A stretch of DNA of 64,000 bases from positions 124,001-188,000 of the forward strand of contig NZ_PIPW01000002.1 of the NCBI RefSeq assembly GCF_003987215.1. Direction: 5' to 3'. This DNA comes from Pseudidiomarina halophila. Lineage in GTDB: Bacteria > Pseudomonadota > Gammaproteobacteria > Enterobacterales > Alteromonadaceae. A program made the position numbers and the translations under genes. Below, one piece after another: positions 1 to 64,000 of the stretch (within the stretch, counting starts at the first letter, position 1; each line of letters starts with the position of its first letter). A model generated the notes under the pieces. It saw only the letters and a program-made list of their open reading frames with translations. It searched no databases and was not told the DNA's origin.

Positions 1-1
1 C

Positions 2-232
2 AGCAAGCAGCTTAAAGGCCTTGATAGTTTGTTATCGATTGTACAAATGCCAAAAGGCGTTGCGGTCGGCACTTTGGCGATTGGTCAGGCTGGCGCAGCC
101 AATGCCGGCTTACTTGCGGCGCAGATTGTCGGTACCACAAACGCTAAGGTGCGTGAGAGCGTTCAGGCATTCCGTACTGCACAACGCGATAAAGTAATGA
201 ATGGTCCCAAGCTGGAGCTACCAGACGCATGA
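2..232 (+). CDS. purE: PurE, N5-carboxyaminoimidazole ribonucleotide mutase (C-terminal part, 5' truncated by window edge)
   Basis: Cytoplasmic purine biosynthesis enzyme that converts N5-CAIR to CAIR. The reading frame is open from the first bases of the window, so the start lies outside; about 76 residues are visible. The block [12 protein letters not shown] followed by a Gly/Ala-rich [18 protein letters not shown] helix is the characteristic C-terminal half of class I PurE. The stop overlaps the start of purK by an ATGA junction, the usual purEK operon arrangement. Identification rests on the strong family signature plus the adjoining purK. Confidence 0.93.
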
Positions 233-1314
233 AGGTGTTGTTTGTCGGGGATGGTCAATTAGGGCAAATGCTTGGCGCCAGCGGCATCGGCTATGGGCAT
301 GAATGTCTGCTGTACAGTACGCGCACGCAGGAGGTAAAACCCTTATCTGCGCACGTCAGCTTGCCCTGGACGCTGACCGAAGCGATCGCCTGGGCCGATG
401 TGGTGAGCTGGGAGCATGAAGCGATTCCAGCTGATGTTATTGCTGCTGCGCATGACAAATTCCTGATGGATCCGTCTCGCATCAAAAGCCTTACTGACCG
501 TCGCGCCGAGAAAAAGCTGTTCGATGATTGCCGTGTGGCGACTTCGCCGTGGCAAAGCTACGGCACGCCAGCAGAACTCGAGAAGCTACTGCGCCAGACG
601 ACGCAGCCGCTAGTACTGAAAGCCGCCCGCGGTGGCTATGATGGTAAAGGTCAGTGGCGCTTCCGTCCTGGCGATGATATTGCTGAATGCGTTGCTGAAG
701 CTGGCAAAGAGCCCGGCATCGCCGAGCATCTGATTCCTTTCGAAAAAGAAGTCTCGCTGGTCGGTGCCCGTGGCAAAGATGGTAGCGTACGCTGTTATCC
801 GTTGACGACCAATGTACACACGCAGGGCATTCTGAGCTATAGCCTGGGTGGCATCGATGTCGTGCCTGAGGCATTGCAAAAACAAGCGGAGCAGGCCTTT
901 CACCGGCTGACCGATGCACTGTCTTATGTAGGTGTGTTTGCAATCGAATTCTTCGTAGTCGAGGCCAGTGGGCAGACGCAGCTGTTAATCAACGAAGTTG
1001 CGCCACGGGTTCACAACTCAGGGCACTGGACCATGAGTGGCGCCAACTGCAGTCAGTTTGATCTGCACATGCGTGCCCTTACGGGGATGCCATTTCCAGA
1101 GTTGCGGATAGAACCGACGCTGATGCTTAACGTGATTGGCGCGAAGCAGATCCCCGCCGGATTGTGGCACCATCAGGATGCGCAATGCCACTGGTATAAC
1201 AAAGAACCGCGGCCGGGCCGAAAAGTTGGCCATGTCAACGTTCGCACCGCGAACCCTGACACAGCTCTCAGCTGGGTGAAACAGTGGGCGGAAAAGCTTC
1301 AGTTGCTGGCTTAA
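229..1314 (+). CDS. purK: PurK, N5-carboxyaminoimidazole ribonucleotide synthase
   Basis: ATP-dependent carboxylation of aminoimidazole ribonucleotide with bicarbonate, the step before PurE. At 361 residues it matches the family length. The N-terminus [13 protein letters not shown] is the Rossmann-like PurK start; the ATP-grasp core shows [15 protein letters not shown] (ATP lid) and the metal and active-site block [15 protein letters not shown] near residues 255-270. The ATG overlaps the purE stop (ATGA), indicating translational coupling. Only 3 nt separate its stop from the convergent carboxylesterase gene, so no terminator fits between them. Confidence 0.96.
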
Positions 1315-1317
1315 CGC

Positions 1318-1977
1318 TTACGCAAATACCTCTTGTAGCCATTGATTAATGGCTACAATTTGCTCCTGACAGACCTGATGCTGCATCGGGAAACTCTGAT
1401 ACTTCGCTTCATATCCTTTATCTGACAACCAGTTGTACGCAAGTTTTCCTAAGGATTCAGGGACTACCGGGTCCTGGCTGCCGTGCTGAATCAATATCGG
1501 CAGCTCGCGATTCGCTGCACTGAGCTGAATGCTGTCATGGGTCGCCAGATAGGTCGACAAGGCGAGCAAACCAGCTAAGCGTTGCGGATGCGAGAGGGCT
1601 GCCTCGTAGGCCACCGCGCCACCCTGAGAGAAACCGGCGATGACAATATGCTCTGGGTTGACGCCACGTTCGATCTCACGTTGAATTAAATCGCCAACAG
1701 CCCGTGCTGAAGCGCGGAGTTGCTCACTATCCACTTGCCGTTCAATTGACATCGATAAAATATCGTACCAGGCAGGCATGCGCATGCCGCCATTGATGGT
1801 GACCGGAATTTGTGGCGCGTGAGGAAACACAAAACGTATATGTGCACCGGCAGGTCCATGCAAATGTGGAACTATAGGCGCGAAATCATTGCCATCGGCA
1901 CCGAGGCCATGCAACCAGATCACGCTGCGATTGGCGTTTTGATCCGGCTCGATTTCAACACAGGGCAGGTAAGCCAT
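1318..1977 (-). CDS. Carboxylesterase, phospholipase/carboxylesterase alpha/beta-hydrolase family
   Basis: Cytoplasmic serine hydrolase of the acyl-protein-thioesterase/EstB type, 219 residues as usual for the family. The catalytic set is visible: nucleophile Ser117 in GFSQGGAV, Asp169 in GSQDPVVP and His200 near the C-terminus; the WLHGLGADGNDF oxyanion block lies at residues 21-32. No signal peptide. It sits 3 nt downstream of the DUF502 gene on the same strand, so the two are probably cotranscribed. The natural substrate cannot be read from the sequence; short-chain esters or lysophospholipids are the family activities. Confidence 0.9.
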   Translation of the reverse strand: MAYLPCVEIEPDQNANRSVIWLHGLGADGNDFAPIVPHLHGPAGAHIRFVFPHAPQIPVTINGGMRMPAWYDILSMSIERQVDSEQLRASARAVGDLIQREIERGVNPEHIVIAGFSQGGAVAYEAALSHPQRLAGLLALSTYLATHDSIQLSAANRELPILIQHGSQDPVVPESLGKLAYNWLSDKGYEAKYQSFPMQHQVCQEQIVAINQWLQEVFA

Positions 1978-1980
1978 TTA

Positions 1981-2586
1981 CTACTCCTTGGCGTGAGATA
2001 CTTTTTTGCCAAGCCCGCCGCTGATGGTTAACTGCAATGCATCTGCCGGGCTCATGTCGAGGTGTTCTATACAGCTACGCGGTACCATCACCATGTAACC
2101 GCCGACATTGTAACTCATCGGCAAAAACACCGCGACCTGGTCCTCTTCAAGACACTCCGACAAGCGGTCACCTTCTTCACCACTCTTTTTTGTAATGATG
2201 CCGATAAGCTTCAAGTCACCACCGGGCAGGGTCACCATAACTACAGACTCTTTGGCAAAGTTCTTACCGGACATCATGTCAAATACGTCGGTGACGGTGC
2301 CATAAAGACTATTCAACAAGGGCATTTTGTTGATGATCTTGCCTGGCAGTAGCCATAATTTATTGACGAATGCCCAGCGTGAGCTGAAGCCAACCAGCGC
2401 GGCGATAACCAAAAAGCTGATAAATGCCAAACCCGGGAAGTAATAGCGCTCACCCAAAACAGCGATCCAAATGGGGCTAAGCGAGGTTTCAATGGTAACC
2501 AGAAACCAGCGCACCAGTGCGATGGTAACGATGATCGGCAACAAGATTGCCAGACCTTTAAGTAAATACTGTATGGCGTTTTTCAT
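1981..2586 (-). CDS. DUF502 family inner-membrane protein
   Basis: A 201-residue protein with two N-terminal hydrophobic segments (about residues 8-30 and 48-72) and a soluble C-terminal domain containing GKIINKMPLLNSLYGTV and MVTLPGGDLKLIGI, which are typical of DUF502 proteins. The family has no firmly established biochemical role. The gene precedes the carboxylesterase by 3 nt in a likely two-gene unit and is divergent from the GST-like gene, with a 52 bp gap that must carry both promoters. Confidence 0.88.
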   Translation of the reverse strand: MKNAIQYLLKGLAILLPIIVTIALVRWFLVTIETSLSPIWIAVLGERYYFPGLAFISFLVIAALVGFSSRWAFVNKLWLLPGKIINKMPLLNSLYGTVTDVFDMMSGKNFAKESVVMVTLPGGDLKLIGIITKKSGEEGDRLSECLEEDQVAVFLPMSYNVGGYMVMVPRSCIEHLDMSPADALQLTISGGLGKKVSHAKE

Positions 2587-2638
2587 TATGCTACTCTCTT
2601 GTGAGTTTGTTCTAGCTTAGCTTTTTTCAGGAACCAAG

Positions 2639-3199
2639 ATGAAACTATTTGGCAGCTATACCTCACCTTTTGTACGTCATTGCCGCATTGTGCTGGCGCA
2701 ACACGAACAGCAATTCGAGTTTGTGCCTACCGATTACGCTCAGAGTGCGCAGCACTCGCCGGCCCAGCGGGTACCTTTCTTTACCCATAACGGGCTGAAA
2801 TTACACGATTCGTCCTCTATTTTACGCTATCTTCGTAGTTTGGCCGATCAGCCGTTTTGCCCGGTTCCTGAGCAATTCGACTTGTATTGTCTGGTGAATA
2901 CCGCATTAGATACCACCGTGAATTTATTTTTACTGGAACGTGATGGTATAACCGTTGATCAGGTGCCTTATCTGCAGCGCCAGCAGGCGCGCGTGACAAG
3001 CATTCTTGACGAGTTAAATCAACGCGATTGGCCGATGGGCGATAATACCAATGATGCGCATCTGCGACTCGCATGTTTTCTGAGTTGGGCACAATTTCGT
3101 GAACGTCTTGATATTCATCAGTGGCCAGAATTACAGAAATTCTTAAGCACGATGAATCAACAGGCCTGGTTTGCTAATACGCATCCAGCTTTGAGTTAA
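2639..3199 (+). CDS. Small glutathione S-transferase family protein
   Basis: A 186-residue soluble protein starting MKLFGSYTSPFVRHCRIVL, the thioredoxin-fold N-terminus of the GST superfamily, with the glutathione-binding strand-turn VPFFTHNGLKLHDSSSILRYL at about residues 45-66 (cis-Pro after Val, then the DSS segment). The helical C-terminal domain is short and divergent from canonical 200-220 residue GSTs. Ser8 in the YTSPF context is the probable activating residue. It stands alone; the next gene starts 24 nt downstream in the same direction, so readthrough into the peptidase gene is possible. Confidence 0.82.
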   Translation: MKLFGSYTSPFVRHCRIVLAQHEQQFEFVPTDYAQSAQHSPAQRVPFFTHNGLKLHDSSSILRYLRSLADQPFCPVPEQFDLYCLVNTALDTTVNLFLLERDGITVDQVPYLQRQQARVTSILDELNQRDWPMGDNTNDAHLRLACFLSWAQFRERLDIHQWPELQKFLSTMNQQAWFANTHPALS

Positions 3200-3223
3200 T
3201 TATTAGTCTTACGGAGCAATTTT

Positions 3224-5392
3224 ATGAAGCAGTGGATTCCCGTGCTGAGTGTAGCAGTGCTAGCTGCCTGCTCACCGCAACAACAAGAGTCGGACAGGAA
3301 CGAAGTGGCAGAGAAGACAACGACCGTTAATACGCAGATTACTTACCCAATGACCTTCCGTGGCAACGTCACAGACAATTACTTTGGTACTGTAGTGGCC
3401 GACCCCTATCGCTGGCTGGAAGATGACCGCAGTGAAGATACTGAAGCCTGGGTGAAAGCTCAGAACGAAGTTACTTTTGCGTATCTGGAACAGATCCCTT
3501 ATCGCGAAGAAATTGAAGATCGTCTGAGCGAAATGTGGAACTACGAGAAAGTCAGTGCGCCATTCAAAGAGGGTGACTATACCTACTTTTACAAAAATGA
3601 TGGTTTGCAGAACCAGTACGTGGTTTACCGCACCGATGCGGAAGGCAACACCGAAGTGTTTCTTGATCCAAACACCTTTAGTGAAGACGGCACTACGTCC
3701 CTGGCAAGTTTGAGCTTCTCAAAAGATGGCTCCATTGCCGCCTATTCAATTTCCGAGGGTGGCAGTGACTGGCGTAAAATTATCGTCATTGATGCTGAAA
3801 CTAAAGAGCAGCTCGAACCAGCCCTGGTTGATGTGAAATTCAGTGGTATTTCCTGGTATGGCAACGAAGGTTTCTACTATTCAAGCTATGACAAGCCTGA
3901 CGGTAGCGAGTTATCGGCGAAAACTGACCAGCATAAACTTTACTACCATGAGCTCGGCACTGCTCAGGCGGATGACCCTGTCGTCTTTGGTGGTACCGAA
4001 GCGCAGAAGCATCGCTATGTTGGTGGGCAAGTATCTGAAGACAATAATTACCTGTTCATCAGTGCAGCTGTTTCAACCTCAGGTAACAAGCTGTTTATGC
4101 AGGACTTGAGTGACCCGGACAGTGAGCTGGTTACCATTCAGGGTCATACAGATGCTGACACCTCGGTGTTAGACAACAAAGGCTCTAAGCTCTATCTGGT
4201 CACTGACCTGGACGCACCAAACAAGCGCGTCGTTACCGTTGATGCGGCAGCACCACAGCCGGAAAACTGGCAGGATTTTATTGCTGAAACCGAGAACGTA
4301 CTCAGCGTGGGTACAGGGGCAGGCGCTATTTTCGCCGAGTATATGGTCGACGCCATTGCTAAGGTCGAGCAGTATGATTATGACGGTAATAAAGTTCGTG
4401 ACGTCACCCTGCCAGGTGTTGGCAGTGTAAGCGGCTTCAGCGGTAAAGATGACGCTGAGACCCTCTATTACACCTTCACCAATTACAATACGCCAGGTAC
4501 GATTTACGCCTACGATCCGGACAACGGTGAATCGACGGTTTATGAAAAGTCTAAAGCAGACTTTAACAGCGATAACTACGAGTCCAAGCAGGTGTTTTAC
4601 ACCTCGAAAGATGGCACAGAAGTACCGATGATCATCACCCACAAGAAAGGCATGGAGCTCGATGGCAGCAACCCGACCATGTTATATGGTTATGGTGGCT
4701 TCAACGTCAGCCTGACGCCTTCATTCAGCATCACCAATGCCTTGTGGCTCGAAATGGGCGGCGTGTATGCGGTTCCTAACCTTCGTGGCGGCGGTGAGTA
4801 TGGTAAAGCATGGCACGATGCTGGTACAAAAATGCAAAAGCAAAACGTGTTTGATGACTTTATTGCCGCTGGCGAGTATTTAATCGAACAAGGTTATACT
4901 TCAAACGAACGTCTCGCTCTTCGTGGCGGCTCAAACGGCGGTCTGCTAGTAGGTGCGGTCATGACGCAACGGCCGGATCTGATGCAAGTTGCCCTGCCTG
5001 CGGTTGGGGTGTTGGATATGTTGCGCTATCACACCTTCACAGCTGGTGCGGGCTGGGCTTATGACTACGGTACAGCGGAAGATAGCAAAGAGATGTTTGA
5101 GTACCTGTATGGTTACTCGCCAGTGCACAACGTAAAAGAGGGTGAAAGCTATCCGGCAACCTTGATCACCACCGGTGATCATGATGACCGGGTCGTTCCT
5201 GCGCACTCGTTTAAGTTCGCTGCGGAGCTACAGGCTAAAAACACCGGGCCAAACCCACAGTTGATCCGCATTGAAACCAATGCCGGTCATGGTGCTGGCA
5301 CGCCGGTGTCAAAAACCATTGAGCAATACGCCGATATCTATGGCTTTACACTTTATAACATGGGTATTAAAGAGTTGGACGATATCCAATAA
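3224..5392 (+). CDS. Prolyl oligopeptidase family (S9A) lipoprotein
   Basis: Serine peptidase that cleaves short peptides after proline. A lipoprotein signal peptide is visible (hydrophobic stretch, then LAAC with Cys near residue 16), placing it in the periplasm or on a membrane. The beta-propeller begins after [13 protein letters not shown] (about residues 60-72). Catalytic residues: Ser570 in GGSNGGLL, the acid in the DHDDRV block (about 652-656) and His689 in NAGHGAG. Length 722 fits S9A plus a lipoprotein leader. It is followed by a strong intrinsic terminator, so transcription ends here. Confidence 0.93.
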
Positions 5393-5425
5393 AGCGTTAT
5401 CTGTTCCTCCCGAACAGTGCGTGGA

Positions 5426-5460
5426 AACGCCGGGGCAATCAAATGCCTCGGCGTTTTTTT
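5426..5460 (+). terminator. Rho-independent terminator after the prolyl oligopeptidase gene
   Basis: A 12-bp stem (5426-5437 with 5444-5455, one G-T pair) closes a 6-nt loop and is followed by a run of T residues up to 5460. It begins 33 nt after the stop codon. Confidence 0.88.
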
Positions 5461-5583
5461 ATTAAAAATCATTAGTTTAATATTTGTTTAGAAGCTTTAA
5501 GCTAACCTTCAGGAGCTTTAAGAACGAATCGACCATAGTGCTACTCGTGCAATCACCACTGGATTGCAGCGGGAGGAAAAACT

Positions 5584-8500
5584 ATGCGTTTGATTCAATT
5601 AAGTCACTACAACCCCTTTGCGACAATTATTGCATTTCTGATTGTCACTATTATTGGCTTTGCCAGCATGACCAAGATGCCTGTGCAACTGACGCCAAAT
5701 CTCAATCGTCCGCAAATCGCGATTATCAACAGCTGGCGAGCTGCAGCTCCGGCTGAAATCGAAGCCGAAATTGTGGAGCCGCAGGAAAATATTCTGACTG
5801 GTATTGCTGGTGTAGAAAGGCTTTACTCGTCCGTCCGCGCAGGCATGAGCATTACCATGTTGGAGTTCGCAATCGGTACTGACATGCAGCAGGCCTTCAT
5901 TAATGTGGTGAACGCGCTTAATCAGGCGCCACCCCGGCCGCGTGAAGCGAACGAGCCGACGGTGATGCTGGGTGGATTGGAAGAAAGCATTGCGACCTTG
6001 TTGATTACCAAAACGGACGCCGATGCTGATGCTGATTTCACCGCTTACCAGGATCTGGTTGAGTCCAGCGTAAAGCCAGAACTGCAAAAAATTCCCGGCC
6101 TTGCGCGGGTTGACCTGAACAGTAGTCTGACCCATCAACTGCAGGTGCAGATCGACCCTTTTAAAATGGCCGCGCTGGGTGTCAGTTTGAGTACGGTGAC
6201 GCAGAGTATTCAACGCTCAACTAATATGTCCGGTGGTTTTGCTGAAGTTGGACGGCGTGAATACACCGTGCGCTACAACGGGCAATATACCCCGGAAACC
6301 TTTGGCGACATGATAGTTACCTACAATGACGGTCGCCCGGTCTATTTGCGGGAGATAGCATCAGTAGAAAAGGGTTTTTCCGAGCGCCGCAGCTTTGCTT
6401 TCCGAACCGGTCGTCCGGCATTCTATATTTCACTTAATGGTACCAACGACGCTAACACTGTTGAGGTTATGGAAAACCTCAAACGGGTAACCACCGACTT
6501 AAATGAACGGCTCTTGAGTAAGCATGGTTTGCAGATAGAGTTGAGTTTTGATTCTTCCGTACACATCAAACGCGCGATCGATTTAGTTCAGAGTAGTCTG
6601 GGTATCGGTATTTTACTGGCACTTGGCATGCTGTATTGGATGATCCGCGGCTTTCGCGCGACCTTATTGATCGGACTCACCATTCCTATCAGTCTTGCTG
6701 CTGCTTTGTTTGTCATGGCTATGCTCGGCCGCAGTCTGAATATTATTTCACTGGCTGGTCTGGCTTTTGCGGTGGGGCTGGTGCTTGATGCCGCGATAGT
6801 TGTGCAGGAAAACTTCCTACGCTTGCGACAACAAGGCGTTGCCACTTTGGCGGCAGCGCAAAAGAGCGCCAGTGATGTTGGTCCGGCGTTGTTTGCTTCC
6901 ACAGCAACAACAGTCGCGATTTTTACTCCGGTCATATTTATGGATGGGGTGGCGGGGCAGCTGTTTTTTGATCTCGCTGTGACTATGTCAGTAGCTGTGG
7001 TCGCTTCGATGCTTGCAGCGATGTTACTGATTCCTGTGGTTGCGGTAAAAGTACTTAAACAAGAATCATCCGCGCATGATCCGCTGCCGCTGTGGTCCAA
7101 ATTAGCAAATTTATACGGCCGGGCAACGCGGACGACCAAGCGATCTGCGCTGTGGGTACTCGGGTTACTTGGCGCTGCGGTCATTGCGATTATACTGTTA
7201 CTACCGCGTCCGGATTTTCTTCCAGAGGCTAAGTGGGAAGGTATCTTTGTAGCTTTCATGGTTCCACCAGGCGCGAATTATTCGGTGCTGGAAAATGAGA
7301 TTGCGCGTACCATCATGCGCCGTCTGGAGCCCCATGTAGAAGGCGATAAATTACCACAAATCCGCGATTACAATATTGCTTCAAGTTCCGGCGGCTCGGT
7401 TCTCTTTGTCTACCCGGAAAAAGCCGATAGTGCCACCGAAGTTCTGACGCTATTACGCGAAGAGATCCTGGTGGATCTGCCCGAAACCCAGGCGTTTGCA
7501 CAGCAGTCCTCACTATTAAATATCAGTGTTGGCAGTACCAACCGAGCGGTGCGCCTGAATTTTAACGGCGAACTCGACAATCCTTCACGGTTAGTCATTG
7601 AACGCACCATTGCGCTTTTGCGAGACCGGTTGCCCAATACCTCGGTTCGCGCTATTCCGAATATTTATGATGCCAAACCGGAACTGCTGGTGACGCCTCG
7701 CGATCATGAGCTTGCGCAGGCTGGCGTCGACCGTAGTTCAGTGGCTGAGATGGTCCGCGCGGTAACCAGTGGACTCTACAGTGGCGAATATTTCGATGGC
7801 CATAACCGCCGCGATATTATTGTTAAGTCAACGCCATGGAGAAATCCCGAGGAACTTCAGGCAATGCCCATGTATACCACGAGTGGTGGCGCACAAACCC
7901 TTGGTCAGTTAACTGAGACTAAGCGCGTCACCGGTCCGGTGCGACTGCAACGTCTGAACGGCAAACGCACATTAACGCTGCTTATCGCGCCGCCGCCAAC
8001 GGTCACTCTGGATGAAACAATAGAGATCACTCGTGGCGTTATGGATGAAATTGAGACGGAGTTGAGTCCAGGTGTCTACATGAGTCTTACGGGTGGCGCT
8101 GACGACTTGGCCGATACCATTGCAACCATGCAGGAGAACTTCAGCTACGCAGTGGTGATTTTGTTTCTCATCATGGCGGCGGTGTTCCGCTCAATGAAAG
8201 ATAGCTTACTGGTACTGACAACTGTACCGGTGGCCATGGCAGGAGGCGTGTTGGGCCTTGCTGCCCTTAACCTCTTTACCTTTCAGGCTTTGGACCTGCT
8301 GACCATGATTGGCTTCGTCATCCTGCTCGGGTTGATGGTGAATAACGCTATCTTGCTTGTCGATCAAACCCGCAAAGCACAAGCTGAGGGCATGTCGTTA
8401 TCAGCGGCAACTCAGTACGCAATAGCGACGCGGGTGCGCCCTGTTTATATGAGTTCATTAACTTCTGTGGTCGGTATGCTGCCGCTGGTATTGATCCCGG

Positions 8501-8649
8501 GAGCCGGTAGTGAAATCTATCGAGGCCTTGCTGTAGTTATTGTTGGCGGAATGCTTATCAGCACACTATTTATGTTGATTTATATACCCGCCTTAATGCG
8601 TTTAACCGCGCGTCCAGCTTTGAAGGAGGCTGATCATGTTACTAAATAA
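5584..8649 (+). CDS. RND family efflux permease (inner-membrane pump)
   Basis: Proton-driven pump subunit of a tripartite exporter, 1021 residues. It has an N-terminal TM, a large periplasmic loop, a TM2-6 block, a second loop and TM8-12, the standard AcrB-like duplication. The start is preceded by GGGAGG. In TM4 the proton-relay pair reads LDA (Asp402-Ala403) where AcrB has Asp407-Asp408, and in TM10 the position of AcrB Lys940 is Asn920 (GLMVNNAILL). The adaptor gene overlaps its 3' end by 14 nt. No outer-membrane channel gene is adjacent. The substrate is unknown; the divergence from AcrB suggests a different RND subfamily. Confidence 0.92.
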   Translation: MRLIQLSHYNPFATIIAFLIVTIIGFASMTKMPVQLTPNLNRPQIAIINSWRAAAPAEIEAEIVEPQENILTGIAGVERLYSSVRAGMSITMLEFAIGTDMQQAFINVVNALNQAPPRPREANEPTVMLGGLEESIATLLITKTDADADADFTAYQDLVESSVKPELQKIPGLARVDLNSSLTHQLQVQIDPFKMAALGVSLSTVTQSIQRSTNMSGGFAEVGRREYTVRYNGQYTPETFGDMIVTYNDGRPVYLREIASVEKGFSERRSFAFRTGRPAFYISLNGTNDANTVEVMENLKRVTTDLNERLLSKHGLQIELSFDSSVHIKRAIDLVQSSLGIGILLALGMLYWMIRGFRATLLIGLTIPISLAAALFVMAMLGRSLNIISLAGLAFAVGLVLDAAIVVQENFLRLRQQGVATLAAAQKSASDVGPALFASTATTVAIFTPVIFMDGVAGQLFFDLAVTMSVAVVASMLAAMLLIPVVAVKVLKQESSAHDPLPLWSKLANLYGRATRTTKRSALWVLGLLGAAVIAIILLLPRPDFLPEAKWEGIFVAFMVPPGANYSVLENEIARTIMRRLEPHVEGDKLPQIRDYNIASSSGGSVLFVYPEKADSATEVLTLLREEILVDLPETQAFAQQSSLLNISVGSTNRAVRLNFNGELDNPSRLVIERTIALLRDRLPNTSVRAIPNIYDAKPELLVTPRDHELAQAGVDRSSVAEMVRAVTSGLYSGEYFDGHNRRDIIVKSTPWRNPEELQAMPMYTTSGGAQTLGQLTETKRVTGPVRLQRLNGKRTLTLLIAPPPTVTLDETIEITRGVMDEIETELSPGVYMSLTGGADDLADTIATMQENFSYAVVILFLIMAAVFRSMKDSLLVLTTVPVAMAGGVLGLAALNLFTFQALDLLTMIGFVILLGLMVNNAILLVDQTRKAQAEGMSLSAATQYAIATRVRPVYMSSLTSVVGMLPLVLIPGAGSEIYRGLAVVIVGGMLISTLFMLIYIPALMRLTARPALKEADHVTK

Positions 8650-9718
8650 ATTGTTCTTACCCATCGTGTTATTGAGCCTTTCCGTGCTCACCTTTTCTGC
8701 TTCCGCACAGCAAACGCCAGCAGTATCGGTGGTGCCCGTTGCAATGAAGACGCTTAGCCCTACCGTGATGGTAAGTGGTCAGGTGCAGAGTCGCTATAGT
8801 AGCGATTTAAGTGCCGGCGTTAACGGCAAGATTAAATGGATAGCTGAACCCGGCACACAGGTGTTGGCCGGCGACAACCTGGTGCAAATCGATGACCGTT
8901 CGTTTGTGCTGAATGTGCGTCAGTTAGAAGCAAAAATTCAGCGCAAAGCAATCGAAATCGAGCGCGCCGAGCGAGATCTGGCGCGCATGCAGGAACTGCA
9001 TCATAAGGACGCTGTTTCTACTCGTGATGTTGATGATTTAACAGCAGAACTTGCACTGTTAAAGTCAGACCGGGAATTATTGCAGTTACAGCTTGAACAA
9101 GCTGAGGATGAACTTGCAAAAACCACAGTTAAAGCACCTTACAAGGGTGTGGTTACGGAACGGTTGCAGCGAGCTGGCGAGGATGTGACGGCAACAGCCT
9201 CGCTAATTAAGCTTGTTGACCTTGAACATCTTGAAGTGCGTTTCCATGGGCCACTGGCGTACAGTACGTTCACGCAGAGTGCTGCCAGCATCACTGTTTT
9301 CTTTTCTGGCGGTAGCCGCGAAATGCCTTTGCGTAAGCTTATTCCGGTCAGCGACTCGCGCTCGCAAACCTTCACTGGTGTGCTGGGAATCCCCGAGAAC
9401 CTGTACGGTAAGTTCCGGGTTGGTGAGCTAGTTACAATCGCAGTGCCTGCTGCGCTCCCGGCGGAGCACTATGTGGTGCCACGTGATGCTCTGGTCATTG
9501 GCAAAGATGAAATTAGCGTATTTGTGATTGATAAGGACAACAAGGCGAACCAGGTTAAAGTTGCTATCGCCGGTGGCGACGGTGACTTTGTCAACGTTAA
9601 AGGTCAATTACACAATGGTCAATCCGTCGTGGTACGCGGTGCCGATCTGTTGCGCAACGGGCAAGTGGTTAAAGTCTTGAGCGCCGAAGACTTCCCCCTC
9701 ACTACAATTGGCAGTTAG
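8636..9718 (+). CDS. RND efflux periplasmic adaptor (membrane fusion protein)
   Basis: Links the RND permease to an outer-membrane channel. The 360-residue protein has a signal peptide ending near Ala-Gln at residues 24-25 (SASAQQ), a lipoyl-like half (VNGKIKWIAEPGTQVLAGDNLVQID), a coiled-coil hairpin at about residues 95-165, the second lipoyl half (VKAPYKGVVTERLQRAGEDV), then beta-barrel and membrane-proximal domains. It overlaps the permease gene by 14 nt, so the two are translationally coupled. Permease-before-adaptor order is less common than the reverse. Confidence 0.92.
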   Translation: MLLNKLFLPIVLLSLSVLTFSASAQQTPAVSVVPVAMKTLSPTVMVSGQVQSRYSSDLSAGVNGKIKWIAEPGTQVLAGDNLVQIDDRSFVLNVRQLEAKIQRKAIEIERAERDLARMQELHHKDAVSTRDVDDLTAELALLKSDRELLQLQLEQAEDELAKTTVKAPYKGVVTERLQRAGEDVTATASLIKLVDLEHLEVRFHGPLAYSTFTQSAASITVFFSGGSREMPLRKLIPVSDSRSQTFTGVLGIPENLYGKFRVGELVTIAVPAALPAEHYVVPRDALVIGKDEISVFVIDKDNKANQVKVAIAGGDGDFVNVKGQLHNGQSVVVRGADLLRNGQVVKVLSAEDFPLTTIGS

Positions 9719-9729
9719 CGGAGCCTCCG

Positions 9730-10986
9730 ATGACCGTTAAGTACGCTTTATTTACATTGCTACTGAGTGCGTTTAGCGTTTCCGTTCATTCGGCTGAAGT
9801 TTACCGAAATGGCAAGTGGTGGGACGGTAGCGATTTTGTCGCAACGACATTTTACGTCGAAGATGGTGTTTTTGTTGATCCCGGGGCGGTTGAAAAAGTA
9901 AGTATCAGTCACGACTTGCAGGGGGCATTCGTTTTGCCCCCGCTTGCCGACGCCCATAATCACAATCTGCAGAGTCCCTGGTTGGCCGATAATTTTCATG
10001 ACCGGTATCTCAAGCAAGGTATTCTTTATGGTGCCATGCTTTGTGGTAGCCATAGCTCCGCGAAGCTGACGCGCGAGCGCTTAAAGCTTGCGGGGTTGCC
10101 CTCGATAAAGGTTGCTGGCGCTTGTCTTTCAAGCTCTGATGGTCACCCGTTACGGATGGCGCTAAAGTCGAGAGAAGGACAGCCGGATGTAGCGCCCGAT
10201 CGTATTTATGATAAAAGCTATCTAGTGATAGATACAGTTGCGGACATTAATAAAAAATGGCCTTTGATTGAGCAAGGTGCTGTCGACTTAGTAAAAATTA
10301 TTATTGTCCATCATGAAGACCAGACTCGTCGTGACAATGAGGAATTCTTCGGAGTCAACGGATTATCTGCGGAGGTGGTAGTGGCGTTGGTACCATTTCT
10401 TCAGGAACGCGGGCTAAGGGTGGTTGCGCACACTGAGTCCGCGGCTGACTTTGCCTTAGCGGTAGCAGCGGGGGTTGACTGGATTGGCCATTTACCGGGT
10501 TATCACTGGAGCACTGGTAAAACTGCCGCTGCATACCGTCTCACCGAGGAGGTAGCGGCACAGGCCGCGGCAAAAGGAATTCATGTAATACCAACTGCTG
10601 GTGTGGTTAATTTGTTTAGCGATCTTTCTCCGGCACAACGGCAGCAGGTTCAGGCCTTGCAACGTGAAAATTTGCGTCGTCTGAGACAAGCGGGTGTGTC
10701 ATTTCTTACTGGCTCGGATCAATTTATGGGCTCGGTCGTGGATGAGCTCATCTATTTAAGAGAAATCTTAGGGTTTGATGCGCAAGCACTCATAAATAGT
10801 GCAACACGTACCACCCCACAAGCATTATTTCCTGGTCGTAAGGTTGGTAAACTTGAGATCGGATTTGAGGCCAGCTTTAACGTCTATCAGACTAACCCTG
10901 TGACTGATTTTAGTAACTTAAGCGCTCCGGCCCAAGTGGTGCAACAGGGTGCAGAAGTTATCATTCAACCGGAACAACCCAATTAA
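9730..10986 (+). CDS. Exported amidohydrolase family protein
   Basis: A 418-residue metal-dependent hydrolase with an N-terminal signal peptide (hydrophobic core then SVHSAEV, cleavage near residue 23). The HxH metal site is ADAHNHN (about residues 76-82); further ligand-bearing segments are VVAHTES and WIGHLPGYHW, and the catalytic Asp lies in FLTGSDQFMG. This is the imidazolonepropionase-like amidohydrolase layout. It begins 11 nt after the RND adaptor and is probably cotranscribed; its 3' end overlaps the convergent regulator gene by 4 nt. The substrate is not predictable. Confidence 0.85.
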   Translation: MTVKYALFTLLLSAFSVSVHSAEVYRNGKWWDGSDFVATTFYVEDGVFVDPGAVEKVSISHDLQGAFVLPPLADAHNHNLQSPWLADNFHDRYLKQGILYGAMLCGSHSSAKLTRERLKLAGLPSIKVAGACLSSSDGHPLRMALKSREGQPDVAPDRIYDKSYLVIDTVADINKKWPLIEQGAVDLVKIIIVHHEDQTRRDNEEFFGVNGLSAEVVVALVPFLQERGLRVVAHTESAADFALAVAAGVDWIGHLPGYHWSTGKTAAAYRLTEEVAAQAAAKGIHVIPTAGVVNLFSDLSPAQRQQVQALQRENLRRLRQAGVSFLTGSDQFMGSVVDELIYLREILGFDAQALINSATRTTPQALFPGRKVGKLEIGFEASFNVYQTNPVTDFSNLSAPAQVVQQGAEVIIQPEQPN

Positions 10987-12515
10987 TTAGGAAGTCGGGC
11001 AAGCAGCTGTTGGAACTCGGGCGTTTGGCGCAACGGGTCGTAGTGTGGGTCACTGTGCAGGATGAGAGCCTGTGGCTGCTTGAGGCTGATAGCTTCTTCA
11101 AGAAAGCGCAGTGCAGTATCGTACTCACCAGCAACAATAGCATAGCGCGCCCATGAAATTGGCGGAATGTATTGACCTAAATTATCCTCGTTGCGTTCTT
11201 CAAGTAAGCTAGCGTAAACCGCCTCAATGCCTCCCTGATCAAAGGTATCAAGGTAGTTGGCTATACGTTGTTCTGAGTAACCTTCTTCACGCATGAGTAT
11301 TTCGAGGTGATCCATGGCCATGGCGTCATCGTTCGTAAGTACGCCAATTCGGGTTAAAATATGATTGTGCTGTCTTGACGGCGCTTCAGAGTTGATTAAT
11401 CGCTGAGTTTCAGCAATCGCCCGCTGGTAATCGCCTTGAAACATATAGACCAAGGACAAATTCATATAGCGGTAAAAGTCTGGATTTTTCACCCGCAGCT
11501 GGCGCAATAATTCATTTGCCTCCTGGTAGCGACCGCGAATCAAAAGAAACTCAGAATAGCCTAAATAAATACCTGGATCGTTTGGCATCGCCTCAATAGC
11601 CTTTTCATAGTAGGTGTTGGCGGTGCTTAAATCCCATTCACCAAGGAAGGCCAGCTTTGCCTTCAATTCAAGCGCATCACCGTTGTCAGGTGCTTGGGCA
11701 AGGGCAAGGTTGAGAATGGTATTAATTTCATCAACGTACAATTGTAGATCCCGGAACCCATTTATCGCGCTCATTTCAAATTTGGCTTCGGCGATGCCAA
11801 TGTGAGCCAAAGTGAAACTCGGGTACTGTTGGAGTACGTCGCGGAAGAGTTCGATTGCACGGCGATAATTTTCTACAGAAGTCTCAGTATGTTGTGCCAC
11901 GGAAATGAGCTTCTGCGCTTCATCGAACTTCGCTTGTAATGCTGCGTCGGGTAACATAGCTGCTGCAGAGACAGTATCACTCTGCCCCTCCGCAACCGGT
12001 TTCGAAGACGAAAACAGATCCAGATTAAGCAACACAACAAACGTCAGTAAAACGAACACCAGCGCCATAATCAGGCCACTTCGTCGCCAATCACGTTTGG
12101 TGTTCACAGGTGAGGGAGCGAGCGGATCTTTTGCCACAGTAGCGGGGCTGTCCCCCGCTGAAATGTTTTCGGCGGAACGTTCTGCTGCAGTGCTTTCCTG
12201 CACTGTGGTTTCGGGTAGCCAAAAGTAACCTACGCCGGGAATGGTTTTAATAAATTGAGGTTCACCACGGCTGTCATGAAGGATCTTTCGTAGTTTACTT
12301 ACTGCGACGGACAGGCTGTCCTCATTGACTACACGACCAGCCCAAACAGCATTAAGTAGCGTTTCTTTTGTCAGAGCTTGTTGCGGGTGCTGACAGAAGT
12401 AATCCAATAACGACGCAATACGATGCTCGAGACTAATTTCATCGGCCGGCGAGCGTAATAATGCATGCAAGGGGTCAAATTCATAACCACTGAAGCAATA
12501 AATACGTACAGCCAT
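10983..12515 (-). CDS. CadC-type membrane-bound transcriptional regulator with TPR domain
   Basis: A 510-residue one-component regulator. An OmpR/PhoB-type winged helix occupies residues 1-100 (ALTKETLLNAVWAGRVV and DSLSVAVSKLRKIL recognition segment, then IKTIPGVGYFWL). A linker rich in Ser, Ala and Pro follows, then one TM helix at about residues 147-168, and a periplasmic region of TPR-like helical repeats up to the C-terminus. The architecture follows the CadC/ToxR logic: a periplasmic sensor drives a cytoplasmic DNA-binding head. It lies 88 nt downstream of the TPR-GGDEF gene on the same strand. The target genes are unknown; the convergent RND operon is the closest candidate. Confidence 0.87.
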   Translation of the reverse strand: MAVRIYCFSGYEFDPLHALLRSPADEISLEHRIASLLDYFCQHPQQALTKETLLNAVWAGRVVNEDSLSVAVSKLRKILHDSRGEPQFIKTIPGVGYFWLPETTVQESTAAERSAENISAGDSPATVAKDPLAPSPVNTKRDWRRSGLIMALVFVLLTFVVLLNLDLFSSSKPVAEGQSDTVSAAAMLPDAALQAKFDEAQKLISVAQHTETSVENYRRAIELFRDVLQQYPSFTLAHIGIAEAKFEMSAINGFRDLQLYVDEINTILNLALAQAPDNGDALELKAKLAFLGEWDLSTANTYYEKAIEAMPNDPGIYLGYSEFLLIRGRYQEANELLRQLRVKNPDFYRYMNLSLVYMFQGDYQRAIAETQRLINSEAPSRQHNHILTRIGVLTNDDAMAMDHLEILMREEGYSEQRIANYLDTFDQGGIEAVYASLLEERNEDNLGQYIPPISWARYAIVAGEYDTALRFLEEAISLKQPQALILHSDPHYDPLRQTPEFQQLLARLPN

Positions 12516-12603
12516 GTGAGACTCTCCAAATTACAGTAGGTCAAGCTTAGCGATTTAGGCTTGGTATGTAAATGAAGAGTACCCATTGCAATCAACAAGA
12601 TAG

Positions 12604-14682
12604 CTAGCGCGCTTGCGGACCATGCAGCGTTATTGCGGTAACAATGTTTTGTTCTATTGCTTCGGCAAGGTCGTTATCAAGGATAGCTTCTGCGTGTTCA
12701 TGGGCGACATTCAACTGCATAATGCCCCAGGCTTGATTGCGGCCGTGAACTTTGCCGGCATAAAGCGCCTTATCGACCAGCATGAGGGTTGCTTCCCAAT
12801 CCATTTGTGCGTGACTCAGGTTAGCAAATGGGTAACTGATAAAGCCGGCTGTCGCGGTGATAGCGATGTCGCCGGAATTTTTCGTCGTCACAGGTTCTTC
12901 AGCAATGGTCGCTAACAACCGCGTGACGAAACGTGGGAGAGCGTCGGGTTCCGCGTTGGTCAGGTAGATCAGAAATTCCTCGCCACCCCAGCGAATGACT
13001 TTGTCGTTGTCGCGGCAGATGGCCTGTAAACGTTTGGCAACTTCAATGATGACCTCATCACCTGCGGCGTGGCCGAACTTGTCATTAATGCGCTTGAAGT
13101 GGTCAATATCAATCAGAATCATGGCATCGGACTGGGCGCTGCCTTCTTTTTCCTGGCGCTGTAACTCCTGCTGCATCGCGCGGCGGTTCAACAGGCCCGT
13201 CAGCGGGTCACGCACCGATTGGTCAGCCAACCGTCGGTTAGCATCTTTCAGGGCGAGATTTGAGCGGCGCGCGGCACGGTACAAGTAGAACGCCAGAACG
13301 GAGAACAACAGGGCAACAATAATTCCTAACGCTAAGATAAGCTGCTGCTGGCGTTCATTCTGCAGCATTTGTGCGTTCAGATCATTTTGTTGCTCGAGCA
13401 GTTCAATCTGCTGGGCTTTATCCTTTGATTCGTACAGGTTCTGCAATTCAGTGACGTTCTTCTGCATTTCTGTATTAAATACGGTTTCCCGCAGATCGCG
13501 CTGTTCGCGCAATACTTCATATGCTAGTTGATAACGATCAGCCATGGCGAGCGCTTCTGCGTATTCGCCCAACAGCGCCTCAACTTCGCGGTCCACCCAT
13601 TCGCCCCGGGCCTGATTGACAACGTTCTGCATTGTTTCGAGACCGGCGTCATGATTACCCAGGTGCACCTGGATAAAGCCCAGGTTAAACCGGATTATTT
13701 GCTCGGTAATGGTATTGTTTTGCTGCTCGGCAATAACAAGTGCTTGCTCCAGGGTAGCGATGCCCGACTCAAAACGTTGAGTGCGTATCGCCAGGTCGCC
13801 AAGATTATTCAGCACAGTGGGCTGCATTCCTGCCCAGAGAGGGTCATCTTTAATCGAATTCTCTAACTCTTCGTAGAGATCAAAGGCGCGATCGAAATCG
13901 CCCTTTTCGGTGGCGATATAGGCGCGTTGGAACTGAATTTCTGGAGCGAAGGTTGTTTCAAGGTTGGCGCTGCGCATGGTTTCTTCAGCTTCATTTAGCT
14001 GTTGCAGTGCCTGCTCATACTGAGTCTGTTGGGTATAGATCTCGGAAATCCGCAGCTTCAGGTAAATGCGTCGCACTGGTGTGCGCGCAGTGTTTGTCTC
14101 ATTAACGGCATCGGAAGCCTGAATAAGGTGCTCAAGCGCCCGTTCTGTTTGATTTTTTTGTGTGTAAACGCTGGCGATCAAGTTATGGGCGAAATAACGC
14201 ACGCGCGGCAAAGTAGCGCTGGCTGCGGGCAGGATCGCGGTGTTGATTAAGGTATAAGCTTCGGTGAGCTTGCCCTCAATGGTCTTTATCAGGATGCGTG
14301 TCGCTGCAGCTTCGGTAAGTGCATCGGCATAACCACTGTTTTGTGCAAGATCGTCAACCTCGTCCAGCAGGGCGTAAGCTTGTTCTATATCGCCTTCATA
14401 GGCGTGCGACATGGCTAAATAGGATTTCACCCGGACCTGCGTCATCACCGGGGTGTCGGCCGACATCTCCGCAATAATCGCAGTTAATTGCTCACCCATT
14501 TCGGCTTCGCTCAGGTTACTATTTAGCATCGTATCAAGCTGCTGCTCAATAGCGTCATCCATAGGGGGGGGCGGGTTAGCCGTCTGCGCTTGCGCCGTGA
14601 CAATAGCTATGACAAACAAGCATGCTAAGAAGCCATGCCAGAAGCGCTTATAGATCGCTGTGCTATTTTGGCTCGTTTTCAC
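12604..14682 (-). CDS. TPR sensor diguanylate cyclase (GGDEF)
   Basis: Makes c-di-GMP from two GTP. The 692-residue protein has an N-terminal signal peptide or anchor (about residues 13-32, ending AQAQT), a long periplasmic array of TPR helices to about residue 400, a coiled coil, one TM helix near 443-466 and a cytoplasmic GGDEF domain. The active site is intact, GGEEF at 566-570, and an RxxD inhibitory site (RDND) lies exactly five residues upstream, so product inhibition is expected. It is transcribed toward the CadC-like gene. An extended inverted repeat lies just upstream at 14713-14749. Confidence 0.92.
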   Translation of the reverse strand: MKTSQNSTAIYKRFWHGFLACLFVIAIVTAQAQTANPPPPMDDAIEQQLDTMLNSNLSEAEMGEQLTAIIAEMSADTPVMTQVRVKSYLAMSHAYEGDIEQAYALLDEVDDLAQNSGYADALTEAAATRILIKTIEGKLTEAYTLINTAILPAASATLPRVRYFAHNLIASVYTQKNQTERALEHLIQASDAVNETNTARTPVRRIYLKLRISEIYTQQTQYEQALQQLNEAEETMRSANLETTFAPEIQFQRAYIATEKGDFDRAFDLYEELENSIKDDPLWAGMQPTVLNNLGDLAIRTQRFESGIATLEQALVIAEQQNNTITEQIIRFNLGFIQVHLGNHDAGLETMQNVVNQARGEWVDREVEALLGEYAEALAMADRYQLAYEVLREQRDLRETVFNTEMQKNVTELQNLYESKDKAQQIELLEQQNDLNAQMLQNERQQQLILALGIIVALLFSVLAFYLYRAARRSNLALKDANRRLADQSVRDPLTGLLNRRAMQQELQRQEKEGSAQSDAMILIDIDHFKRINDKFGHAAGDEVIIEVAKRLQAICRDNDKVIRWGGEEFLIYLTNAEPDALPRFVTRLLATIAEEPVTTKNSGDIAITATAGFISYPFANLSHAQMDWEATLMLVDKALYAGKVHGRNQAWGIMQLNVAHEHAEAILDNDLAEAIEQNIVTAITLHGPQAR

Positions 14683-14712
14683 GAGACCCCCTCAATGATG
14701 AAAAAATGCGCA

Positions 14713-14749
14713 CTTAATTTACTCCTCTGGTCGGAGGAGTGCAATTAAG
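14713..14749. repeat. Two-part inverted repeat upstream of the TPR-GGDEF gene
   Basis: CTTAATT (14713-14719) pairs with AATTAAG (14743-14749), and inside it ACTCCTC (14721-14727) pairs with GAGGAGT (14734-14740) around a 6-nt loop. It lies about 30 nt upstream of the minus-strand cyclase start and has no T-run on either side, so a 5'-UTR hairpin or protein-binding site is more likely than a terminator. Confidence 0.5.
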
Positions 14750-14888
14750 AAACGACGAAATGCAACTATATAAGCCGACTAGTTTATAAGTTACGAAATT
14801 ATTAATAGAGTCGCTATAAGCTTGACTAGGTAGTAAAAATGCCTAAAAGTCGTACAAGTTGACCTAAAATACTACAAAAGGAAAGTCC

Positions 14889-17045
14889 ATGTTAAGTCAT
14901 CGCTTAGATTTCAAAAGCGTTTTTACGTTAGCTCTGCTATTTGTGCTGACGGCCTGCCAACCGCAATCGACATCTTCGGAAAATAAAGAAAGTGAGGCGC
15001 CAGTTGCCAAACGGGAACCTTATACTGTGGTTTCGCCCCACGGAGAACGCGTCGATTACTATTACTGGTTACGTGATGACGAACGTAAAGATCCTGAAGT
15101 TCTTGCTTACTTAAATGCAGAGAACACCTATTACGATCGTTACCGGGAGGATTATCAGGAGCTGACTAATGCCCTTGAAGCTGAACTGATGGCGCGCGTG
15201 AAGCAAGATGACGAAAGCGTCCCTTACCGGCGCGGCGCTTACCTTTATCAAACCGAATATGAAGCAGGCAAAGAATATCCCATCTATACCCGCATCCACA
15301 TTGAGAGCGGCGAGGAAGAAATTCTGTTAGACGTTAATGCCCTTGCAGAGGGGAAATCCTTCATGCAGGTGTCTAATCTGCAGGTGAGTCCTGATCAAAG
15401 CAAACTTGCTTACGTGGTAGATGATAAGGGCCGTCGCCAGTACGAGTTGTTCATCAAGGATCTGACAACTGGTACTGTTACCGCTACTGAAGTAAAAGGC
15501 ATCTCGTCGGCAATTGCCTGGGCGCAAGACAACGAAACACTATTTCTGATTGAAAATGACCCGCAAACACTTTTGTCCAAGCGGGTACTCAAATATCGCT
15601 TGGGTGAGCCGGCAACGACCGTCGAAGTAGTCTATGAAGAACAGGATGAAAGCTTTTACATGTGGGTCGACAATACCAAAGATAACGAATATATCGTTAT
15701 TAGCCTGCAATCGACCGTGTCCAATGAGGTGCATGTGCTTGATGCCGCAACGCCGGGCGGCACCTTTCAGGTGGTAGCGCCACGCGAGCGGGACTTACAA
15801 TATTCAGTGGATCATATCGATGGGCGTTGGATTATTCTGACTGACTACGAAGCTCCGAATTTCCGTGTCATGCAGGTGGCAACAGAGGAGCTAGGAGATA
15901 AAGATAACTGGCAACCGCTGGTGGCACACGATGAGGATGTATTCATTCATGGCATCAGCGTATTTACCGATCATCTTGCGTTAAATGAACGCCATAATGG
16001 CTTACGGCAAATACGCATCGTACCTTGGGATGAAACTGCGCAAAGTCACTTGATCAGTGCAGATGAACCGACCTACGTAATGACTTTCGAAACCAATGTC
16101 GAACAGGATACCAACTTGGTGCGTTACAACTACACGTCTCTGGTAACGCCGACGGTAACCTACGCCTACAACATGGAAACCCGTGAGCGGGAAGTTCTTA
16201 AGGCGACAGAAGTGCCCAACTATGACGCGTCAAAGTACGCTACTGAACGCACCTGGGCGACGGCTGATGATGGCACTAAGATTCCGGTGTCGCTGCTTTA
16301 TTCCAAAGACTTTAAGCAAGACGGCACTGCACCTCTTTATCAGTATGCGTATGGCTCTTATGGGGCAACTTCTGAGCCATGGTTCCGCCAGTCGGTGTTC
16401 TCATTAGTTGACCGTGGCTTCGTGTATGCTATCGCGCACATTCGTGGCGGTCAGGAAATGGGCCGGCAGTGGTATGAGAGCGGGAAGCTGGAGAACAAAA
16501 AGAATACCTTCACTGATTACATCGATGTGACTGATCATTTAGTTGCTGAGGAGTATGCCCATCCGGGTAAGGTGTTTGGTATGGGTGGCAGCGCTGGTGG
16601 TCTGCTTATGGGTGCTGTGGCCAACCTGGCACCGGAGAAGTATCGCGGGCTGGTTGCCCACGTACCTTTCGTCGATGTGGTGACCACGATGCTGGATGAA
16701 ACCATTCCGCTGACCACCAATGAGTTTGACGAGTGGGGCAATCCGCAAGAGCAACCTTATTATGATTATATGCTTTCGTATTCGCCTTACGATCAGGTGA
16801 TGAAACAGGCCTATCCGGCTATGTTGGTGACCACGGGGCTGCATGATTCACAGGTGCAGTATTTCGAGCCGGCCAAGTGGGTGGCCAAATTGCGGCATCT
16901 GAAAATAGACGATAATCCGCTGATGTTTAAAACCAACATGGAAGCCGGGCATGGTGGCTCTTCAGGTCGCTTTGCCCGTCTCAAAGAAACCGCCGAAGAG
17001 TATGCGTTCATCCTGAACCTGTTGGGAGAAGAGGTCAGCCCGTAG
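14889..17045 (+). CDS. ptrB: Oligopeptidase B-like S9A peptidase, lipoprotein
   Basis: Serine peptidase cleaving short peptides after basic residues (family knowledge). The N-terminus carries a lipobox-like LTACQ at about residues 19-23, predicting an exported lipoprotein, whereas E. coli PtrB is cytoplasmic. The propeller starts after the YYYWLRDDERKDPEVL block; the catalytic domain shows HIRGGQEMGRQWYESGK, nucleophile Ser568 in GGSAGGLLMG, acid in GLHDSQVQ and His in EAGHGGSSGR. The segment with acidic clusters before the C-terminus (NEFDEWGNP) is typical of oligopeptidase B. Length 718 fits. The gene stands alone and its stop runs into a palindromic repeat. Confidence 0.9.
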   Translation: MLSHRLDFKSVFTLALLFVLTACQPQSTSSENKESEAPVAKREPYTVVSPHGERVDYYYWLRDDERKDPEVLAYLNAENTYYDRYREDYQELTNALEAELMARVKQDDESVPYRRGAYLYQTEYEAGKEYPIYTRIHIESGEEEILLDVNALAEGKSFMQVSNLQVSPDQSKLAYVVDDKGRRQYELFIKDLTTGTVTATEVKGISSAIAWAQDNETLFLIENDPQTLLSKRVLKYRLGEPATTVEVVYEEQDESFYMWVDNTKDNEYIVISLQSTVSNEVHVLDAATPGGTFQVVAPRERDLQYSVDHIDGRWIILTDYEAPNFRVMQVATEELGDKDNWQPLVAHDEDVFIHGISVFTDHLALNERHNGLRQIRIVPWDETAQSHLISADEPTYVMTFETNVEQDTNLVRYNYTSLVTPTVTYAYNMETREREVLKATEVPNYDASKYATERTWATADDGTKIPVSLLYSKDFKQDGTAPLYQYAYGSYGATSEPWFRQSVFSLVDRGFVYAIAHIRGGQEMGRQWYESGKLENKKNTFTDYIDVTDHLVAEEYAHPGKVFGMGGSAGGLLMGAVANLAPEKYRGLVAHVPFVDVVTTMLDETIPLTTNEFDEWGNPQEQPYYDYMLSYSPYDQVMKQAYPAMLVTTGLHDSQVQYFEPAKWVAKLRHLKIDDNPLMFKTNMEAGHGGSSGRFARLKETAEEYAFILNLLGEEVSP

Positions 17046-17092
17046 TGTAACTACGGGATACGGCAAGCCAGGCCCGTAGTAGAACTACGGGC
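17039..17092. repeat. Pair of related palindromes between convergent genes
   Basis: Two hairpins share the core CCCGTAGT/ACTACGGG: 17039-17057 (8-bp arms, 3-nt loop, overlapping the end of the oligopeptidase B gene) and 17072-17092 (9-bp arms, 3-nt loop, overlapping the yebC stop). They are perfect stems without T-runs and lie 14 nt apart. They may act as bidirectional 3'-end structures or be a REP-like short mobile repeat. Confidence 0.8.
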
Positions 17093-17801
17093 TACAGTTG
17101 TGGTAGACGTTCTGGACGTCGTCACAATCGTTGAGCATATCCAGGAATTTTTCCATCATAGCAACGTCATCACCACTGATGGTGGTGGTGACTTGCGGCA
17201 AGTACTGAACTTCGTCAACTTCGAAATCAATTTCAGGAAACGCATCCTGCAGAGCGGTTTTTGCTTTGTGCCACTCCGTGTGGGGGGCAAAAACCGTGAT
17301 TTTGCCTTCTTCAGCTTCGATGTCAGTCACATCTACATCGGCCATCATTAATGCTTCTAACACTGCGTCTTCATCATCACCGGCAAACGCCAGAATCATG
17401 CAGTGATCAAACATATGCGCGACACTTCCCGGAGCGCCGATTTTTGACTTGGTTTTAGTAAAACAATTGCGAACTTCGCCAAAGGTACGGGCTGGGTTAT
17501 CCGTCAGGCACTCGACCATGACCATGCAGTTGCCCGGACCAAAGCCTTCGTAAACGGCTGGAGCGTAATCTTCACCCGCGCCACCTTTAGCTTTTTCAAT
17601 CGCTTTTTCGATAACGTGTGCTGGCACCTGATCTTTTTTCGCACGATCGATGAGGCCACGTAGTTGCAGGTTGGCGTCAGGTTCTACACCACCTTGTTTG
17701 GCGACAACATAAATTTCTCGCCCATATTTACTGTAAACTTTACTTTTAGCCGCCGCTGTCTTCGCGATCGACTCCTTGCGGTTTTGAAAGGCGCGACCCA
17801 T
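17085..17801 (-). CDS. yebC: YebC/PmpR family protein (transcription/translation factor)
   Basis: A 238-residue cytoplasmic protein of the highly conserved YebC family. Signature blocks are visible: [21 protein letters not shown] at the N-terminus, [23 protein letters not shown] at the middle, and an acidic C-terminal domain ending [22 protein letters not shown]. Members are described as DNA-binding regulators, and more recently as ribosome-associated factors that relieve stalling; which applies here cannot be told. The start codon sits about 125 nt from the divergent MBL gene. The stop lies within a palindrome. Confidence 0.95.
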
Positions 17802-17925
17802 AGTGAACTCTCAATAGTGTTGTTCGAAAAGCGCAATATTATACGCACTTCGGCATGTGATCCAGTTTAAACCTTTGCCGGAATGAAGTAGTTTAGCCAG
17901 AACTAATACGATAAAGGAGTAACTA

Positions 17926-18804
17926 GTGATGAGCCAGGTCTCGCGCCCCCATGTCGAAGCATTTTTGGATAGTGACAGTGAAACTTATAGTTACGTGGTC
18001 TGTGATCCAGCGAGTAATAAGGCGGTCATTATCGATCCGGTACTGGACTTTGATTACAAGTCAGGACGTACGCACACAAAAGGTGCACAGCGATTGGTTG
18101 ATTTTGTGCGCGCTAAGCAACTGCAACTCGAGTGGATTCTGGAGACACATGCGCATGCTGATCATCTCTCGGCAGCTCCTTTTATCAGGGACACGCTGGG
18201 GGGCAAAATTGCCATCGGCGAACATATCCGCGATGTGCAGAAAATTTTCAAAGAGGTTTTTGATTTAGAGAAAGAGTTTTTACCTAATGGCACTCAGTTC
18301 GATAAGCTTTTTTCCGACGGCGACACTTTTACGGTCGGCACTATGAGCTTCCGGGTGCTTCACACTCCAGGGCATACGCCGGCCGATGTTGCGTACATTA
18401 TCAACGAAAGCATGGCGTTCGTTGGCGATACGCTATTCATGCCTGACGTGGGTACCGCACGCTGTGATTTCCCAGGTGGCAGCGCGAGGACACTTTATCG
18501 CTCCATCAGAAAACTTCTGGCGTTGCCCGAAGCGACAGAAATTTATATTTGTCACGATTACCCACCGCAGGGCAGATCCCATGAATGCCGGACAACAGTG
18601 GCCGAGGAGCGCAAGCACAGTAAACATGTGCATGATGGTGTGAGTGAAGAGGAGTTTGTAACTATGCGCGAAGAGCGCGACGCGACACTCGACATGCCAC
18701 GGCTGATTTTACCGTCGATACAGGTCAATATTCGGGCGGGGGAGATGCCGCCAGCAGATGAGCAAGGTAAGGTTTACCTCAAGCTGCCCATCAATCAACT
18801 GTAA
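17926..18804 (+). CDS. MBL-fold persulfide dioxygenase-like protein (Blh/ETHE1 type)
   Basis: Probably oxidises glutathione persulfide to sulfite in the cytoplasm. The metallo-beta-lactamase metal motif is H75-A-H77-A-D79-H80 (THAHADHLSAAP), followed by LHTPGHTPADVAY, VGDTLFMPDVGTARCDFPGG and CHDYPPQGR. The GTARCDFPGG segment is characteristic of the Blh group of persulfide dioxygenases. The annotated GTG is immediately followed by an ATG at 17929; an AAGGAG at 17914-17919 serves either, with better spacing for the ATG. The stop overlaps the YeiH-type exporter start (TAATG), suggesting a sulfide-detoxification unit: oxidation, then export of the anion. Confidence 0.9.
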   Translation: MMSQVSRPHVEAFLDSDSETYSYVVCDPASNKAVIIDPVLDFDYKSGRTHTKGAQRLVDFVRAKQLQLEWILETHAHADHLSAAPFIRDTLGGKIAIGEHIRDVQKIFKEVFDLEKEFLPNGTQFDKLFSDGDTFTVGTMSFRVLHTPGHTPADVAYIINESMAFVGDTLFMPDVGTARCDFPGGSARTLYRSIRKLLALPEATEIYICHDYPPQGRSHECRTTVAEERKHSKHVHDGVSEEEFVTMREERDATLDMPRLILPSIQVNIRAGEMPPADEQGKVYLKLPINQL

Positions 18805-19745
18805 TGACGATGCTACTTTCTTATTTAGCCTTTGTGCTAGTGGGCGGCGCGGCATTAACCGGACTGATTTCGTCACCGACAGCTCTGGTGCTTGGCTTCG
18901 TACTTGCCGGTTTCGGATGGGTACCGCGCCACTTTAATCCAGCCCAGCTGGCTAAGCGTCTGCTGGCGGTTGCTATTGTCCTGCTCGGTTTCGGCGTGCA
19001 GCTGGACGCGGCGCTTGCGATAACCGGCGATGCTATAGGGCTTATTATCGTCTCGATTGTGGTAACGCTGGCGCTGGGATTATTACTGGGTAAATGGTTA
19101 GGGGTCGAAACCTCAACCGCCCATTTGATTGGCTCTGGAACCGCTATTTGTGGCGGCAGTGCGATAGCAGCAGTGGGCCCGGCCATTCGTGCTCGCAGTG
19201 ATCAAATGGCGCTGGCCCTCGCGGTGGTATTTATTCTCAACTCTGTAGCTTTAATCCTGTTTCCGGTGATTGGCCGCTTGTTGGAGCTGGATCAAGTTAC
19301 TTTTGGTTTATGGTCTGCGGTTGCGATTCATGATACCTCATCCGTGGTAGGTGCGGCAGAAGCCTATGGCGATGAAGCTCTGGTGGTAGCGACCACGGCT
19401 AAGTTGGCGCGCGCATTATGGATCGTCCCTTTGGCATTACTCTCGGCCTGGGTTTACGCCCGCTCGCAACCGAAGCAGGGACGTACCAAGCTGGTAGTGC
19501 CCTGGTTTATCGGGGGCTTTGTCGTTACTGCTGCGCTGGCGAGTTATTTTCCGGGTGGCGATGAGATGTTCGGGATCTTTTTTGCGATCGGAAAACACCT
19601 TCTGATTTTCTGTCTGTTCTTAATTGGGCTAAGCTTAACCTTAACGCGAATCCGTGCAGCGGGGTTCAGGCCATTGCTTTTAGCAAGTATTCTTTGGTTA
19701 ACCATCGCCGTTGGCAGTCTCGGTTGGCTGATGATCGAGTTTTAA
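18804..19745 (+). CDS. YeiH/UPF0324 family putative sulfate/sulfite exporter
   Basis: A polytopic inner-membrane protein, 313 residues with about nine to ten hydrophobic helices. Family marks are VAIVLLGFGVQL, LIGSGTAICGGSAIAAVGPAI and VAIHDTSSVVGAAEAYG. The family is annotated as a putative sulfate exporter; transport has not been widely demonstrated. The one-base start/stop overlap with the persulfide dioxygenase gene implies coupled translation and supports a role in discharging sulfite or related anions. The first ATG (18804) is used here; a second in-frame ATG follows two codons later. Confidence 0.9.
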   Translation: MTMLLSYLAFVLVGGAALTGLISSPTALVLGFVLAGFGWVPRHFNPAQLAKRLLAVAIVLLGFGVQLDAALAITGDAIGLIIVSIVVTLALGLLLGKWLGVETSTAHLIGSGTAICGGSAIAAVGPAIRARSDQMALALAVVFILNSVALILFPVIGRLLELDQVTFGLWSAVAIHDTSSVVGAAEAYGDEALVVATTAKLARALWIVPLALLSAWVYARSQPKQGRTKLVVPWFIGGFVVTAALASYFPGGDEMFGIFFAIGKHLLIFCLFLIGLSLTLTRIRAAGFRPLLLASILWLTIAVGSLGWLMIEF

Positions 19746-19763
19746 AAAAACAAAGCGAGACTT

Positions 19764-20519
19764 ATGACAATACCAGCATCAATACGTCAACAAACGTGTA
19801 AAGATTGTCTTTCAGGGAAGGATTTAGGTTTTGAGATAACCATGGCTTTTCAGCCAATTATCGACTGGAAGAAAAAAGAAATATGCGGTTACGAAGCCTT
19901 AGTGCGTGGTACCGAGGGGCAGGGCGCAGGATGGGTCTTTGACCGCATAAACCATGAAAACCGCTATTACTTCGACCAGGCTTGTCGGGTGAAAGCTATC
20001 GAAACTGCGGCGCGCCTTGGTGTTGATTCTCAGCTCCACATCAACTTTCTGCCAAATGCGGTCTACAGTCCTGAAACCTGCATCAGAGCGACGATTGAAG
20101 CTGCCGATCTGTACGGGTTTGATCTTACCAAACTGGTCTTTGAGGTTACCGAACTGGAAGAAATAGTTAGCAAATCCCATTTGCAACGCATCTTTAGCAG
20201 TTACGCAGCTCGCGGCTTTCAAACGGCGATAGATGATTACGGCGCTGGCTTCACAAGCCATAGTTGGCTGGTTGAATTGCGACCGCATATTTTAAAGCTC
20301 GATCGGGGCATGATTACCGACCTGGATCAATCTGCCCAAATGCAACAAGAAATTAAAAAGGTTATGCAACAATGTGAACTGCAAGGCACACGCGTTTTGG
20401 CTGAAGGAATTGAAACACAGGCAGAACTGGAAACTTTAGTGCGGCTCGGTGTCCGTTTCATGCAGGGCTACTACTTCGCAAAACCAGGCTTTGAAAGCCT
20501 TCCCCAGGTAAACTTCTGA
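19764..20519 (+). CDS. Stand-alone EAL domain c-di-GMP phosphodiesterase
   Basis: Hydrolyses c-di-GMP to pGpG. At 251 residues it is essentially an EAL domain alone with a short N-terminus holding two Cys (TCKDCLSG). The catalytic set looks complete: E44 of EALVRG, Asn in HINFLPNAV, Glu in FEVTELE, D157-D158 in DDYGAGF, Lys in LKLDRG, Glu in AEGIET and Gln in FMQGYYF. It lies 18 nt after the exporter gene and immediately upstream (309 nt) of the NfrB-like synthase, so it is a candidate local regulator of that system. Confidence 0.9.
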   Translation: MTIPASIRQQTCKDCLSGKDLGFEITMAFQPIIDWKKKEICGYEALVRGTEGQGAGWVFDRINHENRYYFDQACRVKAIETAARLGVDSQLHINFLPNAVYSPETCIRATIEAADLYGFDLTKLVFEVTELEEIVSKSHLQRIFSSYAARGFQTAIDDYGAGFTSHSWLVELRPHILKLDRGMITDLDQSAQMQQEIKKVMQQCELQGTRVLAEGIETQAELETLVRLGVRFMQGYYFAKPGFESLPQVNF

Positions 20520-20828
20520 CATTTCTCAGCTGTATTTAACGGTAAAGAGAAGGCCTGTTAATTAAATTTACCTGGCAACCAATAATCATAAAAATGTTAT
20601 AGAGCTATCTGTCGACTATTTCGACTGACAGATAGCTTAATCTTTATTTCCATCTAAAATCAGAAGATAAATCAGGCAAGTTGACAGAAAGCGGTCCGTC
20701 AACTAATTAAACAGTATGATTGCAAGAAATTTACATTGTTTAAATGCAAGACGATTTTGAGATGGAGGGGCTCCCTCTGAACTCGTAACGACAAACGACC
20801 ATTACTGTCGTGTCCGGGAGCGTATGTT
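20520..20828. promoter_or_regulatory. Intergenic region upstream of the nfrB-like operon
   Basis: 309 nt without a gene. It holds an 11-bp hairpin at 20603-20637, a 6-bp inverted repeat GTTGAC/GTCAAC at 20680-20703 that contains a consensus -35 hexamer TTGACA (20681-20686; no good -10 at standard spacing was found), and two direct copies of TGCAAGA at 20721 and 20745. A more GC-rich leader follows, with a GAGGG/CCCTC hairpin (20765-20777) and an ACGACA/TGTCGT stem (20788-20811). GGGAG at 20816-20820 is the likely ribosome-binding site. No known riboswitch consensus was recognised. Confidence 0.55.
20603..20637 (+). terminator. Hairpin, possible terminator after the EAL gene
   Basis: A perfect 11-bp stem (20603-20613 with 20627-20637) with a 13-nt loop, followed by a T-rich but interrupted stretch (TAATCTTTATTT). 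It begins 83 nt after the EAL stop codon. The imperfect T-tract makes termination plausible rather than certain. Confidence 0.5.
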
Positions 20829-23042
20829 ATGTCTTGGTTCGATATTTTCGTAGTTTATCTGTATGGCCTCAAATGGCTAGCCATTGCGGTAATGGTGATT
20901 TTGTTCGTCTTCGGTCTCGATGATTTATTTATCGATTTTTACTATTGGATACGTAATCTTTACCGCAAGCTGACGATATACCGTAAGTACGATTACTCCG
21001 ACCCAGATAAATTGCTGGCGGAGCCGGAAAAGCCCCTCGCCATTATGGTTCCCGCCTGGCAAGAGGTCGGTGTGGTCGACAAAATGGCAGCCAATGCTGC
21101 TGCGTCACTGGATTACGAGAACTATCAGATTTTTATTGGCACCTACCCGAATGACCTGGAAACACAAGCTGAAGTCGACCACGTAGTTGAGCATTACCCC
21201 AACGTCCATAAAGTCATCTGTGCAGAACCAGGGCCTACCAGCAAGGCTGACTGTCTAAACAACATTATTGCTTCAATTATTGAGTTTGAGAAAAAGACTA
21301 AAATCGAATTCTCAGGTTATATCCTGCACGATGCAGAGGACGTTCTATCCAGTATGGAATTGCGCCTTTTCAATTATCTGGTTGGGCGCAAAGACATGAT
21401 CCAGCTGCCGGTGTACCCGTTCCCGCAAAAATGGTACCACTTTACTGCAGCGCATTATCTGGATGAATTCGCAGAGCTGCATGGGAAAGATATTGTGGTG
21501 CGCGAGTCCCTCGCTGGCCAGGTGCCGAGTGCTGGTGTGGGCACATGCTTTAGTCGTAGAGCCATTATGCATCTGTTAAAAGAGGGGGATGGTTTACCCT
21601 TTGATGTGCGCTCACTGACGGAAGACTATGATATTGGCTTTCGCTTGAAAAACTGGGGTATGGAAGAGATATTCGTCCGGTATCCGGTTAAGCAGGAGCA
21701 GGCACAACTACGCGAGAAGCATCGCGGAGTGAGTCTCCGCGACGGCAACGTGGTTTGTGTACGCGAATATTTCCCGACCACATTTTCCACGTCGGTGCGA
21801 CAAAAAACACGCTGGATTATTGGCATTATTTTCCAGGGCACTCGCAAGCTGAAATGGACCAAAGACTGGCGGATTAATTACTTCCTGTGGCGTGATCGCC
21901 GCGGAGCATTGGCCAACATTGTCAGCTTTCTGGCTATGGCGGTGTTTATTCAACTGCTGATTATCTGGATTGTTGAGCAGTTTGTGCCCAGTACCTACCG
22001 TGTACTCTCTATTTTCGAGGATGATCAAACTATTGTTTTCTTGCTCTATGCCAACTTATTGTTCCTGGCAAATCGTTTGTTCCAACGGTTTTATTTCGCC
22101 AAACAATATTACGGTTGGTTTCAGGGCTTCATGTCCATTGTCCGAATTTTCTGGGGCACAATAATTAATTTTACTGCAAGTCTGCGGGCAATTAAGCAGG
22201 TGGTTCAACACGGTGACCCGCGTAAGGTCGCGTGGGATAAAACCTCTCATGTATTCCCGGTGGTGGCGCCGCCACGCAAACGGCCACTTGGTTCGATCCT
22301 GATTGATAACGGTAAGTTGAGTGAGGCAGATCTCGAGCGGGCATTGCTCGAGCGGCCAGCCGGTATTCGACTAGGCGTTTATTTAGTTACGGCGGGTATC
22401 GTCACTCTTGATGATTTAAGCGAAGCGATTGCAACGCAGGAATACAGTTCATTTCAGGCCTGTGACCCCTTTGAGCTTGATCAGGAGCTCATTCAAAAAT
22501 TACCGGCCGAGCTGGCTTTTAAATATTCGATTATTCCACTGGCGGAAGAAGGTAAAACTCTTATTGTAGGCCGCGAGTATGCGCTCAGTCCGGTGGCTGA
22601 GGCTGCTCTCAGCCGTAAGTTAAAGCGCCCGGTACGTGGTTGTGTGACTACCCAGGGCGCAGTGACCCTTGGCCTGCGCTATTGGTACCTGAACGATAAG
22701 GACGCTGATCCTCGCCCGTTTCTTGAGCAAGCGACCGAAAAAGGTAGTTTATCCGAGCAAGAAATCCGACTCTTACGTGATTCCTATTTTATCCGTCAAT
22801 TACCTTTCGGTACCGCTCTCATTCAGTCGCGTGTGATCGACCCAGCAGTGATGGCACAAGTTATGTTGGCCTATTCTCGTAGCGGAGAGACACGACTCGG
22901 AGACTACCTCGTGCATGAAGGCATTATTTCGGAGCACGAACGTGATCAAGCATTGGCGTATCAAAAACGTCATCAGGTCGAAATGAAAGAATTATTAGCT
23001 GAGGCGGTTGCTGGGCAACCGGGAATCACATGCGTATTTTAG
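20829..23042 (+). CDS. nfrB: NfrB-like GT2 exopolysaccharide synthase with C-terminal MshEN-type repeats
   Basis: Membrane glycosyltransferase proposed to polymerise and translocate an exopolysaccharide. An N-terminal TM (about 14-36) precedes the GT2 domain with DAED at 168-171, TED at 264-266 and the QxxRW motif QKTRW at 325-329, the processive-synthase set also seen in cellulose synthase. Further TMs lie at about 360-385 and 400-450. From residue 483 the cytoplasmic tail carries RPLGxxLIDNGxLSxxxLxxAL-like repeats (483-540, two copies; and about 670-725, two more) typical of MshEN c-di-GMP-binding domains. It overlaps the nfrA-like gene by 13 nt. Family knowledge: E. coli NfrB is an N4 phage adsorption factor and c-di-GMP-activated synthase. 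Confidence 0.87.
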   Translation: MSWFDIFVVYLYGLKWLAIAVMVILFVFGLDDLFIDFYYWIRNLYRKLTIYRKYDYSDPDKLLAEPEKPLAIMVPAWQEVGVVDKMAANAAASLDYENYQIFIGTYPNDLETQAEVDHVVEHYPNVHKVICAEPGPTSKADCLNNIIASIIEFEKKTKIEFSGYILHDAEDVLSSMELRLFNYLVGRKDMIQLPVYPFPQKWYHFTAAHYLDEFAELHGKDIVVRESLAGQVPSAGVGTCFSRRAIMHLLKEGDGLPFDVRSLTEDYDIGFRLKNWGMEEIFVRYPVKQEQAQLREKHRGVSLRDGNVVCVREYFPTTFSTSVRQKTRWIIGIIFQGTRKLKWTKDWRINYFLWRDRRGALANIVSFLAMAVFIQLLIIWIVEQFVPSTYRVLSIFEDDQTIVFLLYANLLFLANRLFQRFYFAKQYYGWFQGFMSIVRIFWGTIINFTASLRAIKQVVQHGDPRKVAWDKTSHVFPVVAPPRKRPLGSILIDNGKLSEADLERALLERPAGIRLGVYLVTAGIVTLDDLSEAIATQEYSSFQACDPFELDQELIQKLPAELAFKYSIIPLAEEGKTLIVGREYALSPVAEAALSRKLKRPVRGCVTTQGAVTLGLRYWYLNDKDADPRPFLEQATEKGSLSEQEIRLLRDSYFIRQLPFGTALIQSRVIDPAVMAQVMLAYSRSGETRLGDYLVHEGIISEHERDQALAYQKRHQVEMKELLAEAVAGQPGITCVF

Positions 23043-26000
23043 GTTTATTAGCAACGTTGTCGGCACTGGCGCCGCAAGGGCTGGGCGATTCCATCTTCAA
23101 TGGTTTGTCGGATTATGAAGAGTTTCGTACGTACCCTTATGTCGACAAAGCCTACCGATTGCAGCAAGATGAAAACTATCAGGCTGCGCTCAGCGAGCTC
23201 GATCGCGCCATTGCTATCGCGCCAGACCATACCGCCTTTTATGAATATGCTTTTGAATTAGCAATGCTCAGCAACGACACTGAACGCGCGCAAACCTACC
23301 TTGCGGGAGTTCCAAATGAGCGCCGCGCTGAACTCCATCAACGCCTCTTACGAACGCAAATGGCTAAAGCAGTGCCTGATGCCGGCGAGATGCCATCATT
23401 CCTGGCAGGTTTAACGCCGGAGCAACAGCTCGAGTTCATTCAACAGGGCCTCTACCAGTTGCAACAGAGTGATTCAAAAGAGACGGCTTGGGCATGGCTT
23501 AATGCGTTACCAATGTCGTTATGGACTGAAGAACTCCATCTGGTTGCAGCGCGAACCGCGGCAGATGTTGGCCAATTCAGTGCTGCGGCGCATCATTTCC
23601 GGCAATATGCAAAGAATGTTGAACTTGCTCCCGGAGAAATTGCTGAGTTCGGCTATGTGCTGGTTGAGGCCAACGATGAAGCTGGCGCCTTCGCACTGGC
23701 AAAACGTTATCCAAAAGCGGCTGGAGGAGTTATTCGCGAGCTAGCTTATCAGTCACTTGGGCGTGATAATCCGACTGCAGCGATGAAGTACTTCGCCTGG
23801 TTGCATGAGCGCGATATGCTCTCGACCGCAGATGCGAAGCAATATTATTTCTTACTACAAAATGATGGGCAACTTGAAGCCGCAGTGGCGCTTGCCGATG
23901 TGGCTCAGGCTAGCTGCCTGGAGCAGGTCGAACTGCTACTTAAACTGGATGACCGGGGGGCAGCGAGCGAGCTGTTTGTGAATTGCTCAGCGCAGGAAAA
24001 TCCGTTGGTGTGGTTGACCCTGGCAGAACGTCTCGGTCAGTACGCTGAAATACAGCGGGTGCAATTCACTGACGCGAAACTGCAACAGCGCCGGCAACGG
24101 CTATTAATGACCCATTATCATGCCGAACAAGCATGGCGGCAACAGGTGGAGCTACTAGCAGGGAGGGCTCAGGACGAAGCGGCGCTGACTTACCTGGCAA
24201 TGGCATACGAGAAACTGGGTGATAGCAACAATGCGGAGCGCACCTGGCGGCGAATCTGGGACAACTTCCGTGACCCTGCGGCGCTCGAGAAAGTCACTTA
24301 CTTAATGTGGCAACGCGGTGAAACCGATGACACCTTAGAGCTTCTTCAGGATGGGTTTGACGAAGTCAATTTAGGTAGCGCACCGGGTAAGGTTTTGTTA
24401 TCCCGTTACATCAATATTTTGTATGGCAAGCCAGAACATATCGATGCTGCGCGTATCCAGATGTTGGCGGAGAATAATGCCGACCCCGTCGATGTTGCCG
24501 AATTGTGGCGCTTGCAGGGTAATTGCGATGCGGCACTGGCAACTTTGGCGGAGGTTAAGCAGGAGCGGGGTATCCGTACCCGCGCAGAATGCTTAATTGA
24601 CCGTGATCCCGAAGCTGCATATGAAGCACTGCAAATGGCTATTGGTGAAACACCATCCGCTGGAGATTTGCGTTCGCTGGCGGCACTGGCTCAGCGAGTT
24701 GGGGACAACGAAGCTGCGGTGCTTTATTTGCAGCGTATTCCGGTTGACCAACGGGTTTCGTCAGACGAACTGGCGATAGCCCGGTTAACCTTTGCTCAGG
24801 GTGATATTAAAGGTGCAGAAGCAGCCTGGCAGGCAGCACGGCAGGAAGGTGAGCTGGATTGGTGGTTGCTGGGTGTTGATATTGCTCAGGCGCAGCAAGA
24901 TGACGATAGAACCTTGTTGTTGCTGGAACGCGCCGATGAGCGTTTCGATTCACCGCTACTGATCGAAGAGCGCGCCCATATTTACCGTAACCGTGGCGAC
25001 ATGGAAGCGCTGGAAAACCTCTACCGGGAAGCTGTAGCAAGCTATCCTGACAACCGTCACTTTCAGGCTGAGCTGGCGTTCACCATTTACGAGCGCGATC
25101 CGGTAGAGTCAGCAAGCTACTTTGATAAAGCGTTGCAAGGTAATGAAGAGAACTCACAAGTTAAACACCTGCACCAGGCAGCGTTTGCCTTTAACTTCGC
25201 CAACGACAACGAAAAAACAGCACATTATGCCAAGGCTGCGATTGATAAAATGCTTGAACAGCCGGAAGCCGACGAATATCAGCTGCTCAAAGCACAGCGG
25301 CTGCACCGCGAGGTTGATAGTCAGTGGGCGTTCACTATAGCTGGTTGGGCCGGTGATAGTAGTCGCGCCAATACCACACAAAGTATCGATGCGCAGAGCG
25401 ACTACTTCATGCAACTTAAAGCCGCTTACGAGTTTTCGGACGCACAAGCATCGATAGGTGGGCTGGGCGCACAAATTAGTCTGCTGCAGGGTGGCGAAGA
25501 CGACTTTTTTGAGACCCAGGAGCTAGATGTCGGGTTGACGTGGAAGCCAACCAAAAAACTGAATACTGTCCTCGGTGTAGGCGTCCGGGCGCAATTTGAT
25601 GGCGATGAAGACGTCAAGGCCTATGTGCGCGCCTCGGCGGATTTACTCAGCCCGTGGAGCGAAGGCAAGTGGTGGGAGCCACAACTGGATCGCGTCTGGT
25701 ACAGTACCTTCTTCGTTGATGGTATTTATTTTCCAGAAGACGACCAATCGGCGTTTTTCAGCCGGCTTGAGACAGGCCCGGTATTTGCGCTGACCCAATC
25801 GCATCTGCAGACGATGCGGCTATACGGTTTTCTGCAAGGTGATACTTCGCATGATCTTGCTGCCATCGGCGATGCTGATGACGCCCGTGCCGGCCTGGGT
25901 GTGGGTTGGATGTCAGAATGGTGGCAATCCGATTACAATAGTTACAACCTGCGAATGGAGCTTGGAATTGAATGGCAACATGTCGTATCCAGCGATTACG

Positions 26001-26050
26001 CGGAGGATGGCGACGATGCGCTACTCATTCGCTTCGAACTGTATTTCTAG
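23030..26050 (+). CDS. nfrA: NfrA-like TPR/beta-barrel outer-membrane exporter
   Basis: Probable outer-membrane secretion partner of the NfrB-like synthase, 1006 residues. A short signal peptide (to about residue 19) is followed by a long periplasmic array of TPR-type helical repeats (about 30-740). The last 220 residues are rich in alternating aromatic and polar residues, as in a beta-barrel, ending in a terminal Phe (ELYF), the usual outer-membrane-protein signature. E. coli NfrA shares this TPR-plus-barrel design. The start lies inside the end of the nfrB-like gene, and the third gene starts inside its 3' end, so all three are coupled. Confidence 0.83.
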   Translation: MRILGLLATLSALAPQGLGDSIFNGLSDYEEFRTYPYVDKAYRLQQDENYQAALSELDRAIAIAPDHTAFYEYAFELAMLSNDTERAQTYLAGVPNERRAELHQRLLRTQMAKAVPDAGEMPSFLAGLTPEQQLEFIQQGLYQLQQSDSKETAWAWLNALPMSLWTEELHLVAARTAADVGQFSAAAHHFRQYAKNVELAPGEIAEFGYVLVEANDEAGAFALAKRYPKAAGGVIRELAYQSLGRDNPTAAMKYFAWLHERDMLSTADAKQYYFLLQNDGQLEAAVALADVAQASCLEQVELLLKLDDRGAASELFVNCSAQENPLVWLTLAERLGQYAEIQRVQFTDAKLQQRRQRLLMTHYHAEQAWRQQVELLAGRAQDEAALTYLAMAYEKLGDSNNAERTWRRIWDNFRDPAALEKVTYLMWQRGETDDTLELLQDGFDEVNLGSAPGKVLLSRYINILYGKPEHIDAARIQMLAENNADPVDVAELWRLQGNCDAALATLAEVKQERGIRTRAECLIDRDPEAAYEALQMAIGETPSAGDLRSLAALAQRVGDNEAAVLYLQRIPVDQRVSSDELAIARLTFAQGDIKGAEAAWQAARQEGELDWWLLGVDIAQAQQDDDRTLLLLERADERFDSPLLIEERAHIYRNRGDMEALENLYREAVASYPDNRHFQAELAFTIYERDPVESASYFDKALQGNEENSQVKHLHQAAFAFNFANDNEKTAHYAKAAIDKMLEQPEADEYQLLKAQRLHREVDSQWAFTIAGWAGDSSRANTTQSIDAQSDYFMQLKAAYEFSDAQASIGGLGAQISLLQGGEDDFFETQELDVGLTWKPTKKLNTVLGVGVRAQFDGDEDVKAYVRASADLLSPWSEGKWWEPQLDRVWYSTFFVDGIYFPEDDQSAFFSRLETGPVFALTQSHLQTMRLYGFLQGDTSHDLAAIGDADDARAGLGVGWMSEWWQSDYNSYNLRMELGIEWQHVVSSDYAEDGDDALLIRFELYF

Positions 26051-26940
26051 CCGTATGTTTCACCGCATACCTGAATATAATGCCAGCGCAGGCGACTAAT
26101 GTATCTCCTGCGCTTGGTGTAATGTATCAACCTCTCAATCGTGACGCTGAGCTCGGTGGTTACGGTTGGAACTACTTGTTTCAGCAAATCGCCCACAGCC
26201 CTGTCGACTTTGGTGTTGTGCAATGGCTGCAATATGGTTCAGAAACTTTTACGCAGCCTGCCCCCTGGCTTGAGGAAGCCTTAACCATCTGGCAACGACA
26301 CATGCCGCTGTGGTTAGGTTTGCATACCGACCCCGATTACTTTAACCAAATGGCTGCGGGTGAGGCCGCGCAGGGAAAGTTTTTTGCCGCTTATTTGCGC
26401 AAGCTGAATGGCGTTGTTGCGCGCTGGCAAAGCTGGGTTAATGAACACGAGAAAAGTGTCCTTGGTTGGTATGTTCCCTTAGAGTTAAGCGATGCTTACT
26501 TTAACACCGCGAGTCAGCGTCAACAGTTACATGAGTTTCTTCACCAGCTTAAACAGCGGATGGGCAAGCGCAAACTTGCCATCAGTGTGTTTATGAGTGG
26601 GGAACTGCCAGCGGATGAATTCGGTGCCTGGTTAAACGAATTACAAGAACTTGGTTATCAGGTGTGGTTGCAAGACGGAGCAGGCACGCGCGCCTTGAGT
26701 GAGACGCAACGAAAAGATTACTTTGCCCATATTAATTGTGACGTGGTGATGATTAACGAAGCATTCCGGCAGACCAACGAACAGCCGTTTGATGCCCGCC
26801 CAGCGCGTCCGGAAGAACTGGAGCGTGCGGTTGCCCAGCAACCCAAATGTCACCAGCAGATTCTGTTTTCATTGCGCTACCTGCCGGAAACCGCCGGACT
26901 GCTTTATCTGACTGATGTTAATGCTCAGCCGACAAGGTAG
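25972..26940 (+). CDS. Exported protein encoded third in the nfrBA-like operon (DUF4434/TIM-barrel-like)
   Basis: A 322-residue protein with an Arg-rich n-region followed by a hydrophobic stretch (about 23-40) and a cleavage site near AQA-T, so it is periplasmic. The mature part (PALGVMYQPLNRDAEL, then QIAHSPVDFGVVQW and LGWYVPLELSDAYF) resembles DUF4434-type TIM-barrel glycosidase-like domains, but I cannot assign this firmly. By position it matches ybcH of the E. coli nfrA-nfrB-ybcH locus. The ATG at 25972 lies 79 nt inside nfrA; GGAG at 25957 is its likely ribosome-binding site, and no other in-frame start preserves the signal peptide. A role in trimming the exported polysaccharide is inference. 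Confidence 0.75.
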   Translation: MATCRIQRLRGGWRRCATHSLRTVFLAVCFTAYLNIMPAQATNVSPALGVMYQPLNRDAELGGYGWNYLFQQIAHSPVDFGVVQWLQYGSETFTQPAPWLEEALTIWQRHMPLWLGLHTDPDYFNQMAAGEAAQGKFFAAYLRKLNGVVARWQSWVNEHEKSVLGWYVPLELSDAYFNTASQRQQLHEFLHQLKQRMGKRKLAISVFMSGELPADEFGAWLNELQELGYQVWLQDGAGTRALSETQRKDYFAHINCDVVMINEAFRQTNEQPFDARPARPEELERAVAQQPKCHQQILFSLRYLPETAGLLYLTDVNAQPTR

Positions 26941-26954
26941 CCGCACGGGAACGA

Positions 26955-27572
26955 TTAAACCGCTGCCGATGGCCGTTCATTGATGCGTTGGTACCAGGCG
27001 AATAGGTGCGGCAAACTGTCGTCGACGCGAATTTTTACCACCCGGGCAAAGGCGGCAACCGCAAAAGCGGTGATGTCAGCGGCAGTAAAACGATCGCAAC
27101 AGATATAGGATTTTCCCGCTAAATGCTCATTTAAGAACGCCATAAACTTTTTCACGTCGGCAATACAGAGCTCACCCCACTCCGGCACCGGCGTCATGCG
27201 ATCTTTGAAATAGCCGCTGGTGTGCTGGAAACCCATTCCACAAGGGATGAAAAAATAATAATCGAGCCAGCGCAGCCACTGTTCAATCTCGGCTTGCTCC
27301 AGCGGTGAATCACCCAGTAATTTCGGGGTGTCTGGATAGCTGAGTTCAAAATAACGACAAATGGCCATGGTCTCAGCGATGCAGGTGCCATCCTCAAGCT
27401 CTAGCACGGGCACTTTTTTCATCGGATTCTTGGCGGCGAATTCTGCCGTTAAGTTTTCACCCTTTTGCAAATCAACCTGTACGCATTCAACCTGATCAAG
27501 CAGGCCCTTTTCAGCTAAAAACATGCGTACGCGACGAGGATTGGGCGCAGTCTTGGTTTCGTAGAGTTTCAT
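26955..27572 (-). CDS. Glutathione S-transferase family protein
   Basis: A 205-residue cytosolic GST. The N-terminal thioredoxin fold reads MKLYETKTAPNPRRVRMFLAEKG, with the glutathione-binding KKVPVLELEDGTCIAETMAICRY segment at about residues 52-74; the C-terminal helical domain contains CDRFTAADITAFAV, the conserved GST helix-6 N-capping box. The gene is 9 nt upstream in space of the META lipoprotein gene stop, with both on the minus strand, so it is probably cotranscribed downstream of it. The substrate is unknown; stress-related conjugation or reductase activity is the family role. Confidence 0.9.
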   Translation of the reverse strand: MKLYETKTAPNPRRVRMFLAEKGLLDQVECVQVDLQKGENLTAEFAAKNPMKKVPVLELEDGTCIAETMAICRYFELSYPDTPKLLGDSPLEQAEIEQWLRWLDYYFFIPCGMGFQHTSGYFKDRMTPVPEWGELCIADVKKFMAFLNEHLAGKSYICCDRFTAADITAFAVAAFARVVKIRVDDSLPHLFAWYQRINERPSAAV

Positions 27573-27581
27573 TCGGTAACC

Positions 27582-28532
27582 TCAGTTCGCTAATAAATCT
27601 AACGGGTAACGTGAAAACTGTAAGTACTCACCATTGGTCAACTGTAAGTGTAGGGTACCATCGGCAAACACCTTAAAGTTAGAAACCTGGGTGAGTTGCT
27701 GCAACACGCGTTTTTCGTCGGCCATCACCTCTGGCGGGCACATGCGTTTGGTCACCGCTAACGGCGAGAACTCAATACCTTCGCCGGTGATGGTATAGCT
27801 GCCGGTGAAAAAGTTACAGCCAGCGTAACCGCTGATCCGTGACTCGGGTGAAAACGTCAGTGTCGCGTCATTATCTGTCGCACGACCAGCTTTCCAGCTG
27901 ACACCGGTAAGCAATCGTTGCGGGTCTCCCGCACAGCCTGACCACTGCTCGTCTTGCTGAATGAAGTTTGCGCTATAGGGAAAACTTTGTCCGCTCATAC
28001 TGTCGTAACAAACGCCTTCTTCAAGGCGAAGGGTTCGTGTGGCGTCGAGGGTTACCTCAAACGTGAAGGGGGGTGCGTCATTTAATGTCGCACGGCTGAC
28101 GTTAGCAAAGTTTTCTTCATCTCCCGGCGTACGTAATTGTGCGCTTTGCCGGTCAATTTTGAGCAGCCAGAAAGGTTCGTTGCCGCGCGCATTGAATTGT
28201 TGCGGTAGAGTGCCTTGCTGCACACACAAGGGTAAAGCCAGCTTATCAGTTGAGAATTGGGCTTCGTTGTCTTTGCGCCAGAACTCTGCGCCATGATCGG
28301 CATTTACATAACGTGTACCTGAGGCACTGGTAGTCGGTTGTAGTTCAAAGCTCTGATCGCCAAAGCTGAGATGCAAGGCGTTATTTTCAACGATGGTCGT
28401 TACCTGCAGAGCACCGCAGTTATAAACCAGGGGTTGGTCAGCTTGTTCGTTTTGCGGTTGCGGTGAGCAGGCCGCGAGCAAAGCTGTGATGCAGCTGAGC
28501 AGCAGCGCGCGGCGCAGGAATAGAGCATGCAT
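27582..28532 (-). CDS. Three-domain lipoprotein: MliC-like, COG3650-like and META domains
   Basis: An exported lipoprotein of 316 residues. The start at 28532 is chosen because AAGGAG lies about 6 nt upstream and a signal peptide follows with LLAAC (Cys22); an upstream extension of 41 codons is open but lacks these marks. Domains: MliC-type lysozyme-inhibitor fold at about 37-100 (VYNCGALQVTTIVENNALHL), a COG3650-like domain at about 108-205 (FNARGNEPFWLLKID, with EEGVCYDSMSG), and a META/DUF306 domain at about 207-310 (ISGYAGCNFFTGSYTI, KRMCPPEVM). Each domain is linked to envelope stress or lysozyme resistance in other bacteria. The three-part fusion is uncommon. Confidence 0.85.
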   Translation of the reverse strand: MHALFLRRALLLSCITALLAACSPQPQNEQADQPLVYNCGALQVTTIVENNALHLSFGDQSFELQPTTSASGTRYVNADHGAEFWRKDNEAQFSTDKLALPLCVQQGTLPQQFNARGNEPFWLLKIDRQSAQLRTPGDEENFANVSRATLNDAPPFTFEVTLDATRTLRLEEGVCYDSMSGQSFPYSANFIQQDEQWSGCAGDPQRLLTGVSWKAGRATDNDATLTFSPESRISGYAGCNFFTGSYTITGEGIEFSPLAVTKRMCPPEVMADEKRVLQQLTQVSNFKVFADGTLHLQLTNGEYLQFSRYPLDLLAN

Positions 28533-28670
28533 GCCGGTCTCCTTGTCATTAATGCTAGCCATTATTGCTTGTTTAGAACCGCATTTACAGCGTCGCGTGA
28601 CATTTGCCTGATTCTGCGGTGAAATGGACCCAATTAAAATAACCAGAACGATCATTTACAAGGAATTATC

Positions 28671-29402
28671 ATGCGCCATTTAATTTTAGTTTTCCTATTG
28701 TTGCTCACCGTTGGTTGCCAACCGGCAAATGAAGAGTCGCAGCAAACTGAAGCAAACAGCGATGTGGCGGCCGAGCTTGTCGGCAATACGCCTACTCAGG
28801 AGCTGCCCATGACCTTTGTGGAAGGCAAGGATTATCGCGTACTGGAACAGGCGATTGAAGTGGCTGATTTTGAACCAGCGCCTGCAGAAGGCGGATTCAT
28901 TATTGAATTCTTATGGCCGGGCTGTCCGCACTGCCAACATTTCAACCCGACCATTGTTGCTTATGACCTCGAACATACAGACGTAACCGTCATCAAGCGT
29001 GCGGCTCCGGCGAACGAGCGTTGGGCGCTTGATGCCCGGGTGTTTTATGCGTTACGCGATATGGGCCATAGCCTCGATGATGAACTTATTGGTTATTATG
29101 AGACAGTGCGTGAAAATCACGAACGTTTACCCACTCAGGAAGATATCAACGCTTTCCTGGCCGAGCATGCCGTTGATCCCATCGCCTTCCAGGACGTTTA
29201 TGAGAGTAGCGCTATCACCGATAAACTCCGGGTCGTGTTGCAAGACATGATGGATGCAGATATTTCGAGTGTGCCGACCCTGGTGGTCAACGGCAAATAC
29301 GTGGTAACGGCACCTGCGCCGCACTCGCAGGAAGAGTCGAAGCGCTATTTCGCGCTGCTGGATCATTTGCTACAGCTGGATGCTGTTGAGAGCTCGTCCT
29401 GA
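28671..29402 (+). CDS. DsbA-like thiol:disulfide oxidoreductase lipoprotein
   Basis: A periplasmic thioredoxin-superfamily protein of 243 residues. A lipobox-like VGCQ follows the hydrophobic leader (Cys16). The active site is C85-P-H-C88 (WPGCPHCQHF), the classic DsbA CPHC; a helical insertion follows, and the cis-Pro loop is SVPTLVVNGKYVV. It probably catalyses disulfide formation in exported proteins, or a related reaction if its partner is a reductase. It is divergent from the META lipoprotein, with starts about 140 nt apart. No dsbB homologue is adjacent. Confidence 0.9.
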   Translation: MRHLILVFLLLLTVGCQPANEESQQTEANSDVAAELVGNTPTQELPMTFVEGKDYRVLEQAIEVADFEPAPAEGGFIIEFLWPGCPHCQHFNPTIVAYDLEHTDVTVIKRAAPANERWALDARVFYALRDMGHSLDDELIGYYETVRENHERLPTQEDINAFLAEHAVDPIAFQDVYESSAITDKLRVVLQDMMDADISSVPTLVVNGKYVVTAPAPHSQEESKRYFALLDHLLQLDAVESSS

Positions 29403-29482
29403 TTACTGGTGTAATCATTGTCGGAATTGCTGAGCAGGCAACCATCGTCTGTTTAGCGAAAAGCTTTCGTTTTTGCGATCTA

Positions 29483-29511
29483 TTGACTAGGTTTAGGAGT
29501 AGTTATTTAGT
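29483..29511 (+). promoter_or_regulatory. Candidate sigma70 promoter of the DUF2892 gene
   Basis: TTGACT at 29483-29488, 17-bp spacer, TTTAGT at 29506-29511. The -35 matches consensus at five of six positions; the -10 is weak. It lies about 27 nt upstream of the start codon of a gene with a strong AAGGAG site. Confidence 0.4.
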
Positions 29512-29537
29512 ATTCTCTAAAACACAAGGAGCTTCCT

Positions 29538-29726
29538 ATGGCCAATGTCGGAACAGTCGATCGGGTTATCCGCGCAATTATCGGTATCGCTTTGATTTAT
29601 TATGGTGTTACCGCCGAAAATTACTGGTGGATTCTTGGTGCAGTTTTGCTAGCTACGGCGATTTTTAAATTTTGTGGTTTGTATAAAGTGCTTGGAATTT
29701 CAACCTGCGCAAAACCATCAAGTTAA
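29538..29726 (+). CDS. DUF2892 family small membrane protein
   Basis: A 62-residue protein with two hydrophobic helices (about 10-24 and 30-45) and the C-terminal CGLYKVLGISTCAK motif, the usual YgaP-C/DUF2892 ending in which two Cys flank the LYKxLGI core. AAGGAG sits 7 nt before the ATG. Function unknown; in YgaP such a domain anchors a rhodanese, and stand-alone copies are widespread near sulfur or redox genes. Confidence 0.9.
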   Translation: MANVGTVDRVIRAIIGIALIYYGVTAENYWWILGAVLLATAIFKFCGLYKVLGISTCAKPSS

Positions 29727-29774
29727 AGTAATTACGGAGAAAGCTGTTCCATGTTAACTATGGATTTCTCCTGG

Positions 29775-29797
29775 CGCGCGGTGATTTTCACCGCGCG
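29775..29797. repeat. GC-rich hairpin downstream of the DUF2892 gene
   Basis: Perfect 10-bp arms (29775-29784 and 29788-29797) around a 3-nt loop, with no T-run after it. It starts 49 nt after the DUF2892 stop. It may be a 3'-end stabilising hairpin or factor-dependent stop. The surrounding 29727-29918 region holds no convincing gene. Confidence 0.55.
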
Positions 29798-29918
29798 ACC
29801 ATCATCTACGTTAAAACCGGACATCTACCGGTGCTGGATTCACGCTAGTTGAGGTAGTTTGAGCCTGTCAGTTCAAGTACACTAAAGCCAAACAAAAACT
29901 ACCAACGAGGATTCCAGG

Positions 29919-30605
29919 ATGACGCCAGCTCAAGCCCGCCAACTTGTCGCGATGCAGATCGCTTTTAACCAGGTAATAGATGCTGACTACCCAGAGGCGC
30001 CAAAGGTCAAACGCGACGACGTAAAAGCGATTTTGGTCGAGCTTGGTGAGTATTTTGAACATACGGCCTATAAGTGGTGGAAGAAGCAAACCGCAGACTG
30101 GGCCCAGGCGAACATGGAGCTCATTGATATTCTCCACTTTGCGATTTCTGATGCGGTCGAACATGCTTGCCGCAAGGGCAAAAGCACTGAGGCAGCACTG
30201 GAGTATGTGGCGCAACTGATGTTAAAGAGCTTCGCCAATAATGCTGGTGTACAAGACGGCAAAGAACTTGTAGCAGCACTTGCTGCCGACGGCTCTCGAG
30301 ACTATCCCCTGGTTTGTGGCGAGCAATTCTTCGATAAACTGCTGACAATGCTGGTGAACGCTTATGGTGATGCGGACACCGTGTACCTGACCTATATCGG
30401 TAAGAACGCGCTCAACAATTTACGTCAGCAGCGCGGCTATAAGCAGGGCACTTACGTCAAAATGTGGAATGGCGAAGAAGACAACGAAGTGATGATGCGT
30501 TTACTTGGCGAACATCAGCAAAGTATTATTGCGGCCGAGCAACCGTTGCTACAAGCACAAACGTTATTGCTCGACCATTACGACAAAGCCGTCGTTCAGT
30601 CCTGA
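29919..30605 (+). CDS. Dimeric dUTPase family protein (all-alpha NTP pyrophosphatase)
   Basis: Probable dUTP diphosphatase that keeps uracil out of DNA. The 228-residue all-helical protein shows the MazG-superfamily metal motif: VELGEYFEH (ExxE at about residues 39-46) followed by KWWKK and, one helix on, MELIDILHF (ExxxD). The later block DTVYLTYIGKNALNNLRQQRGYKQGTY resembles the dimeric dUTPase (DUTPase_2) nucleotide-binding region rather than trimeric Dut. The ATG is chosen for its position just after an ACGAGGA stretch. Its 3' end overlaps the convergent SDR gene by 10 nt. Confidence 0.82.
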   Translation: MTPAQARQLVAMQIAFNQVIDADYPEAPKVKRDDVKAILVELGEYFEHTAYKWWKKQTADWAQANMELIDILHFAISDAVEHACRKGKSTEAALEYVAQLMLKSFANNAGVQDGKELVAALAADGSRDYPLVCGEQFFDKLLTMLVNAYGDADTVYLTYIGKNALNNLRQQRGYKQGTYVKMWNGEEDNEVMMRLLGEHQQSIIAAEQPLLQAQTLLLDHYDKAVVQS

Positions 30606-31282
30606 TTTTTATAACCCGGCATCAGGTAAATTTCGCGTACACAATTGCGTGGATGCGCTTCGATGGCAAAAAGCACCGCATCGGCAACGTCCTGCGGATC
30701 GAGCTTGTCGGGTTTGGGTTCGTCAAAAAATGGCGTATTTACCATTCCAGGGGCAATGGTCGTACAGCGGCCATTCCACTCTTTCATTTCTTCCGCCAGA
30801 TTTTGCGCGAAACCATGAACAAACCACTTGGTCGCACCGTAAACTGAACCTTTTATGATGTTTCGTCCTGCGGCAGAACCGGTCATGAGAAAATGGCCTG
30901 TACTTTTGCGCAGGTGAGGAAGTGTTAGTCTGGCGGTATAAAGTAAGCCGTTAATGTTGACGTCTACCATCTTCTTCCATTCTTCGGCGTCACCATTTTC
31001 AGTCCCGGCAGTCGAAACCCCGGTGCCGGCATTGGCAAATACTGCATCCAGCTGTCCGAATTTCTCGATACCTTGTTCGACCACGGTCTTCAATTCAGCA
31101 AAGTTGCTAACGTCTGAAGGCACGGCGAGTGCCTGATCGCTGCCAATTTCTGCGACAAGCTCATCGAGCAGTTCTTCCCGTCGCGCGGTTAAAATGACTT
31201 TGTGACCAGCTTTTGCGGCAGTGAGTGCAGTGGTCTTGCCGATACCGCTGGAGGCACCTGTGATTAATAGAACTTTTGCCAT
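30596..31282 (-). CDS. Short-chain dehydrogenase/reductase (SDR)
   Basis: A classical 228-residue SDR. The cofactor motif is TGASSGIGKTTAL at residues 7-19, the stabilising motif NAGTG near 88, the catalytic Ser in LMTGSAAG and Tyr-Lys in YGATKW (YxxxK). Cofactor preference is not decided; Arg33-Arg34 after the second strand suggest NADP(H). It is the last gene of a compact minus-strand trio (amidase, thioredoxin-like, SDR), 3 nt after the thioredoxin-like gene. Substrate unknown. Confidence 0.92.
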   Translation of the reverse strand: MAKVLLITGASSGIGKTTALTAAKAGHKVILTARREELLDELVAEIGSDQALAVPSDVSNFAELKTVVEQGIEKFGQLDAVFANAGTGVSTAGTENGDAEEWKKMVDVNINGLLYTARLTLPHLRKSTGHFLMTGSAAGRNIIKGSVYGATKWFVHGFAQNLAEEMKEWNGRCTTIAPGMVNTPFFDEPKPDKLDPQDVADAVLFAIEAHPRNCVREIYLMPGYKNQD

Positions 31283-31285
31283 GTT

Positions 31286-32002
31286 TTACTCCTTTTCCCA
31301 GGATTGCTCTGGGTAGTTGGGGAATTCATCGCTTGCGACATGATAGTCTATCACATCGTTAAATACCTGATTACGGAAGCGACCTAGCTCGGCCCAGAGT
31401 TCTGAGAACTCTGCAGATGGCTCGGTCGCACTTGATTCCATGTAGGCTTCAAGCATGTCACCGGCGACCGCAAACCCAGCACGTACCCGCTGCGCCTGAT
31501 AATCCTCAAAAGCTTTGTTGGCTGCTGAAAATGGCAGTGGCTCAAATTCCTGCTCGAGAAAGTAAATGCGGTAAGCTTGCTCGCCGTATGACGCTGCGTT
31601 GGTCCACTGTTGCCAGTCCGACTTATTGAGGACCCGGCCCGTGACAGGGTCGATAATAATGACCGTGGGGGTACCGTAGTAGGTGGGTTGCCCGTAATAG
31701 TTGGTGACGCTAAAACCGTGCTCCAGGTAACCCACGTCAACATAATTCACAACAAACCGCTGAGCCAGCTGTTGCGCGAATTCAGGTTGTTGGAATTGTT
31801 CGGCAAGAGCACGACTGTCTTGGCACCAGTCTGCCCCTAAAACCAGCATGAAAAGCTTATTTTGCTGAGCCGCCAGCTGCTGTTGCTGCTCTAGTTGGTC
31901 AGGCGAGAGTGACTGGCCGTTAAAATAAGCATCAGACGCATCTGCTGCGTGAGCTGCGGAGCAGCCAAGAAAAAGTAGGAAAAAAAGAATAGGTCGATAC
32001 AT
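31286..32002 (-). CDS. Exported thioredoxin-like protein lacking the second active-site Cys
   Basis: A 238-residue protein with a signal peptide (cleavage near AHA-AD, residue 19). The thioredoxin-fold core reads LFMLVLGADWCQDSRALAEQF: Cys60 is present but the resolving position is Ser63 (CxxS). The cis-Pro strand is YYGTPTVIIIDPVTGRVL. The CxxS arrangement points to an isomerase- or binding-type role, or a mixed-disulfide partner, rather than a classical oxidoreductase. Its start overlaps the amidase stop by one base, so the two are coupled. Confidence 0.85.
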   Translation of the reverse strand: MYRPILFFLLFLGCSAAHAADASDAYFNGQSLSPDQLEQQQQLAAQQNKLFMLVLGADWCQDSRALAEQFQQPEFAQQLAQRFVVNYVDVGYLEHGFSVTNYYGQPTYYGTPTVIIIDPVTGRVLNKSDWQQWTNAASYGEQAYRIYFLEQEFEPLPFSAANKAFEDYQAQRVRAGFAVAGDMLEAYMESSATEPSAEFSELWAELGRFRNQVFNDVIDYHVASDEFPNYPEQSWEKE

Positions 32003-33459
32003 TAGTCGTTTCCAAAATTAGGTGCGTGAAAAGCAAAGCCCTGGTCTTCAAGAAGCTTTGCCAGGTGCAGTAGGGTTTGATCCTGATGATGCGCTGCAGA
32101 GAAACAGAGTCCGATAGGCAGGCCGGTTTTTGCGGTGCCCGTTGGCACGGTAACGACGGGTTGGCCAGTCAGGCTAAAGAAGTTAACGAACGGAAAGCAG
32201 TAATCAACGTAAGGTATATTCTGCCCATCCATTTCGATGGTATGGCGGGCCGAGTTATGTGGGAACGCAGGGCCAAGTGTTGTTGGGCTTACCACGATAT
32301 CAACGGATTGCTGTTGGCGCATCGCTTCGGTTACCAACTCCTGGCGTCGCTTCAGGGCGCGACTGAAACTCTTGAAGTTGAGCGTTAATCCTGTTTTAAG
32401 CGCTTTCAAAGCGTGAGCTGACGGTAAGCATGCGGAGCTTTTCAGTAGTTTTCGATACTGCCAGTACAGTAGTCTGCGATAAGGCATCTTCAGGGTCTGC
32501 CCCATGGCGTAACCAAACAGCTCGATCCACAGGGTAAGCGACTCGCGAACCAACTGGTCGTCGAGACGAAAGTCGGTGACCTCTGCCCCCGCCGCTTCCA
32601 GCTTAGCCCTGGTATCCTTCATCGCTTTGCTCGCAGCCTTACCCGGCTGGACGCCAATTATGCTAGTTAAAAATCCGAATCGGTAGCCCGACAGATCCGG
32701 TGACAGGTTTTGTTCGCGGGCAATCGGCAGGTACAGGCGTTGTTGCCAGTCCGGTGCGAACAAAACCTTGTGGGCTAAAGCGAGATCTTCAGCGGTGCGC
32801 GCAAGGGGCCCGGTGCAGTTCATGACCGATAAGCCTAAATCGAGATCGGGAAGGGGGGGAATATGCCCGTCAAGGTGGTGGCCATTTTCCGTGGGTTTTA
32901 GCCCGAACAGACCACAGTGATGTGCAGGATTACGAATGGAGCCGCCAATGTCACTGCCGAGTTCAAGAGCGCATAAATCAGCAGCGAGGGCGGCGGCTCC
33001 GCCACCTGTACTGCCGCCTGGCGTGCGGCTAAGATCGTACGGGTTGTTTGCGCGCGGATAAATTGGGCCAAACGTCTGAGCATCCGCCAGCAGGGTAGGT
33101 ACATTGGTTTTGCCAAGAAGAACTGCACCCGCATCAAGCAGCCGTTGCACCAACAGTGAGGTGGAGTCGGCCACAAGATTTCGCAGAGGGGGATAGTTCA
33201 GAGTTGTCCGGGTGTCCTTTACCTGATAGCACTCCTTTACGGAGATGGGCACGCCATGAAGTGGGCCAGGTTGATCATCTTTCTGTTGGTCGCGTTGTTT
33301 GGCTGCTAAACGAGCGGTATCTGGGTACAGATCAACAAAGGCATTAAGCTTTGGGTTGTAGTTTTCAATGCGATTCAAATAGTGCTCAGTTATTGCAGTC
33401 GAAGTTAGTTGACCTGCGTTAATTTGACGCGCGATTTCCGTCGCTGATAAATACTTCAT
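32002..33459 (-). CDS. Amidase signature family hydrolase
   Basis: A 485-residue amidase that hydrolyses carboxamides. The Ser-cisSer-Lys triad is visible: Lys75 in GVPISVKE, cis-Ser150 in TPGGSTGGGAAALAA and nucleophile Ser174 in GSDIGGSIRNPA, followed by GLFGLKPT. No signal peptide, so cytoplasmic. It is not accompanied by gatC or gatB, so it is unlikely to be the Glu-tRNA amidotransferase subunit; a broad fatty-acid-amide or aliphatic/aryl amide hydrolase is more likely. It heads the trio with the thioredoxin-like and SDR genes. Confidence 0.92.
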   Translation of the reverse strand: MKYLSATEIARQINAGQLTSTAITEHYLNRIENYNPKLNAFVDLYPDTARLAAKQRDQQKDDQPGPLHGVPISVKECYQVKDTRTTLNYPPLRNLVADSTSLLVQRLLDAGAVLLGKTNVPTLLADAQTFGPIYPRANNPYDLSRTPGGSTGGGAAALAADLCALELGSDIGGSIRNPAHHCGLFGLKPTENGHHLDGHIPPLPDLDLGLSVMNCTGPLARTAEDLALAHKVLFAPDWQQRLYLPIAREQNLSPDLSGYRFGFLTSIIGVQPGKAASKAMKDTRAKLEAAGAEVTDFRLDDQLVRESLTLWIELFGYAMGQTLKMPYRRLLYWQYRKLLKSSACLPSAHALKALKTGLTLNFKSFSRALKRRQELVTEAMRQQQSVDIVVSPTTLGPAFPHNSARHTIEMDGQNIPYVDYCFPFVNFFSLTGQPVVTVPTGTAKTGLPIGLCFSAAHHQDQTLLHLAKLLEDQGFAFHAPNFGND

Positions 33460-33636
33460 GTTTTGCTTCCCAAATTATAAGCCCAAAAAACTAGACAGCT
33501 TGCGTTGAATCCCCATACTGGTGCGACCTATACCGGTTAACAATTAACTGATATTACTCGCATCTGTGTTAGTTTAGACCACGTTTAACTTAACATTAAA
33601 GTAGCTAACTACTCGAGACAATATAGGTAAACAACC

Positions 33637-36066
33637 ATGATAAAGAGTTTAAAGCTCAGTACGGTTGCATTCGCAATCGCGGCGGGTGCCGCCCTGGTCA
33701 GCGGCTCCGCAGTGCAGGCGAATCCTGTCAAGATTGACTATCAACAGCCGGCACAAGAGATTATCGATATCGTTGATGCCGCGTCATCGCCCGGCGGCAG
33801 TTTAAGCCCTGACGGTGATTTGTTGCTGATCACAAACTATCCGGCGTTACCGGATATTACCGATGTTTCTGCGGAGCAACTGAAACTTGCCGGACGCCGC
33901 ATTAACCCGGCAAATTATACCGTTAGTCAGGCCCGCTATATCAGTGCGCTTGAGCTGGTTGATGTCGCGAATGGCAATAAATTAGAGATTAAAGGATTAC
34001 CAACAGATCTAAAAGCTTTAGGTGCGAGCTGGTCTCCCAATGGCGACTACATAGCGGTAGCGCAGCAAACTCCAGCAAGCGTAGAGTTATGGTTGATTGA
34101 TGTAGCGAAAGCCGAAGCAAAACTCTGGTCCACTACCGCATTGAATGCCGTTTGGGGACCGCGCTTAGAATGGCGTCATGACAGCAGTGGCTTGTATTCC
34201 TACACGGTGGCGGATGACTTAGTGAAACCTGCTATGCGCACCGTGCCAAGCGGGCCGGTAATTACCGAAAGCGCAGGGCGGACCGCGCCCGGGCGGACCT
34301 ATCAGGATTTATTGTCAAACAAGCAAGATGAAGCTTTATTTGACTACTATTTCACCAGTCAGATTGCTTTTTTTGGTATCGATGGTGATGAACAAGAAAT
34401 CGGTCCTCAGGCCATCTATAGCGGAGTTAGCACCTCACCTGACGACAGCTATTTGCTGGTGAGTGAAATCAAGCGGCCGTATTCTTATGCTGTGCCTTAC
34501 TACCGTTTCCCGGAAACCACCATGGTGTGGACCACCACCGGCGAAAATGTCTATACCGTGGTTGAGCAGCCGTTAGCCGACAACCTGCCGATTGCTTTTG
34601 ATGCAGTAGTGCAAGGGCGGCGGTCAGTTAGCTGGCGCAACGATGCAGACGCCACATTGGTGTGGGCCGAGGCTACAGATTTAGGCGACCCGGCAGTTGA
34701 CGCTGATATCCGTGACCAGGTCTTTCAGCAAGCAGCCCCCTTTAGCGCAGAACCGCAAAAGCTGGTTGATTTAAGTAAACGTTTTGGGCGTATGTTAGCG
34801 GCCGACGCCAGGCATGTGCTGATTTGGGAACGTTGGTGGGCCGACCGCGATGAGAAACTCTGGCTGGTCGATGCCACCGGCGAGCGCGCGCCTGAGCTAG
34901 TCTGGGAGCGTTCATGGGAAGATCGCTACAATGATCCCGGACAGCCGTTCACGGTGCAAAAAGATGGTCGCGATCTGTTGTATCTTAATGATGGAAAAAT
35001 CTTATTAACAGGTACTGGAGCTTCGGCCGAAGGTGACCGTCCGTTTATCGATCGCTTTGACCTCAACAGTAAAGAGAGTGAGCGTTTATGGCGCAGTCAG
35101 GCACCCTATTTCGAACGTCCACGGGGCTTAATTGACGCTAATGATCTGACCTTCCTGACCCAACGCGAGGGCGTGAACGATCCGACTGATTTCTTTGTCC
35201 GCGACCTTGATGATAATGAGCTTACAGCGTTGACCGAAACGCCACACCCAATGCCGCACACCATGGGAATCAGCCGTGAACTGATTACCTATACGCGGGA
35301 AGACGGTTTGGCCATGTCAGCGGAGCTGTATTTGCCTGCTGGCTACGATAAGGCGGAAGATGGCCCTTTACCCACTATCGTTTGGGCGTATCCACGTGAG
35401 TACAAAAGTTCTGCTGCGGCCGCGCAAATTTCCGGTTCGCCTTATGAGTTTGTACGGATCAGCTATTGGGCGCCGCAGTATTTAGCGACCCAGGGCTATG
35501 CGGTACTCGACAGTGCGACCATGCCAATTGTTGGTGAAGGCGATGCGCGACCAAACGACTCGTTCATTGAGCAATTGGTAATGAATGGTAAAGCGGCAAT
35601 CAAAGCCGGTACTGATCTTGGTGTCACGGATCCTGAGCGGGTGGCACTCGGCGGCCATTCCTATGGCGCCTTCATGACTGCCAATATGCTGGCGCATAGC
35701 GATTTGTTTAAGGCCGGGATTGCCCGCAGCGGCGCTTACAATCGCAGTCTAACGCCGTTTGGCTTTCAGCGTGAAGAGCGCACGGTTTGGGATGATACGG
35801 ATCTGTACATTGGTATGTCGCCGTTTTTCCATGCTGATAAGATTAACGAGCCTCTGTTAATGATTCATGGTGCAAACGACAACAACTCGGGAACCTTCCC
35901 GATGCAGTCTGAGCGTCTGTATCAGGCTATCAAAGGTCTCGGTGGTACGTCACGGCTGGTCATGTTGCCGCACGAATCGCATGGTTATCGGGCCCGGGAA
36001 TCGGTGCTACACATGCTGTGGGAACAAACCCGTTGGCTGGATCTTTATCTCAAAGATCAGAAGTAG
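33637..36066 (+). CDS. Secreted S9 family peptidase (prolyl oligopeptidase-like, glutamyl-endopeptidase type)
   Basis: An exported serine peptidase of 809 residues with a signal peptide ending AVQA (about residue 28). An irregular beta-propeller (about 40-540) precedes the alpha/beta-hydrolase domain. Catalytic residues: Ser675 in GGHSYGAFM, acid in HGANDNNSGT and His in PHESHGYRARES. The GGHSYGAFM nucleophile elbow and the NSGTFPMQSERLYQAIKG context resemble S9 members described as acyl-aminoacyl or glutamyl peptidases. It is followed by a bidirectional terminator. It is the third exported S9 peptidase in this window. Confidence 0.9.
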   Translation: MIKSLKLSTVAFAIAAGAALVSGSAVQANPVKIDYQQPAQEIIDIVDAASSPGGSLSPDGDLLLITNYPALPDITDVSAEQLKLAGRRINPANYTVSQARYISALELVDVANGNKLEIKGLPTDLKALGASWSPNGDYIAVAQQTPASVELWLIDVAKAEAKLWSTTALNAVWGPRLEWRHDSSGLYSYTVADDLVKPAMRTVPSGPVITESAGRTAPGRTYQDLLSNKQDEALFDYYFTSQIAFFGIDGDEQEIGPQAIYSGVSTSPDDSYLLVSEIKRPYSYAVPYYRFPETTMVWTTTGENVYTVVEQPLADNLPIAFDAVVQGRRSVSWRNDADATLVWAEATDLGDPAVDADIRDQVFQQAAPFSAEPQKLVDLSKRFGRMLAADARHVLIWERWWADRDEKLWLVDATGERAPELVWERSWEDRYNDPGQPFTVQKDGRDLLYLNDGKILLTGTGASAEGDRPFIDRFDLNSKESERLWRSQAPYFERPRGLIDANDLTFLTQREGVNDPTDFFVRDLDDNELTALTETPHPMPHTMGISRELITYTREDGLAMSAELYLPAGYDKAEDGPLPTIVWAYPREYKSSAAAAQISGSPYEFVRISYWAPQYLATQGYAVLDSATMPIVGEGDARPNDSFIEQLVMNGKAAIKAGTDLGVTDPERVALGGHSYGAFMTANMLAHSDLFKAGIARSGAYNRSLTPFGFQREERTVWDDTDLYIGMSPFFHADKINEPLLMIHGANDNNSGTFPMQSERLYQAIKGLGGTSRLVMLPHESHGYRARESVLHMLWEQTRWLDLYLKDQK

Positions 36067-36078
36067 TTAAAAACCAGG

Positions 36079-36104
36079 AGCCCGCGTCATCACGCGGGCT
36101 TTTC
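36079..36104. terminator. Bidirectional intrinsic terminator between convergent genes
   Basis: A perfect 9-bp GC-rich stem (36079-36087 with 36092-36100), 4-nt loop, followed on the plus strand by TTTTC. It separates the S9 peptidase (+) from the DUF3047 gene (-); A residues on its left side give a short T-run on the minus strand too. Confidence 0.88.
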
Positions 36105-36105
36105 T

Positions 36106-36741
36106 TTATTCAGCACTAAACCAGATGCGCTGAAGCTGGAACCGGCGCTCGCCCCCGGCATTATCGCAATCGACCATCAGCGCCAGACCATCAATGGCTT
36201 CGAGTTGCAAGTCGTAATGGCGTTGAAAATGATCCGGTAAATGAACTTTCTCGGTCACCCACTCATTGATTGGGCTGGACTGGTTACGCATGGCTACCAT
36301 CATCGCTTGCTCAGTAAAGGGGTTTGGCCAGCTTGCACCGATCGGTTGATCGTAGGTCCAGACAAAATTGATAGCCTTGGAACTTAGCCCAAATAATCCC
36401 CGTTCAGCGACTGCGTAAACACGCGCCGAATAGTCATCACCAGCTTTTACCCGCTCCTCGTCTAACGCCAAAGGAGGCTGCATTAGACGCCAGCGCCAAT
36501 TCAGATAAGGGTGTTCAGATAATCCGATTTCCTTTTCTAAATAAAGCGCTGAAGCCTGGCCGGCCTTACAGGAAGCGTCGAGAACGCCGTCTTGCAGCTG
36601 GTAGGTTGATCGCTCTTCGAATTTACGAACTGGCCAGTCAACAATAGCTGCTGGCGTAAAATTGAGATCCTGCGCGAAAGGAACTCCCGGCGCTGTTGCG
36701 CAAAAAATGATGCTAGCGGTTAAGGTGCAGTGTTTGAGCAT
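36106..36741 (-). CDS. DUF3047 family exported protein
   Basis: A 211-residue protein with an N-terminal signal peptide (cleavage near PFAQ, residue 23). The conserved DUF3047 pattern is seen: LNWRWRL (about 78-85), KAGDDYSARVYAV, INFVWTYDQPIGASWPNPFT and VDCDNAGGERR near the C-terminus. The family has a carbohydrate-binding-like beta-sandwich look, but no function is established. It stands alone, ending at the terminator shared with the S9 gene. Confidence 0.88.
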   Translation of the reverse strand: MLKHCTLTASIIFCATAPGVPFAQDLNFTPAAIVDWPVRKFEERSTYQLQDGVLDASCKAGQASALYLEKEIGLSEHPYLNWRWRLMQPPLALDEERVKAGDDYSARVYAVAERGLFGLSSKAINFVWTYDQPIGASWPNPFTEQAMMVAMRNQSSPINEWVTEKVHLPDHFQRHYDLQLEAIDGLALMVDCDNAGGERRFQLQRIWFSAE

Positions 36742-36777
36742 AAAACCTCCAGGCCATTTTGCCGATGATGCCGGCGC

Positions 36778-37224
36778 TTAAGCACGAGCGAGAATTCGGT
36801 CCAGATGATTGGCGAACGCCATACGGTCGCGTTGATTCAGTGGCGGTGGGCCACCGCTTTGTACGCCGCTCGCACGCATTGTGTCCATAAAATCCCGAAT
36901 ATTCAGACGACTACGTATATTTTCCTTAGTAAACAGCTCCCCGCGGGGACTTAATGCTTGCCCACCTTTGGCGATGACTTCGTCCGCCAGTGGGATATCG
37001 GCGGTGATAACTAAATCGCCGGCTGCACAACAACGCACGATTTCGTCATCGGCAACATCGAAGCCGCTTGCCACAGTACGTGCAGAAATAAACTTTGATG
37101 CAGGTACGCGCAAGGGCTGGTTGGCGATCAAAATCAATTGCAGTTGTTTGCGCTCTGCTGCGCGAAACAAAATATCTTTTATTACTGCCGGACATGCGTC
37201 CGCGTCGACGTAGATTTTCATCAT
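36778..37224 (-). CDS. YaiI/YqxD (DUF188) family protein
   Basis: A 148-residue cytoplasmic protein of the DUF188 family with its hallmarks: [16 protein letters not shown] at the N-terminus, [13 protein letters not shown] in the middle, [30 protein letters not shown] and a basic C-terminal helix. The fold is PIN-like with conserved Asp residues, so a nuclease role is possible but unproven. It is divergent from the SGNH hydrolase gene, 73 nt between starts. Confidence 0.93.
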
Positions 37225-37297
37225 GGGTTCTATTAAGTTCTTGATTCCAAGTAAGCGATGTTAAGCTTAACACGCGTCCTATAGGAGCATAGCCAGA

Positions 37298-38029
37298 TTG
37301 CATAAACTTTTCTTCGCGATTTTCGCACCATTGTTGTTACTTCAAGGTAAGCGCGTCAGGGCCCGTACCCCGCGTCTGCCCGAGGCTGAAGGCGCGCGCG
37401 CCGGTTTTACAGCAGGGGCAGCCCCTGCTGGAGAAAAGGGGCTGCCCCTGCTGCGGGTGCTGGTACTGGGCGATTCGGCGGCGGCGGGCGTTGGCTGTGC
37501 CAGGCAGGAACAAGCGGTGCTGGGTCAGTGGGTTGCCGCGTTAAGCGAGCATGCAGAGGTTGAGTGGCAGCTGGTAGCGAAATCGAGTCTTACCTGTGCT
37601 CAGGTATTGAAGTTACTGCGCGAGAGTGACCTTACCGCGAAAAGATTTGATCAGGTACTGGTGTCGGTGGGCGTCAACGATGTGACACGCCGCACGGCGC
37701 CGAAAAAATGGCAAGCGGATCTGGCAGCAATGACTGCGTATCTGACCCACCAACTGCAAGCAAAACATATTCTCTATACGGCGCTGCCGCCGATGCATAA
37801 GTTTCCGGCGTTACCTCAGCCATTGCGCTGGTTGGTCGGCGAACAAGCCAAACAACTCAATAACTTACTTAAATTACACTGCCGGCAGCAGAGCAACACC
37901 TATTACCTTGCTTTTGAGGTACCCTACGAGAGTAAATTCATCGCCGCCGATGGTTACCACCCTTCAGCCCATGCTGCTGCATTGTGGGCGCAGACCGCAG
38001 CGAAAGTAGGGTTTGAGGAGACGAACTGA
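37298..38029 (+). CDS. SGNH/GDSL-family hydrolase carrying an in-frame palindromic repeat
   Basis: A 243-residue esterase or lipase-like enzyme. The signature blocks are GDS (block I, nucleophile Ser60 in VLGDSAAAGVG), VSVGVNDVT (block III, GxND) and D218-GYH221 (block V, DxxH). The start codon given is TTG. A hydrophobic N-terminus (residues 1-16) may be a membrane anchor. Residues 38-52 (between the N-terminus and block I) are encoded by a 44-bp palindromic repeat, giving an Ala/Gly/Pro-rich extra segment that the family does not need. The next gene follows immediately at 38030. Confidence 0.85.
   Translation: MHKLFFAIFAPLLLLQGKRVRARTPRLPEAEGARAGFTAGAAPAGEKGLPLLRVLVLGDSAAAGVGCARQEQAVLGQWVAALSEHAEVEWQLVAKSSLTCAQVLKLLRESDLTAKRFDQVLVSVGVNDVTRRTAPKKWQADLAAMTAYLTHQLQAKHILYTALPPMHKFPALPQPLRWLVGEQAKQLNNLLKLHCRQQSNTYYLAFEVPYESKFIAADGYHPSAHAAALWAQTAAKVGFEETN
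37410..37453. repeat. Palindromic repeat inside the SGNH hydrolase gene
   Basis: 17-bp arms (37410-37426 and 37437-37453) are perfectly complementary around a 10-nt loop, and the left arm with the following 4 nt is itself palindromic around its centre. The core GGGGCAGCCC also forms the hairpin at 58674-58712, so both belong to one repeat type. In the gene it is read in frame without a stop. Confidence 0.88.
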
Positions 38030-38515
38030 GTGATTAAAAAATTACTGATTTTCTTTGTTGTCGCGTTAACGGTGATAACGGTCATGGATGTTTGGCGCGC
38101 TCAGGATCTGCCCGCAGGTAAAGTACCTGCAACGACCTGGCAAACATTGAAGTATGAACACGTGGATTTGCTGGAGCAAAGTTACGCTGAACCTGTGATC
38201 GTTTATTTCTGGGGCTCATGGTGTCCTGTATGTCATGTGATCACGCCAGGGGTCGACTGGCTTGCAGGTTACGTGCCTATCGTCAGTGTGGCGATGACCT
38301 CTGGAACCGATGCGCAAGTTCGTCGCTATCTGGTAGACAATGATTATCAGTTCAAAGTGGTGAACGATCCGGAAGCAAGGATCTCTAACCAGTGGGGCGT
38401 GCCGGTGACACCGGCTTTTGCGGTAATAAAGAACGGTGAAGTCCATTCCTTCACGGCCGGTGCAACGACGCCGCTGGGTCTTTATGCGCGCTGGTTGTGG
38501 GCTAGTTTTACGTAA
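38030..38515 (+). CDS. Membrane-anchored thioredoxin-like protein (DsbE/ScsD type)
   Basis: A 161-residue protein starting with GTG directly after the SGNH stop. One N-terminal hydrophobic anchor (about residues 4-20) is followed by a thioredoxin fold with C65-P-V-C68 (WGSWCPVCHV) and cis-Pro in VPVTPAFAVIKNG. The short length and CPVC motif match ScsD-like protein disulfide oxidoreductases that act in the periplasm. GAGGAG about 12-17 nt upstream could serve as ribosome-binding site. Probably cotranscribed with the hydrolase. Confidence 0.88.
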   Translation: MIKKLLIFFVVALTVITVMDVWRAQDLPAGKVPATTWQTLKYEHVDLLEQSYAEPVIVYFWGSWCPVCHVITPGVDWLAGYVPIVSVAMTSGTDAQVRRYLVDNDYQFKVVNDPEARISNQWGVPVTPAFAVIKNGEVHSFTAGATTPLGLYARWLWASFT

Positions 38516-38582
38516 AAGCGCTAGTTTGCCTCGGATATTACGGTAGAATGGCCTTGAATTAAAACGTTAGGAGCCTGCATTA

Positions 38583-39944
38583 GTGAAATTAATGATTTTA
38601 AAAATCAACGTGTTAGTTTTAGCGTTGTTGCTTGCCGCATGCTCTGATCCCGAACCGGAGCAAGTTGCCGGACAGACGCCTCCGCAACCATTAGAGTTGC
38701 AGCCACTGCATATTGAAAGTGATAAAAAGGCAGTTAGCGTTGCGTTGGCTGATGCGGTGAAGCCGCTCAAGCCTGCCCGCATAGAGTTAAGCAACTCCGA
38801 ACTGGCTGCGCCGTTGGCGGATGTAACCTATGCAGTGTTAAAGCGTGGGCAGACAGTCACAGGGCTGCTAGCCAAGTTTGGCTTTAAAGCGCGCGAAGTT
38901 TACCAGTTGGCGGAAGCGCTCGATGGCGTTATCAATTTAGATAAATTGCAGGCGGGTGCGGCAATTGCAGTGAATAAACAGCCGCAGTCGGCACAAGTTA
39001 GTCTGGCCGGGGAATACGCTGAGCGTATCGACGCATTCTATGAAAATGGCGTATGGCAGGTAAGTAAGAATCGCGTGCCGACACGGGTTGAAGTGTCTGA
39101 GCATGCGGTGCAAATTAATCATAGTCTGTATGGTAACGCGGCTGAAGCTGATGTGCCGGGCGATGTGATCAACGCCGCGTTATTGGCACTGTCGCATTTT
39201 ATCGATTTTCAGCGTCAGGTGTATCAGGGCAACCGCTTTGAAGTTGTGTTTGAGCGTACATTAGTAACTCAGGACGAAGAACTCTTTACCCACCTGCAGA
39301 CTCCGTTGCAACCGACCTATCTGCGCTTCCAGAACGAGGAAGATGACTTTCGCTTGTATCGCTATAATGAATCTTTTTATCTTGAGGACGGGCGCTTAGC
39401 CGAGAGTTTCCTGCTGAAAACTCCGCTTAACGGTGCACGACTCTCGTCCCATTACGGACAGCGCAAACATCCTGTGCTGGGGTACACCCGCATGCACAAA
39501 GGTATCGACTTTGGAGCTCCGGAAGGCACGCCGATTATGGCCGCTGGCCAGGGCACCATTAAGCGTGCCGACTGGTACGGCTCCTACGGTAATGCGGTGA
39601 TTATTCAACACGCCGATGGCTACGAAACCCTTTACGCCCATCTACGGGGCTTCGCAGAAAATATCAAAGCAGGGAGCAAAGTCGAACAGGGCGAAGTGAT
39701 TGGTTATTTAGGCAATACTGGTTTATCGCAAGCCCGGCATTTGCATTACGAAGTTTACCGATACGGAAAAATCGTCAACCCGTTGCACTTGAAGAAGCTT
39801 TCGAGCGAACGCCTTAAGGGCGAACACCTTGCCGATTTCATTGAACACGTAGCGAGTCTGCACGATCGCACCATGCGCCTGGCGAACCTGGCCGGTGGTG
39901 CCAGCTCGACTTACGCTGAAGGCCTGACCGCGGAAGCTAAATGA
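38583..39944 (+). CDS. M23 family peptidoglycan peptidase (MepM-like lipoprotein)
   Basis: An exported murein endopeptidase, 453 residues. GTG start after TTAGGAG (about 9 nt). The leader ends in LLAAC (Cys20), predicting a lipoprotein. A LysM/OapA-like region (about 80-140, VLKRGQTVTGLLAKFGF) precedes a beta domain and the M23 LytM domain at about 285-410: HKGIDFG (zinc His and Asp), YAHL and HLHYEV (remaining His ligands), so the metal site is complete. It cuts cell-wall cross-links during growth. Its stop overlaps the phosphopantetheinyl transferase start (ATGA). Confidence 0.92.
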   Translation: MKLMILKINVLVLALLLAACSDPEPEQVAGQTPPQPLELQPLHIESDKKAVSVALADAVKPLKPARIELSNSELAAPLADVTYAVLKRGQTVTGLLAKFGFKAREVYQLAEALDGVINLDKLQAGAAIAVNKQPQSAQVSLAGEYAERIDAFYENGVWQVSKNRVPTRVEVSEHAVQINHSLYGNAAEADVPGDVINAALLALSHFIDFQRQVYQGNRFEVVFERTLVTQDEELFTHLQTPLQPTYLRFQNEEDDFRLYRYNESFYLEDGRLAESFLLKTPLNGARLSSHYGQRKHPVLGYTRMHKGIDFGAPEGTPIMAAGQGTIKRADWYGSYGNAVIIQHADGYETLYAHLRGFAENIKAGSKVEQGEVIGYLGNTGLSQARHLHYEVYRYGKIVNPLHLKKLSSERLKGEHLADFIEHVASLHDRTMRLANLAGGASSTYAEGLTAEAK

Positions 39945-40573
39945 CGTCCGTAACCCCTCCGGTTTGCGCGTTCGCCACTGGTCTCGAAGAGTTAGTGGTA
40001 GCGCTGGCCCCATGGCTCAGCGAAGATGAGCGCCAGCAAGCAGAGCAGTATCGCCGGCCGGCAAGAAGGTTGCAGTTTCTCACTGCGCGTGGGCTGCTGC
40101 GCTGGCTTTTGCAGCATTACTGGAATTTCCCGCCAACGGCCAGCGTAATTACGCGCCAACCCAATGGCGCCCCCCAGCTCCAGGTTAATGGCCAGCTCTG
40201 GTATTGCTCGATTAGCCACAGCCATGACATTGTCATGGTAGCGTTGAGTCCTGATCAGGCTGTAGGTGTCGATGTGGAACGGCTAAAACCGCGTAAGCAG
40301 TTAGTACGCCTGCTCAAGACTGGCTTTATGGCCGGTCTTGAGACTGAAGATCTGGCACAATTTTACCAGCGCTGGACCCTTGCCGAGGCGGTCACCAAAA
40401 CCGAACAAGGCTTATTACTTGAGGTTCTCAAGCGAGATTCTGGTGCCTATGAGACGCATGCCAGGTTTCGCCAGCAGGCAGATTGCATGCTATGTTGCTA
40501 TACACCGACCGCGCATAGCAACATTCATGAAGTGCTACAGACCGACGCAGGACTGGTTCTTGAAACGAGCTAA
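39941..40573 (+). CDS. Sfp-type 4'-phosphopantetheinyl transferase
   Basis: Transfers phosphopantetheine from CoA to a Ser of acyl carrier proteins. The 210-residue protein shows the Sfp motifs FCSISHS-like region (YCSISHSHD, about 88-96), VGVDVERLK with metal ligands Asp111 and Glu113, and WTLAEAVTK (about 145-153). Overlapping the M23 gene by 4 nt, it is convergent with the aryl-polyene-type cluster, whose last gene ends 6 nt away. The two ACPs of that cluster are its obvious clients (inference). Confidence 0.92.
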   Translation: MTSVTPPVCAFATGLEELVVALAPWLSEDERQQAEQYRRPARRLQFLTARGLLRWLLQHYWNFPPTASVITRQPNGAPQLQVNGQLWYCSISHSHDIVMVALSPDQAVGVDVERLKPRKQLVRLLKTGFMAGLETEDLAQFYQRWTLAEAVTKTEQGLLLEVLKRDSGAYETHARFRQQADCMLCCYTPTAHSNIHEVLQTDAGLVLETS

Positions 40574-40579
40574 GTCGCC

Positions 40580-41815
40580 TTAAACGTCATGCCAACGCTT
40601 AAAAATAAGCGATGTATTAATACCACCAAAAGCAAAGTTATTGGACATTACGTAATCTGTTGCAAACTCGCGTGGCTGTCCCTGAATATAATCCAACTCG
40701 GCACATTCGGGATCTCTATTTTCCAGGTTCACCGTAGCGGCGAACCAATTGTCGTTCATCATGTTGATGCTGGCCCAGGCTTCGATAGCACCACAAGCCC
40801 CAAGGGTATGACCTAAATAGCTTTTGAGTGAGCTAATCGGCATGCGCGGACCAAACACCGCAGCGGTGGCCTGACTCTCAGCAATATCACCACGATCGGT
40901 GGCGGTGCCGTGAGCATTAACGTAACCAATGTCTGCGGGAATAAGCTCAGCGTCTTTCAGAGCCAGGCGCATGGCAACTTCCATTGTCGCTGCTGTCGGC
41001 TGAGTGACATGCGCGCCGTCAGTATTAGTGCCAAAGCCAACTATTTCAGCCAAAATGGTGGCACCACGTTCTTGTGCATGCTCCAGCTCTTCCAGAATAA
41101 AGGTGCCGGCGCCTTCGCCAATGACCAGGCCATCACGATCCCGATCAAAGGGCCGTGGGGAGGCCGAGGGACTATCATTGCGAGTACTGGTAGCGTACAA
41201 GGTATCAAAAACCACGGCCTCTGAGGCGCATAATGCCTCTGCGCCGCCGGCGACCATGACTTTTTGCTTGCCGTACTTTATGGCTTCGAAGGCGTAACCC
41301 AGCGCTTGGGACGACGAGGTACAGGCTGAGCTGGTGGTATGCATACGGCCCTTGAGACCAAAAAACACCCCGACATTAACCGCGGTGGTATGCGCCATAC
41401 TTTTGATGTAAGTAGTCGCGTTGACGCCAGACATATCACCATTAGCGAGCATGTTGCCAAGCACTACCATTTCATCCGTGCTACCGGTCGAGGAGCCATA
41501 CGCAACCCCGCAGCGGCCGTCGCGGATACTGGGGTCGTTCAGCAAACCAGCGTGCTCAAGCGCAAGTTCCGTAGCGCGAGTGGCCATGATGCTGACCGTA
41601 CTCATCGAGCGGACGTCCTTACGGGAATAATGCTCAGGGCGCTGAAACGGAGGTTGAATAGGTGCTGCCAGGCGCGTATTCAAACCTTCAAAACGATCCC
41701 ATTCGGGCATAGTGGTGACGGCGTTCTGGCCGGCCGCTAAGCGGGCTTTAAATTCATCCCAGCTCGAGCCAAATGCAGTTAAACAACCTGTCCCGGTGAC
41801 GACAACGCGTTTCAT
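40580..41815 (-). CDS. Beta-ketoacyl-ACP synthase (KS, FabF-like), last gene of the aryl-polyene-type cluster
   Basis: Condensing enzyme for chain extension. 411 residues with a complete Cys-His-His triad: Cys165 in SSACTSSSQ, His in NAHGTATDRGD and His in LGHTLGACGAIE. The N-terminus RVVVTGTGCLTAFGSSWDEF is FabF-like. By position and family it corresponds to one of the two KS (ApeO/ApeR) of known APE loci. Its start overlaps the ketoreductase stop (TAATG). Two KS plus a Cys-less partner in one locus is the APE-type II PKS composition. Confidence 0.9.
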   Translation of the reverse strand: MKRVVVTGTGCLTAFGSSWDEFKARLAAGQNAVTTMPEWDRFEGLNTRLAAPIQPPFQRPEHYSRKDVRSMSTVSIMATRATELALEHAGLLNDPSIRDGRCGVAYGSSTGSTDEMVVLGNMLANGDMSGVNATTYIKSMAHTTAVNVGVFFGLKGRMHTTSSACTSSSQALGYAFEAIKYGKQKVMVAGGAEALCASEAVVFDTLYATSTRNDSPSASPRPFDRDRDGLVIGEGAGTFILEELEHAQERGATILAEIVGFGTNTDGAHVTQPTAATMEVAMRLALKDAELIPADIGYVNAHGTATDRGDIAESQATAAVFGPRMPISSLKSYLGHTLGACGAIEAWASINMMNDNWFAATVNLENRDPECAELDYIQGQPREFATDYVMSNNFAFGGINTSLIFKRWHDV

Positions 41816-42543
41816 TACACTAGCCCACCGTTTACTGAGAACACTTGTCGGGTGATGTAAGCCGCAGAGTCCTGGAATAAATAGCCAACCAGTCCGGCAA
41901 CTTCTTCAGGTTTACCGGCGCGTTGCATAGGGATCATCGAGAGGATTTGATCCTGATGCTCAAGTTCATTGGTCATGTCAGTTTCAATCAGCCCCGGTGC
42001 CACGCAATTTACCGTGATTTTGCGTTTAGCCAACTCCAGTGCCAGTGCTTTGGTGGCGCCAATAACGCCAGCCTTCGAGGCACTGTAATTGACCTGCCCG
42101 CGATTGCCGGCGATGCCGGAAACCGAAGCTATGGTGACAATACGACCGCCTTTGCGGGTACGAATCATCGGCATAATAAGCGGATGCAGGACGTTGTAAA
42201 ATCCATCAAGGTTGGTGTGCACGACCTGATCCCAGTCTTCGCCAGTGAGTGCAGGAAAGGCTCCGTCACGGGTCACTCCCGCATTACATACCGCGCCATA
42301 ATAAGGTCCATGGGCTTCAATATCCGCTTCAATGACCGTAGCTGCCGCAGCGCGGTCGCTGACATCAAAACACAGTAAGCTGGCGTTGCGGCCAAGTGCC
42401 TCGATCTCGGCCACGACCGCAGCGGCGGACGCTTTATCACTGCGACAATGTACCGCAATATCGAAGCCATCGGCGGCGAGTGTTAATGCGATGGCGCGAC
42501 CAATGCCTTTGCCAGACCCCGTTACTAAGACGCGATTACTCAT
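41815..42543 (-). CDS. 3-oxoacyl-ACP reductase (FabG-like ketoreductase) of the APE-type cluster
   Basis: NADPH-dependent reduction of the beta-keto group after each condensation. 242 residues from the ATG at 42543, chosen because AAGGAA lies 6 nt upstream and the FabG start SNRVLVTGSGKGIGRAIAL follows; a longer open frame exists but overlaps the dehydratase. Catalytic SDR residues: Asn in CNAGVT, Ser in ASVSG and YSASKAG (YxxxK). It overlaps the upstream dehydratase gene by 8 nt. By family and position it is the ApeQ-type KR. Confidence 0.9.
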   Translation of the reverse strand: MSNRVLVTGSGKGIGRAIALTLAADGFDIAVHCRSDKASAAAVVAEIEALGRNASLLCFDVSDRAAAATVIEADIEAHGPYYGAVCNAGVTRDGAFPALTGEDWDQVVHTNLDGFYNVLHPLIMPMIRTRKGGRIVTIASVSGIAGNRGQVNYSASKAGVIGATKALALELAKRKITVNCVAPGLIETDMTNELEHQDQILSMIPMQRAGKPEEVAGLVGYLFQDSAAYITRQVFSVNGGLV

Positions 42544-42988
42544 AATTTTCCTTAATAAAAGCTGCTTCATCGGGCGGCTGGAAAACATTTAAACGTGCTT
42601 CAGCAATGATCTCGCCCTGTTCTTCAATACGACAGTCAAACACGCTAAGGCCCGAGGATTCGACATGGATTTCTTCGGCGAAAACGTCATAACACACACC
42701 GCAAAGAAACACGTCCCGCTGGCAGCGGTACTTGCGTGAGCCAAGCAAAAAACCAAGCTTAATAGCTTCATTGCTCTCATGGTGACGACTTCCGGCAACG
42801 GCGGCGACGGTTTGCGCCATAAATTCGATGCCGGCGTGGGCCGGAATTCCGTTCAGTTGCTCGCGGAAAAACAGACTATCGCGGGTTAAGGTCGTCTGAC
42901 AGTGGGCACTGATGCCATCGGCGCTGACCACTGTATCAATTAAACGCATTGGTGCCCGGTGTTTTATCAAATCGTCAAGCGCGACCAT
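42536..42988 (-). CDS. 3-hydroxyacyl-ACP dehydratase-like hotdog protein of the APE-type cluster
   Basis: A 150-residue single-hotdog protein, with IPAHAGIEFMAQTVAAVAG at about 48-66, which places the FabA/FabZ-type catalytic His before the central helix; MVALDDLIKHRAPMRLIDTV is the usual N-terminal approach. It should remove water from the 3-hydroxyacyl intermediate to give the conjugated double bond. The cluster has a second hotdog protein at 52514, as in known APE loci (ApeI and ApeP types). Six nt separate it from the upstream KS gene. Confidence 0.85.
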   Translation of the reverse strand: MVALDDLIKHRAPMRLIDTVVSADGISAHCQTTLTRDSLFFREQLNGIPAHAGIEFMAQTVAAVAGSRHHESNEAIKLGFLLGSRKYRCQRDVFLCGVCYDVFAEEIHVESSGLSVFDCRIEEQGEIIAEARLNVFQPPDEAAFIKENYE

Positions 42989-42994
42989 GCCGTC

Positions 42995-44212
42995 TTATTC
43001 TCCGTTTTGTGCCTTGCTAAACACCAGAGCAACGTTGTTCCCGCCAAAGGCAAAAGAGTTGCTCAGACAGTGTTCGATTGCGGTGGTTGCTGTCGTTTTT
43101 TGCGTATCATACAGCGAAATCGGTGCTAATTCAGGGTCAATCTGGTTATCCCACACGTGCAGCGGTAACTCACCCCTCTCACTTCGTAAAGCGAGCCAAC
43201 ATAAGCCTGCCTCGATGGCCCCTGCGGCGCCCAGCGTGTGGCCGGTTAAGGCCTTGGTCGAGCTGGCCGCAACCTGCGCGGCACCGACTGCAGTAATGGC
43301 GTTACTTTCCATGGCATCGTTCAACGGCGTGCCGGTACCGTGCAGATTAATATAACCAAGCTGTTGCGGACTGATGCCGGCATCGGCTAAAGCGGTGGTG
43401 ATGGCGGCAATTGCGCCGCGGCCCCGGGGTTCGGGAGCCGTCATGTGATAGGCATCGGAACTATGCCCGGCGCCGGTTAATGTGACTGCCGGAGCCTTGG
43501 TCGCTGACGGCTGAGTGGTTAAGTCTTTGGTGGCGACAAACAGCGCCGCACCCTCGCCAATATTGATACCGTCGCGATTGCGACTAAATGGCCGGCAGTA
43601 GCTTGCCGAAATCGACTCCAGCGCATGAAAGCCATTGAGTGTAAGGCGGCACAAAGAATCAACGCCCCCGACGATGACGACGTCAGCCAGATCGGCGCGG
43701 AGCATGGCGCGCGCACTCATCAGCGCCCGTGCACTTGACGAGCAAGCCGTGGAAATACTGTAGGCAGGACCTGAAACACCGGCAAGATCAGCGATAAACT
43801 CGGCCGGAGAGTACATTTCCTGCATGCCATAGTAAAAATCATCTGGTAGTTGCTGATGAGCCTGGTAATGCGCGAGCGCCGCTTCACCTTCGCGGATCCC
43901 TGATGTGCTTGAGCCAATAATCACCGCGATCCGCTCAGCGCCATACTGCTGTCTAAGTGCGTCGACGGTGGTGGCGATTTGCGCGTACGCCGCTGCCGCT
44001 AGCTGGTTGTTACGGGTGGCCATAGCTGGCACTAAATCTTGCAACGGCGGCAATGCAGCATCGTTGACCTGCCCGGCAATTTGCGGTTCACCTTGATTAA
44101 TCGTCAGGGCACAAGGCTGCATACCTGCCCGTGAGCCACGCAAAGCATTTTGCCAAACTTCAGGGGCATCAGCACCCAGGGCGCAAAGAATACCTAAGTC
44201 AATCAGCTGCAT
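42995..44212 (-). CDS. Second beta-ketoacyl-ACP synthase of the APE-type cluster
   Basis: A 405-residue KS with Cys157 in STACSSSARAL, His in NLHGTGTPLND and His in LTGHTLGAAGAIEA, so the triad is complete. The start at 44212 is preferred: AGGAG lies 9 nt upstream, and the sequence MQLIDLGILCALGADAPE begins the KS fold; the 18-codon extension overlaps the DUF3261 gene further. Known APE systems use such a KS for priming or elongation together with a Cys-less partner. The gene overlaps the preceding DUF3261 gene by 14 nt. Confidence 0.9.
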   Translation of the reverse strand: MQLIDLGILCALGADAPEVWQNALRGSRAGMQPCALTINQGEPQIAGQVNDAALPPLQDLVPAMATRNNQLAAAAYAQIATTVDALRQQYGAERIAVIIGSSTSGIREGEAALAHYQAHQQLPDDFYYGMQEMYSPAEFIADLAGVSGPAYSISTACSSSARALMSARAMLRADLADVVIVGGVDSLCRLTLNGFHALESISASYCRPFSRNRDGINIGEGAALFVATKDLTTQPSATKAPAVTLTGAGHSSDAYHMTAPEPRGRGAIAAITTALADAGISPQQLGYINLHGTGTPLNDAMESNAITAVGAAQVAASSTKALTGHTLGAAGAIEAGLCWLALRSERGELPLHVWDNQIDPELAPISLYDTQKTTATTAIEHCLSNSFAFGGNNVALVFSKAQNGE

Positions 44213-44783
44213 CAGGTTGGACTCCTGTTTCTTCAAGGGTGCGTAACTGTAGTGAGTAACCCGCACTATGGTGCTGTAAAATGGTGATGTCAGCTTCTGT
44301 TCGGGTGGACCAGATCAGTTGTTTATCATCACTTATCACCCGTCTGCCATTCGCGGTCGCGGTTATGCTCGCGCCTTGCAAATGGCGCTGCAGCTCGGTC
44401 AGTGGCCAGCGTTGCAACTGCATATCGGCAACGATAGCGCGCGCTAACTGAGGTTGGTCGAAAGGCGCGATGCCGGTCACTGTTATGGGTTGTTGCTTAC
44501 CCAGCTCAACCCGCCATAACTCCTGACCCAGCGGTGAAAGCCCGACCATCACAATCTGCTCGGCGCTCAGTAAGCTCGATACCAGCAAGGTCCGGGACTC
44601 CTGTTCGGGGTGTGACCATAGCACCTGATGCAGGGTCTGGGTGGCGGGGCCGTTCCAGGAGGACTGCAATTCAAGCTGCACATTTTCCGTCAGCTGTACT
44701 TTCGGGTTCGTGGATGTGGGCAGCGTCTGGCAGCCGCTGAGCAGCAACGCGGCGACTACCAGACTTAAGATTCGGTTTGGCAT
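44199..44783 (-). CDS. DUF3261 family lipoprotein of the APE-type cluster
   Basis: A 194-residue outer-membrane-type lipoprotein: leader ending LLLSGCQ (Cys18), then a beta-rich domain with LLVSSLLSAEQIVMVGLSPLGQELWRVE and QLARAIVADMQLQRWP. DUF3261 proteins are regularly found in APE gene clusters but have no proven function; a part in handling or anchoring the polyene lipid at the outer membrane is inference. It overlaps the FAD oxidoreductase gene by 19 nt at its 5' end. Confidence 0.85.
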   Translation of the reverse strand: MPNRILSLVVAALLLSGCQTLPTSTNPKVQLTENVQLELQSSWNGPATQTLHQVLWSHPEQESRTLLVSSLLSAEQIVMVGLSPLGQELWRVELGKQQPITVTGIAPFDQPQLARAIVADMQLQRWPLTELQRHLQGASITATANGRRVISDDKQLIWSTRTEADITILQHHSAGYSLQLRTLEETGVQPDAAD

Positions 44784-46015
44784 AATTCGACTAATACCCG
44801 CAAGCGGCGCTCAGTTTCGCACACATAAGGATTTTCACTGTCCCAGGCATAACCGGCAAGAATGGAACATATCATGGCTTTGATCTCGTTCTGCTGCTGG
44901 TGATAAAAAATCACATCCTGAAAACGCGTATCGTACCAGCCTTTGACAAAACTTCGAAAGGTGCTGATACCTTTACGCAGGGGCACCGTGTAGGCCTGTT
45001 CCCAGTCGACATCTGCGCCATTAAGTTGCTGCAGCACCAGCGGTACCGCAAGGGAGGAGGACTTTAAGGCGATAGTAACACCCGAGGAGAATACCGGGTC
45101 CAGGAACTCACCCGCATTGCCGAGTAGCGCGAAGCGGTCACCATGCAGCCTGCTGACGTTGGCAGAATAACCGGTGATCATCTGCTCTGGCCGTGTCACT
45201 TCGTATTCACCGAGTACGGTGAGCAAATGAGGCTCTTCATGGACCCGTCGCCACAAGGCTTGCCCGGGAGTGTCATCGTCGTCAAAGTACTCCGTGCCGC
45301 CAACCACACCGAGACTGGCGGTGCCATCGGCGAAAGGTATTAACCAAAACCACAACTCGGGTTCGGTCGGATGTACTGTTATCAGAATTTTATTGCGATC
45401 GAACTGGCCGCCTGGCAGTGTTGTTTTTACGTGACAAAATGCGGCCTGCCGCACAGGAAAATCCGACGGGTATTCCAATTCCAGCAAGCGCGGTAAAACC
45501 CTTCCAAAGCCACTGGCGTCGAGCAGGAATCGCCCCTTCAGAGATTGTTGTTGATTATCTTTTTCAATGGCGACCTGAACCTCGTTCGGGTCATCAAAAT
45601 CTACCGCGGTAACCGTAAAACCATGGTGGACTTCAGCACCATAAGCACTGGCGCCCGCGGCTAACAGCTGGTCGAAATGCTCGCGTTTAACCTGATAGGT
45701 GGTACTGGGACCCGCGGAAGATTTATTTTGAAAATCGAAAAGGCTGTGTTCACCATTTCGATAAAAAGCTGCACCATTTTTATACTGGAAGCCGAATTTC
45801 TCCGCCTGAGCAACCACGTCATCAAGCAACCCGGCTTCGGCGAGGTAGGTCATGCACTGAGGTAACAAGCTCTCGCCAATCGAAAAACGGGGAAAATAGC
45901 TCCGCTCGATCACCACCACGGACTTCCCCGCCTGGGCGAGTAGCGCGGCGGCAGTAGCACCAGCTGGGCCGGCGCCAATGATAATGACGTCGTAGGAGTC
46001 GCGCTGAAATGGCAT
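44765..46015 (-). CDS. FAD-dependent oxidoreductase (halogenase/GGR-like) of the APE-type cluster
   Basis: A 416-residue flavoprotein. The dinucleotide fold is VIIIGAGPAGATAAALLAQAG (from about residue 9), followed by FPRFSIGESLLPQC, a motif of the tryptophan-halogenase/geranylgeranyl-reductase group, and DRFALLGNAGEFLDPVFSSGV (FAD-binding GD-like region). The halogenase Lys motif WxWxIP is absent as such (LWFWLIPFADG), so a hydroxylase or dehydrogenase role is more likely. The start at 46015 is preferred over the upstream 17-codon extension because AGGATAAC lies just before it. Role in the polyene head group is inference. Confidence 0.85.
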   Translation of the reverse strand: MPFQRDSYDVIIIGAGPAGATAAALLAQAGKSVVVIERSYFPRFSIGESLLPQCMTYLAEAGLLDDVVAQAEKFGFQYKNGAAFYRNGEHSLFDFQNKSSAGPSTTYQVKREHFDQLLAAGASAYGAEVHHGFTVTAVDFDDPNEVQVAIEKDNQQQSLKGRFLLDASGFGRVLPRLLELEYPSDFPVRQAAFCHVKTTLPGGQFDRNKILITVHPTEPELWFWLIPFADGTASLGVVGGTEYFDDDDTPGQALWRRVHEEPHLLTVLGEYEVTRPEQMITGYSANVSRLHGDRFALLGNAGEFLDPVFSSGVTIALKSSSLAVPLVLQQLNGADVDWEQAYTVPLRKGISTFRSFVKGWYDTRFQDVIFYHQQQNEIKAMICSILAGYAWDSENPYVCETERRLRVLVELCQTES

Positions 46016-46019
46016 GCTG

Positions 46020-48305
46020 TTATCCTGGCCCGGAGGCGGTTTGCGATGGCTTGATACAGGGTGCAATCAGCGCGCTAACCAGCACCCCAACCAACACGAC
46101 ACTGCCAAAGGCTGCAATCGCCGGAGTTGCGCTAAAGCTCAGCGCACCGAAGGCAATAGCGGTAGTAAGTGCTGACAAACTAATCGCTTGCAGGGCATGT
46201 TCGCGACGCACGTCACTGGCACAGAAGATGCCATAGTCGAGACCTAACACCAGTACCAGTATGGCGCCGACCCAATGGAAGACATTGAGCGCCTGAGTGA
46301 ACATGGCAACCAGCAACGCGGCACTGAGCGCAATAGTGATAACCGCTATGACCTGTAGGCTGATAAACGCCCGCTGTGGCCAGGGCGCACTACGTCGCAA
46401 ACGCCAGCTTAGCAGTGCTGCTGCGATGAGCAGTAAGCCCGCCAGCCAGATCCGCAGTTGTTGCCGGTGCTCACCGAGCGCCGATGATGCTTGCAATAAT
46501 GGGTTATAAAGCTCAACCGCTGGATAGTTCTGCAATTCGTTAATCAGGGCAACGCGGTCGGTGATACCGGCAAGGCGAACCACGCCAATATAGCCGGTTG
46601 CCGCATCGGCGGCGGGCTGCTCCTGCGCCATCGGATAAACAAACAGCGAGTAAAGCGGATGTTCGGCTAAGCCGGCTATGTCAGGCTGCGGCGTATCGAT
46701 ACCCAGCCATTGCAGGTAGCTCTGACCTTCAGGTTGTTGCCACAGGGCGTGTTGCGCTGTGATGACCGCTTGCTGTTGTGACGGCGGCAGCACGTAATCA
46801 AACAGGCTTTGCCAACGACTGATGAGGCCCTGCTGTTGCCATTGAGGTAAAAGGGTCGCGATCTCAGCGTACGCAGCATTAAGTCGGGCTTCATTGTCGC
46901 CGTTAATTAACAGGACATCGGCATCGAAATAGACCTGAGTTTTGTCGCGCAGCAGCTTTTCTTGTTCGAGTAAACTTGCGGGTGAGCTGGCGAGTTGCCG
47001 CACCGAGTCGTTACTTTGGTGCTGATACAGCAGAGCCGTGGCCAGTAGTACCGCAAGAACAACCAGCAGCCAGGGAGTAAGCGCGGACTGATTAAAGCTG
47101 TAGCTCTGCGCGATACGTTGGTGTAGACGTTGCCAGCCGGGGGCAGGCGCCTTCCAGCTGCGCCAGCGCGGGGTAAGATAGATCACCAGCACTAACACGC
47201 ATAACAACGCTGCTGCCATGAATACCCCCAGTTGCTGTAATAGCGGTAAGGGTAAAAAGATAAGCAGTGCGTAACCAACTATGGTGGTCAGTCCGCCCAG
47301 CCATAATGCTGGTACCACCGCCCGCCAACTGCTGGCGCCATGACTTGCGGCGATACTGGCATGAAAAACGTAATCGATACACAAGCCGATAAGCGTAGTG
47401 GCGAACACCAGCATCAACACATGAGGTTCAGCAAACAGTAGCATCACTACGCTAAACCCAACCAGACCCGCGACCGTTATCACCAGCAGGGTAAATAGCA
47501 AATGCTGCAGTGAACGGAAAATCAGGATAAACAATAGCACCACCATGACCAGCGATAAGCCGCCAAACCAGGTCATTTCAGCTTTGGCCTGATCGGCCGC
47601 GGCGCTGGCATGGAAAATCAGGCCACTGCGAGCCAGCTCCAGCGTATCAAACGATTGTTGTAACCCGTTGGTGAACTGCTCTATTTTACGTACCACCTGC
47701 TGGGACTCGCTCTGGCTCAAAGCATCGGCCCCACTGGTCAAGGCAACCAGTAATTCGTAGTTGGCACCTTCACGCACGTAAAATGGCGCATCAAAGCTAA
47801 AGCCCGGCATTAAATCCGGCAATTGCTCGACATAGGTTTGAGTCAGCAACAAGGGATCAGCGGTGATATCGACCAACACCGGTGCGGGTTGTTGCAGTTT
47901 CCGCTGTGCTGCGTTGATCAAATGCTGTGGTGCGTTCCGCAGCTGTTGCCGGTCCGCCGGTGTGGCGAAACTACCCGAATACTTTCGATAAAAATCAAGC
48001 ATGGGCGCCAGGGCTAATTGCGAGTTAGGAGTAATTTCCGGTTGGCCAGCGGCAAGTTCCAGCAAACCAGACTCCACGGCTTCGCGTAACGCCTCAGCAT
48101 CTTGTGCCGGCACCTGCAGCCACAGCAGGATCTGTTGTTCGTTCGGTTGCTGGCTTGACTGATAAGCGCGGTGATAGGGGTTGGCATCGGCTGGCAAGGT
48201 GTCGAGCAGACTGCTCTGCCAGCTGGTGGTTTGTGCCTGGTAAGCGAACAAACCAAGCAACGCAACGAAGCCAATCACCATCAAGCTGAGCCAGCGCTTC
48301 CACAT
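46020..48305 (-). CDS. MMPL/RND-type exporter of the APE-type cluster
   Basis: A 761-residue inner-membrane protein with an N-terminal TM, a periplasmic loop, five or six TMs (about 230-400), a second loop and a closing TM block (about 610-755): the half-size RND/MMPL duplicated layout. It probably moves the lipidated polyene across or out of the inner membrane together with the LolA-like protein two nt upstream. Equivalent exporters occur in APE and related loci. The stop lies 4 nt before the FAD gene start. Confidence 0.88.
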   Translation of the reverse strand: MWKRWLSLMVIGFVALLGLFAYQAQTTSWQSSLLDTLPADANPYHRAYQSSQQPNEQQILLWLQVPAQDAEALREAVESGLLELAAGQPEITPNSQLALAPMLDFYRKYSGSFATPADRQQLRNAPQHLINAAQRKLQQPAPVLVDITADPLLLTQTYVEQLPDLMPGFSFDAPFYVREGANYELLVALTSGADALSQSESQQVVRKIEQFTNGLQQSFDTLELARSGLIFHASAAADQAKAEMTWFGGLSLVMVVLLFILIFRSLQHLLFTLLVITVAGLVGFSVVMLLFAEPHVLMLVFATTLIGLCIDYVFHASIAASHGASSWRAVVPALWLGGLTTIVGYALLIFLPLPLLQQLGVFMAAALLCVLVLVIYLTPRWRSWKAPAPGWQRLHQRIAQSYSFNQSALTPWLLVVLAVLLATALLYQHQSNDSVRQLASSPASLLEQEKLLRDKTQVYFDADVLLINGDNEARLNAAYAEIATLLPQWQQQGLISRWQSLFDYVLPPSQQQAVITAQHALWQQPEGQSYLQWLGIDTPQPDIAGLAEHPLYSLFVYPMAQEQPAADAATGYIGVVRLAGITDRVALINELQNYPAVELYNPLLQASSALGEHRQQLRIWLAGLLLIAAALLSWRLRRSAPWPQRAFISLQVIAVITIALSAALLVAMFTQALNVFHWVGAILVLVLGLDYGIFCASDVRREHALQAISLSALTTAIAFGALSFSATPAIAAFGSVVLVGVLVSALIAPCIKPSQTASGPG

Positions 48306-48306
48306 G

Positions 48307-48861
48307 TTAGTTCTGACCTGCGTCGGCGGTTATCGGCGACAAACGAATGGTGCTGCTGTTGCCCGCCTGTTCCTGCAGCTCGATGCGTTCAAGTTGCGGA
48401 GAGCCGCAGCTGGTAATGCTTTCGATGAATTCGCGGATAGCGCGGTTGAGTGGCACCAGAGTGATACAGTCAGTTGCAGTGGTCGCGTCAAGAAAGTTTT
48501 CCTGAATAACCTCGATATCACCCTGTAGTACAGCCAAAAGGAGCTGGGCGATCATTTCGCTGCCGCGTTGTGGCTCGGAACCGCGGTGCTCAACGATACC
48601 GTCGCGGGTAATGATCAAGCTTTGCTCTAAGGGCTCTTCGGTAACCCAGATGACCTGATCAGCGAAAATCTCAATGCGTCCGGCACTGCTCAACGGCCGG
48701 GGTAAGCCACGCAGATGACGCTCCTGGGTAAAGGTGAATTGCGCCGGAAGTTCCAGTTTCTGGGCGGCAATAAAAGCTTCCAGTTTGGTTTCTTCCGCAG
48801 CAAGGCGAGGGCTCATCAGGATCGCCGCCAACATCAGACCTGTTAGTAACCAGTGTTTCAT
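48307..48861 (-). CDS. LolA-like outer-membrane lipoprotein carrier homologue of the APE-type cluster
   Basis: A 184-residue periplasmic protein with a signal peptide (cleavage near AAEET, about residue 23). The LolA-type beta-fold is suggested by FTFTQERHLRGLPRPLSSAGRIEIF and QVIWVTEEPLEQSLIITRDG. Such proteins shuttle lipidic cargo across the periplasm; here the cargo may be the polyene lipid. It overlaps the thioesterase gene by ATGA and precedes the exporter by 1 nt. Confidence 0.85.
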   Translation of the reverse strand: MKHWLLTGLMLAAILMSPRLAAEETKLEAFIAAQKLELPAQFTFTQERHLRGLPRPLSSAGRIEIFADQVIWVTEEPLEQSLIITRDGIVEHRGSEPQRGSEMIAQLLLAVLQGDIEVIQENFLDATTATDCITLVPLNRAIREFIESITSCGSPQLERIELQEQAGNSSTIRLSPITADAGQN

Positions 48862-49271
48862 TTGCTGCGCTCCACGCCGAGCTTCTCAAACAGAATGTCG
48901 GGCGATTCGAATAACATTTCCTGACTGGCGGTTTCCACCGCAACCTGAATGCTGGTGGCTTTGGTGAGTACCTGAGCGGAGTCACAGCAACGAATGACAT
49001 AATCAATGCGTAGCCGGTGCTCCCACTCAACTAAGTTCGCGACCACTTCAATGTTCTGGCCATAACGCGCGGATTTGACGTACTTCAGCCGCAGATCGAC
49101 GATTGGCCAGATATGGCCGTTCTTCTGCATGACGGGATAATCATAGTCAAACTGGCGCAGCAGTTCACTGCGCGCCATTTCCAAATACTTTATATAATGA
49201 CCGTGCCACACGACATGCATGGCGTCGACGTCAAAAAACGGCACGTTAATCACTAGCTTTGTTTGGTACAT
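48858..49271 (-). CDS. Acyl-CoA/ACP thioesterase (4HBT-type hotdog) of the APE-type cluster
   Basis: A 137-residue hotdog thioesterase with the 4-hydroxybenzoyl-CoA thioesterase motif DVDAMHVVWHGHYIKYLE at about residues 14-31, whose Asp is the usual catalytic residue. It may proof-read or release stalled chains during synthesis, the role proposed for its APE counterpart. It starts one nt after the ammonia-lyase stop and its stop overlaps the LolA-like gene. Confidence 0.88.
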   Translation of the reverse strand: MYQTKLVINVPFFDVDAMHVVWHGHYIKYLEMARSELLRQFDYDYPVMQKNGHIWPIVDLRLKYVKSARYGQNIEVVANLVEWEHRLRIDYVIRCCDSAQVLTKATSIQVAVETASQEMLFESPDILFEKLGVERSK

Positions 49272-49272
49272 A

Positions 49273-50826
49273 CTACTCCTCGTACAAGGCCCAGGGTTGT
49301 TGCCGGACTTTTCTCAACCAGTGGCGCAATTCGTGCTCCAGCGGCCTATCTTCGGTCAGCAATTCGAACTCACTGGTGATATCGCTCAACATTTGCTCCA
49401 AGGCTGCAGCAGGTTTGCGCATGTTCTGCTTTTGTTGGCGGCGCAAATGGACGCCTTGGCAGGTGGCCAGCAGGGTTGCTACCACAACTTGTTCAGTCAA
49501 TTCCAGTACCCGTATACAGTCCCGGGCAGCGATGGTACCCATGCTCACCTTGTCCTGATTATGACACTCGGTCGAGCGGGAGAATACACTGGCAGGCATG
49601 GTCAGTTTTAATGCCTCTGCAGTCCACGCCGAACAACCAATTTGCACCGCTTTAAAGCCATGGTTAATTGAGCGCCGTTCGGCGGTTGCGGCAGAAAGAT
49701 TAGCCGGCAAGCCATTATTCATTTTGGTATCCATCAACAACGCCATTTGCCGATCATGCAAATCAGCCAGATTGGCCACTGCAGTTTTCATCGAATCCAT
49801 CACCATGGCGATATGGCCGCCATAAAAATGCCCACCATGTAACACATGTTCGCCGATGCCATCGATGATTGGATTGTCATTAGCGCTATTGAGTTCATTT
49901 TCGATGGTTTCGCGGAACCAGGGCAGGGCATCACGGAGGACGCCGATGACGTGCGGAGCACAACGAATAGAATAACGGTCCTGCAGTCGATCGGAGTTGC
50001 GGGGGTGTTCAACATGGTTAATATCATGCTGGATCCAACGCGCAATTTGTTGCTGTCCACGGTGCGGTTTAACTGCAAACAGTAATTCGTCGAAATGGTT
50101 GGCGTTACCGTCAAGGGCGATGCTGGCAAGCGCTGTTACCCGTGCTGAGAGTCGCGTTAAGTACTCTGCGCGCTGCCAGGCCTGGCAGGCGAGTGCCGTC
50201 ATGACGGCGGTACCGTTCATGATGGCAAGTCCCTCTTTGGGCCGTAGCTTCATGGGTTTCAGGCCGAGTTGCTGAAAAGCTTCGGCGCTGTTTATCTGCT
50301 CACCTTTAAACCGGACATCACGCTCGCCAATAATGGCGCCAGCCACGTAAGACAATGGGGTTAAGTCGCCACTTGCGCCCACGCTGCCTTCTTCCGGGAT
50401 AACAGGTAACAGGTCGTGATTCAGCATCAACACCAGACGCTCAAGTAGTTCCCAGCTCACACCGGAGTAGCCTTGCGCAAGTGAGCACAAGCGCGTTGCC
50501 AAAATTGCCCGGGTCGCTGGCGCGTCGAAATAAGCGCCTAAACCACAACCATGAAAGCGGGTGAGATGAATGGGTAGCTCATGCACCAGTTCAGCAGGAA
50601 CAGTTACTGTGCAACTGTCACCATAGCCGGTGGTAACGCCATATATGACGCCGTCTTCCTGCAACAGGGTGTCGAGGAAACGGGTGCCTGCGTCGATGCG
50701 GGTTCGCAGCGCCGGATCATCGCTAAGCTGAGCGACAATCTGTTGCTCAGCATTGGTACGCGTAAGAGTAATAATATCTTCGATGGTTATGCGCTTGCCA
50801 CCAAAGAGAACCGGAGAAGTAGGCAT
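49273..50826 (-). CDS. HAL/PAL/TAL family aromatic amino acid ammonia-lyase in the APE-type cluster
   Basis: An enzyme that uses the MIO cofactor to eliminate ammonia from an aromatic amino acid. The MIO-forming Ala151-Ser152-Gly153 lies in VGASGDLTPLSY and the catalytic Tyr62 in YGVTTGYGDS; 517 residues fit the bacterial family. The selectivity pair is Phe91-His92 (TRFHGCGLG), unlike His-Leu of TAL or Ser-His of HutH. Lying between the acyltransferase and thioesterase genes, it most likely makes a (4-hydroxy)cinnamate starter for the polyene; His as substrate is less likely because no other hut gene is near. Confidence 0.9.
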   Translation of the reverse strand: MPTSPVLFGGKRITIEDIITLTRTNAEQQIVAQLSDDPALRTRIDAGTRFLDTLLQEDGVIYGVTTGYGDSCTVTVPAELVHELPIHLTRFHGCGLGAYFDAPATRAILATRLCSLAQGYSGVSWELLERLVLMLNHDLLPVIPEEGSVGASGDLTPLSYVAGAIIGERDVRFKGEQINSAEAFQQLGLKPMKLRPKEGLAIMNGTAVMTALACQAWQRAEYLTRLSARVTALASIALDGNANHFDELLFAVKPHRGQQQIARWIQHDINHVEHPRNSDRLQDRYSIRCAPHVIGVLRDALPWFRETIENELNSANDNPIIDGIGEHVLHGGHFYGGHIAMVMDSMKTAVANLADLHDRQMALLMDTKMNNGLPANLSAATAERRSINHGFKAVQIGCSAWTAEALKLTMPASVFSRSTECHNQDKVSMGTIAARDCIRVLELTEQVVVATLLATCQGVHLRRQQKQNMRKPAAALEQMLSDITSEFELLTEDRPLEHELRHWLRKVRQQPWALYEE

Positions 50827-50829
50827 CGG

Positions 50830-51771
50830 CTAGCTGTCCTCGTGCTGTTGCCAGAAATTAAAAAAATTAAACCACTGATAAGGATAGCGTAAACACAAGG
50901 CTTCCATCTGTGCGACATACTGTCCGAGTATTTTTTGCAGGGCCTGTTGACGCTCGCGGCGTGGCAACGTCAGTTGTTCGGCGACCAGATCAAGATACAA
51001 ATGGTAACGGGAGCGTTTTGGGTCACGTAAACAAAACAGAAAATAGACCGGGCATTCTAAAATGCTGGCCAGCACCCAGGGACCGATTGCGAACGCAGCG
51101 GGCTTGCCTAAAAAGTCATGGGTCACACAATGATCCGGTTGGGTTACCGAAACCCGATCACCGACAATGACCACAAACTCACCGTCATCAACCCGTTCGC
51201 GCAGTTTAATTGCCAACGCCATATCGATTTCGCTGACCTGGATCATATCGACACTGACGTTGGCATTGAGTTCACGCAGGGCACGATTGAACGACTGTGC
51301 GTGCTCGGTAAAAACTAAGACATTCATGCGTTTTTTATAGCTTGAGCTGGCCACTGCACGGGCCACTTCGAGATTGCCCAGATGACTGCCGATAAGGATA
51401 CCGCCTTGCGGGCTGTCCTCCAGATCACGAAAATGGGTGTTGCCGCAATTTTCAACGTGGCGTTTACCCACCTTACCAATCCAGGCATCTGTTTTCGCCA
51501 AAGAAGCCAGTCCGAACTGCCAAAAATGTTGCAGACCATGACGCCAACCGGGTCGACGCTTAAATGGTGAGGCGCTACCGGCATAGATGTGTAATTGACG
51601 CAGGTAGGCAAGGGATGCACGGCGTGCTTTGGTGCCGGTAATGAAAAAATAGGCGATCACCGGCGCCAGCAGAACCCGCATGACGATATGTCCACCGTAC
51701 TTGTAGGCGCGCAGCAGAATAAGGATACCCCAGTAACTGCCACGCTCTTCGGTTTCTGCCCAGTGTTGCAT
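50830..51771 (-). CDS. LpxL/HtrB-like acyltransferase of the APE-type cluster
   Basis: A 313-residue lysophospholipid acyltransferase-type protein; the H(x4)E motif is IGSHLGNLEVA (about 132-142). The start HWAETEERGSYWGILILLRAY is common to acyltransferases of APE loci. It is expected to acylate the lipid anchor of the polyene. In several APE loci this domain is fused to the GT2 domain; here the two are separate genes that overlap by one base. Confidence 0.87.
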   Translation of the reverse strand: MQHWAETEERGSYWGILILLRAYKYGGHIVMRVLLAPVIAYFFITGTKARRASLAYLRQLHIYAGSASPFKRRPGWRHGLQHFWQFGLASLAKTDAWIGKVGKRHVENCGNTHFRDLEDSPQGGILIGSHLGNLEVARAVASSSYKKRMNVLVFTEHAQSFNRALRELNANVSVDMIQVSEIDMALAIKLRERVDDGEFVVIVGDRVSVTQPDHCVTHDFLGKPAAFAIGPWVLASILECPVYFLFCLRDPKRSRYHLYLDLVAEQLTLPRRERQQALQKILGQYVAQMEALCLRYPYQWFNFFNFWQQHEDS

Positions 51772-52520
51772 CAGGGCCTCCGCTTAAACTTGCGAAGGAT
51801 CAGCAATGGCGCCCGCCACAACATGCCAAAGACCAGACGGGTGTGCATTTTGGTGATACACCAGTTATCGGCAAAGCCGCGAAAATGTGACTGACCCCCC
51901 TCCGGATAAATAACCTGAGTTTTGATGAAATGTATAGGAACCTCGCGCCAATACATGCGCACCATAATCTCAATGTCGAAGTCCATACGCTCGCCGATGG
52001 ACTTGGTTTTCATGGTCGCCAGAGTCGCTGCAAGGGGGTAGACCCGGAACCCGCACATGGTGTCTTTTACTGCCAGTGACAGGGTTTCAACATGGACCCA
52101 GAAATGAGTGATTTGCCGGCCAATTTTGCGCGCAAGGGGGATGGACTCGTCATACTGAGGCTGGCCACTGATGAGCGCCTGGGGACGGGCTTTTGCTGCG
52201 GCGAGAAACTTCGGTATGTCATTGGGATTATGCTGGCCATCGGCGTCAATCTGCAGTGCGTGGGTCAGCCCCGCATCGGCAGCCAGTTGCAGGCCATGCA
52301 TGACTGCTGCACCCTTACCCCGATTCTCAGGCAGCGTCGCGACCAGCACCTGATCGAGGAAATCGGGTTCGAGCATGCGCCGAAGCTCTTGCTTAGTCGC
52401 TTGGTTAGAGCCATCGTCGACAATCAAAATGGGAAAATTAAATGGCAACAGCTGCTCAACGGTTGCGCGGATAGTTTCGTGATGATTGTAAATCGGGATC
52501 AAAAAACAACACTTCAGCAT
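51771..52520 (-). CDS. Family 2 glycosyltransferase of the APE-type cluster
   Basis: A 249-residue GT2 with ILIVDDGSNQATK (nucleotide-binding DD near residues 35-37), LQIDADGQHNPND (DxD metal site near 92-94) and MCGFRVYPLAA, the dolichyl-phosphate-mannose-synthase-like layout without a C-terminal TM block. It probably adds a sugar that links the polyene to a lipid carrier. It overlaps the hotdog gene by 7 nt and the acyltransferase by 1 nt. Confidence 0.88.
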   Translation of the reverse strand: MLKCCFLIPIYNHHETIRATVEQLLPFNFPILIVDDGSNQATKQELRRMLEPDFLDQVLVATLPENRGKGAAVMHGLQLAADAGLTHALQIDADGQHNPNDIPKFLAAAKARPQALISGQPQYDESIPLARKIGRQITHFWVHVETLSLAVKDTMCGFRVYPLAATLATMKTKSIGERMDFDIEIMVRMYWREVPIHFIKTQVIYPEGGQSHFRGFADNWCITKMHTRLVFGMLWRAPLLILRKFKRRP

Positions 52521-52900
52521 AACTCACCTTCCGTGGTAGTGGCTTCAGGATAAATTAACCGGCCAGACGAAAAAGCGCGTTCGCCGGCACTGTAGCGGAA
52601 CAGTACGCAATCCTCACGTTTACGTTCCAAAGTTAAGGTTACTTTAGCGTTAGGCAGAATCATATCGTTGAATTTGAGCACTTCAATGTGTCGCACACTG
52701 GGCGCAGTCCCCCACTGCTCGGCGGCTAACTGAATCGCCCAGTCAAGCTGAGTAACGCCCGGTAAGATTGGCGCTTCGGGGAAATGCCCCTGCAAATAAA
52801 TGCAGTCGGGCGATAAGCTGAACTCGACCTTTAGCAGCGGATGCCCCTCGGCGGTAACCGCTGCTTCATGGCTGGAAAAATCTGGAAAGTTCGCGTTCAT
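52514..52900 (-). CDS. FabZ/FabA-like dehydratase (hotdog) of the APE-type cluster
   Basis: A 128-residue hotdog protein with GHFPEAPILPGVTQLDWAIQLA at about 38-59, the His-bearing FabZ-type active-site helix, and a beta-rich C-terminus. It is the ApeI-type dehydratase by position and family and would dehydrate 3-hydroxyacyl-ACP, possibly with the second dehydratase of the cluster. It overlaps the acyl-activating enzyme gene by 4 nt. Confidence 0.88.
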   Translation of the reverse strand: MNANFPDFSSHEAAVTAEGHPLLKVEFSLSPDCIYLQGHFPEAPILPGVTQLDWAIQLAAEQWGTAPSVRHIEVLKFNDMILPNAKVTLTLERKREDCVLFRYSAGERAFSSGRLIYPEATTTEGELC

Positions 52901-54258
52901 GAGCTGCCTGCCGCCGTTGAGTCAGAGTGAAAAATTTGCTGTAAAGCTGCCTGGGTGAGTTTACCTGCTTCATTGTACGGCAATCGCGTCACGTAGCGAA
53001 ATTTACGCGGCAGCACGACAGTTTCGAAACGTTGATTCAGATGCTGGCGCACTACCTGGCGTAAAGCGAATTTGCCTTCCTGTGCCAGACGGCGCTGTCC
53101 CAGTTCGTTAAGCTGCACCACCAAGCCTAGCTCGACGCGTTTGTCGCCGTCCATAACGCAGCAATGGGCCTGCGCTACCCAGTCGAGCTGGGCAGTAAAC
53201 TGTTCAACTTCAGTTAAGGATAAGCGCTTCTCGGCCAGTTTAATAATACGATCGGCGCGACCCTCAACGATAAAGGTGTCCGCTGCCATAAAATGGACCA
53301 AATCCGCTGTGGTATACCAACCATCGCTGTCGATGTCAGCGGCTCCCAGATGCGGGGAGCGCAGTTGCAGTTGCCCGTTTGCGTCGGCCTGCGCTTTGAT
53401 ACCCGGAAGCAGGCGGAACGGTTGTTTCGCGTGCTGGCGCTGGCGCCAGGCAATGCCGCCGGTTTCGGTACTACCGTAGACTTCGATTGGACTGGCGATA
53501 GCTGCAGCGACACAACGGGCGGGTACGCTTTCATGCAGGGGGCCGCCGGAGGAAAATACAGCGCGTAGCTTACTGCTGAATTCGCGCAGGTCGAGATCCT
53601 GAGTAAACCGCTCCAGTTGTGCGGGACTACTAACCAGGGCATAGGGTTGCTGGGTTTGCCGCTGAAAGGCCAGCCATTGCTCTGGATACTCAATGCGCTT
53701 GGCGGCAACCTCGCGACCGGTACACAACGGCCAGAGCACGGTGAACAGCAAGCCGTAAATATGTTGATGAGTGATCGTGGAAACCACCTGGCAGTCACCG
53801 AGCTGCGCGCCAAAAGTTGTTTCCAGCGTAGCCACCTCAGTAAACAGCTGGCGCAGCGATTTGTGTACAGCTTGTGGGACGCCACTGGAGCCTGAAGTAA
53901 AGAGCACAAGTTCCGCGTCGAGATTACCCGTGAGTACATGGGGTGCGTGCAGAATTGTGGCTGATGCTGGCGTAGGAACTGCGGTGTCGACCAACTCTCT
54001 GTCGGCCAAACGAGCGGCCAGACGTAGGGTTTCGGGCCGACCATTGCCCGGCAGTAGTGGCGTACGCCCGGCCGCGATGAGGGCCAGCAGCCAGATGACA
54101 AAGCTACTGCGCTGCTGGTGATACACCAGCCAGGTCTGCTCCGGCTGCCGTTCGACATAGGCTTGTGCGGCGGCGACCCGCTGCGCAAGCGCGGGCGCAA
54201 GTTCCAGCTGCCAGTGCTTAGTGTCGCTTTTTAACCACACGTCGGATACTCCATTCAA
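52897..54258 (-). CDS. Acyl-CoA synthetase/AMP-ligase of the APE-type cluster
   Basis: An adenylate-forming enzyme of 453 residues, slightly short for the ANL family. The P-loop-like motif is LVLFTSGSSGVPQAVHKS (about 115-133), followed by VYGSTETGGIAWRQ and DGWYTTADLVHF; the C-terminal lysine region reads LPRKFRYVTRLPYNEAGKLTQ. It should activate the aryl starter and load it on ACP. The ATG at 54258 overlaps the membrane-protein gene by 41 nt; a later GTG at 54240 is also possible. Confidence 0.88.
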   Translation of the reverse strand: MNGVSDVWLKSDTKHWQLELAPALAQRVAAAQAYVERQPEQTWLVYHQQRSSFVIWLLALIAAGRTPLLPGNGRPETLRLAARLADRELVDTAVPTPASATILHAPHVLTGNLDAELVLFTSGSSGVPQAVHKSLRQLFTEVATLETTFGAQLGDCQVVSTITHQHIYGLLFTVLWPLCTGREVAAKRIEYPEQWLAFQRQTQQPYALVSSPAQLERFTQDLDLREFSSKLRAVFSSGGPLHESVPARCVAAAIASPIEVYGSTETGGIAWRQRQHAKQPFRLLPGIKAQADANGQLQLRSPHLGAADIDSDGWYTTADLVHFMAADTFIVEGRADRIIKLAEKRLSLTEVEQFTAQLDWVAQAHCCVMDGDKRVELGLVVQLNELGQRRLAQEGKFALRQVVRQHLNQRFETVVLPRKFRYVTRLPYNEAGKLTQAALQQIFHSDSTAAGSS

Positions 54259-54766
54259 CTGCCATTAAGAGACCCATCAGCAGATAGGCAATTAAGCCGT
54301 TATAAAGTGCCCACAGTTCCATATCGCCAAGCTGGACGGTCCACCAGGCAATACCGCCATTAAGGGCAAAAAATAGCGCCCATACCAAGGTGACGCGCTC
54401 GGTGTAACGCACTGCAGCAGGTGATAACGGGCCTTCCATGAGGGTTGCCAGACGGGTAATGACGGCCGGCGGGCGCAACAGTGAGAAACAGAAGAGCACC
54501 AGTAAACTGGCATTCATCCACACCGGATAATACAGCACGCCAGTAAGTGGATCGGTGAACCAGGCGACCAGTACCACCATGACTAAGGCTGCTAAGGCGA
54601 GGTAACTGCGCGGGTTGTTAAAGCCTAAGCTGATAGCTTGCAGCAGCAGGAGTGCGGCCAGAGTAAAAAATAACTCGCGCATGAAGCCGTGTTGCGTCAG
54701 CCACCACACCAGGAAGGGATATCCGATAAGTAAAATCGTGGTGGCATAACGCAGCAGGGCAGACAT
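54218..54766 (-). CDS. Small polytopic membrane protein of the APE-type cluster (COG4648-like)
   Basis: A 182-residue inner-membrane protein with about five to six hydrophobic helices, from the N-terminal YATTILLIGYPFLVWWL to ALYNGLIAYLLMGLLMAVEW before a basic C-terminus (SIRRVVKKRH). Members with this size occur between the ACP and AMP-ligase genes in APE clusters (ApeG position). Function is not known; it may hold the synthase complex at the membrane. The stop overlaps the AMP-ligase start. Confidence 0.85.
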   Translation of the reverse strand: MSALLRYATTILLIGYPFLVWWLTQHGFMRELFFTLAALLLLQAISLGFNNPRSYLALAALVMVVLVAWFTDPLTGVLYYPVWMNASLLVLFCFSLLRPPAVITRLATLMEGPLSPAAVRYTERVTLVWALFFALNGGIAWWTVQLGDMELWALYNGLIAYLLMGLLMAVEWSIRRVVKKRH

Positions 54767-54769
54767 AGG

Positions 54770-55018
54770 TTAACCGTGAATAAGTTTGTAGACTTCGTCG
54801 ACGACATCGCGGACGGTACGTACGGCTTTAAATGCGTCCGGACTAATTTTCTTACCGGTGATTTCCCGTAACTTCACCACCAGATCGACGGCATCGATGC
54901 TATCCAAATCAAGATCTTGATAGAGGTTAGCGTCTAAACTGATGTCTCCCGCATCGACTTCAAAATCCTCCTGTAGGATCTCTTCGAGTTGAGCGTAAAT
55001 CTCTTCTTTCGTTTGCAT
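54770..55018 (-). CDS. Acyl carrier protein 2 of the APE-type cluster
   Basis: An 82-residue acidic ACP. The phosphopantetheine attachment site is Ser40 in DLDLDSIDAVDLV. The flanking helices IYAQLEEILQEDF and VKLREITGKKI fit the four-helix fold. It lies 12 nt downstream of the first ACP gene. It carries starter or growing polyene chains (ApeE/ApeF type). Confidence 0.95.
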   Translation of the reverse strand: MQTKEEIYAQLEEILQEDFEVDAGDISLDANLYQDLDLDSIDAVDLVVKLREITGKKISPDAFKAVRTVRDVVDEVYKLIHG

Positions 55019-55030
55019 TGCGCTGGCTAC

Positions 55031-55297
55031 CTATCCACGTTGGCTGACAATGAAGTTTGCTAAACTGTTTACACTATAAAAATGCACTTTGGTTTCAGCT
55101 GAATTAGCATCGAGTTTCACCTCGAATTTCTTTTTTATCGCCAGACCTAATTCCAAAGCATCAATTGAATCCAGGCCTAAACCGTCGTCTTCATCACTGA
55201 ATAACGGAGCGTCGTCCTGAATATCAGCAGGGCTGACATCTTCTAAATCGAGCGACTCGATAATGAGCTGCTTAATATCCTGTTTTAGCTGTTCCAT
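55031..55297 (-). CDS. Acyl carrier protein 1 of the APE-type cluster
   Basis: An 88-residue acidic ACP with attachment Ser44 in LGLDSIDALELG, preceded by an acidic insert SDEDDG. It overlaps the acyltransferase gene by 26 nt at its 5' end, showing translational coupling. The two ACPs differ clearly in the acidic insert and C-terminal half, so they may carry different intermediates. Confidence 0.95.
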   Translation of the reverse strand: MEQLKQDIKQLIIESLDLEDVSPADIQDDAPLFSDEDDGLGLDSIDALELGLAIKKKFEVKLDANSAETKVHFYSVNSLANFIVSQRG

Positions 55298-56078
55298 TAC
55301 TCTCTACTACCTTGTTGTAAAAGTTCTCCAGGTCACGGGTTAACTGGCGTGCTGCGAGACTATATTTTTCATTTGAGTCGAGGTACGGCTGCACCTCAAA
55401 CTCCCTTAAATAAGAAATTTTCAACGTTGGCTTCTGTGCTGGCGCAGCGTACCAGGGCGCATTTTTTAGTAAAGTCGGTGGTGTGCAAGTTACCTTAAAT
55501 GCGGCCATAGGTGTCGCGGTCCGAAGCGCTAAGTTTGCAGCGCCACGCTGAAATTTTAAATCCTGACCAGGCGTGCTGCGTGTCCCTTCGGGGAAAATAA
55601 TCAGATTATTTCCCCGCTCAAGTGACGCCTTACAGTCGGCAATTAAGCCGTCGGGGTCCCCATTGCTGATATACCCCGAAGATTTTATCACACCGCGCAT
55701 AAACGGATTTTTCCACAAGTGAGCTTTAACTACACAATCGCCGTTCGGGATGAAAGAAATCAGCGCGACCACATCAATTAAACACGGGTGATTAGCAATA
55801 ATGATTTTACCACGCAGGTTCTGTGCATGTGCAGCTGCTGGAAAAGCAAAATTAAAAACGCCCATAAAGCGCATAAACCCGATGAAAAATTTAAAGCTGT
55901 TTTGTACCAGTCGGCGGGATTTCTGCTCTGCCAGCAGCCGATCGCCCTTAGCAGTTAAGCGCAAAACCGGCAGCGCTGTCAGGGGAATCAGGAGGCCGCT
56001 TATACCGAAAACGGCAAAGCAAATGCCGGTCGCTAAGCGCCGCCATGTGTGCTGTAAAAACTGAGTAAATTTACCCAA
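55272..56078 (-). CDS. PlsC-like lysophospholipid acyltransferase of the APE-type cluster
   Basis: A 1-acyl-glycerol-phosphate acyltransferase family protein. Motifs: NHPCLID (HxxxxD, His and Asp catalytic) and FPEGTRST (substrate-binding), with an N-terminal hydrophobic segment. The TTG at 56078 is preferred as start (268 residues): GGAG lies 8 nt upstream and the gene then overlaps the KS-like stop by just 8 nt, in line with the rest of the cluster; a longer open frame to 56174 would overlap it by 104 nt. It probably attaches the polyene to a lipid (ApeD position). Confidence 0.85.
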   Translation of the reverse strand: MGKFTQFLQHTWRRLATGICFAVFGISGLLIPLTALPVLRLTAKGDRLLAEQKSRRLVQNSFKFFIGFMRFMGVFNFAFPAAAHAQNLRGKIIIANHPCLIDVVALISFIPNGDCVVKAHLWKNPFMRGVIKSSGYISNGDPDGLIADCKASLERGNNLIIFPEGTRSTPGQDLKFQRGAANLALRTATPMAAFKVTCTPPTLLKNAPWYAAPAQKPTLKISYLREFEVQPYLDSNEKYSLAARQLTRDLENFYNKVVESNGTAKTGY

Positions 56079-56751
56079 AATTCCAGCTCCAGAGGTGTTT
56101 TCCTGTGCGCATCTGAACTTCAGATCCGCCCCCCTGAATACTAGCATGCAATTGTTTAGCCGTGGCGATGACATCGTCTTCTTCGCTATTAAACCGAAGC
56201 TGGCGCGTTAACTTTAGCTTTAAGGGCTGCGCGGGCTCCTTGCTCAGCAAGGCGGCAAAAGCGATTCCTTGTGCCGGACTCTGACATTGCTGATCGTATG
56301 GGTGGGGTGGTGGCTCGTCGGCATAAACCACGAGAACCTGTGGATGTTCCTGTAACTGCAATGTGGCTTCAAGCCAGCCACTTGGCAGGGTCTCGGCACC
56401 GGCGCCAACAGTGGTCATGCCTTGTTGATTGTCGACCAGCATACTGAATTGACCAAGTACGGCATTGTTCACTGACAGACAGAATTGCGTCGGAGATAGC
56501 AATTCACCCGCCACCAGCTCGTTGAGTAAGCGAATGGTACGCTGTAAATCGCCATGGCGGCTGGCAAGGACAACCGGCGCATGGGCGGCCCCTGGATGTT
56601 GTTCAATTACTTCGAACAGCGCAGCTAACAACAGCTTCGCATAGCTGCTCAGCCGCCGTCGGGTCGACGCAGGGATGGACTTTAGGGCGGCGCTCGGAGC
56701 GGACGTTGAGTCACTCAGGTGGAGCGCACTTGCGGCAACGTAACTGGTCAT
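56071..56751 (-). CDS. Ketosynthase-like protein without catalytic Cys (chain-length-factor type), first gene of the APE-type cluster
   Basis: A 226-residue truncated ketosynthase N-terminal-domain protein (Ketoacyl-synt_2-like). VVLASRHGDLQRTIRLLNEL (about 60-79) and FCLSVNNAVLGQFSM (about 90-104) are recognisable; the latter is the thiolase nucleophile region, in which no Cys stands at the active-site position and an Asn-Ala pair is found. It fits the ApeC-type chain-length partner of the condensing KS. The start at 56751 is preferred; the longer frame begins with TTG at 56856. It lies 119 nt from the palindromic operator. Confidence 0.78.
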   Translation of the reverse strand: MTSYVAASALHLSDSTSAPSAALKSIPASTRRRLSSYAKLLLAALFEVIEQHPGAAHAPVVLASRHGDLQRTIRLLNELVAGELLSPTQFCLSVNNAVLGQFSMLVDNQQGMTTVGAGAETLPSGWLEATLQLQEHPQVLVVYADEPPPHPYDQQCQSPAQGIAFAALLSKEPAQPLKLKLTRQLRFNSEEDDVIATAKQLHASIQGGGSEVQMRTGKHLWSWNFG

Positions 56752-56866
56752 GATCTCGGCTTTGAAGTCGGCGAAAGAATTAGTCAGAAAAGAACCGAAA
56801 TCATACACAACAGAGGGCTTTTTTTCAAAAATATAACAAGCTGCGGGAGGCAACAAAAAAAAATGC

Positions 56867-56894
56867 TTGCATACCTTGTAGCTCTAGGTATAAA
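56867..56894 (+). promoter_or_regulatory. Candidate padR promoter, overlapped by the operator
   Basis: TTGCAT (56867-56872), 16-bp spacer, TATAAA (56889-56894). The promoter lies within the 51-bp palindrome, so binding of a repressor there should block RNA polymerase. On the opposite strand TTGTAC (56914-56909) with TATACC 16 bp on could serve the APE-type cluster. Confidence 0.55.
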
Positions 56895-56920
56895 TTTAAT
56901 ACCTAGATGTACAAGGTATG
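56870..56920. promoter_or_regulatory. 51-bp concentric palindrome, probable PadR operator
   Basis: Outer arms CATACCTTGTA (56870-56880) and TACAAGGTATG (56910-56920) are perfectly complementary (11 bp). Inner arms TCTAGGTAT (56883-56891) and ATACCTAGA (56899-56907) are also perfect (9 bp). Both pairs share the same centre at 56895. It sits between the divergent padR gene and the APE-type cluster. PadR proteins bind short palindromes near their own genes, so autoregulation and control of the cluster are likely but inferred. Confidence 0.78.
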
Positions 56921-56947
56921 AATGACTCGAAACAAATGGGACATAGC

Positions 56948-57325
56948 ATGAATCTTTCTAAAGATCTGATGGCCGCATCGTCCACTCCTCTGGTGCTAGG
57001 CATCATTGCCGAGGGGGAGACTTACGGCTACGAAATTGTAAAGCGAGTTGAGCAGCTGTCCGGCGGTGCACTGAATTGGACCGATGGCATGCTGTATCCG
57101 TTATTGCATCGCCTTGAGCAGCAGGGAGTACTGGAATCACGCTGGCGAGTAGCGAGTGATACGGGTCGCAAACGGAAATATTATGGGATTACCGAACTTG
57201 GTCGGAAGACGTTGCACGAGCAGCAGCAGCAATGGCAGGTGATCAACGACGCCTTGAACCGAATTTGGCATGAAATGACAGTTAATTTACAACGGAGTGA
57301 TACCAATGGTTGCCAACCCGCTTAA
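56948..57325 (+). CDS. PadR family transcriptional regulator
   Basis: A 125-residue regulator. The start at 56948 gives the common PadR start MNLSKDLMAASSTPLVLGIIAE; the upstream ATG at 56918 falls inside the operator palindrome. The winged helix is GETYGYEIVKRVEQLS with DGMLYPLLHRLEQQGVLESRW (recognition helix and wing), followed by RKRKYYGITELGRKTL and a C-terminal dimerisation helix. PadR members often respond to phenolic acids; that would fit a pathway using cinnamates, but it is inference. Its 3' end overlaps the permease-prefix gene by 20 nt. Confidence 0.92.
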   Translation: MNLSKDLMAASSTPLVLGIIAEGETYGYEIVKRVEQLSGGALNWTDGMLYPLLHRLEQQGVLESRWRVASDTGRKRKYYGITELGRKTLHEQQQQWQVINDALNRIWHEMTVNLQRSDTNGCQPA

Positions 57326-58670
57326 TTCACAGGAATTTGATGTTGAAGTAAAAGTAGCCGAATGGCGCGCGCACCTGGTTCGCCACGCGGCGTTGAACGA
57401 ACACGATATTGATGAACTTGAGTCGCACTTACGCGATCAGATGGACGCACTGCAAGAGCAGGGGCTAAGAGATGACGAAGCTTTTCTGATCGCCGCCAAG
57501 CGGGTCGGTGACCTGGACGAAGTGACACGGGAATATGCCGAAGTTCATTCGGGCCGGCTCTGGCAAAATCTGGTGTTTGGCGACGTCGGCGCGAGCTTTT
57601 TTGGCCGCGAACTGGTAACCGTGCTGTTATTGGCCGTTTGTGCTGCTATTGCGATTAAACTGCCGGCGTTGTTTGGTCTCCATTTTGAATCCGAGGGTGC
57701 CGACTGGTTTTACGCGCGCAACATTACGCTTTTCAGTTTGCCGTTTTTGGCGTTGTATTTCGTGGTGCAGCGTCAGTTGGGGACCAAAGGGCTGTTGTTT
57801 GTTGGCGGCACGGTCGCGCTAGCTGCGCTGCTTATCAATAGCTACCCGAACTTTGCTTCTACAACCACAATGACCCTTGCGATGATTCACTTACCGATCG
57901 CGATCTGGTTTATGGTGGGCATTACTTATAGTGGCGATTGGTGGCGATCACACGCAAAACGAATGGATTTTGTGCGCTTCTCCGGTGAATTTTTAATTTA
58001 TTATGTGTTGATTGCCATCGGTGGTGGTGTGTTGACGGCATTTACCCTTGGTATGTTCAACTTCATTGGTATCGACATTGAGTGGCAGGTGCAAAACTGG
58101 ATCATTCCTTGTGGTGCTATGGGAGCTGTGGTGGTCGCTGGCTGGTTGGTGGAAGCTAAACAGGGAGCGATTGAGAATATGGCGCCGGTACTGGCGCGGG
58201 TGTTCACACCGCTGTTCACGCTTATGTTGAGCGTGTTCCTGGTAACCATGCTGGCAACCGGGCGCGGCTTCGACATGCAACGTGAAGTGTTGATTGGCCT
58301 CGACCTGATGCTGGTGGTGGTGCTCGGGCTGGTGCTGTATGCCGTGTCTTCACGCGACCCCAATAAACCGGTATCGCTGTTTGATAAGCTGCAGTTGTTG
58401 CTGGTGGTGGCCGCGTTATTAGTCGATGTATTGGCGCTAATCGCCATTGCGGGGCGTATTTTTGAGATGGGCTTCACCGCTAATCGCGTTGCTGCTCTTG
58501 GTGAGAATTTGGTATTGCTGGTCAGCCTGAGTGGCTACGCCTGGCATTACTGGAGCTTCATTCGCGGTAACGCAGGTTTTACCAGGCTCGAGCGTTGGCA
58601 GACCAATTACATCCCCGTGTACGTCATCTGGGCCCTGGTCGTCGTCATCGCCTTCCCTCTTATCTTCTAA
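57306..58670 (+). CDS. PadR-linked polytopic membrane protein with permease-prefix-like N-terminal domain
   Basis: A 454-residue protein. Residues 1-90 form a soluble helical region (EWRAHLVRHAALNEHDIDELESHLRDQMDAL, then DDEAFLIAAKRVGDLDEV), typical of permease-prefix domains; the rest contains about nine to ten hydrophobic helices. The start at 57306 is chosen for CGGAG 8 nt upstream. Genes of this kind are commonly coupled to padR. No transporter motif such as an ATPase is present, so its cargo or sensing role is unknown. Confidence 0.8.
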   Translation: MVANPLNSQEFDVEVKVAEWRAHLVRHAALNEHDIDELESHLRDQMDALQEQGLRDDEAFLIAAKRVGDLDEVTREYAEVHSGRLWQNLVFGDVGASFFGRELVTVLLLAVCAAIAIKLPALFGLHFESEGADWFYARNITLFSLPFLALYFVVQRQLGTKGLLFVGGTVALAALLINSYPNFASTTTMTLAMIHLPIAIWFMVGITYSGDWWRSHAKRMDFVRFSGEFLIYYVLIAIGGGVLTAFTLGMFNFIGIDIEWQVQNWIIPCGAMGAVVVAGWLVEAKQGAIENMAPVLARVFTPLFTLMLSVFLVTMLATGRGFDMQREVLIGLDLMLVVVLGLVLYAVSSRDPNKPVSLFDKLQLLLVVAALLVDVLALIAIAGRIFEMGFTANRVAALGENLVLLVSLSGYAWHYWSFIRGNAGFTRLERWQTNYIPVYVIWALVVVIAFPLIF

Positions 58671-58673
58671 ACC

Positions 58674-58712
58674 AGAAGGGGCAGCCCTTACAATGTAAGG
58701 GCTGCCCCTTCT
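58674..58712. repeat. 18-bp-arm palindrome, repeat related to 37410-37453
   Basis: Arms 58674-58691 and 58695-58712 are perfectly complementary with a 3-nt loop. The core GGGGCAGCCC is shared with the repeat inside the SGNH gene. It lies 3 nt after the membrane-protein stop and has no T-run, so a REP-like element or factor-dependent end structure is likely. Confidence 0.88.
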
Positions 58713-58792
58713 TAGGTAACTCTTTGTTGTGATGATGTTTTACGGTGTTTGCGGGTAAACTGATGAGGTTTATTCGCACACTGGAGCCGGTC

Positions 58793-59977
58793 ATGGTCAC
58801 ACGTCTAAGTCATATTGTGTCGTTGATATCATTTTCTGTATTAAATTTGGGTGCTTTCACAACGGCCTTTGCTAACGAAATCGATGCCAACATCGATCTG
58901 AGGTATCGTCTTGAATCGGTGTCACAGGACAATGAGCTTAAGGATGGATTAGCGTCGACCTTGCGCAGTCGTCTCAACCTTCTGGTGAAGCCCTTGGACG
59001 CCTGGAGCGTGCGGGTTGAAGTAGATAATGTGACTGTATTAGGTGGAGAAACCTACAATAGCACGGCAAATGGGCATGCAAACTACAGTGTCGTGGCAGA
59101 CCCCAGCGGGACAGATGTGAACCAGGCATGGGTTCGCTACAGTCATGGGCCCGGAACCTTTATTACTGCCGGACGGCAACAGGTTAATCATCTCAATCAG
59201 CGTTTTATTGGCGGGGTGGGCTGGCGTCAGAATGAGCAGACGTTTGACGGTTACCGGGTGCAACATCAGAGCGAAGACGCACTATCTTACGACATCGGCC
59301 ATTACCATAATGTAAATCGCATTTTCGGACCGGATGGCAACGCCGCCGATGAAAAAGGCAGCTTTGTAGCCGCTGTCGCGACATGGCAGCTTGCGCCGGA
59401 ACACCAGCTTGGGCTATTCGGCTACGATTTTGAATTTGATAATCCGCAAATGCGCAGCAGCCGAACTTATGGAGTAGATTACCGGGGTGCGTTCGCCAAA
59501 TACGCCAACCTACGCTGGGAGCTGACCGTTGCTGAACAAACCGAAGTCGACAACACGCCGAATTCTTTCACGCATCATTATCATCGTGTCGCGCTAATCT
59601 GGGCAGCAAAACCGGTAACCTTCACCCTGGGGCAAGAGCGTTTAGCGGGTGACGGTGTAAGCGCATTTCAAACACCCTTAGCTACGTTGCATGCCTTTTC
59701 GGGTTTTGCCGACGTTTTTTTAACGACTCCCAACAACGGTCTGCGCGACAACTGGATCAGCGCTTCGTCAGCAGTGTTTGGTGGCAAATGGGTGGCCACC
59801 TGGCATGATTTCAAGTCTGACGCCGGAGCGATAAACTACGGTAACGAATGGGATCTGGTCGGCAGCTACAAACTAACAGCACGCCTTAACGGTTTATTCA
59901 AAGCTGCCCGCTATGACGGCGAGCAGCATGCGGTTGATACAACGAAAGTCTGGTTGATGTTCCAGTACAAGCTTTAA
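58793..59977 (+). CDS. Alginate-export-like outer-membrane porin
   Basis: A 394-residue beta-barrel protein. The ATG at 58793 is chosen because GGAG lies 6 nt upstream and a signal peptide (MVTRLSHIVSLISF..., cleavage near AFA-N) follows; longer frames at GTG 58745 or ATG 58763 exist. The mature part begins with IDLRYRLESVSQDNELKDG and contains RVEVDNVTVLGGE, YNSTANG and QAWVRYSHGPGTFITAGRQQVNH, typical of Alginate_exp-type barrels, which pass diverse solutes. The C-terminal Leu-ending strand (VWLMFQYKL) fits an outer-membrane barrel. Substrate unknown. Confidence 0.83.
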   Translation: MVTRLSHIVSLISFSVLNLGAFTTAFANEIDANIDLRYRLESVSQDNELKDGLASTLRSRLNLLVKPLDAWSVRVEVDNVTVLGGETYNSTANGHANYSVVADPSGTDVNQAWVRYSHGPGTFITAGRQQVNHLNQRFIGGVGWRQNEQTFDGYRVQHQSEDALSYDIGHYHNVNRIFGPDGNAADEKGSFVAAVATWQLAPEHQLGLFGYDFEFDNPQMRSSRTYGVDYRGAFAKYANLRWELTVAEQTEVDNTPNSFTHHYHRVALIWAAKPVTFTLGQERLAGDGVSAFQTPLATLHAFSGFADVFLTTPNNGLRDNWISASSAVFGGKWVATWHDFKSDAGAINYGNEWDLVGSYKLTARLNGLFKAARYDGEQHAVDTTKVWLMFQYKL

Positions 59978-60014
59978 CAAGCCGCTGCGCTACCAGAACA
60001 CGGCAGTGTAAGCA

Positions 60015-61010
60015 TCAGACTCTTGTTAGCCAACCATGTTTATCCGGCGCTTTGCCCCATTGCACGGCATTGAGCGCGGTGCGTAGCTTTTCTGTGGTAG
60101 GGCCCTGTACGCCACCGCCAACGGGATAATCCCGGCCATCGCGGATCAGGGTGCCGACCGGCGTAAGTACCGCGGCGGTGCCCGATAGTGCTGCTTCAGT
60201 GCCGGGTTTAGCAGCACGTTCCAATAACTCATCAACACTCAACTCACGCTCGCTGATTTTCATGCCCATATCCCCGGCAAGGGTTAACAGCGAGTCACGG
60301 GTAATGCCATGAAGAAATGACGTATCCAGTGCTTTAGTGATGATCTCGTCGCCATCGATGAGCAAGAAATTAGCGGCGCCGGTTTCTTGCACGTCGCCAC
60401 CCGGGCAGAACAGCACCTGGTCAGCATTTACTGACTCGCGCGCACGCTGAATTGGCTGCAAGGCGCTGGCATAATTGCCACCGCTTTTCACCATCCCCAT
60501 ATGAGCTGCGCAGCGCATGCCCTCTTCTTCAAGTAATAAACGTAAAGGTCGCACGCCGCCAGTAAAATAATCACCCACCGGTGATAACAGGACGTACAAC
60601 ATCGATGTGAGGCTTGCTCCTGCAGCTTTGCCGATACTGGGTTCCGTACCGATGTGGGTCGGACGAATGTACATTGAGCCGGGCGGTTCAGGCACTTCAT
60701 CGGCGTAATACTTCACTATACTGAGAATCATCTGTTCAAGTTGCTCAGCGCTTACTTCGGGTAGGGAGAGTAAGCGACTGCTCTGACAGAGTCGGGCAAT
60801 ATTCGCTTCCATGCGAAAAATGTTCACCGAACCGTCTGCGTGACGAAACGCCTTCAGGCCCTCGAAGCAGGTACTGGCGTAATGCAGCACATGTGCACCG
60901 GGATGCAGACGAATTGCGTCCGCTGCAACTTGCTCCGGGTCGCTCCAACGTGTTCCGTTAAAGGTGCTGAGTGCCATTTCCGGCATAAAAACAGTACCAA
61001 AGGTGGCCAT
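60015..61010 (-). CDS. ilvE: Branched-chain amino acid aminotransferase
   Basis: PLP enzyme that reversibly transaminates Leu, Ile and Val. The 331-residue protein belongs to the BCAT fold class IV; Lys175 in MVKSGGNYASAL is the expected PLP-binding lysine, with THIGTEPSIG at about 120-129 and FCPGGDVQETGAANFLLIDGDE in the substrate side. The C-terminus contains the GTAAVLTPVGTL cofactor-phosphate loop. It stands alone, 37 nt after the porin stop (convergent). Function is safe at family level; exact substrate range is not shown. Confidence 0.93.
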   Translation of the reverse strand: MATFGTVFMPEMALSTFNGTRWSDPEQVAADAIRLHPGAHVLHYASTCFEGLKAFRHADGSVNIFRMEANIARLCQSSRLLSLPEVSAEQLEQMILSIVKYYADEVPEPPGSMYIRPTHIGTEPSIGKAAGASLTSMLYVLLSPVGDYFTGGVRPLRLLLEEEGMRCAAHMGMVKSGGNYASALQPIQRARESVNADQVLFCPGGDVQETGAANFLLIDGDEIITKALDTSFLHGITRDSLLTLAGDMGMKISERELSVDELLERAAKPGTEAALSGTAAVLTPVGTLIRDGRDYPVGGGVQGPTTEKLRTALNAVQWGKAPDKHGWLTRV

Positions 61011-61214
61011 GGTGAACTCCAGGTTGTCTAAGTTGAGTTAACAGGAGACAGAGTGTACTGGGCATATTGGCTCGCTGCAAATATCCGGGCAGCGGCCATG
61101 CGGACTAGCGCCTGTATGAAAGCTGACCACTCAGAGGGTGATTTTTAGCCTATATTCCCGTATCATTAGGTGTTGTATATGAGATTTAAAGTCACTCAAT
61201 AGTCACAGGAGTCA

Positions 61215-63317
61215 GTGATTAAAAGAGCATCTTATTCGTTTTGGCGGCATATACCCTTGCGCGCCCAAATTTTAGCCGGCTTTGTGGTACCGATCGTGAT
61301 CGTGGCCATTTTGTCGTGGATTGTTTCGGTGAATATGGAGAATGTCCGCCAGCTTTCCGATCAATCCGAGCGCCTGGTCAATGAGGTACAGGTTCGTGCA
61401 GAAGTACTACGCACGGTGATTGATGCCGAAACGGGTGAACGCGGCTATGTTATTACCGGCAACGAAGAATTTTTAGAGCCTTACGAGAATGCCAAAAGAC
61501 AGTTCGCAAGATTGGCAGCAGAGTGGCGAAGCTTAGCCATAACCGGCGGATTCAATCCTGAACTTGAGCGTATGGAGCAGCTCTTTGAGCGTTGGCTGAA
61601 TAACGTTGCCGAGCCAGCAATTGCCGCGCGTGCGCTGGTGCCTGGCCGTCAGTTTAGCCACAGTTTCAATGCCTACTATCACCTGAACCGATTACAGGAA
61701 TTCCTCCGCGAAGAAGGAATGCTGGAGTCTGTCCGGCTGGAAAATGAATTTTATCAGGCGGCACGGATGAAAGCTTTAGGACAGAGCTCCGATGCGGAGC
61801 GGAACTCGGGATTTTTACCCATTGTGGTACCCAGTGAACAACTTGATCAGCTGGTGGGCGAGTTGCCAGCTACTGGCGCATCAACTGAACTTAACAAGAC
61901 TATCTCTGCACTTGTGCAACGTTTGGAACGCCAATGGCGTGAGATCGCGTTGGATTATCGTGAGGCAGAAAATGTTAGTGCGGAGTTAGTTGCTTCAGGT
62001 CAGGGCAAACAACTTGTTGATGAAATGCGCGATATTATCCGCGCAGCTATCGCCGAAAAAGAAGTGCGTTATGCGGCTGTAAACGCAGAAGTTAATGAGC
62101 GCATGCAGTTGCTCGAACGGTTATCCATGTACCTGCCAGTAGTCGGTGTCGGCCTGGGCCTTGCGATCTTGCTGTTCATGCAAATGGGCGTCATTTCCAG
62201 TATCGAAAAACTAAGAGTAACTGCGCGCCGCATTGAAGCAGGTGATCTATCCGCCCGGGTGCGAGAATCACGTTCCGACGAGCTAGGTGTTCTGGCTGGT
62301 GATTTCAATCGTATGGCAGATCAGCTGGAACTGGCGGACAAGGAAAGCACAGTCCTGGCTGGATTCCAGTCAATGCTGGTGTCTTCAAATACTGAAGATG
62401 AAACCTACGGCGCGACCGCGCGGGCGTTAGCCAAATTATTGCCACCAGGGGCGGGGGCATTGTACTTAATGGCGCCTTCACGGGATTTCGCTGAACTTGC
62501 TATCAGTTGGGGCTTTGACGATGAACCCAGCTTGCGCTTCCACCCTGAAAACTGCCGCGCATTGCGCCTGGGTCGCACCTACAAAGCATCAAAAGAAAGT
62601 ACCGAATTATTTTGCGCACATGCCGATCAGCAAACTCTGGAGTATTCGGTTTGCATACCTTTGATTACCCGGGATGAAGTGCTGGGCACGCTATTTTTGG
62701 CAGGTACCTCTTCGTCGCACAGACCGCTGGAAGATCATCAAATAACGCTGGCGAAAACTGTAGCTGAGCGGTTATCGCTGGCGCTAAGCAACATCAGGCT
62801 GACTGAGAAGCTGCGGCGGGAGTCGGTACGCGACCCTCTCACCGGGCTGTTTAACCGACGCTATCTGGAAGAAACTATGGAGCGTGAGATGCAGCGGGTG
62901 GCGCGAGCGGGTAAACCATTATCGTTAATCACTCTGGATGTTGATCATTTCAAACGATTCAACGATACCTTTGGCCATGAAGCCGGCGATCGTGTACTCG
63001 AAGAACTTGCTGAGCAGATGACCAATATCGCGCGAGCTGGCGACGTGGTGTGCCGCTTTGGCGGCGAAGAGTTTATGATCATCATGCCTGAGGCTGGCAC
63101 CGATACCGCAGGCGAACGCGCCGAGGAGCTGCGCCGCCGGATTGAAATGTTGGACCTTCACTATGGTGGTACCTCGCTGGGGCATGTCACCATTTCGCTG
63201 GGAGTCGCAACTTATCCTAAGCACGCTGCTAAGAAAGAGGAGCTAATCCGCCTGGCTGACAATGCCCTGTACGAAGCGAAGAAACGCGGACGTAACCAGG
63301 TGGCCATACATTCTTAA
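61215..63317 (+). CDS. CHASE3-HAMP-GAF diguanylate cyclase (GGDEF)
   Basis: A 700-residue membrane-bound c-di-GMP synthase. N-terminal TM (about 15-38), a periplasmic CHASE3-type helical sensor (about 40-300) with ETGERGYVITGNEEFLEPYE, second TM (about 302-323), HAMP, a GAF domain (about 385-520), then GGDEF. The active site is GGEEF at 616-620 and an RxxD inhibitory site (RAGD, 607-610) lies five residues upstream, so it is probably active and feedback-controlled. The GTG at 61215 is only 3 nt after GGAG, so the true start is not certain. Confidence 0.9.
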   Translation: MIKRASYSFWRHIPLRAQILAGFVVPIVIVAILSWIVSVNMENVRQLSDQSERLVNEVQVRAEVLRTVIDAETGERGYVITGNEEFLEPYENAKRQFARLAAEWRSLAITGGFNPELERMEQLFERWLNNVAEPAIAARALVPGRQFSHSFNAYYHLNRLQEFLREEGMLESVRLENEFYQAARMKALGQSSDAERNSGFLPIVVPSEQLDQLVGELPATGASTELNKTISALVQRLERQWREIALDYREAENVSAELVASGQGKQLVDEMRDIIRAAIAEKEVRYAAVNAEVNERMQLLERLSMYLPVVGVGLGLAILLFMQMGVISSIEKLRVTARRIEAGDLSARVRESRSDELGVLAGDFNRMADQLELADKESTVLAGFQSMLVSSNTEDETYGATARALAKLLPPGAGALYLMAPSRDFAELAISWGFDDEPSLRFHPENCRALRLGRTYKASKESTELFCAHADQQTLEYSVCIPLITRDEVLGTLFLAGTSSSHRPLEDHQITLAKTVAERLSLALSNIRLTEKLRRESVRDPLTGLFNRRYLEETMEREMQRVARAGKPLSLITLDVDHFKRFNDTFGHEAGDRVLEELAEQMTNIARAGDVVCRFGGEEFMIIMPEAGTDTAGERAEELRRRIEMLDLHYGGTSLGHVTISLGVATYPKHAAKKEELIRLADNALYEAKKRGRNQVAIHS

Positions 63318-63323
63318 GCCGAG

Positions 63324-64000
63324 CTAGTTTTTCAACAGGTTTTGCTCATCGGAGCTGCGCAGCTCTGCGTCGACCTGCTTGTCAATAGTATCGTCCGCAC
63401 TAACGTCGACCTGCTCCAGCGCGTCTGACTTCTGTTCCCGCTGTTGACGTGGTGCGGTATCAAAGGTCGCTGAGTCTGCCGTGGCTACAGCATCTGGTAC
63501 AGCGGACTCAAGCCGCAGACGGTAACTTGGCTCCGGCATAACAATAGCTGCAGCGTCAAAGCTCTCCTTAACAAAGCGTATGCCCTCACTACGAGCTTTC
63601 AACAAGTCTGTCTCAAGCTGATCTACCCAGCCATACACGCGTAAGACGATGGTGCTTGCGCCAAGCTCATGAATAATACACTGCGGCGGAGGTTCGCTCA
63701 GGATCCCCTTCATCTTCTGCAACGTCTGTACAGCTAACTTCCGGGCTTCGGATAGGTCTGCATCAGGCGAGATATCGACGTTAAACTCAAATCGACGCAA
63801 CGGGTTCAGAGAGAAGTTGGTCATTGAAGAAGTAATAATAACGCTATTAGGAATACGCAGATGGTTGCCGTCAAGGGTCATCAGCACGGTATCACGTGAG
63901 GTCAGCCGCATGACACGACCGGTAAACTCGTTGATCTGAATAAAATCACCAATCCGAAACGGGTTGCGGGCACTAAGCAAAATGCCAGCCAGGTAATTTT
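63324..64000 (-). CDS. MscS-family mechanosensitive channel, C-terminal part (5' end beyond window)
   Basis: The frame is open to the window edge; the last visible upstream residues read NYLAGILLSARNPFRIGDFIQI, the end of the pore helix and start of the beta domain of MscS (compare FxDPFxVGDxI). The beta domain continues as TGRVMRLTSRDTVLMTLDGNHLRIPNSVI, then the alpha/beta domain to about residue 160 of the visible part. An acidic, low-complexity tail of about 55 residues follows (many Ser, Asp, Glu, Gln) with no family counterpart that I know. The stop is 6 nt from the convergent cyclase stop. Confidence 0.87.
   Translation of the reverse strand, partial: NYLAGILLSARNPFRIGDFIQINEFTGRVMRLTSRDTVLMTLDGNHLRIPNSVIITSSMTNFSLNPLRRFEFNVDISPDADLSEARKLAVQTLQKMKGILSEPPPQCIIHELGASTIVLRVYGWVDQLETDLLKARSEGIRFVKESFDAAAIVMPEPSYRLRLESAVPDAVATADSATFDTAPRQQREQKSDALEQVDVSADDTIDKQVDAELRSSDEQNLLKN

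Follow-up and report, generated by a model that had tools for sequence, protein, structure and literature searches.

An aryl polyene operon of Pseudidiomarina halophila with a predicted tyrosine ammonia-lyase related to lyases of photoactive yellow protein operons

The window analysed here is a stretch of 64,000 nucleotides from Pseudidiomarina halophila, and all positions refer to it. An overview of the locus is given in Table 1. Nineteen open reading frames are confirmed between position 40580 (the stop codon of the ApeR-like gene) and position 56751 (the ATG of the ApeC-like gene), all on the minus strand, with adjacent genes overlapping or no more than 12 nt apart; some of the larger overlaps depend on mechanically chosen start codons. 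Gene identities were assigned by Pfam and NCBIfam profile searches of the 19 proteins together with motif checks, and the meaning of the WFWLIP and FLDPVFSSG motifs in the FAD enzyme is presumed.

Table 1. Genes of the aryl polyene operon and the adjoining gene, with the evidence for each assignment.
Gene product	Position	Strand	Evidence
ApeC-like chain-length factor (ketosynthase partner)	56071..56751	-	PF13723 163 bits; motif check
ApeD-like PlsC acyltransferase	55272..56174	-	PF01553 53 bits; start codon uncertain
Acyl carrier protein, ApeE-like	55031..55297	-	NF006617 80 bits, above cut-off; DSI site
Acyl carrier protein, ApeF-like	54770..55018	-	NF003757 127 bits, above cut-off; DSI site
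Small membrane protein, ApeG position	54218..54766	-	No Pfam or NCBIfam match; position conserved
ApeH-like acyl-ACP ligase	52897..54258	-	PF00501 66 bits; TIGR02372 (4-coumarate ligase) 114 bits, below 334.7 cut-off; TSGSSG motif
ApeI-like dehydratase	52514..52900	-	PF22818 50.5 bits
GT2 glycosyltransferase, half of ApeJ functions	51771..52520	-	PF00535 72.5 bits
LpxL-type acyltransferase, other half of ApeJ functions	50830..51771	-	PF03279 40 bits
MIO aromatic ammonia-lyase (AL), predicted tyrosine ammonia-lyase	49273..50826	-	PF00221 539 bits; active-site residues; PYP linkage
ApeK-like thioesterase	48858..49271	-	PF13279 36 bits
ApeL-like LolA-type protein	48307..48861	-	NF053544 (flexirubin LolA2) 26 bits, below 125 cut-off; no Pfam match
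ApeM-like MMPL exporter	46020..48305	-	PF03176 24 bits
FAD enzyme, halogenase-like type	44765..46066	-	PF04820 85 bits; 3nix 338 bits; PltA 145 bits; WFWLIP and FLDPVFSSG; start codon uncertain
ApeN-like DUF3261 lipoprotein	44199..44783	-	PF11659 77 bits
ApeO-like ketosynthase	42995..44266	-	NF006618 499 bits, above cut-off; TACSSS
ApeP-like dehydratase	42536..42988	-	PF22817 75 bits, above cut-off
ApeQ-like ketoreductase	41815..42588	-	TIGR01831 406 bits, above cut-off
ApeR-like ketosynthase	40580..41815	-	NF006587 728 bits, above cut-off
Phosphopantetheinyl-transferase-like gene	39941..40573	+	Three PPTase Pfam models, all below cut-off; convergent with ApeR

The 19 genes form an aryl polyene (APE) operon, a known kind of operon for yellow pigments, with the core steps supported by both profiles and catalytic motifs. 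A ketosynthase-chain-length factor pair, a second ketosynthase, a ketoreductase, two hotdog dehydratases, two acyl carrier proteins (ACPs) and a ligase share the operon with a transport and anchoring set that includes an MMPL exporter, a DUF3261 protein, acyltransferases, a GT2 glycosyltransferase and, weakly, a LolA-like protein. The ketosynthase Cys motifs are found in both ApeO and ApeR, as are the expected ketoreductase and ligase motifs in their proteins, and the ApeC partner lacks a TACSS-like motif. An earlier note on this DNA had described a one-strand, aryl-polyene-type cluster of 19 overlapping genes over this interval with a Cys-less ketosynthase partner, all of which stands; its gene labels agree with the profiles except that the LolA-like gene is matched solely by an NCBIfam model below cut-off and the small membrane protein by none. 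Plain fatty acid synthesis is ruled out by the ApeP- and ApeI-specific profiles, the chain-length factor and the exporter set.

Several genes were sought around the operon. Queries with the ApeB methyltransferase gave a best E value of 0.28 in the window and no match in the whole genome, whereas 29 of 95 other loci did give a match; the earlier note's remark that a methyltransferase is missing thus holds as to the ApeB type, the idea that ApeB is encoded elsewhere in the genome is rejected, and we infer that the pigment ring is unmethylated. The best ApeA-like hit in the window (E 0.023) lies outside the cluster and was not counted as a match, and a PadR regulator was rejected as a cluster member, with homologues at E 1e-5 in 0 of 95 loci. 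A scan for promoters and terminators gave no greater signal than shuffled sequence, and a DNA-level search against E. coli gave no match. We note that a PPTase-like gene, absent from the gene set of the earlier note, adjoins ApeR; 17 of 95 loci carry a homologue within the APE region that was fetched, and the product of the window's gene is a possible helper for the operon ACPs.

The locus is best read as a pigment operon of the V. fischeri-like kind of APE cluster, which carries an ammonia-lyase, here too inside the cluster. Of 80 loci fetched separately, 73 have the AL embedded among APE genes (one of them, L104, is truncated where its contig ends), and 72 of the 73 keep their detected genes, the FAD gene excluded, in the window's order on one strand, so that the operon is far beyond chance. 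In 72 of the 73 the AL is flanked by the ApeJ-type and ApeK genes, with both no more than 400 nt away in 70, and all 73 have a homologue of the small membrane protein gene between F and H; a LolA-like homologue was found by tblastn in 40 of the 80 loci. Among 148 sampled genomes of the order, 60 have an ApeP match, including all 46 that carry the AL, and 88 have neither; the distance from AL to ApeP is 5.1–8.3 kb on a single contig in 45 of the 46. The implication of the earlier note that the lyase sets this cluster apart from usual APE loci does not survive, since published descriptions count an ammonia-lyase among the characteristic genes of V. fischeri-type APE clusters (PMC5851621, PMC8719888) and it is common in relatives; the cluster is ordinary for its type.

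Comparison with characterized systems shows several patterns. APE_Vf of Vibrio (Aliivibrio) fischeri ES114 (BGC0000837) likewise combines a type II PKS set with an ammonia-lyase, by its description (PMC5851621, PMC8719888), and two Aliivibrio loci (L075 and L077) share the window's gene order, AL included, but also contain the ApeB methyltransferase. Going by Table 1 of PMC8253772, functions C to R of the E. coli CFT073 cluster APE_Ec (apeA-R) occur in the window's order; APE_Ec also has ApeA, ApeB and a fused ApeJ, the functions of which are split over two genes in the window, and that table contains no lyase or FAD enzyme, with 4-hydroxybenzoate as the predicted starter. In the flexirubin cluster of Chitinophaga pinensis an ammonia-lyase and a ligase (FlxA and FlxY) similarly start an aryl polyene, FlxA acting on tyrosine (PMC3992019); in flexirubin a dialkylresorcinol is added. 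The window's operon does not match a flexirubin cluster: the AL scores 335 bits against the FlxA model (cut-off 700), and none of the 19 proteins was identified as DarA or DarB.

All 81 ALs (the window plus 80 loci) contain the MIO Ala-Ser-Gly, and the window AL has in addition what we take to be the catalytic residues expected of a tyrosine ammonia-lyase (TAL). In the selectivity pair, Phe (77) or Tyr (4) precedes His (81), and motif 2 has Gln in 80 of 81, with one row gapped; the window AL has Phe91-His92 at motif 1 and Gln424, rather than Glu, at motif 2 as expected of a TAL. Under the Watts rule a TAL has His first in motif 1, and Phe at this position, as in the window AL, is not associated with TAL. 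FlxA also falls outside this rule though it is a TAL, with the same mixed signature of a HAL-like motif 1 and a TAL/PAL-like motif 2, a 1010-fold preference for Tyr over Phe and no His activity (PMC3992019).

The chromophore of photoactive yellow protein (PYP) is p-coumarate, and relatives of the AL occur in pyp-ligase-AL operons of Aliidiomarina and Arsukibacterium or alone in PYP genomes, at 63–76% identity; the PYP chromophore genes are pyp, coumarate ligase and TAL, the window AL lying in a pigment operon instead. In the lyase tree, from which L087 was left out because of an early stop, the window AL groups with the PYP-operon and solitary ALs in one starred set of 14 rows. PYP was found in 10 of 196 genomes of the family (excluding G244, with a match of 60 bits, under cut-off), each with a single aromatic lyase in addition to the HutH-type one, and in six, among them five Idiomarina genomes, that lyase is the AL. 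PYP is present in all 4 of the 45 AL-bearing family genomes in which the AL is outside an APE context, and in 2 of the 41 in which it is inside (Fisher p 1e-4, the genomes not being independent); none was found in the window's own genome. The proposal that all three solitary ALs are in-place remnants was cut back, because the AL of G242 and G270 shares just 69% identity with the G290 AL, against about 80–98% for most shared neighbours, and so looks like a replacement; only the G171 AL looks like one retained in place. The PYP linkage, although indirect, argues for p-coumarate made from tyrosine rather than cinnamate made from phenylalanine, and the AL is most likely a TAL. The cinnamate-type starter suggested in the earlier note is thereby sharpened to p-coumarate.

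We propose that the AL would deaminate L-tyrosine to p-coumarate, which the ApeH-like ligase would load onto an ACP; malonyl extension by ApeO/ApeC, ApeR, ApeQ and ApeI/ApeP would then give a conjugated polyene headed by a 4-hydroxyphenyl group, and the GT2, acyltransferases, thioesterase, LolA-like protein, MMPL exporter and DUF3261 protein would serve lipid attachment and outer-membrane transport. Because p-coumaroyl-ACP is 4-hydroxybenzoyl-ACP after one elongation cycle, the AL would stand in for that initial cycle and make the pathway independent of chorismate. The gene set, order, motifs and conservation of the operon are evident from the sequences; that the AL product is the polyene starter, as in flexirubin, we infer. 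For the full proposal, an AL-bearing APE operon with a TAL supplying a p-coumarate starter, we estimate a probability of about 0.72.

A different assignment of the starter is conceivable if unlikely, in which 4-hydroxybenzoate from UbiC primes the polyene as in E. coli and X. doucetiae, and p-coumarate from the AL is an alternative or late unit or has another use. UbiC is encoded in the window's genome, making 4-hydroxybenzoate available, and ApeH scores weakly as a 4-coumarate ligase (114 bits), both of which count against a p-coumarate starter. The ApeH of X. doucetiae loads 4-hydroxybenzoate and ApeR is reported as necessary for initiation there (PMC8253772); ApeR is retained alongside the AL in 72 of the 73 lyase-bearing APE loci, the remaining one being cut by a contig end, so the gene set bears no trace of the proposed skipping of that cycle at the start of elongation. 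The ApeH tree (83 rows, L087 and L098 left out) also does not fully split lyase-plus from lyase-minus clusters, with two changes. Against this, a bystander gene would be expected to be lost more often: in 72 of 73 APE loci the AL is retained within the operon with the same gene on either side, and none of the 46 AL-bearing order genomes lacks an ApeP match.

The substrate of the AL may be questioned too. A phenylalanine ammonia-lyase (PAL), giving a phenyl head that is unhydroxylated or hydroxylated later, is improbable: Phe occupies the first selectivity position in some PALs (PMC3992019), and cinnamic acid is reported from P. flavipulchra, the release of trans-cinnamic acid by a Pseudoalteromonas with TAL homologues hinting at some Phe activity (PMC3853003), but PYP requires p-coumarate, for which six PYP genomes have no other non-HutH-type lyase, and the window AL falls in the same tree set as the PYP-associated ALs. 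We regard a second, catabolic histidine ammonia-lyase (HAL) as scarcely credible and reject a HutH duplicate; the His at the second selectivity position and the match to the HutH model TIGR01225 (396 bits) would fit, but the score is under the cut-off of 539 bits, all 80 aligned residues are Gln where a HAL has Glu, the AL is found in pigment and photoreceptor operons, and a separate HutH-type lyase, 33% identical to the AL, has the HAL residues (Ser-His at the selectivity pair, Glu at motif 2) elsewhere in the genome.

Lyase-bearing APE clusters are themselves known, and the new element is the evidence for the product of the AL. Taking the AL as a tyrosine enzyme predicts the starter of the lyase-bearing clusters, which occur in 46 of the 60 sampled order genomes with an ApeP match. 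Lyases of this type also seem to provide the light-sensing chromophore of a photoreceptor in close relatives. The 2025 description of PYP operons leaves the source of TAL open where the pyp operon has no TAL gene (7 of 113 operons analysed; PMC12826048), and the APE-cluster AL offers an answer. We lean towards a single TAL lineage in the Idiomarinaceae, to which the window AL would belong in its PYP-free genome, serving a blue-light receptor as well as a sunscreen-like pigment; the lyase of the APE cluster would be the otherwise missing source of p-coumarate for PYP in Idiomarina, and may be retained or replaced upon loss of the pigment cluster, or transferred to the pyp operon.

The operon that the earlier note had described as 19 aryl polyene (APE) genes on one strand is confirmed as such, occupying 56751 to 40580 of the minus strand, its genes overlapping or separated by no more than 12 nt; the gene labels given there agree with family scans and motifs, except for those of the LolA-like gene (a weak match) and the small membrane protein (no match). 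Compared with the E. coli CFT073 cluster as listed in Table 1 of PMC8253772, functions C to R are common to both in identical order, whereas the window operon lacks A and B, has the GT2 and acyltransferase as two genes, and contains in addition an ammonia-lyase and an FAD enzyme. Homologues of the FAD enzyme are present in 60 of 80 lyase loci, in 16 of these 60 on the opposite strand, and its two motifs (Table) are presumably those of halogenases. A halogenase gene is present in xanthomonadin clusters (an excerpt of PMC3691225), and by analogy the pigment of the window operon may be halogenated. The ApeH-like ligase is unusually divergent, with 47–48% identity to the nearest Pseudidiomarina ApeH although their lyases share 82%.

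In 17 of 95 loci the APE stretch that was fetched includes a homologue of the phosphopantetheinyl-transferase (PPTase)-like gene, and no homologue of the PadR regulator or its membrane-protein-like neighbor was found in the 95 other loci. A secreted-looking protein, without a match in a Pfam scan, has homologues in 18 of the 95. Photolyase-like genes, identified by eye from sequence, adjoin the APE locus or a solitary lyase in Idiomarina, possibly reflecting a light-protection neighborhood.

Features of the window and of related loci (L-numbers, fetched loci)
Feature	Position	Strand	Remarks
Ammonia-lyase	49273-50826	-	inside the APE operon
FAD enzyme	44765-46066	-	WxWxIP and FxxPxxSxG motifs; matches flavin halogenases
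ApeH-like ligase	52897-54258	-
PPTase-like gene	39941-40573	+	converges on ApeR end; three PPTase Pfam models, all below cut-off
PadR-family regulator and membrane-protein-like gene without family assignment	56918-58670	+	divergent starts just upstream of operon
Secreted-looking protein, 144 aa	L025 20284-20718	+	after ApeR; likewise in several loci, e.g. L027, L030, L031
Photolyase-like genes	L029 7142-9957; L175 17812-19170; L176 682-2040

The gene set, order, motifs and conservation of the operon are direct observations, and the window contains an ordinary, well-formed APE operon of the known lyase-bearing type. An alignment of 11 lyases, used as query against named genomes, returned at least 592 stretches, 579 of those listed encoding relatives, and the best 80 were taken as loci; among the matches listed, the nearest named relatives, at 82% identity, are from Pseudidiomarina homiensis and Pseudidiomarina sp. 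CB1. APE genes flank the lyase in 73 of these best 80 of at least 579 (including L104, cut by a contig end), the remaining loci being L029, L044, L049, L066, L078, L080 and L096. The detected genes, excluding the FAD gene, follow the window order on one strand in 72 of the 73, the exception being L083. Among 148 genomes of the order, 46 encode the lyase (matches of at least 662 bits; next-best match 384 bits), 60 have an ApeP profile match and 88 have neither, with all 46 falling inside the 60 (Fisher 4e-26; the genomes are not independent). All 14 ApeP-positive, lyase-free genomes were covered by 15 fetched stretches; 11 have an APE cluster without the lyase, two a partial one (G104, G019), and G088 none in what was fetched. 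An ApeB methyltransferase homologue accompanies the lyase in 25 of the 73 APE loci that carry it and is found in 4 of the 15 lyase-negative stretches, so the lyase and methyltransferase are not mutually exclusive. The lyase is present in two of seven sampled genomes of the genus, counting that of the window (2.6 Mb); the cluster thus has a patchy distribution and may be mobile or subject to frequent loss. G+C content is 53–55% in the cluster (40001-56000) and 48–52% elsewhere in the window.

The window lyase is an MIO enzyme of full length and differs from the host's other aromatic lyase, at C4:114424, which is taken for a histidine ammonia-lyase (HAL, HutH) because the HAL residues Ser-His and Glu are present. 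In alignments with 1gkm, a histidine ammonia-lyase, and 2o78, labeled a putative one but which we take to be a mutant of the R. sphaeroides tyrosine ammonia-lyase (TAL), the window lyase shows Phe-His as selectivity pair and Gln at motif 2. Across 81 aligned lyases the first pair position is Phe (77) or Tyr (4) and the second always His, with Gln at motif 2 in 80 and a gap in the remaining row. By the Watts rule a TAL should have His at the first position, and with Phe there the window lyase does not conform. According to part of PMC3992019, however, C. pinensis FlxA departs from this rule likewise, while preferring Tyr over Phe 1010-fold and having no His activity.

Photoactive yellow protein (PYP) has p-coumarate as its bound ligand. 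The lyase comes after pyp and a ligase gene in Aliidiomarina (L066, L078) and in Arsukibacterium (L044, L080); L066 and L044 score 204–205 bits with the PYP model (cut-off 143) and 271–289 bits, below the cut-off of 334.7, with the 4-coumarate ligase model. Ten of 196 family genomes pass the PYP cut-off, and nine of nine sequences checked have Tyr42, Glu46 and Cys69, in what we assume to be PYP numbering. Each of the ten, as well as the PYP-free G309 and G260, encodes exactly two aromatic lyases, one scoring 622–637 bits and taken for HutH. The other adjoins pyp by coordinates in G183, G220, G248 and G330 (33% identity to the window lyase in G183 and G330, the two aligned) and is of the window type in the remaining six. 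It lies within the pyp operon in G322, within the APE cluster in G290 and G326, where a pyp-ligase pair without lyase is elsewhere, and is solitary in G171, G242 and G270, which have no ApeC match; G171, G270 and G326 carry the same genus label, Idiomarina, as G290 and G242. A further PYP genome from the order, G017, also has the window-type lyase and an ApeP match, these two on different small contigs, and a ligase adjoining PYP.

The surroundings were read for all 45 lyase-bearing family genomes, and PYP is present in all four with a non-APE context versus 2 of 41 with an APE context (Fisher 1e-4; the off-cluster cases represent few lineages, and the PYP p-values overstate independence). Of the 80 loci, 22 were chosen for a PYP search (the seven off-cluster or broken loci, all included, plus 15 taken from the 73); leaving out L049 (n=21), PYP is found in 5/5 free of nearby APE core genes versus 1/16 others, L096 among them, in a set overlapping the family genomes (L029, L078 and L027 are G242, G322 and G290). 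The solitary lyases occupy the chromosomal place of the APE cluster in G290 and G309, and in G242 and G270 that cluster appears to have been replaced by a photolyase-lyase pair. The G171 lyase falls together with the one from Idiomarina piscisalsi, a genome with an APE cluster and no match in the PYP search.

We strongly infer that the window lyase converts tyrosine to p-coumarate. In the proposed mechanism p-coumarate made by the lyase would be loaded by the ApeH-like ligase and then elongated; by structure, a single round of elongation turns 4-hydroxybenzoyl-ACP into p-coumaroyl-ACP, and either starter would therefore give the same pigment type. Against a p-coumarate starter we count the UbiC encoded in the host genome, a source of 4-hydroxybenzoate, the weak resemblance of ApeH to 4-coumarate ligases, and the retention of ApeR, reported to be needed for initiation in another system (in a section of PMC8253772, which also states that APE initiation differs by genus). 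The release of cinnamic acid by P. flavipulchra, which has TAL homologues (from a portion of PMC3853003), counts against the tyrosine/p-coumarate mechanism. When 72 lyase-plus and 11 lyase-minus ApeH sequences are placed on a tree, the lyase label requires two changes, with 0/500 shuffles as good, a pattern that fits co-inheritance and is no demonstration of specificity.

A lyase is mentioned as part of V. fischeri ES114-type APE clusters in passages of PMC5851621 and PMC8719888, and the window cluster is thus of a known kind; among the papers listed by full-text literature searches, with subscription papers mostly outside their scope, no experimental work on the product of a proteobacterial APE lyase was found. 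The cluster type itself being already known, the useful addition is a genomic case that the window lyase is a tyrosine enzyme, of a lineage common to the lyases of PYP.
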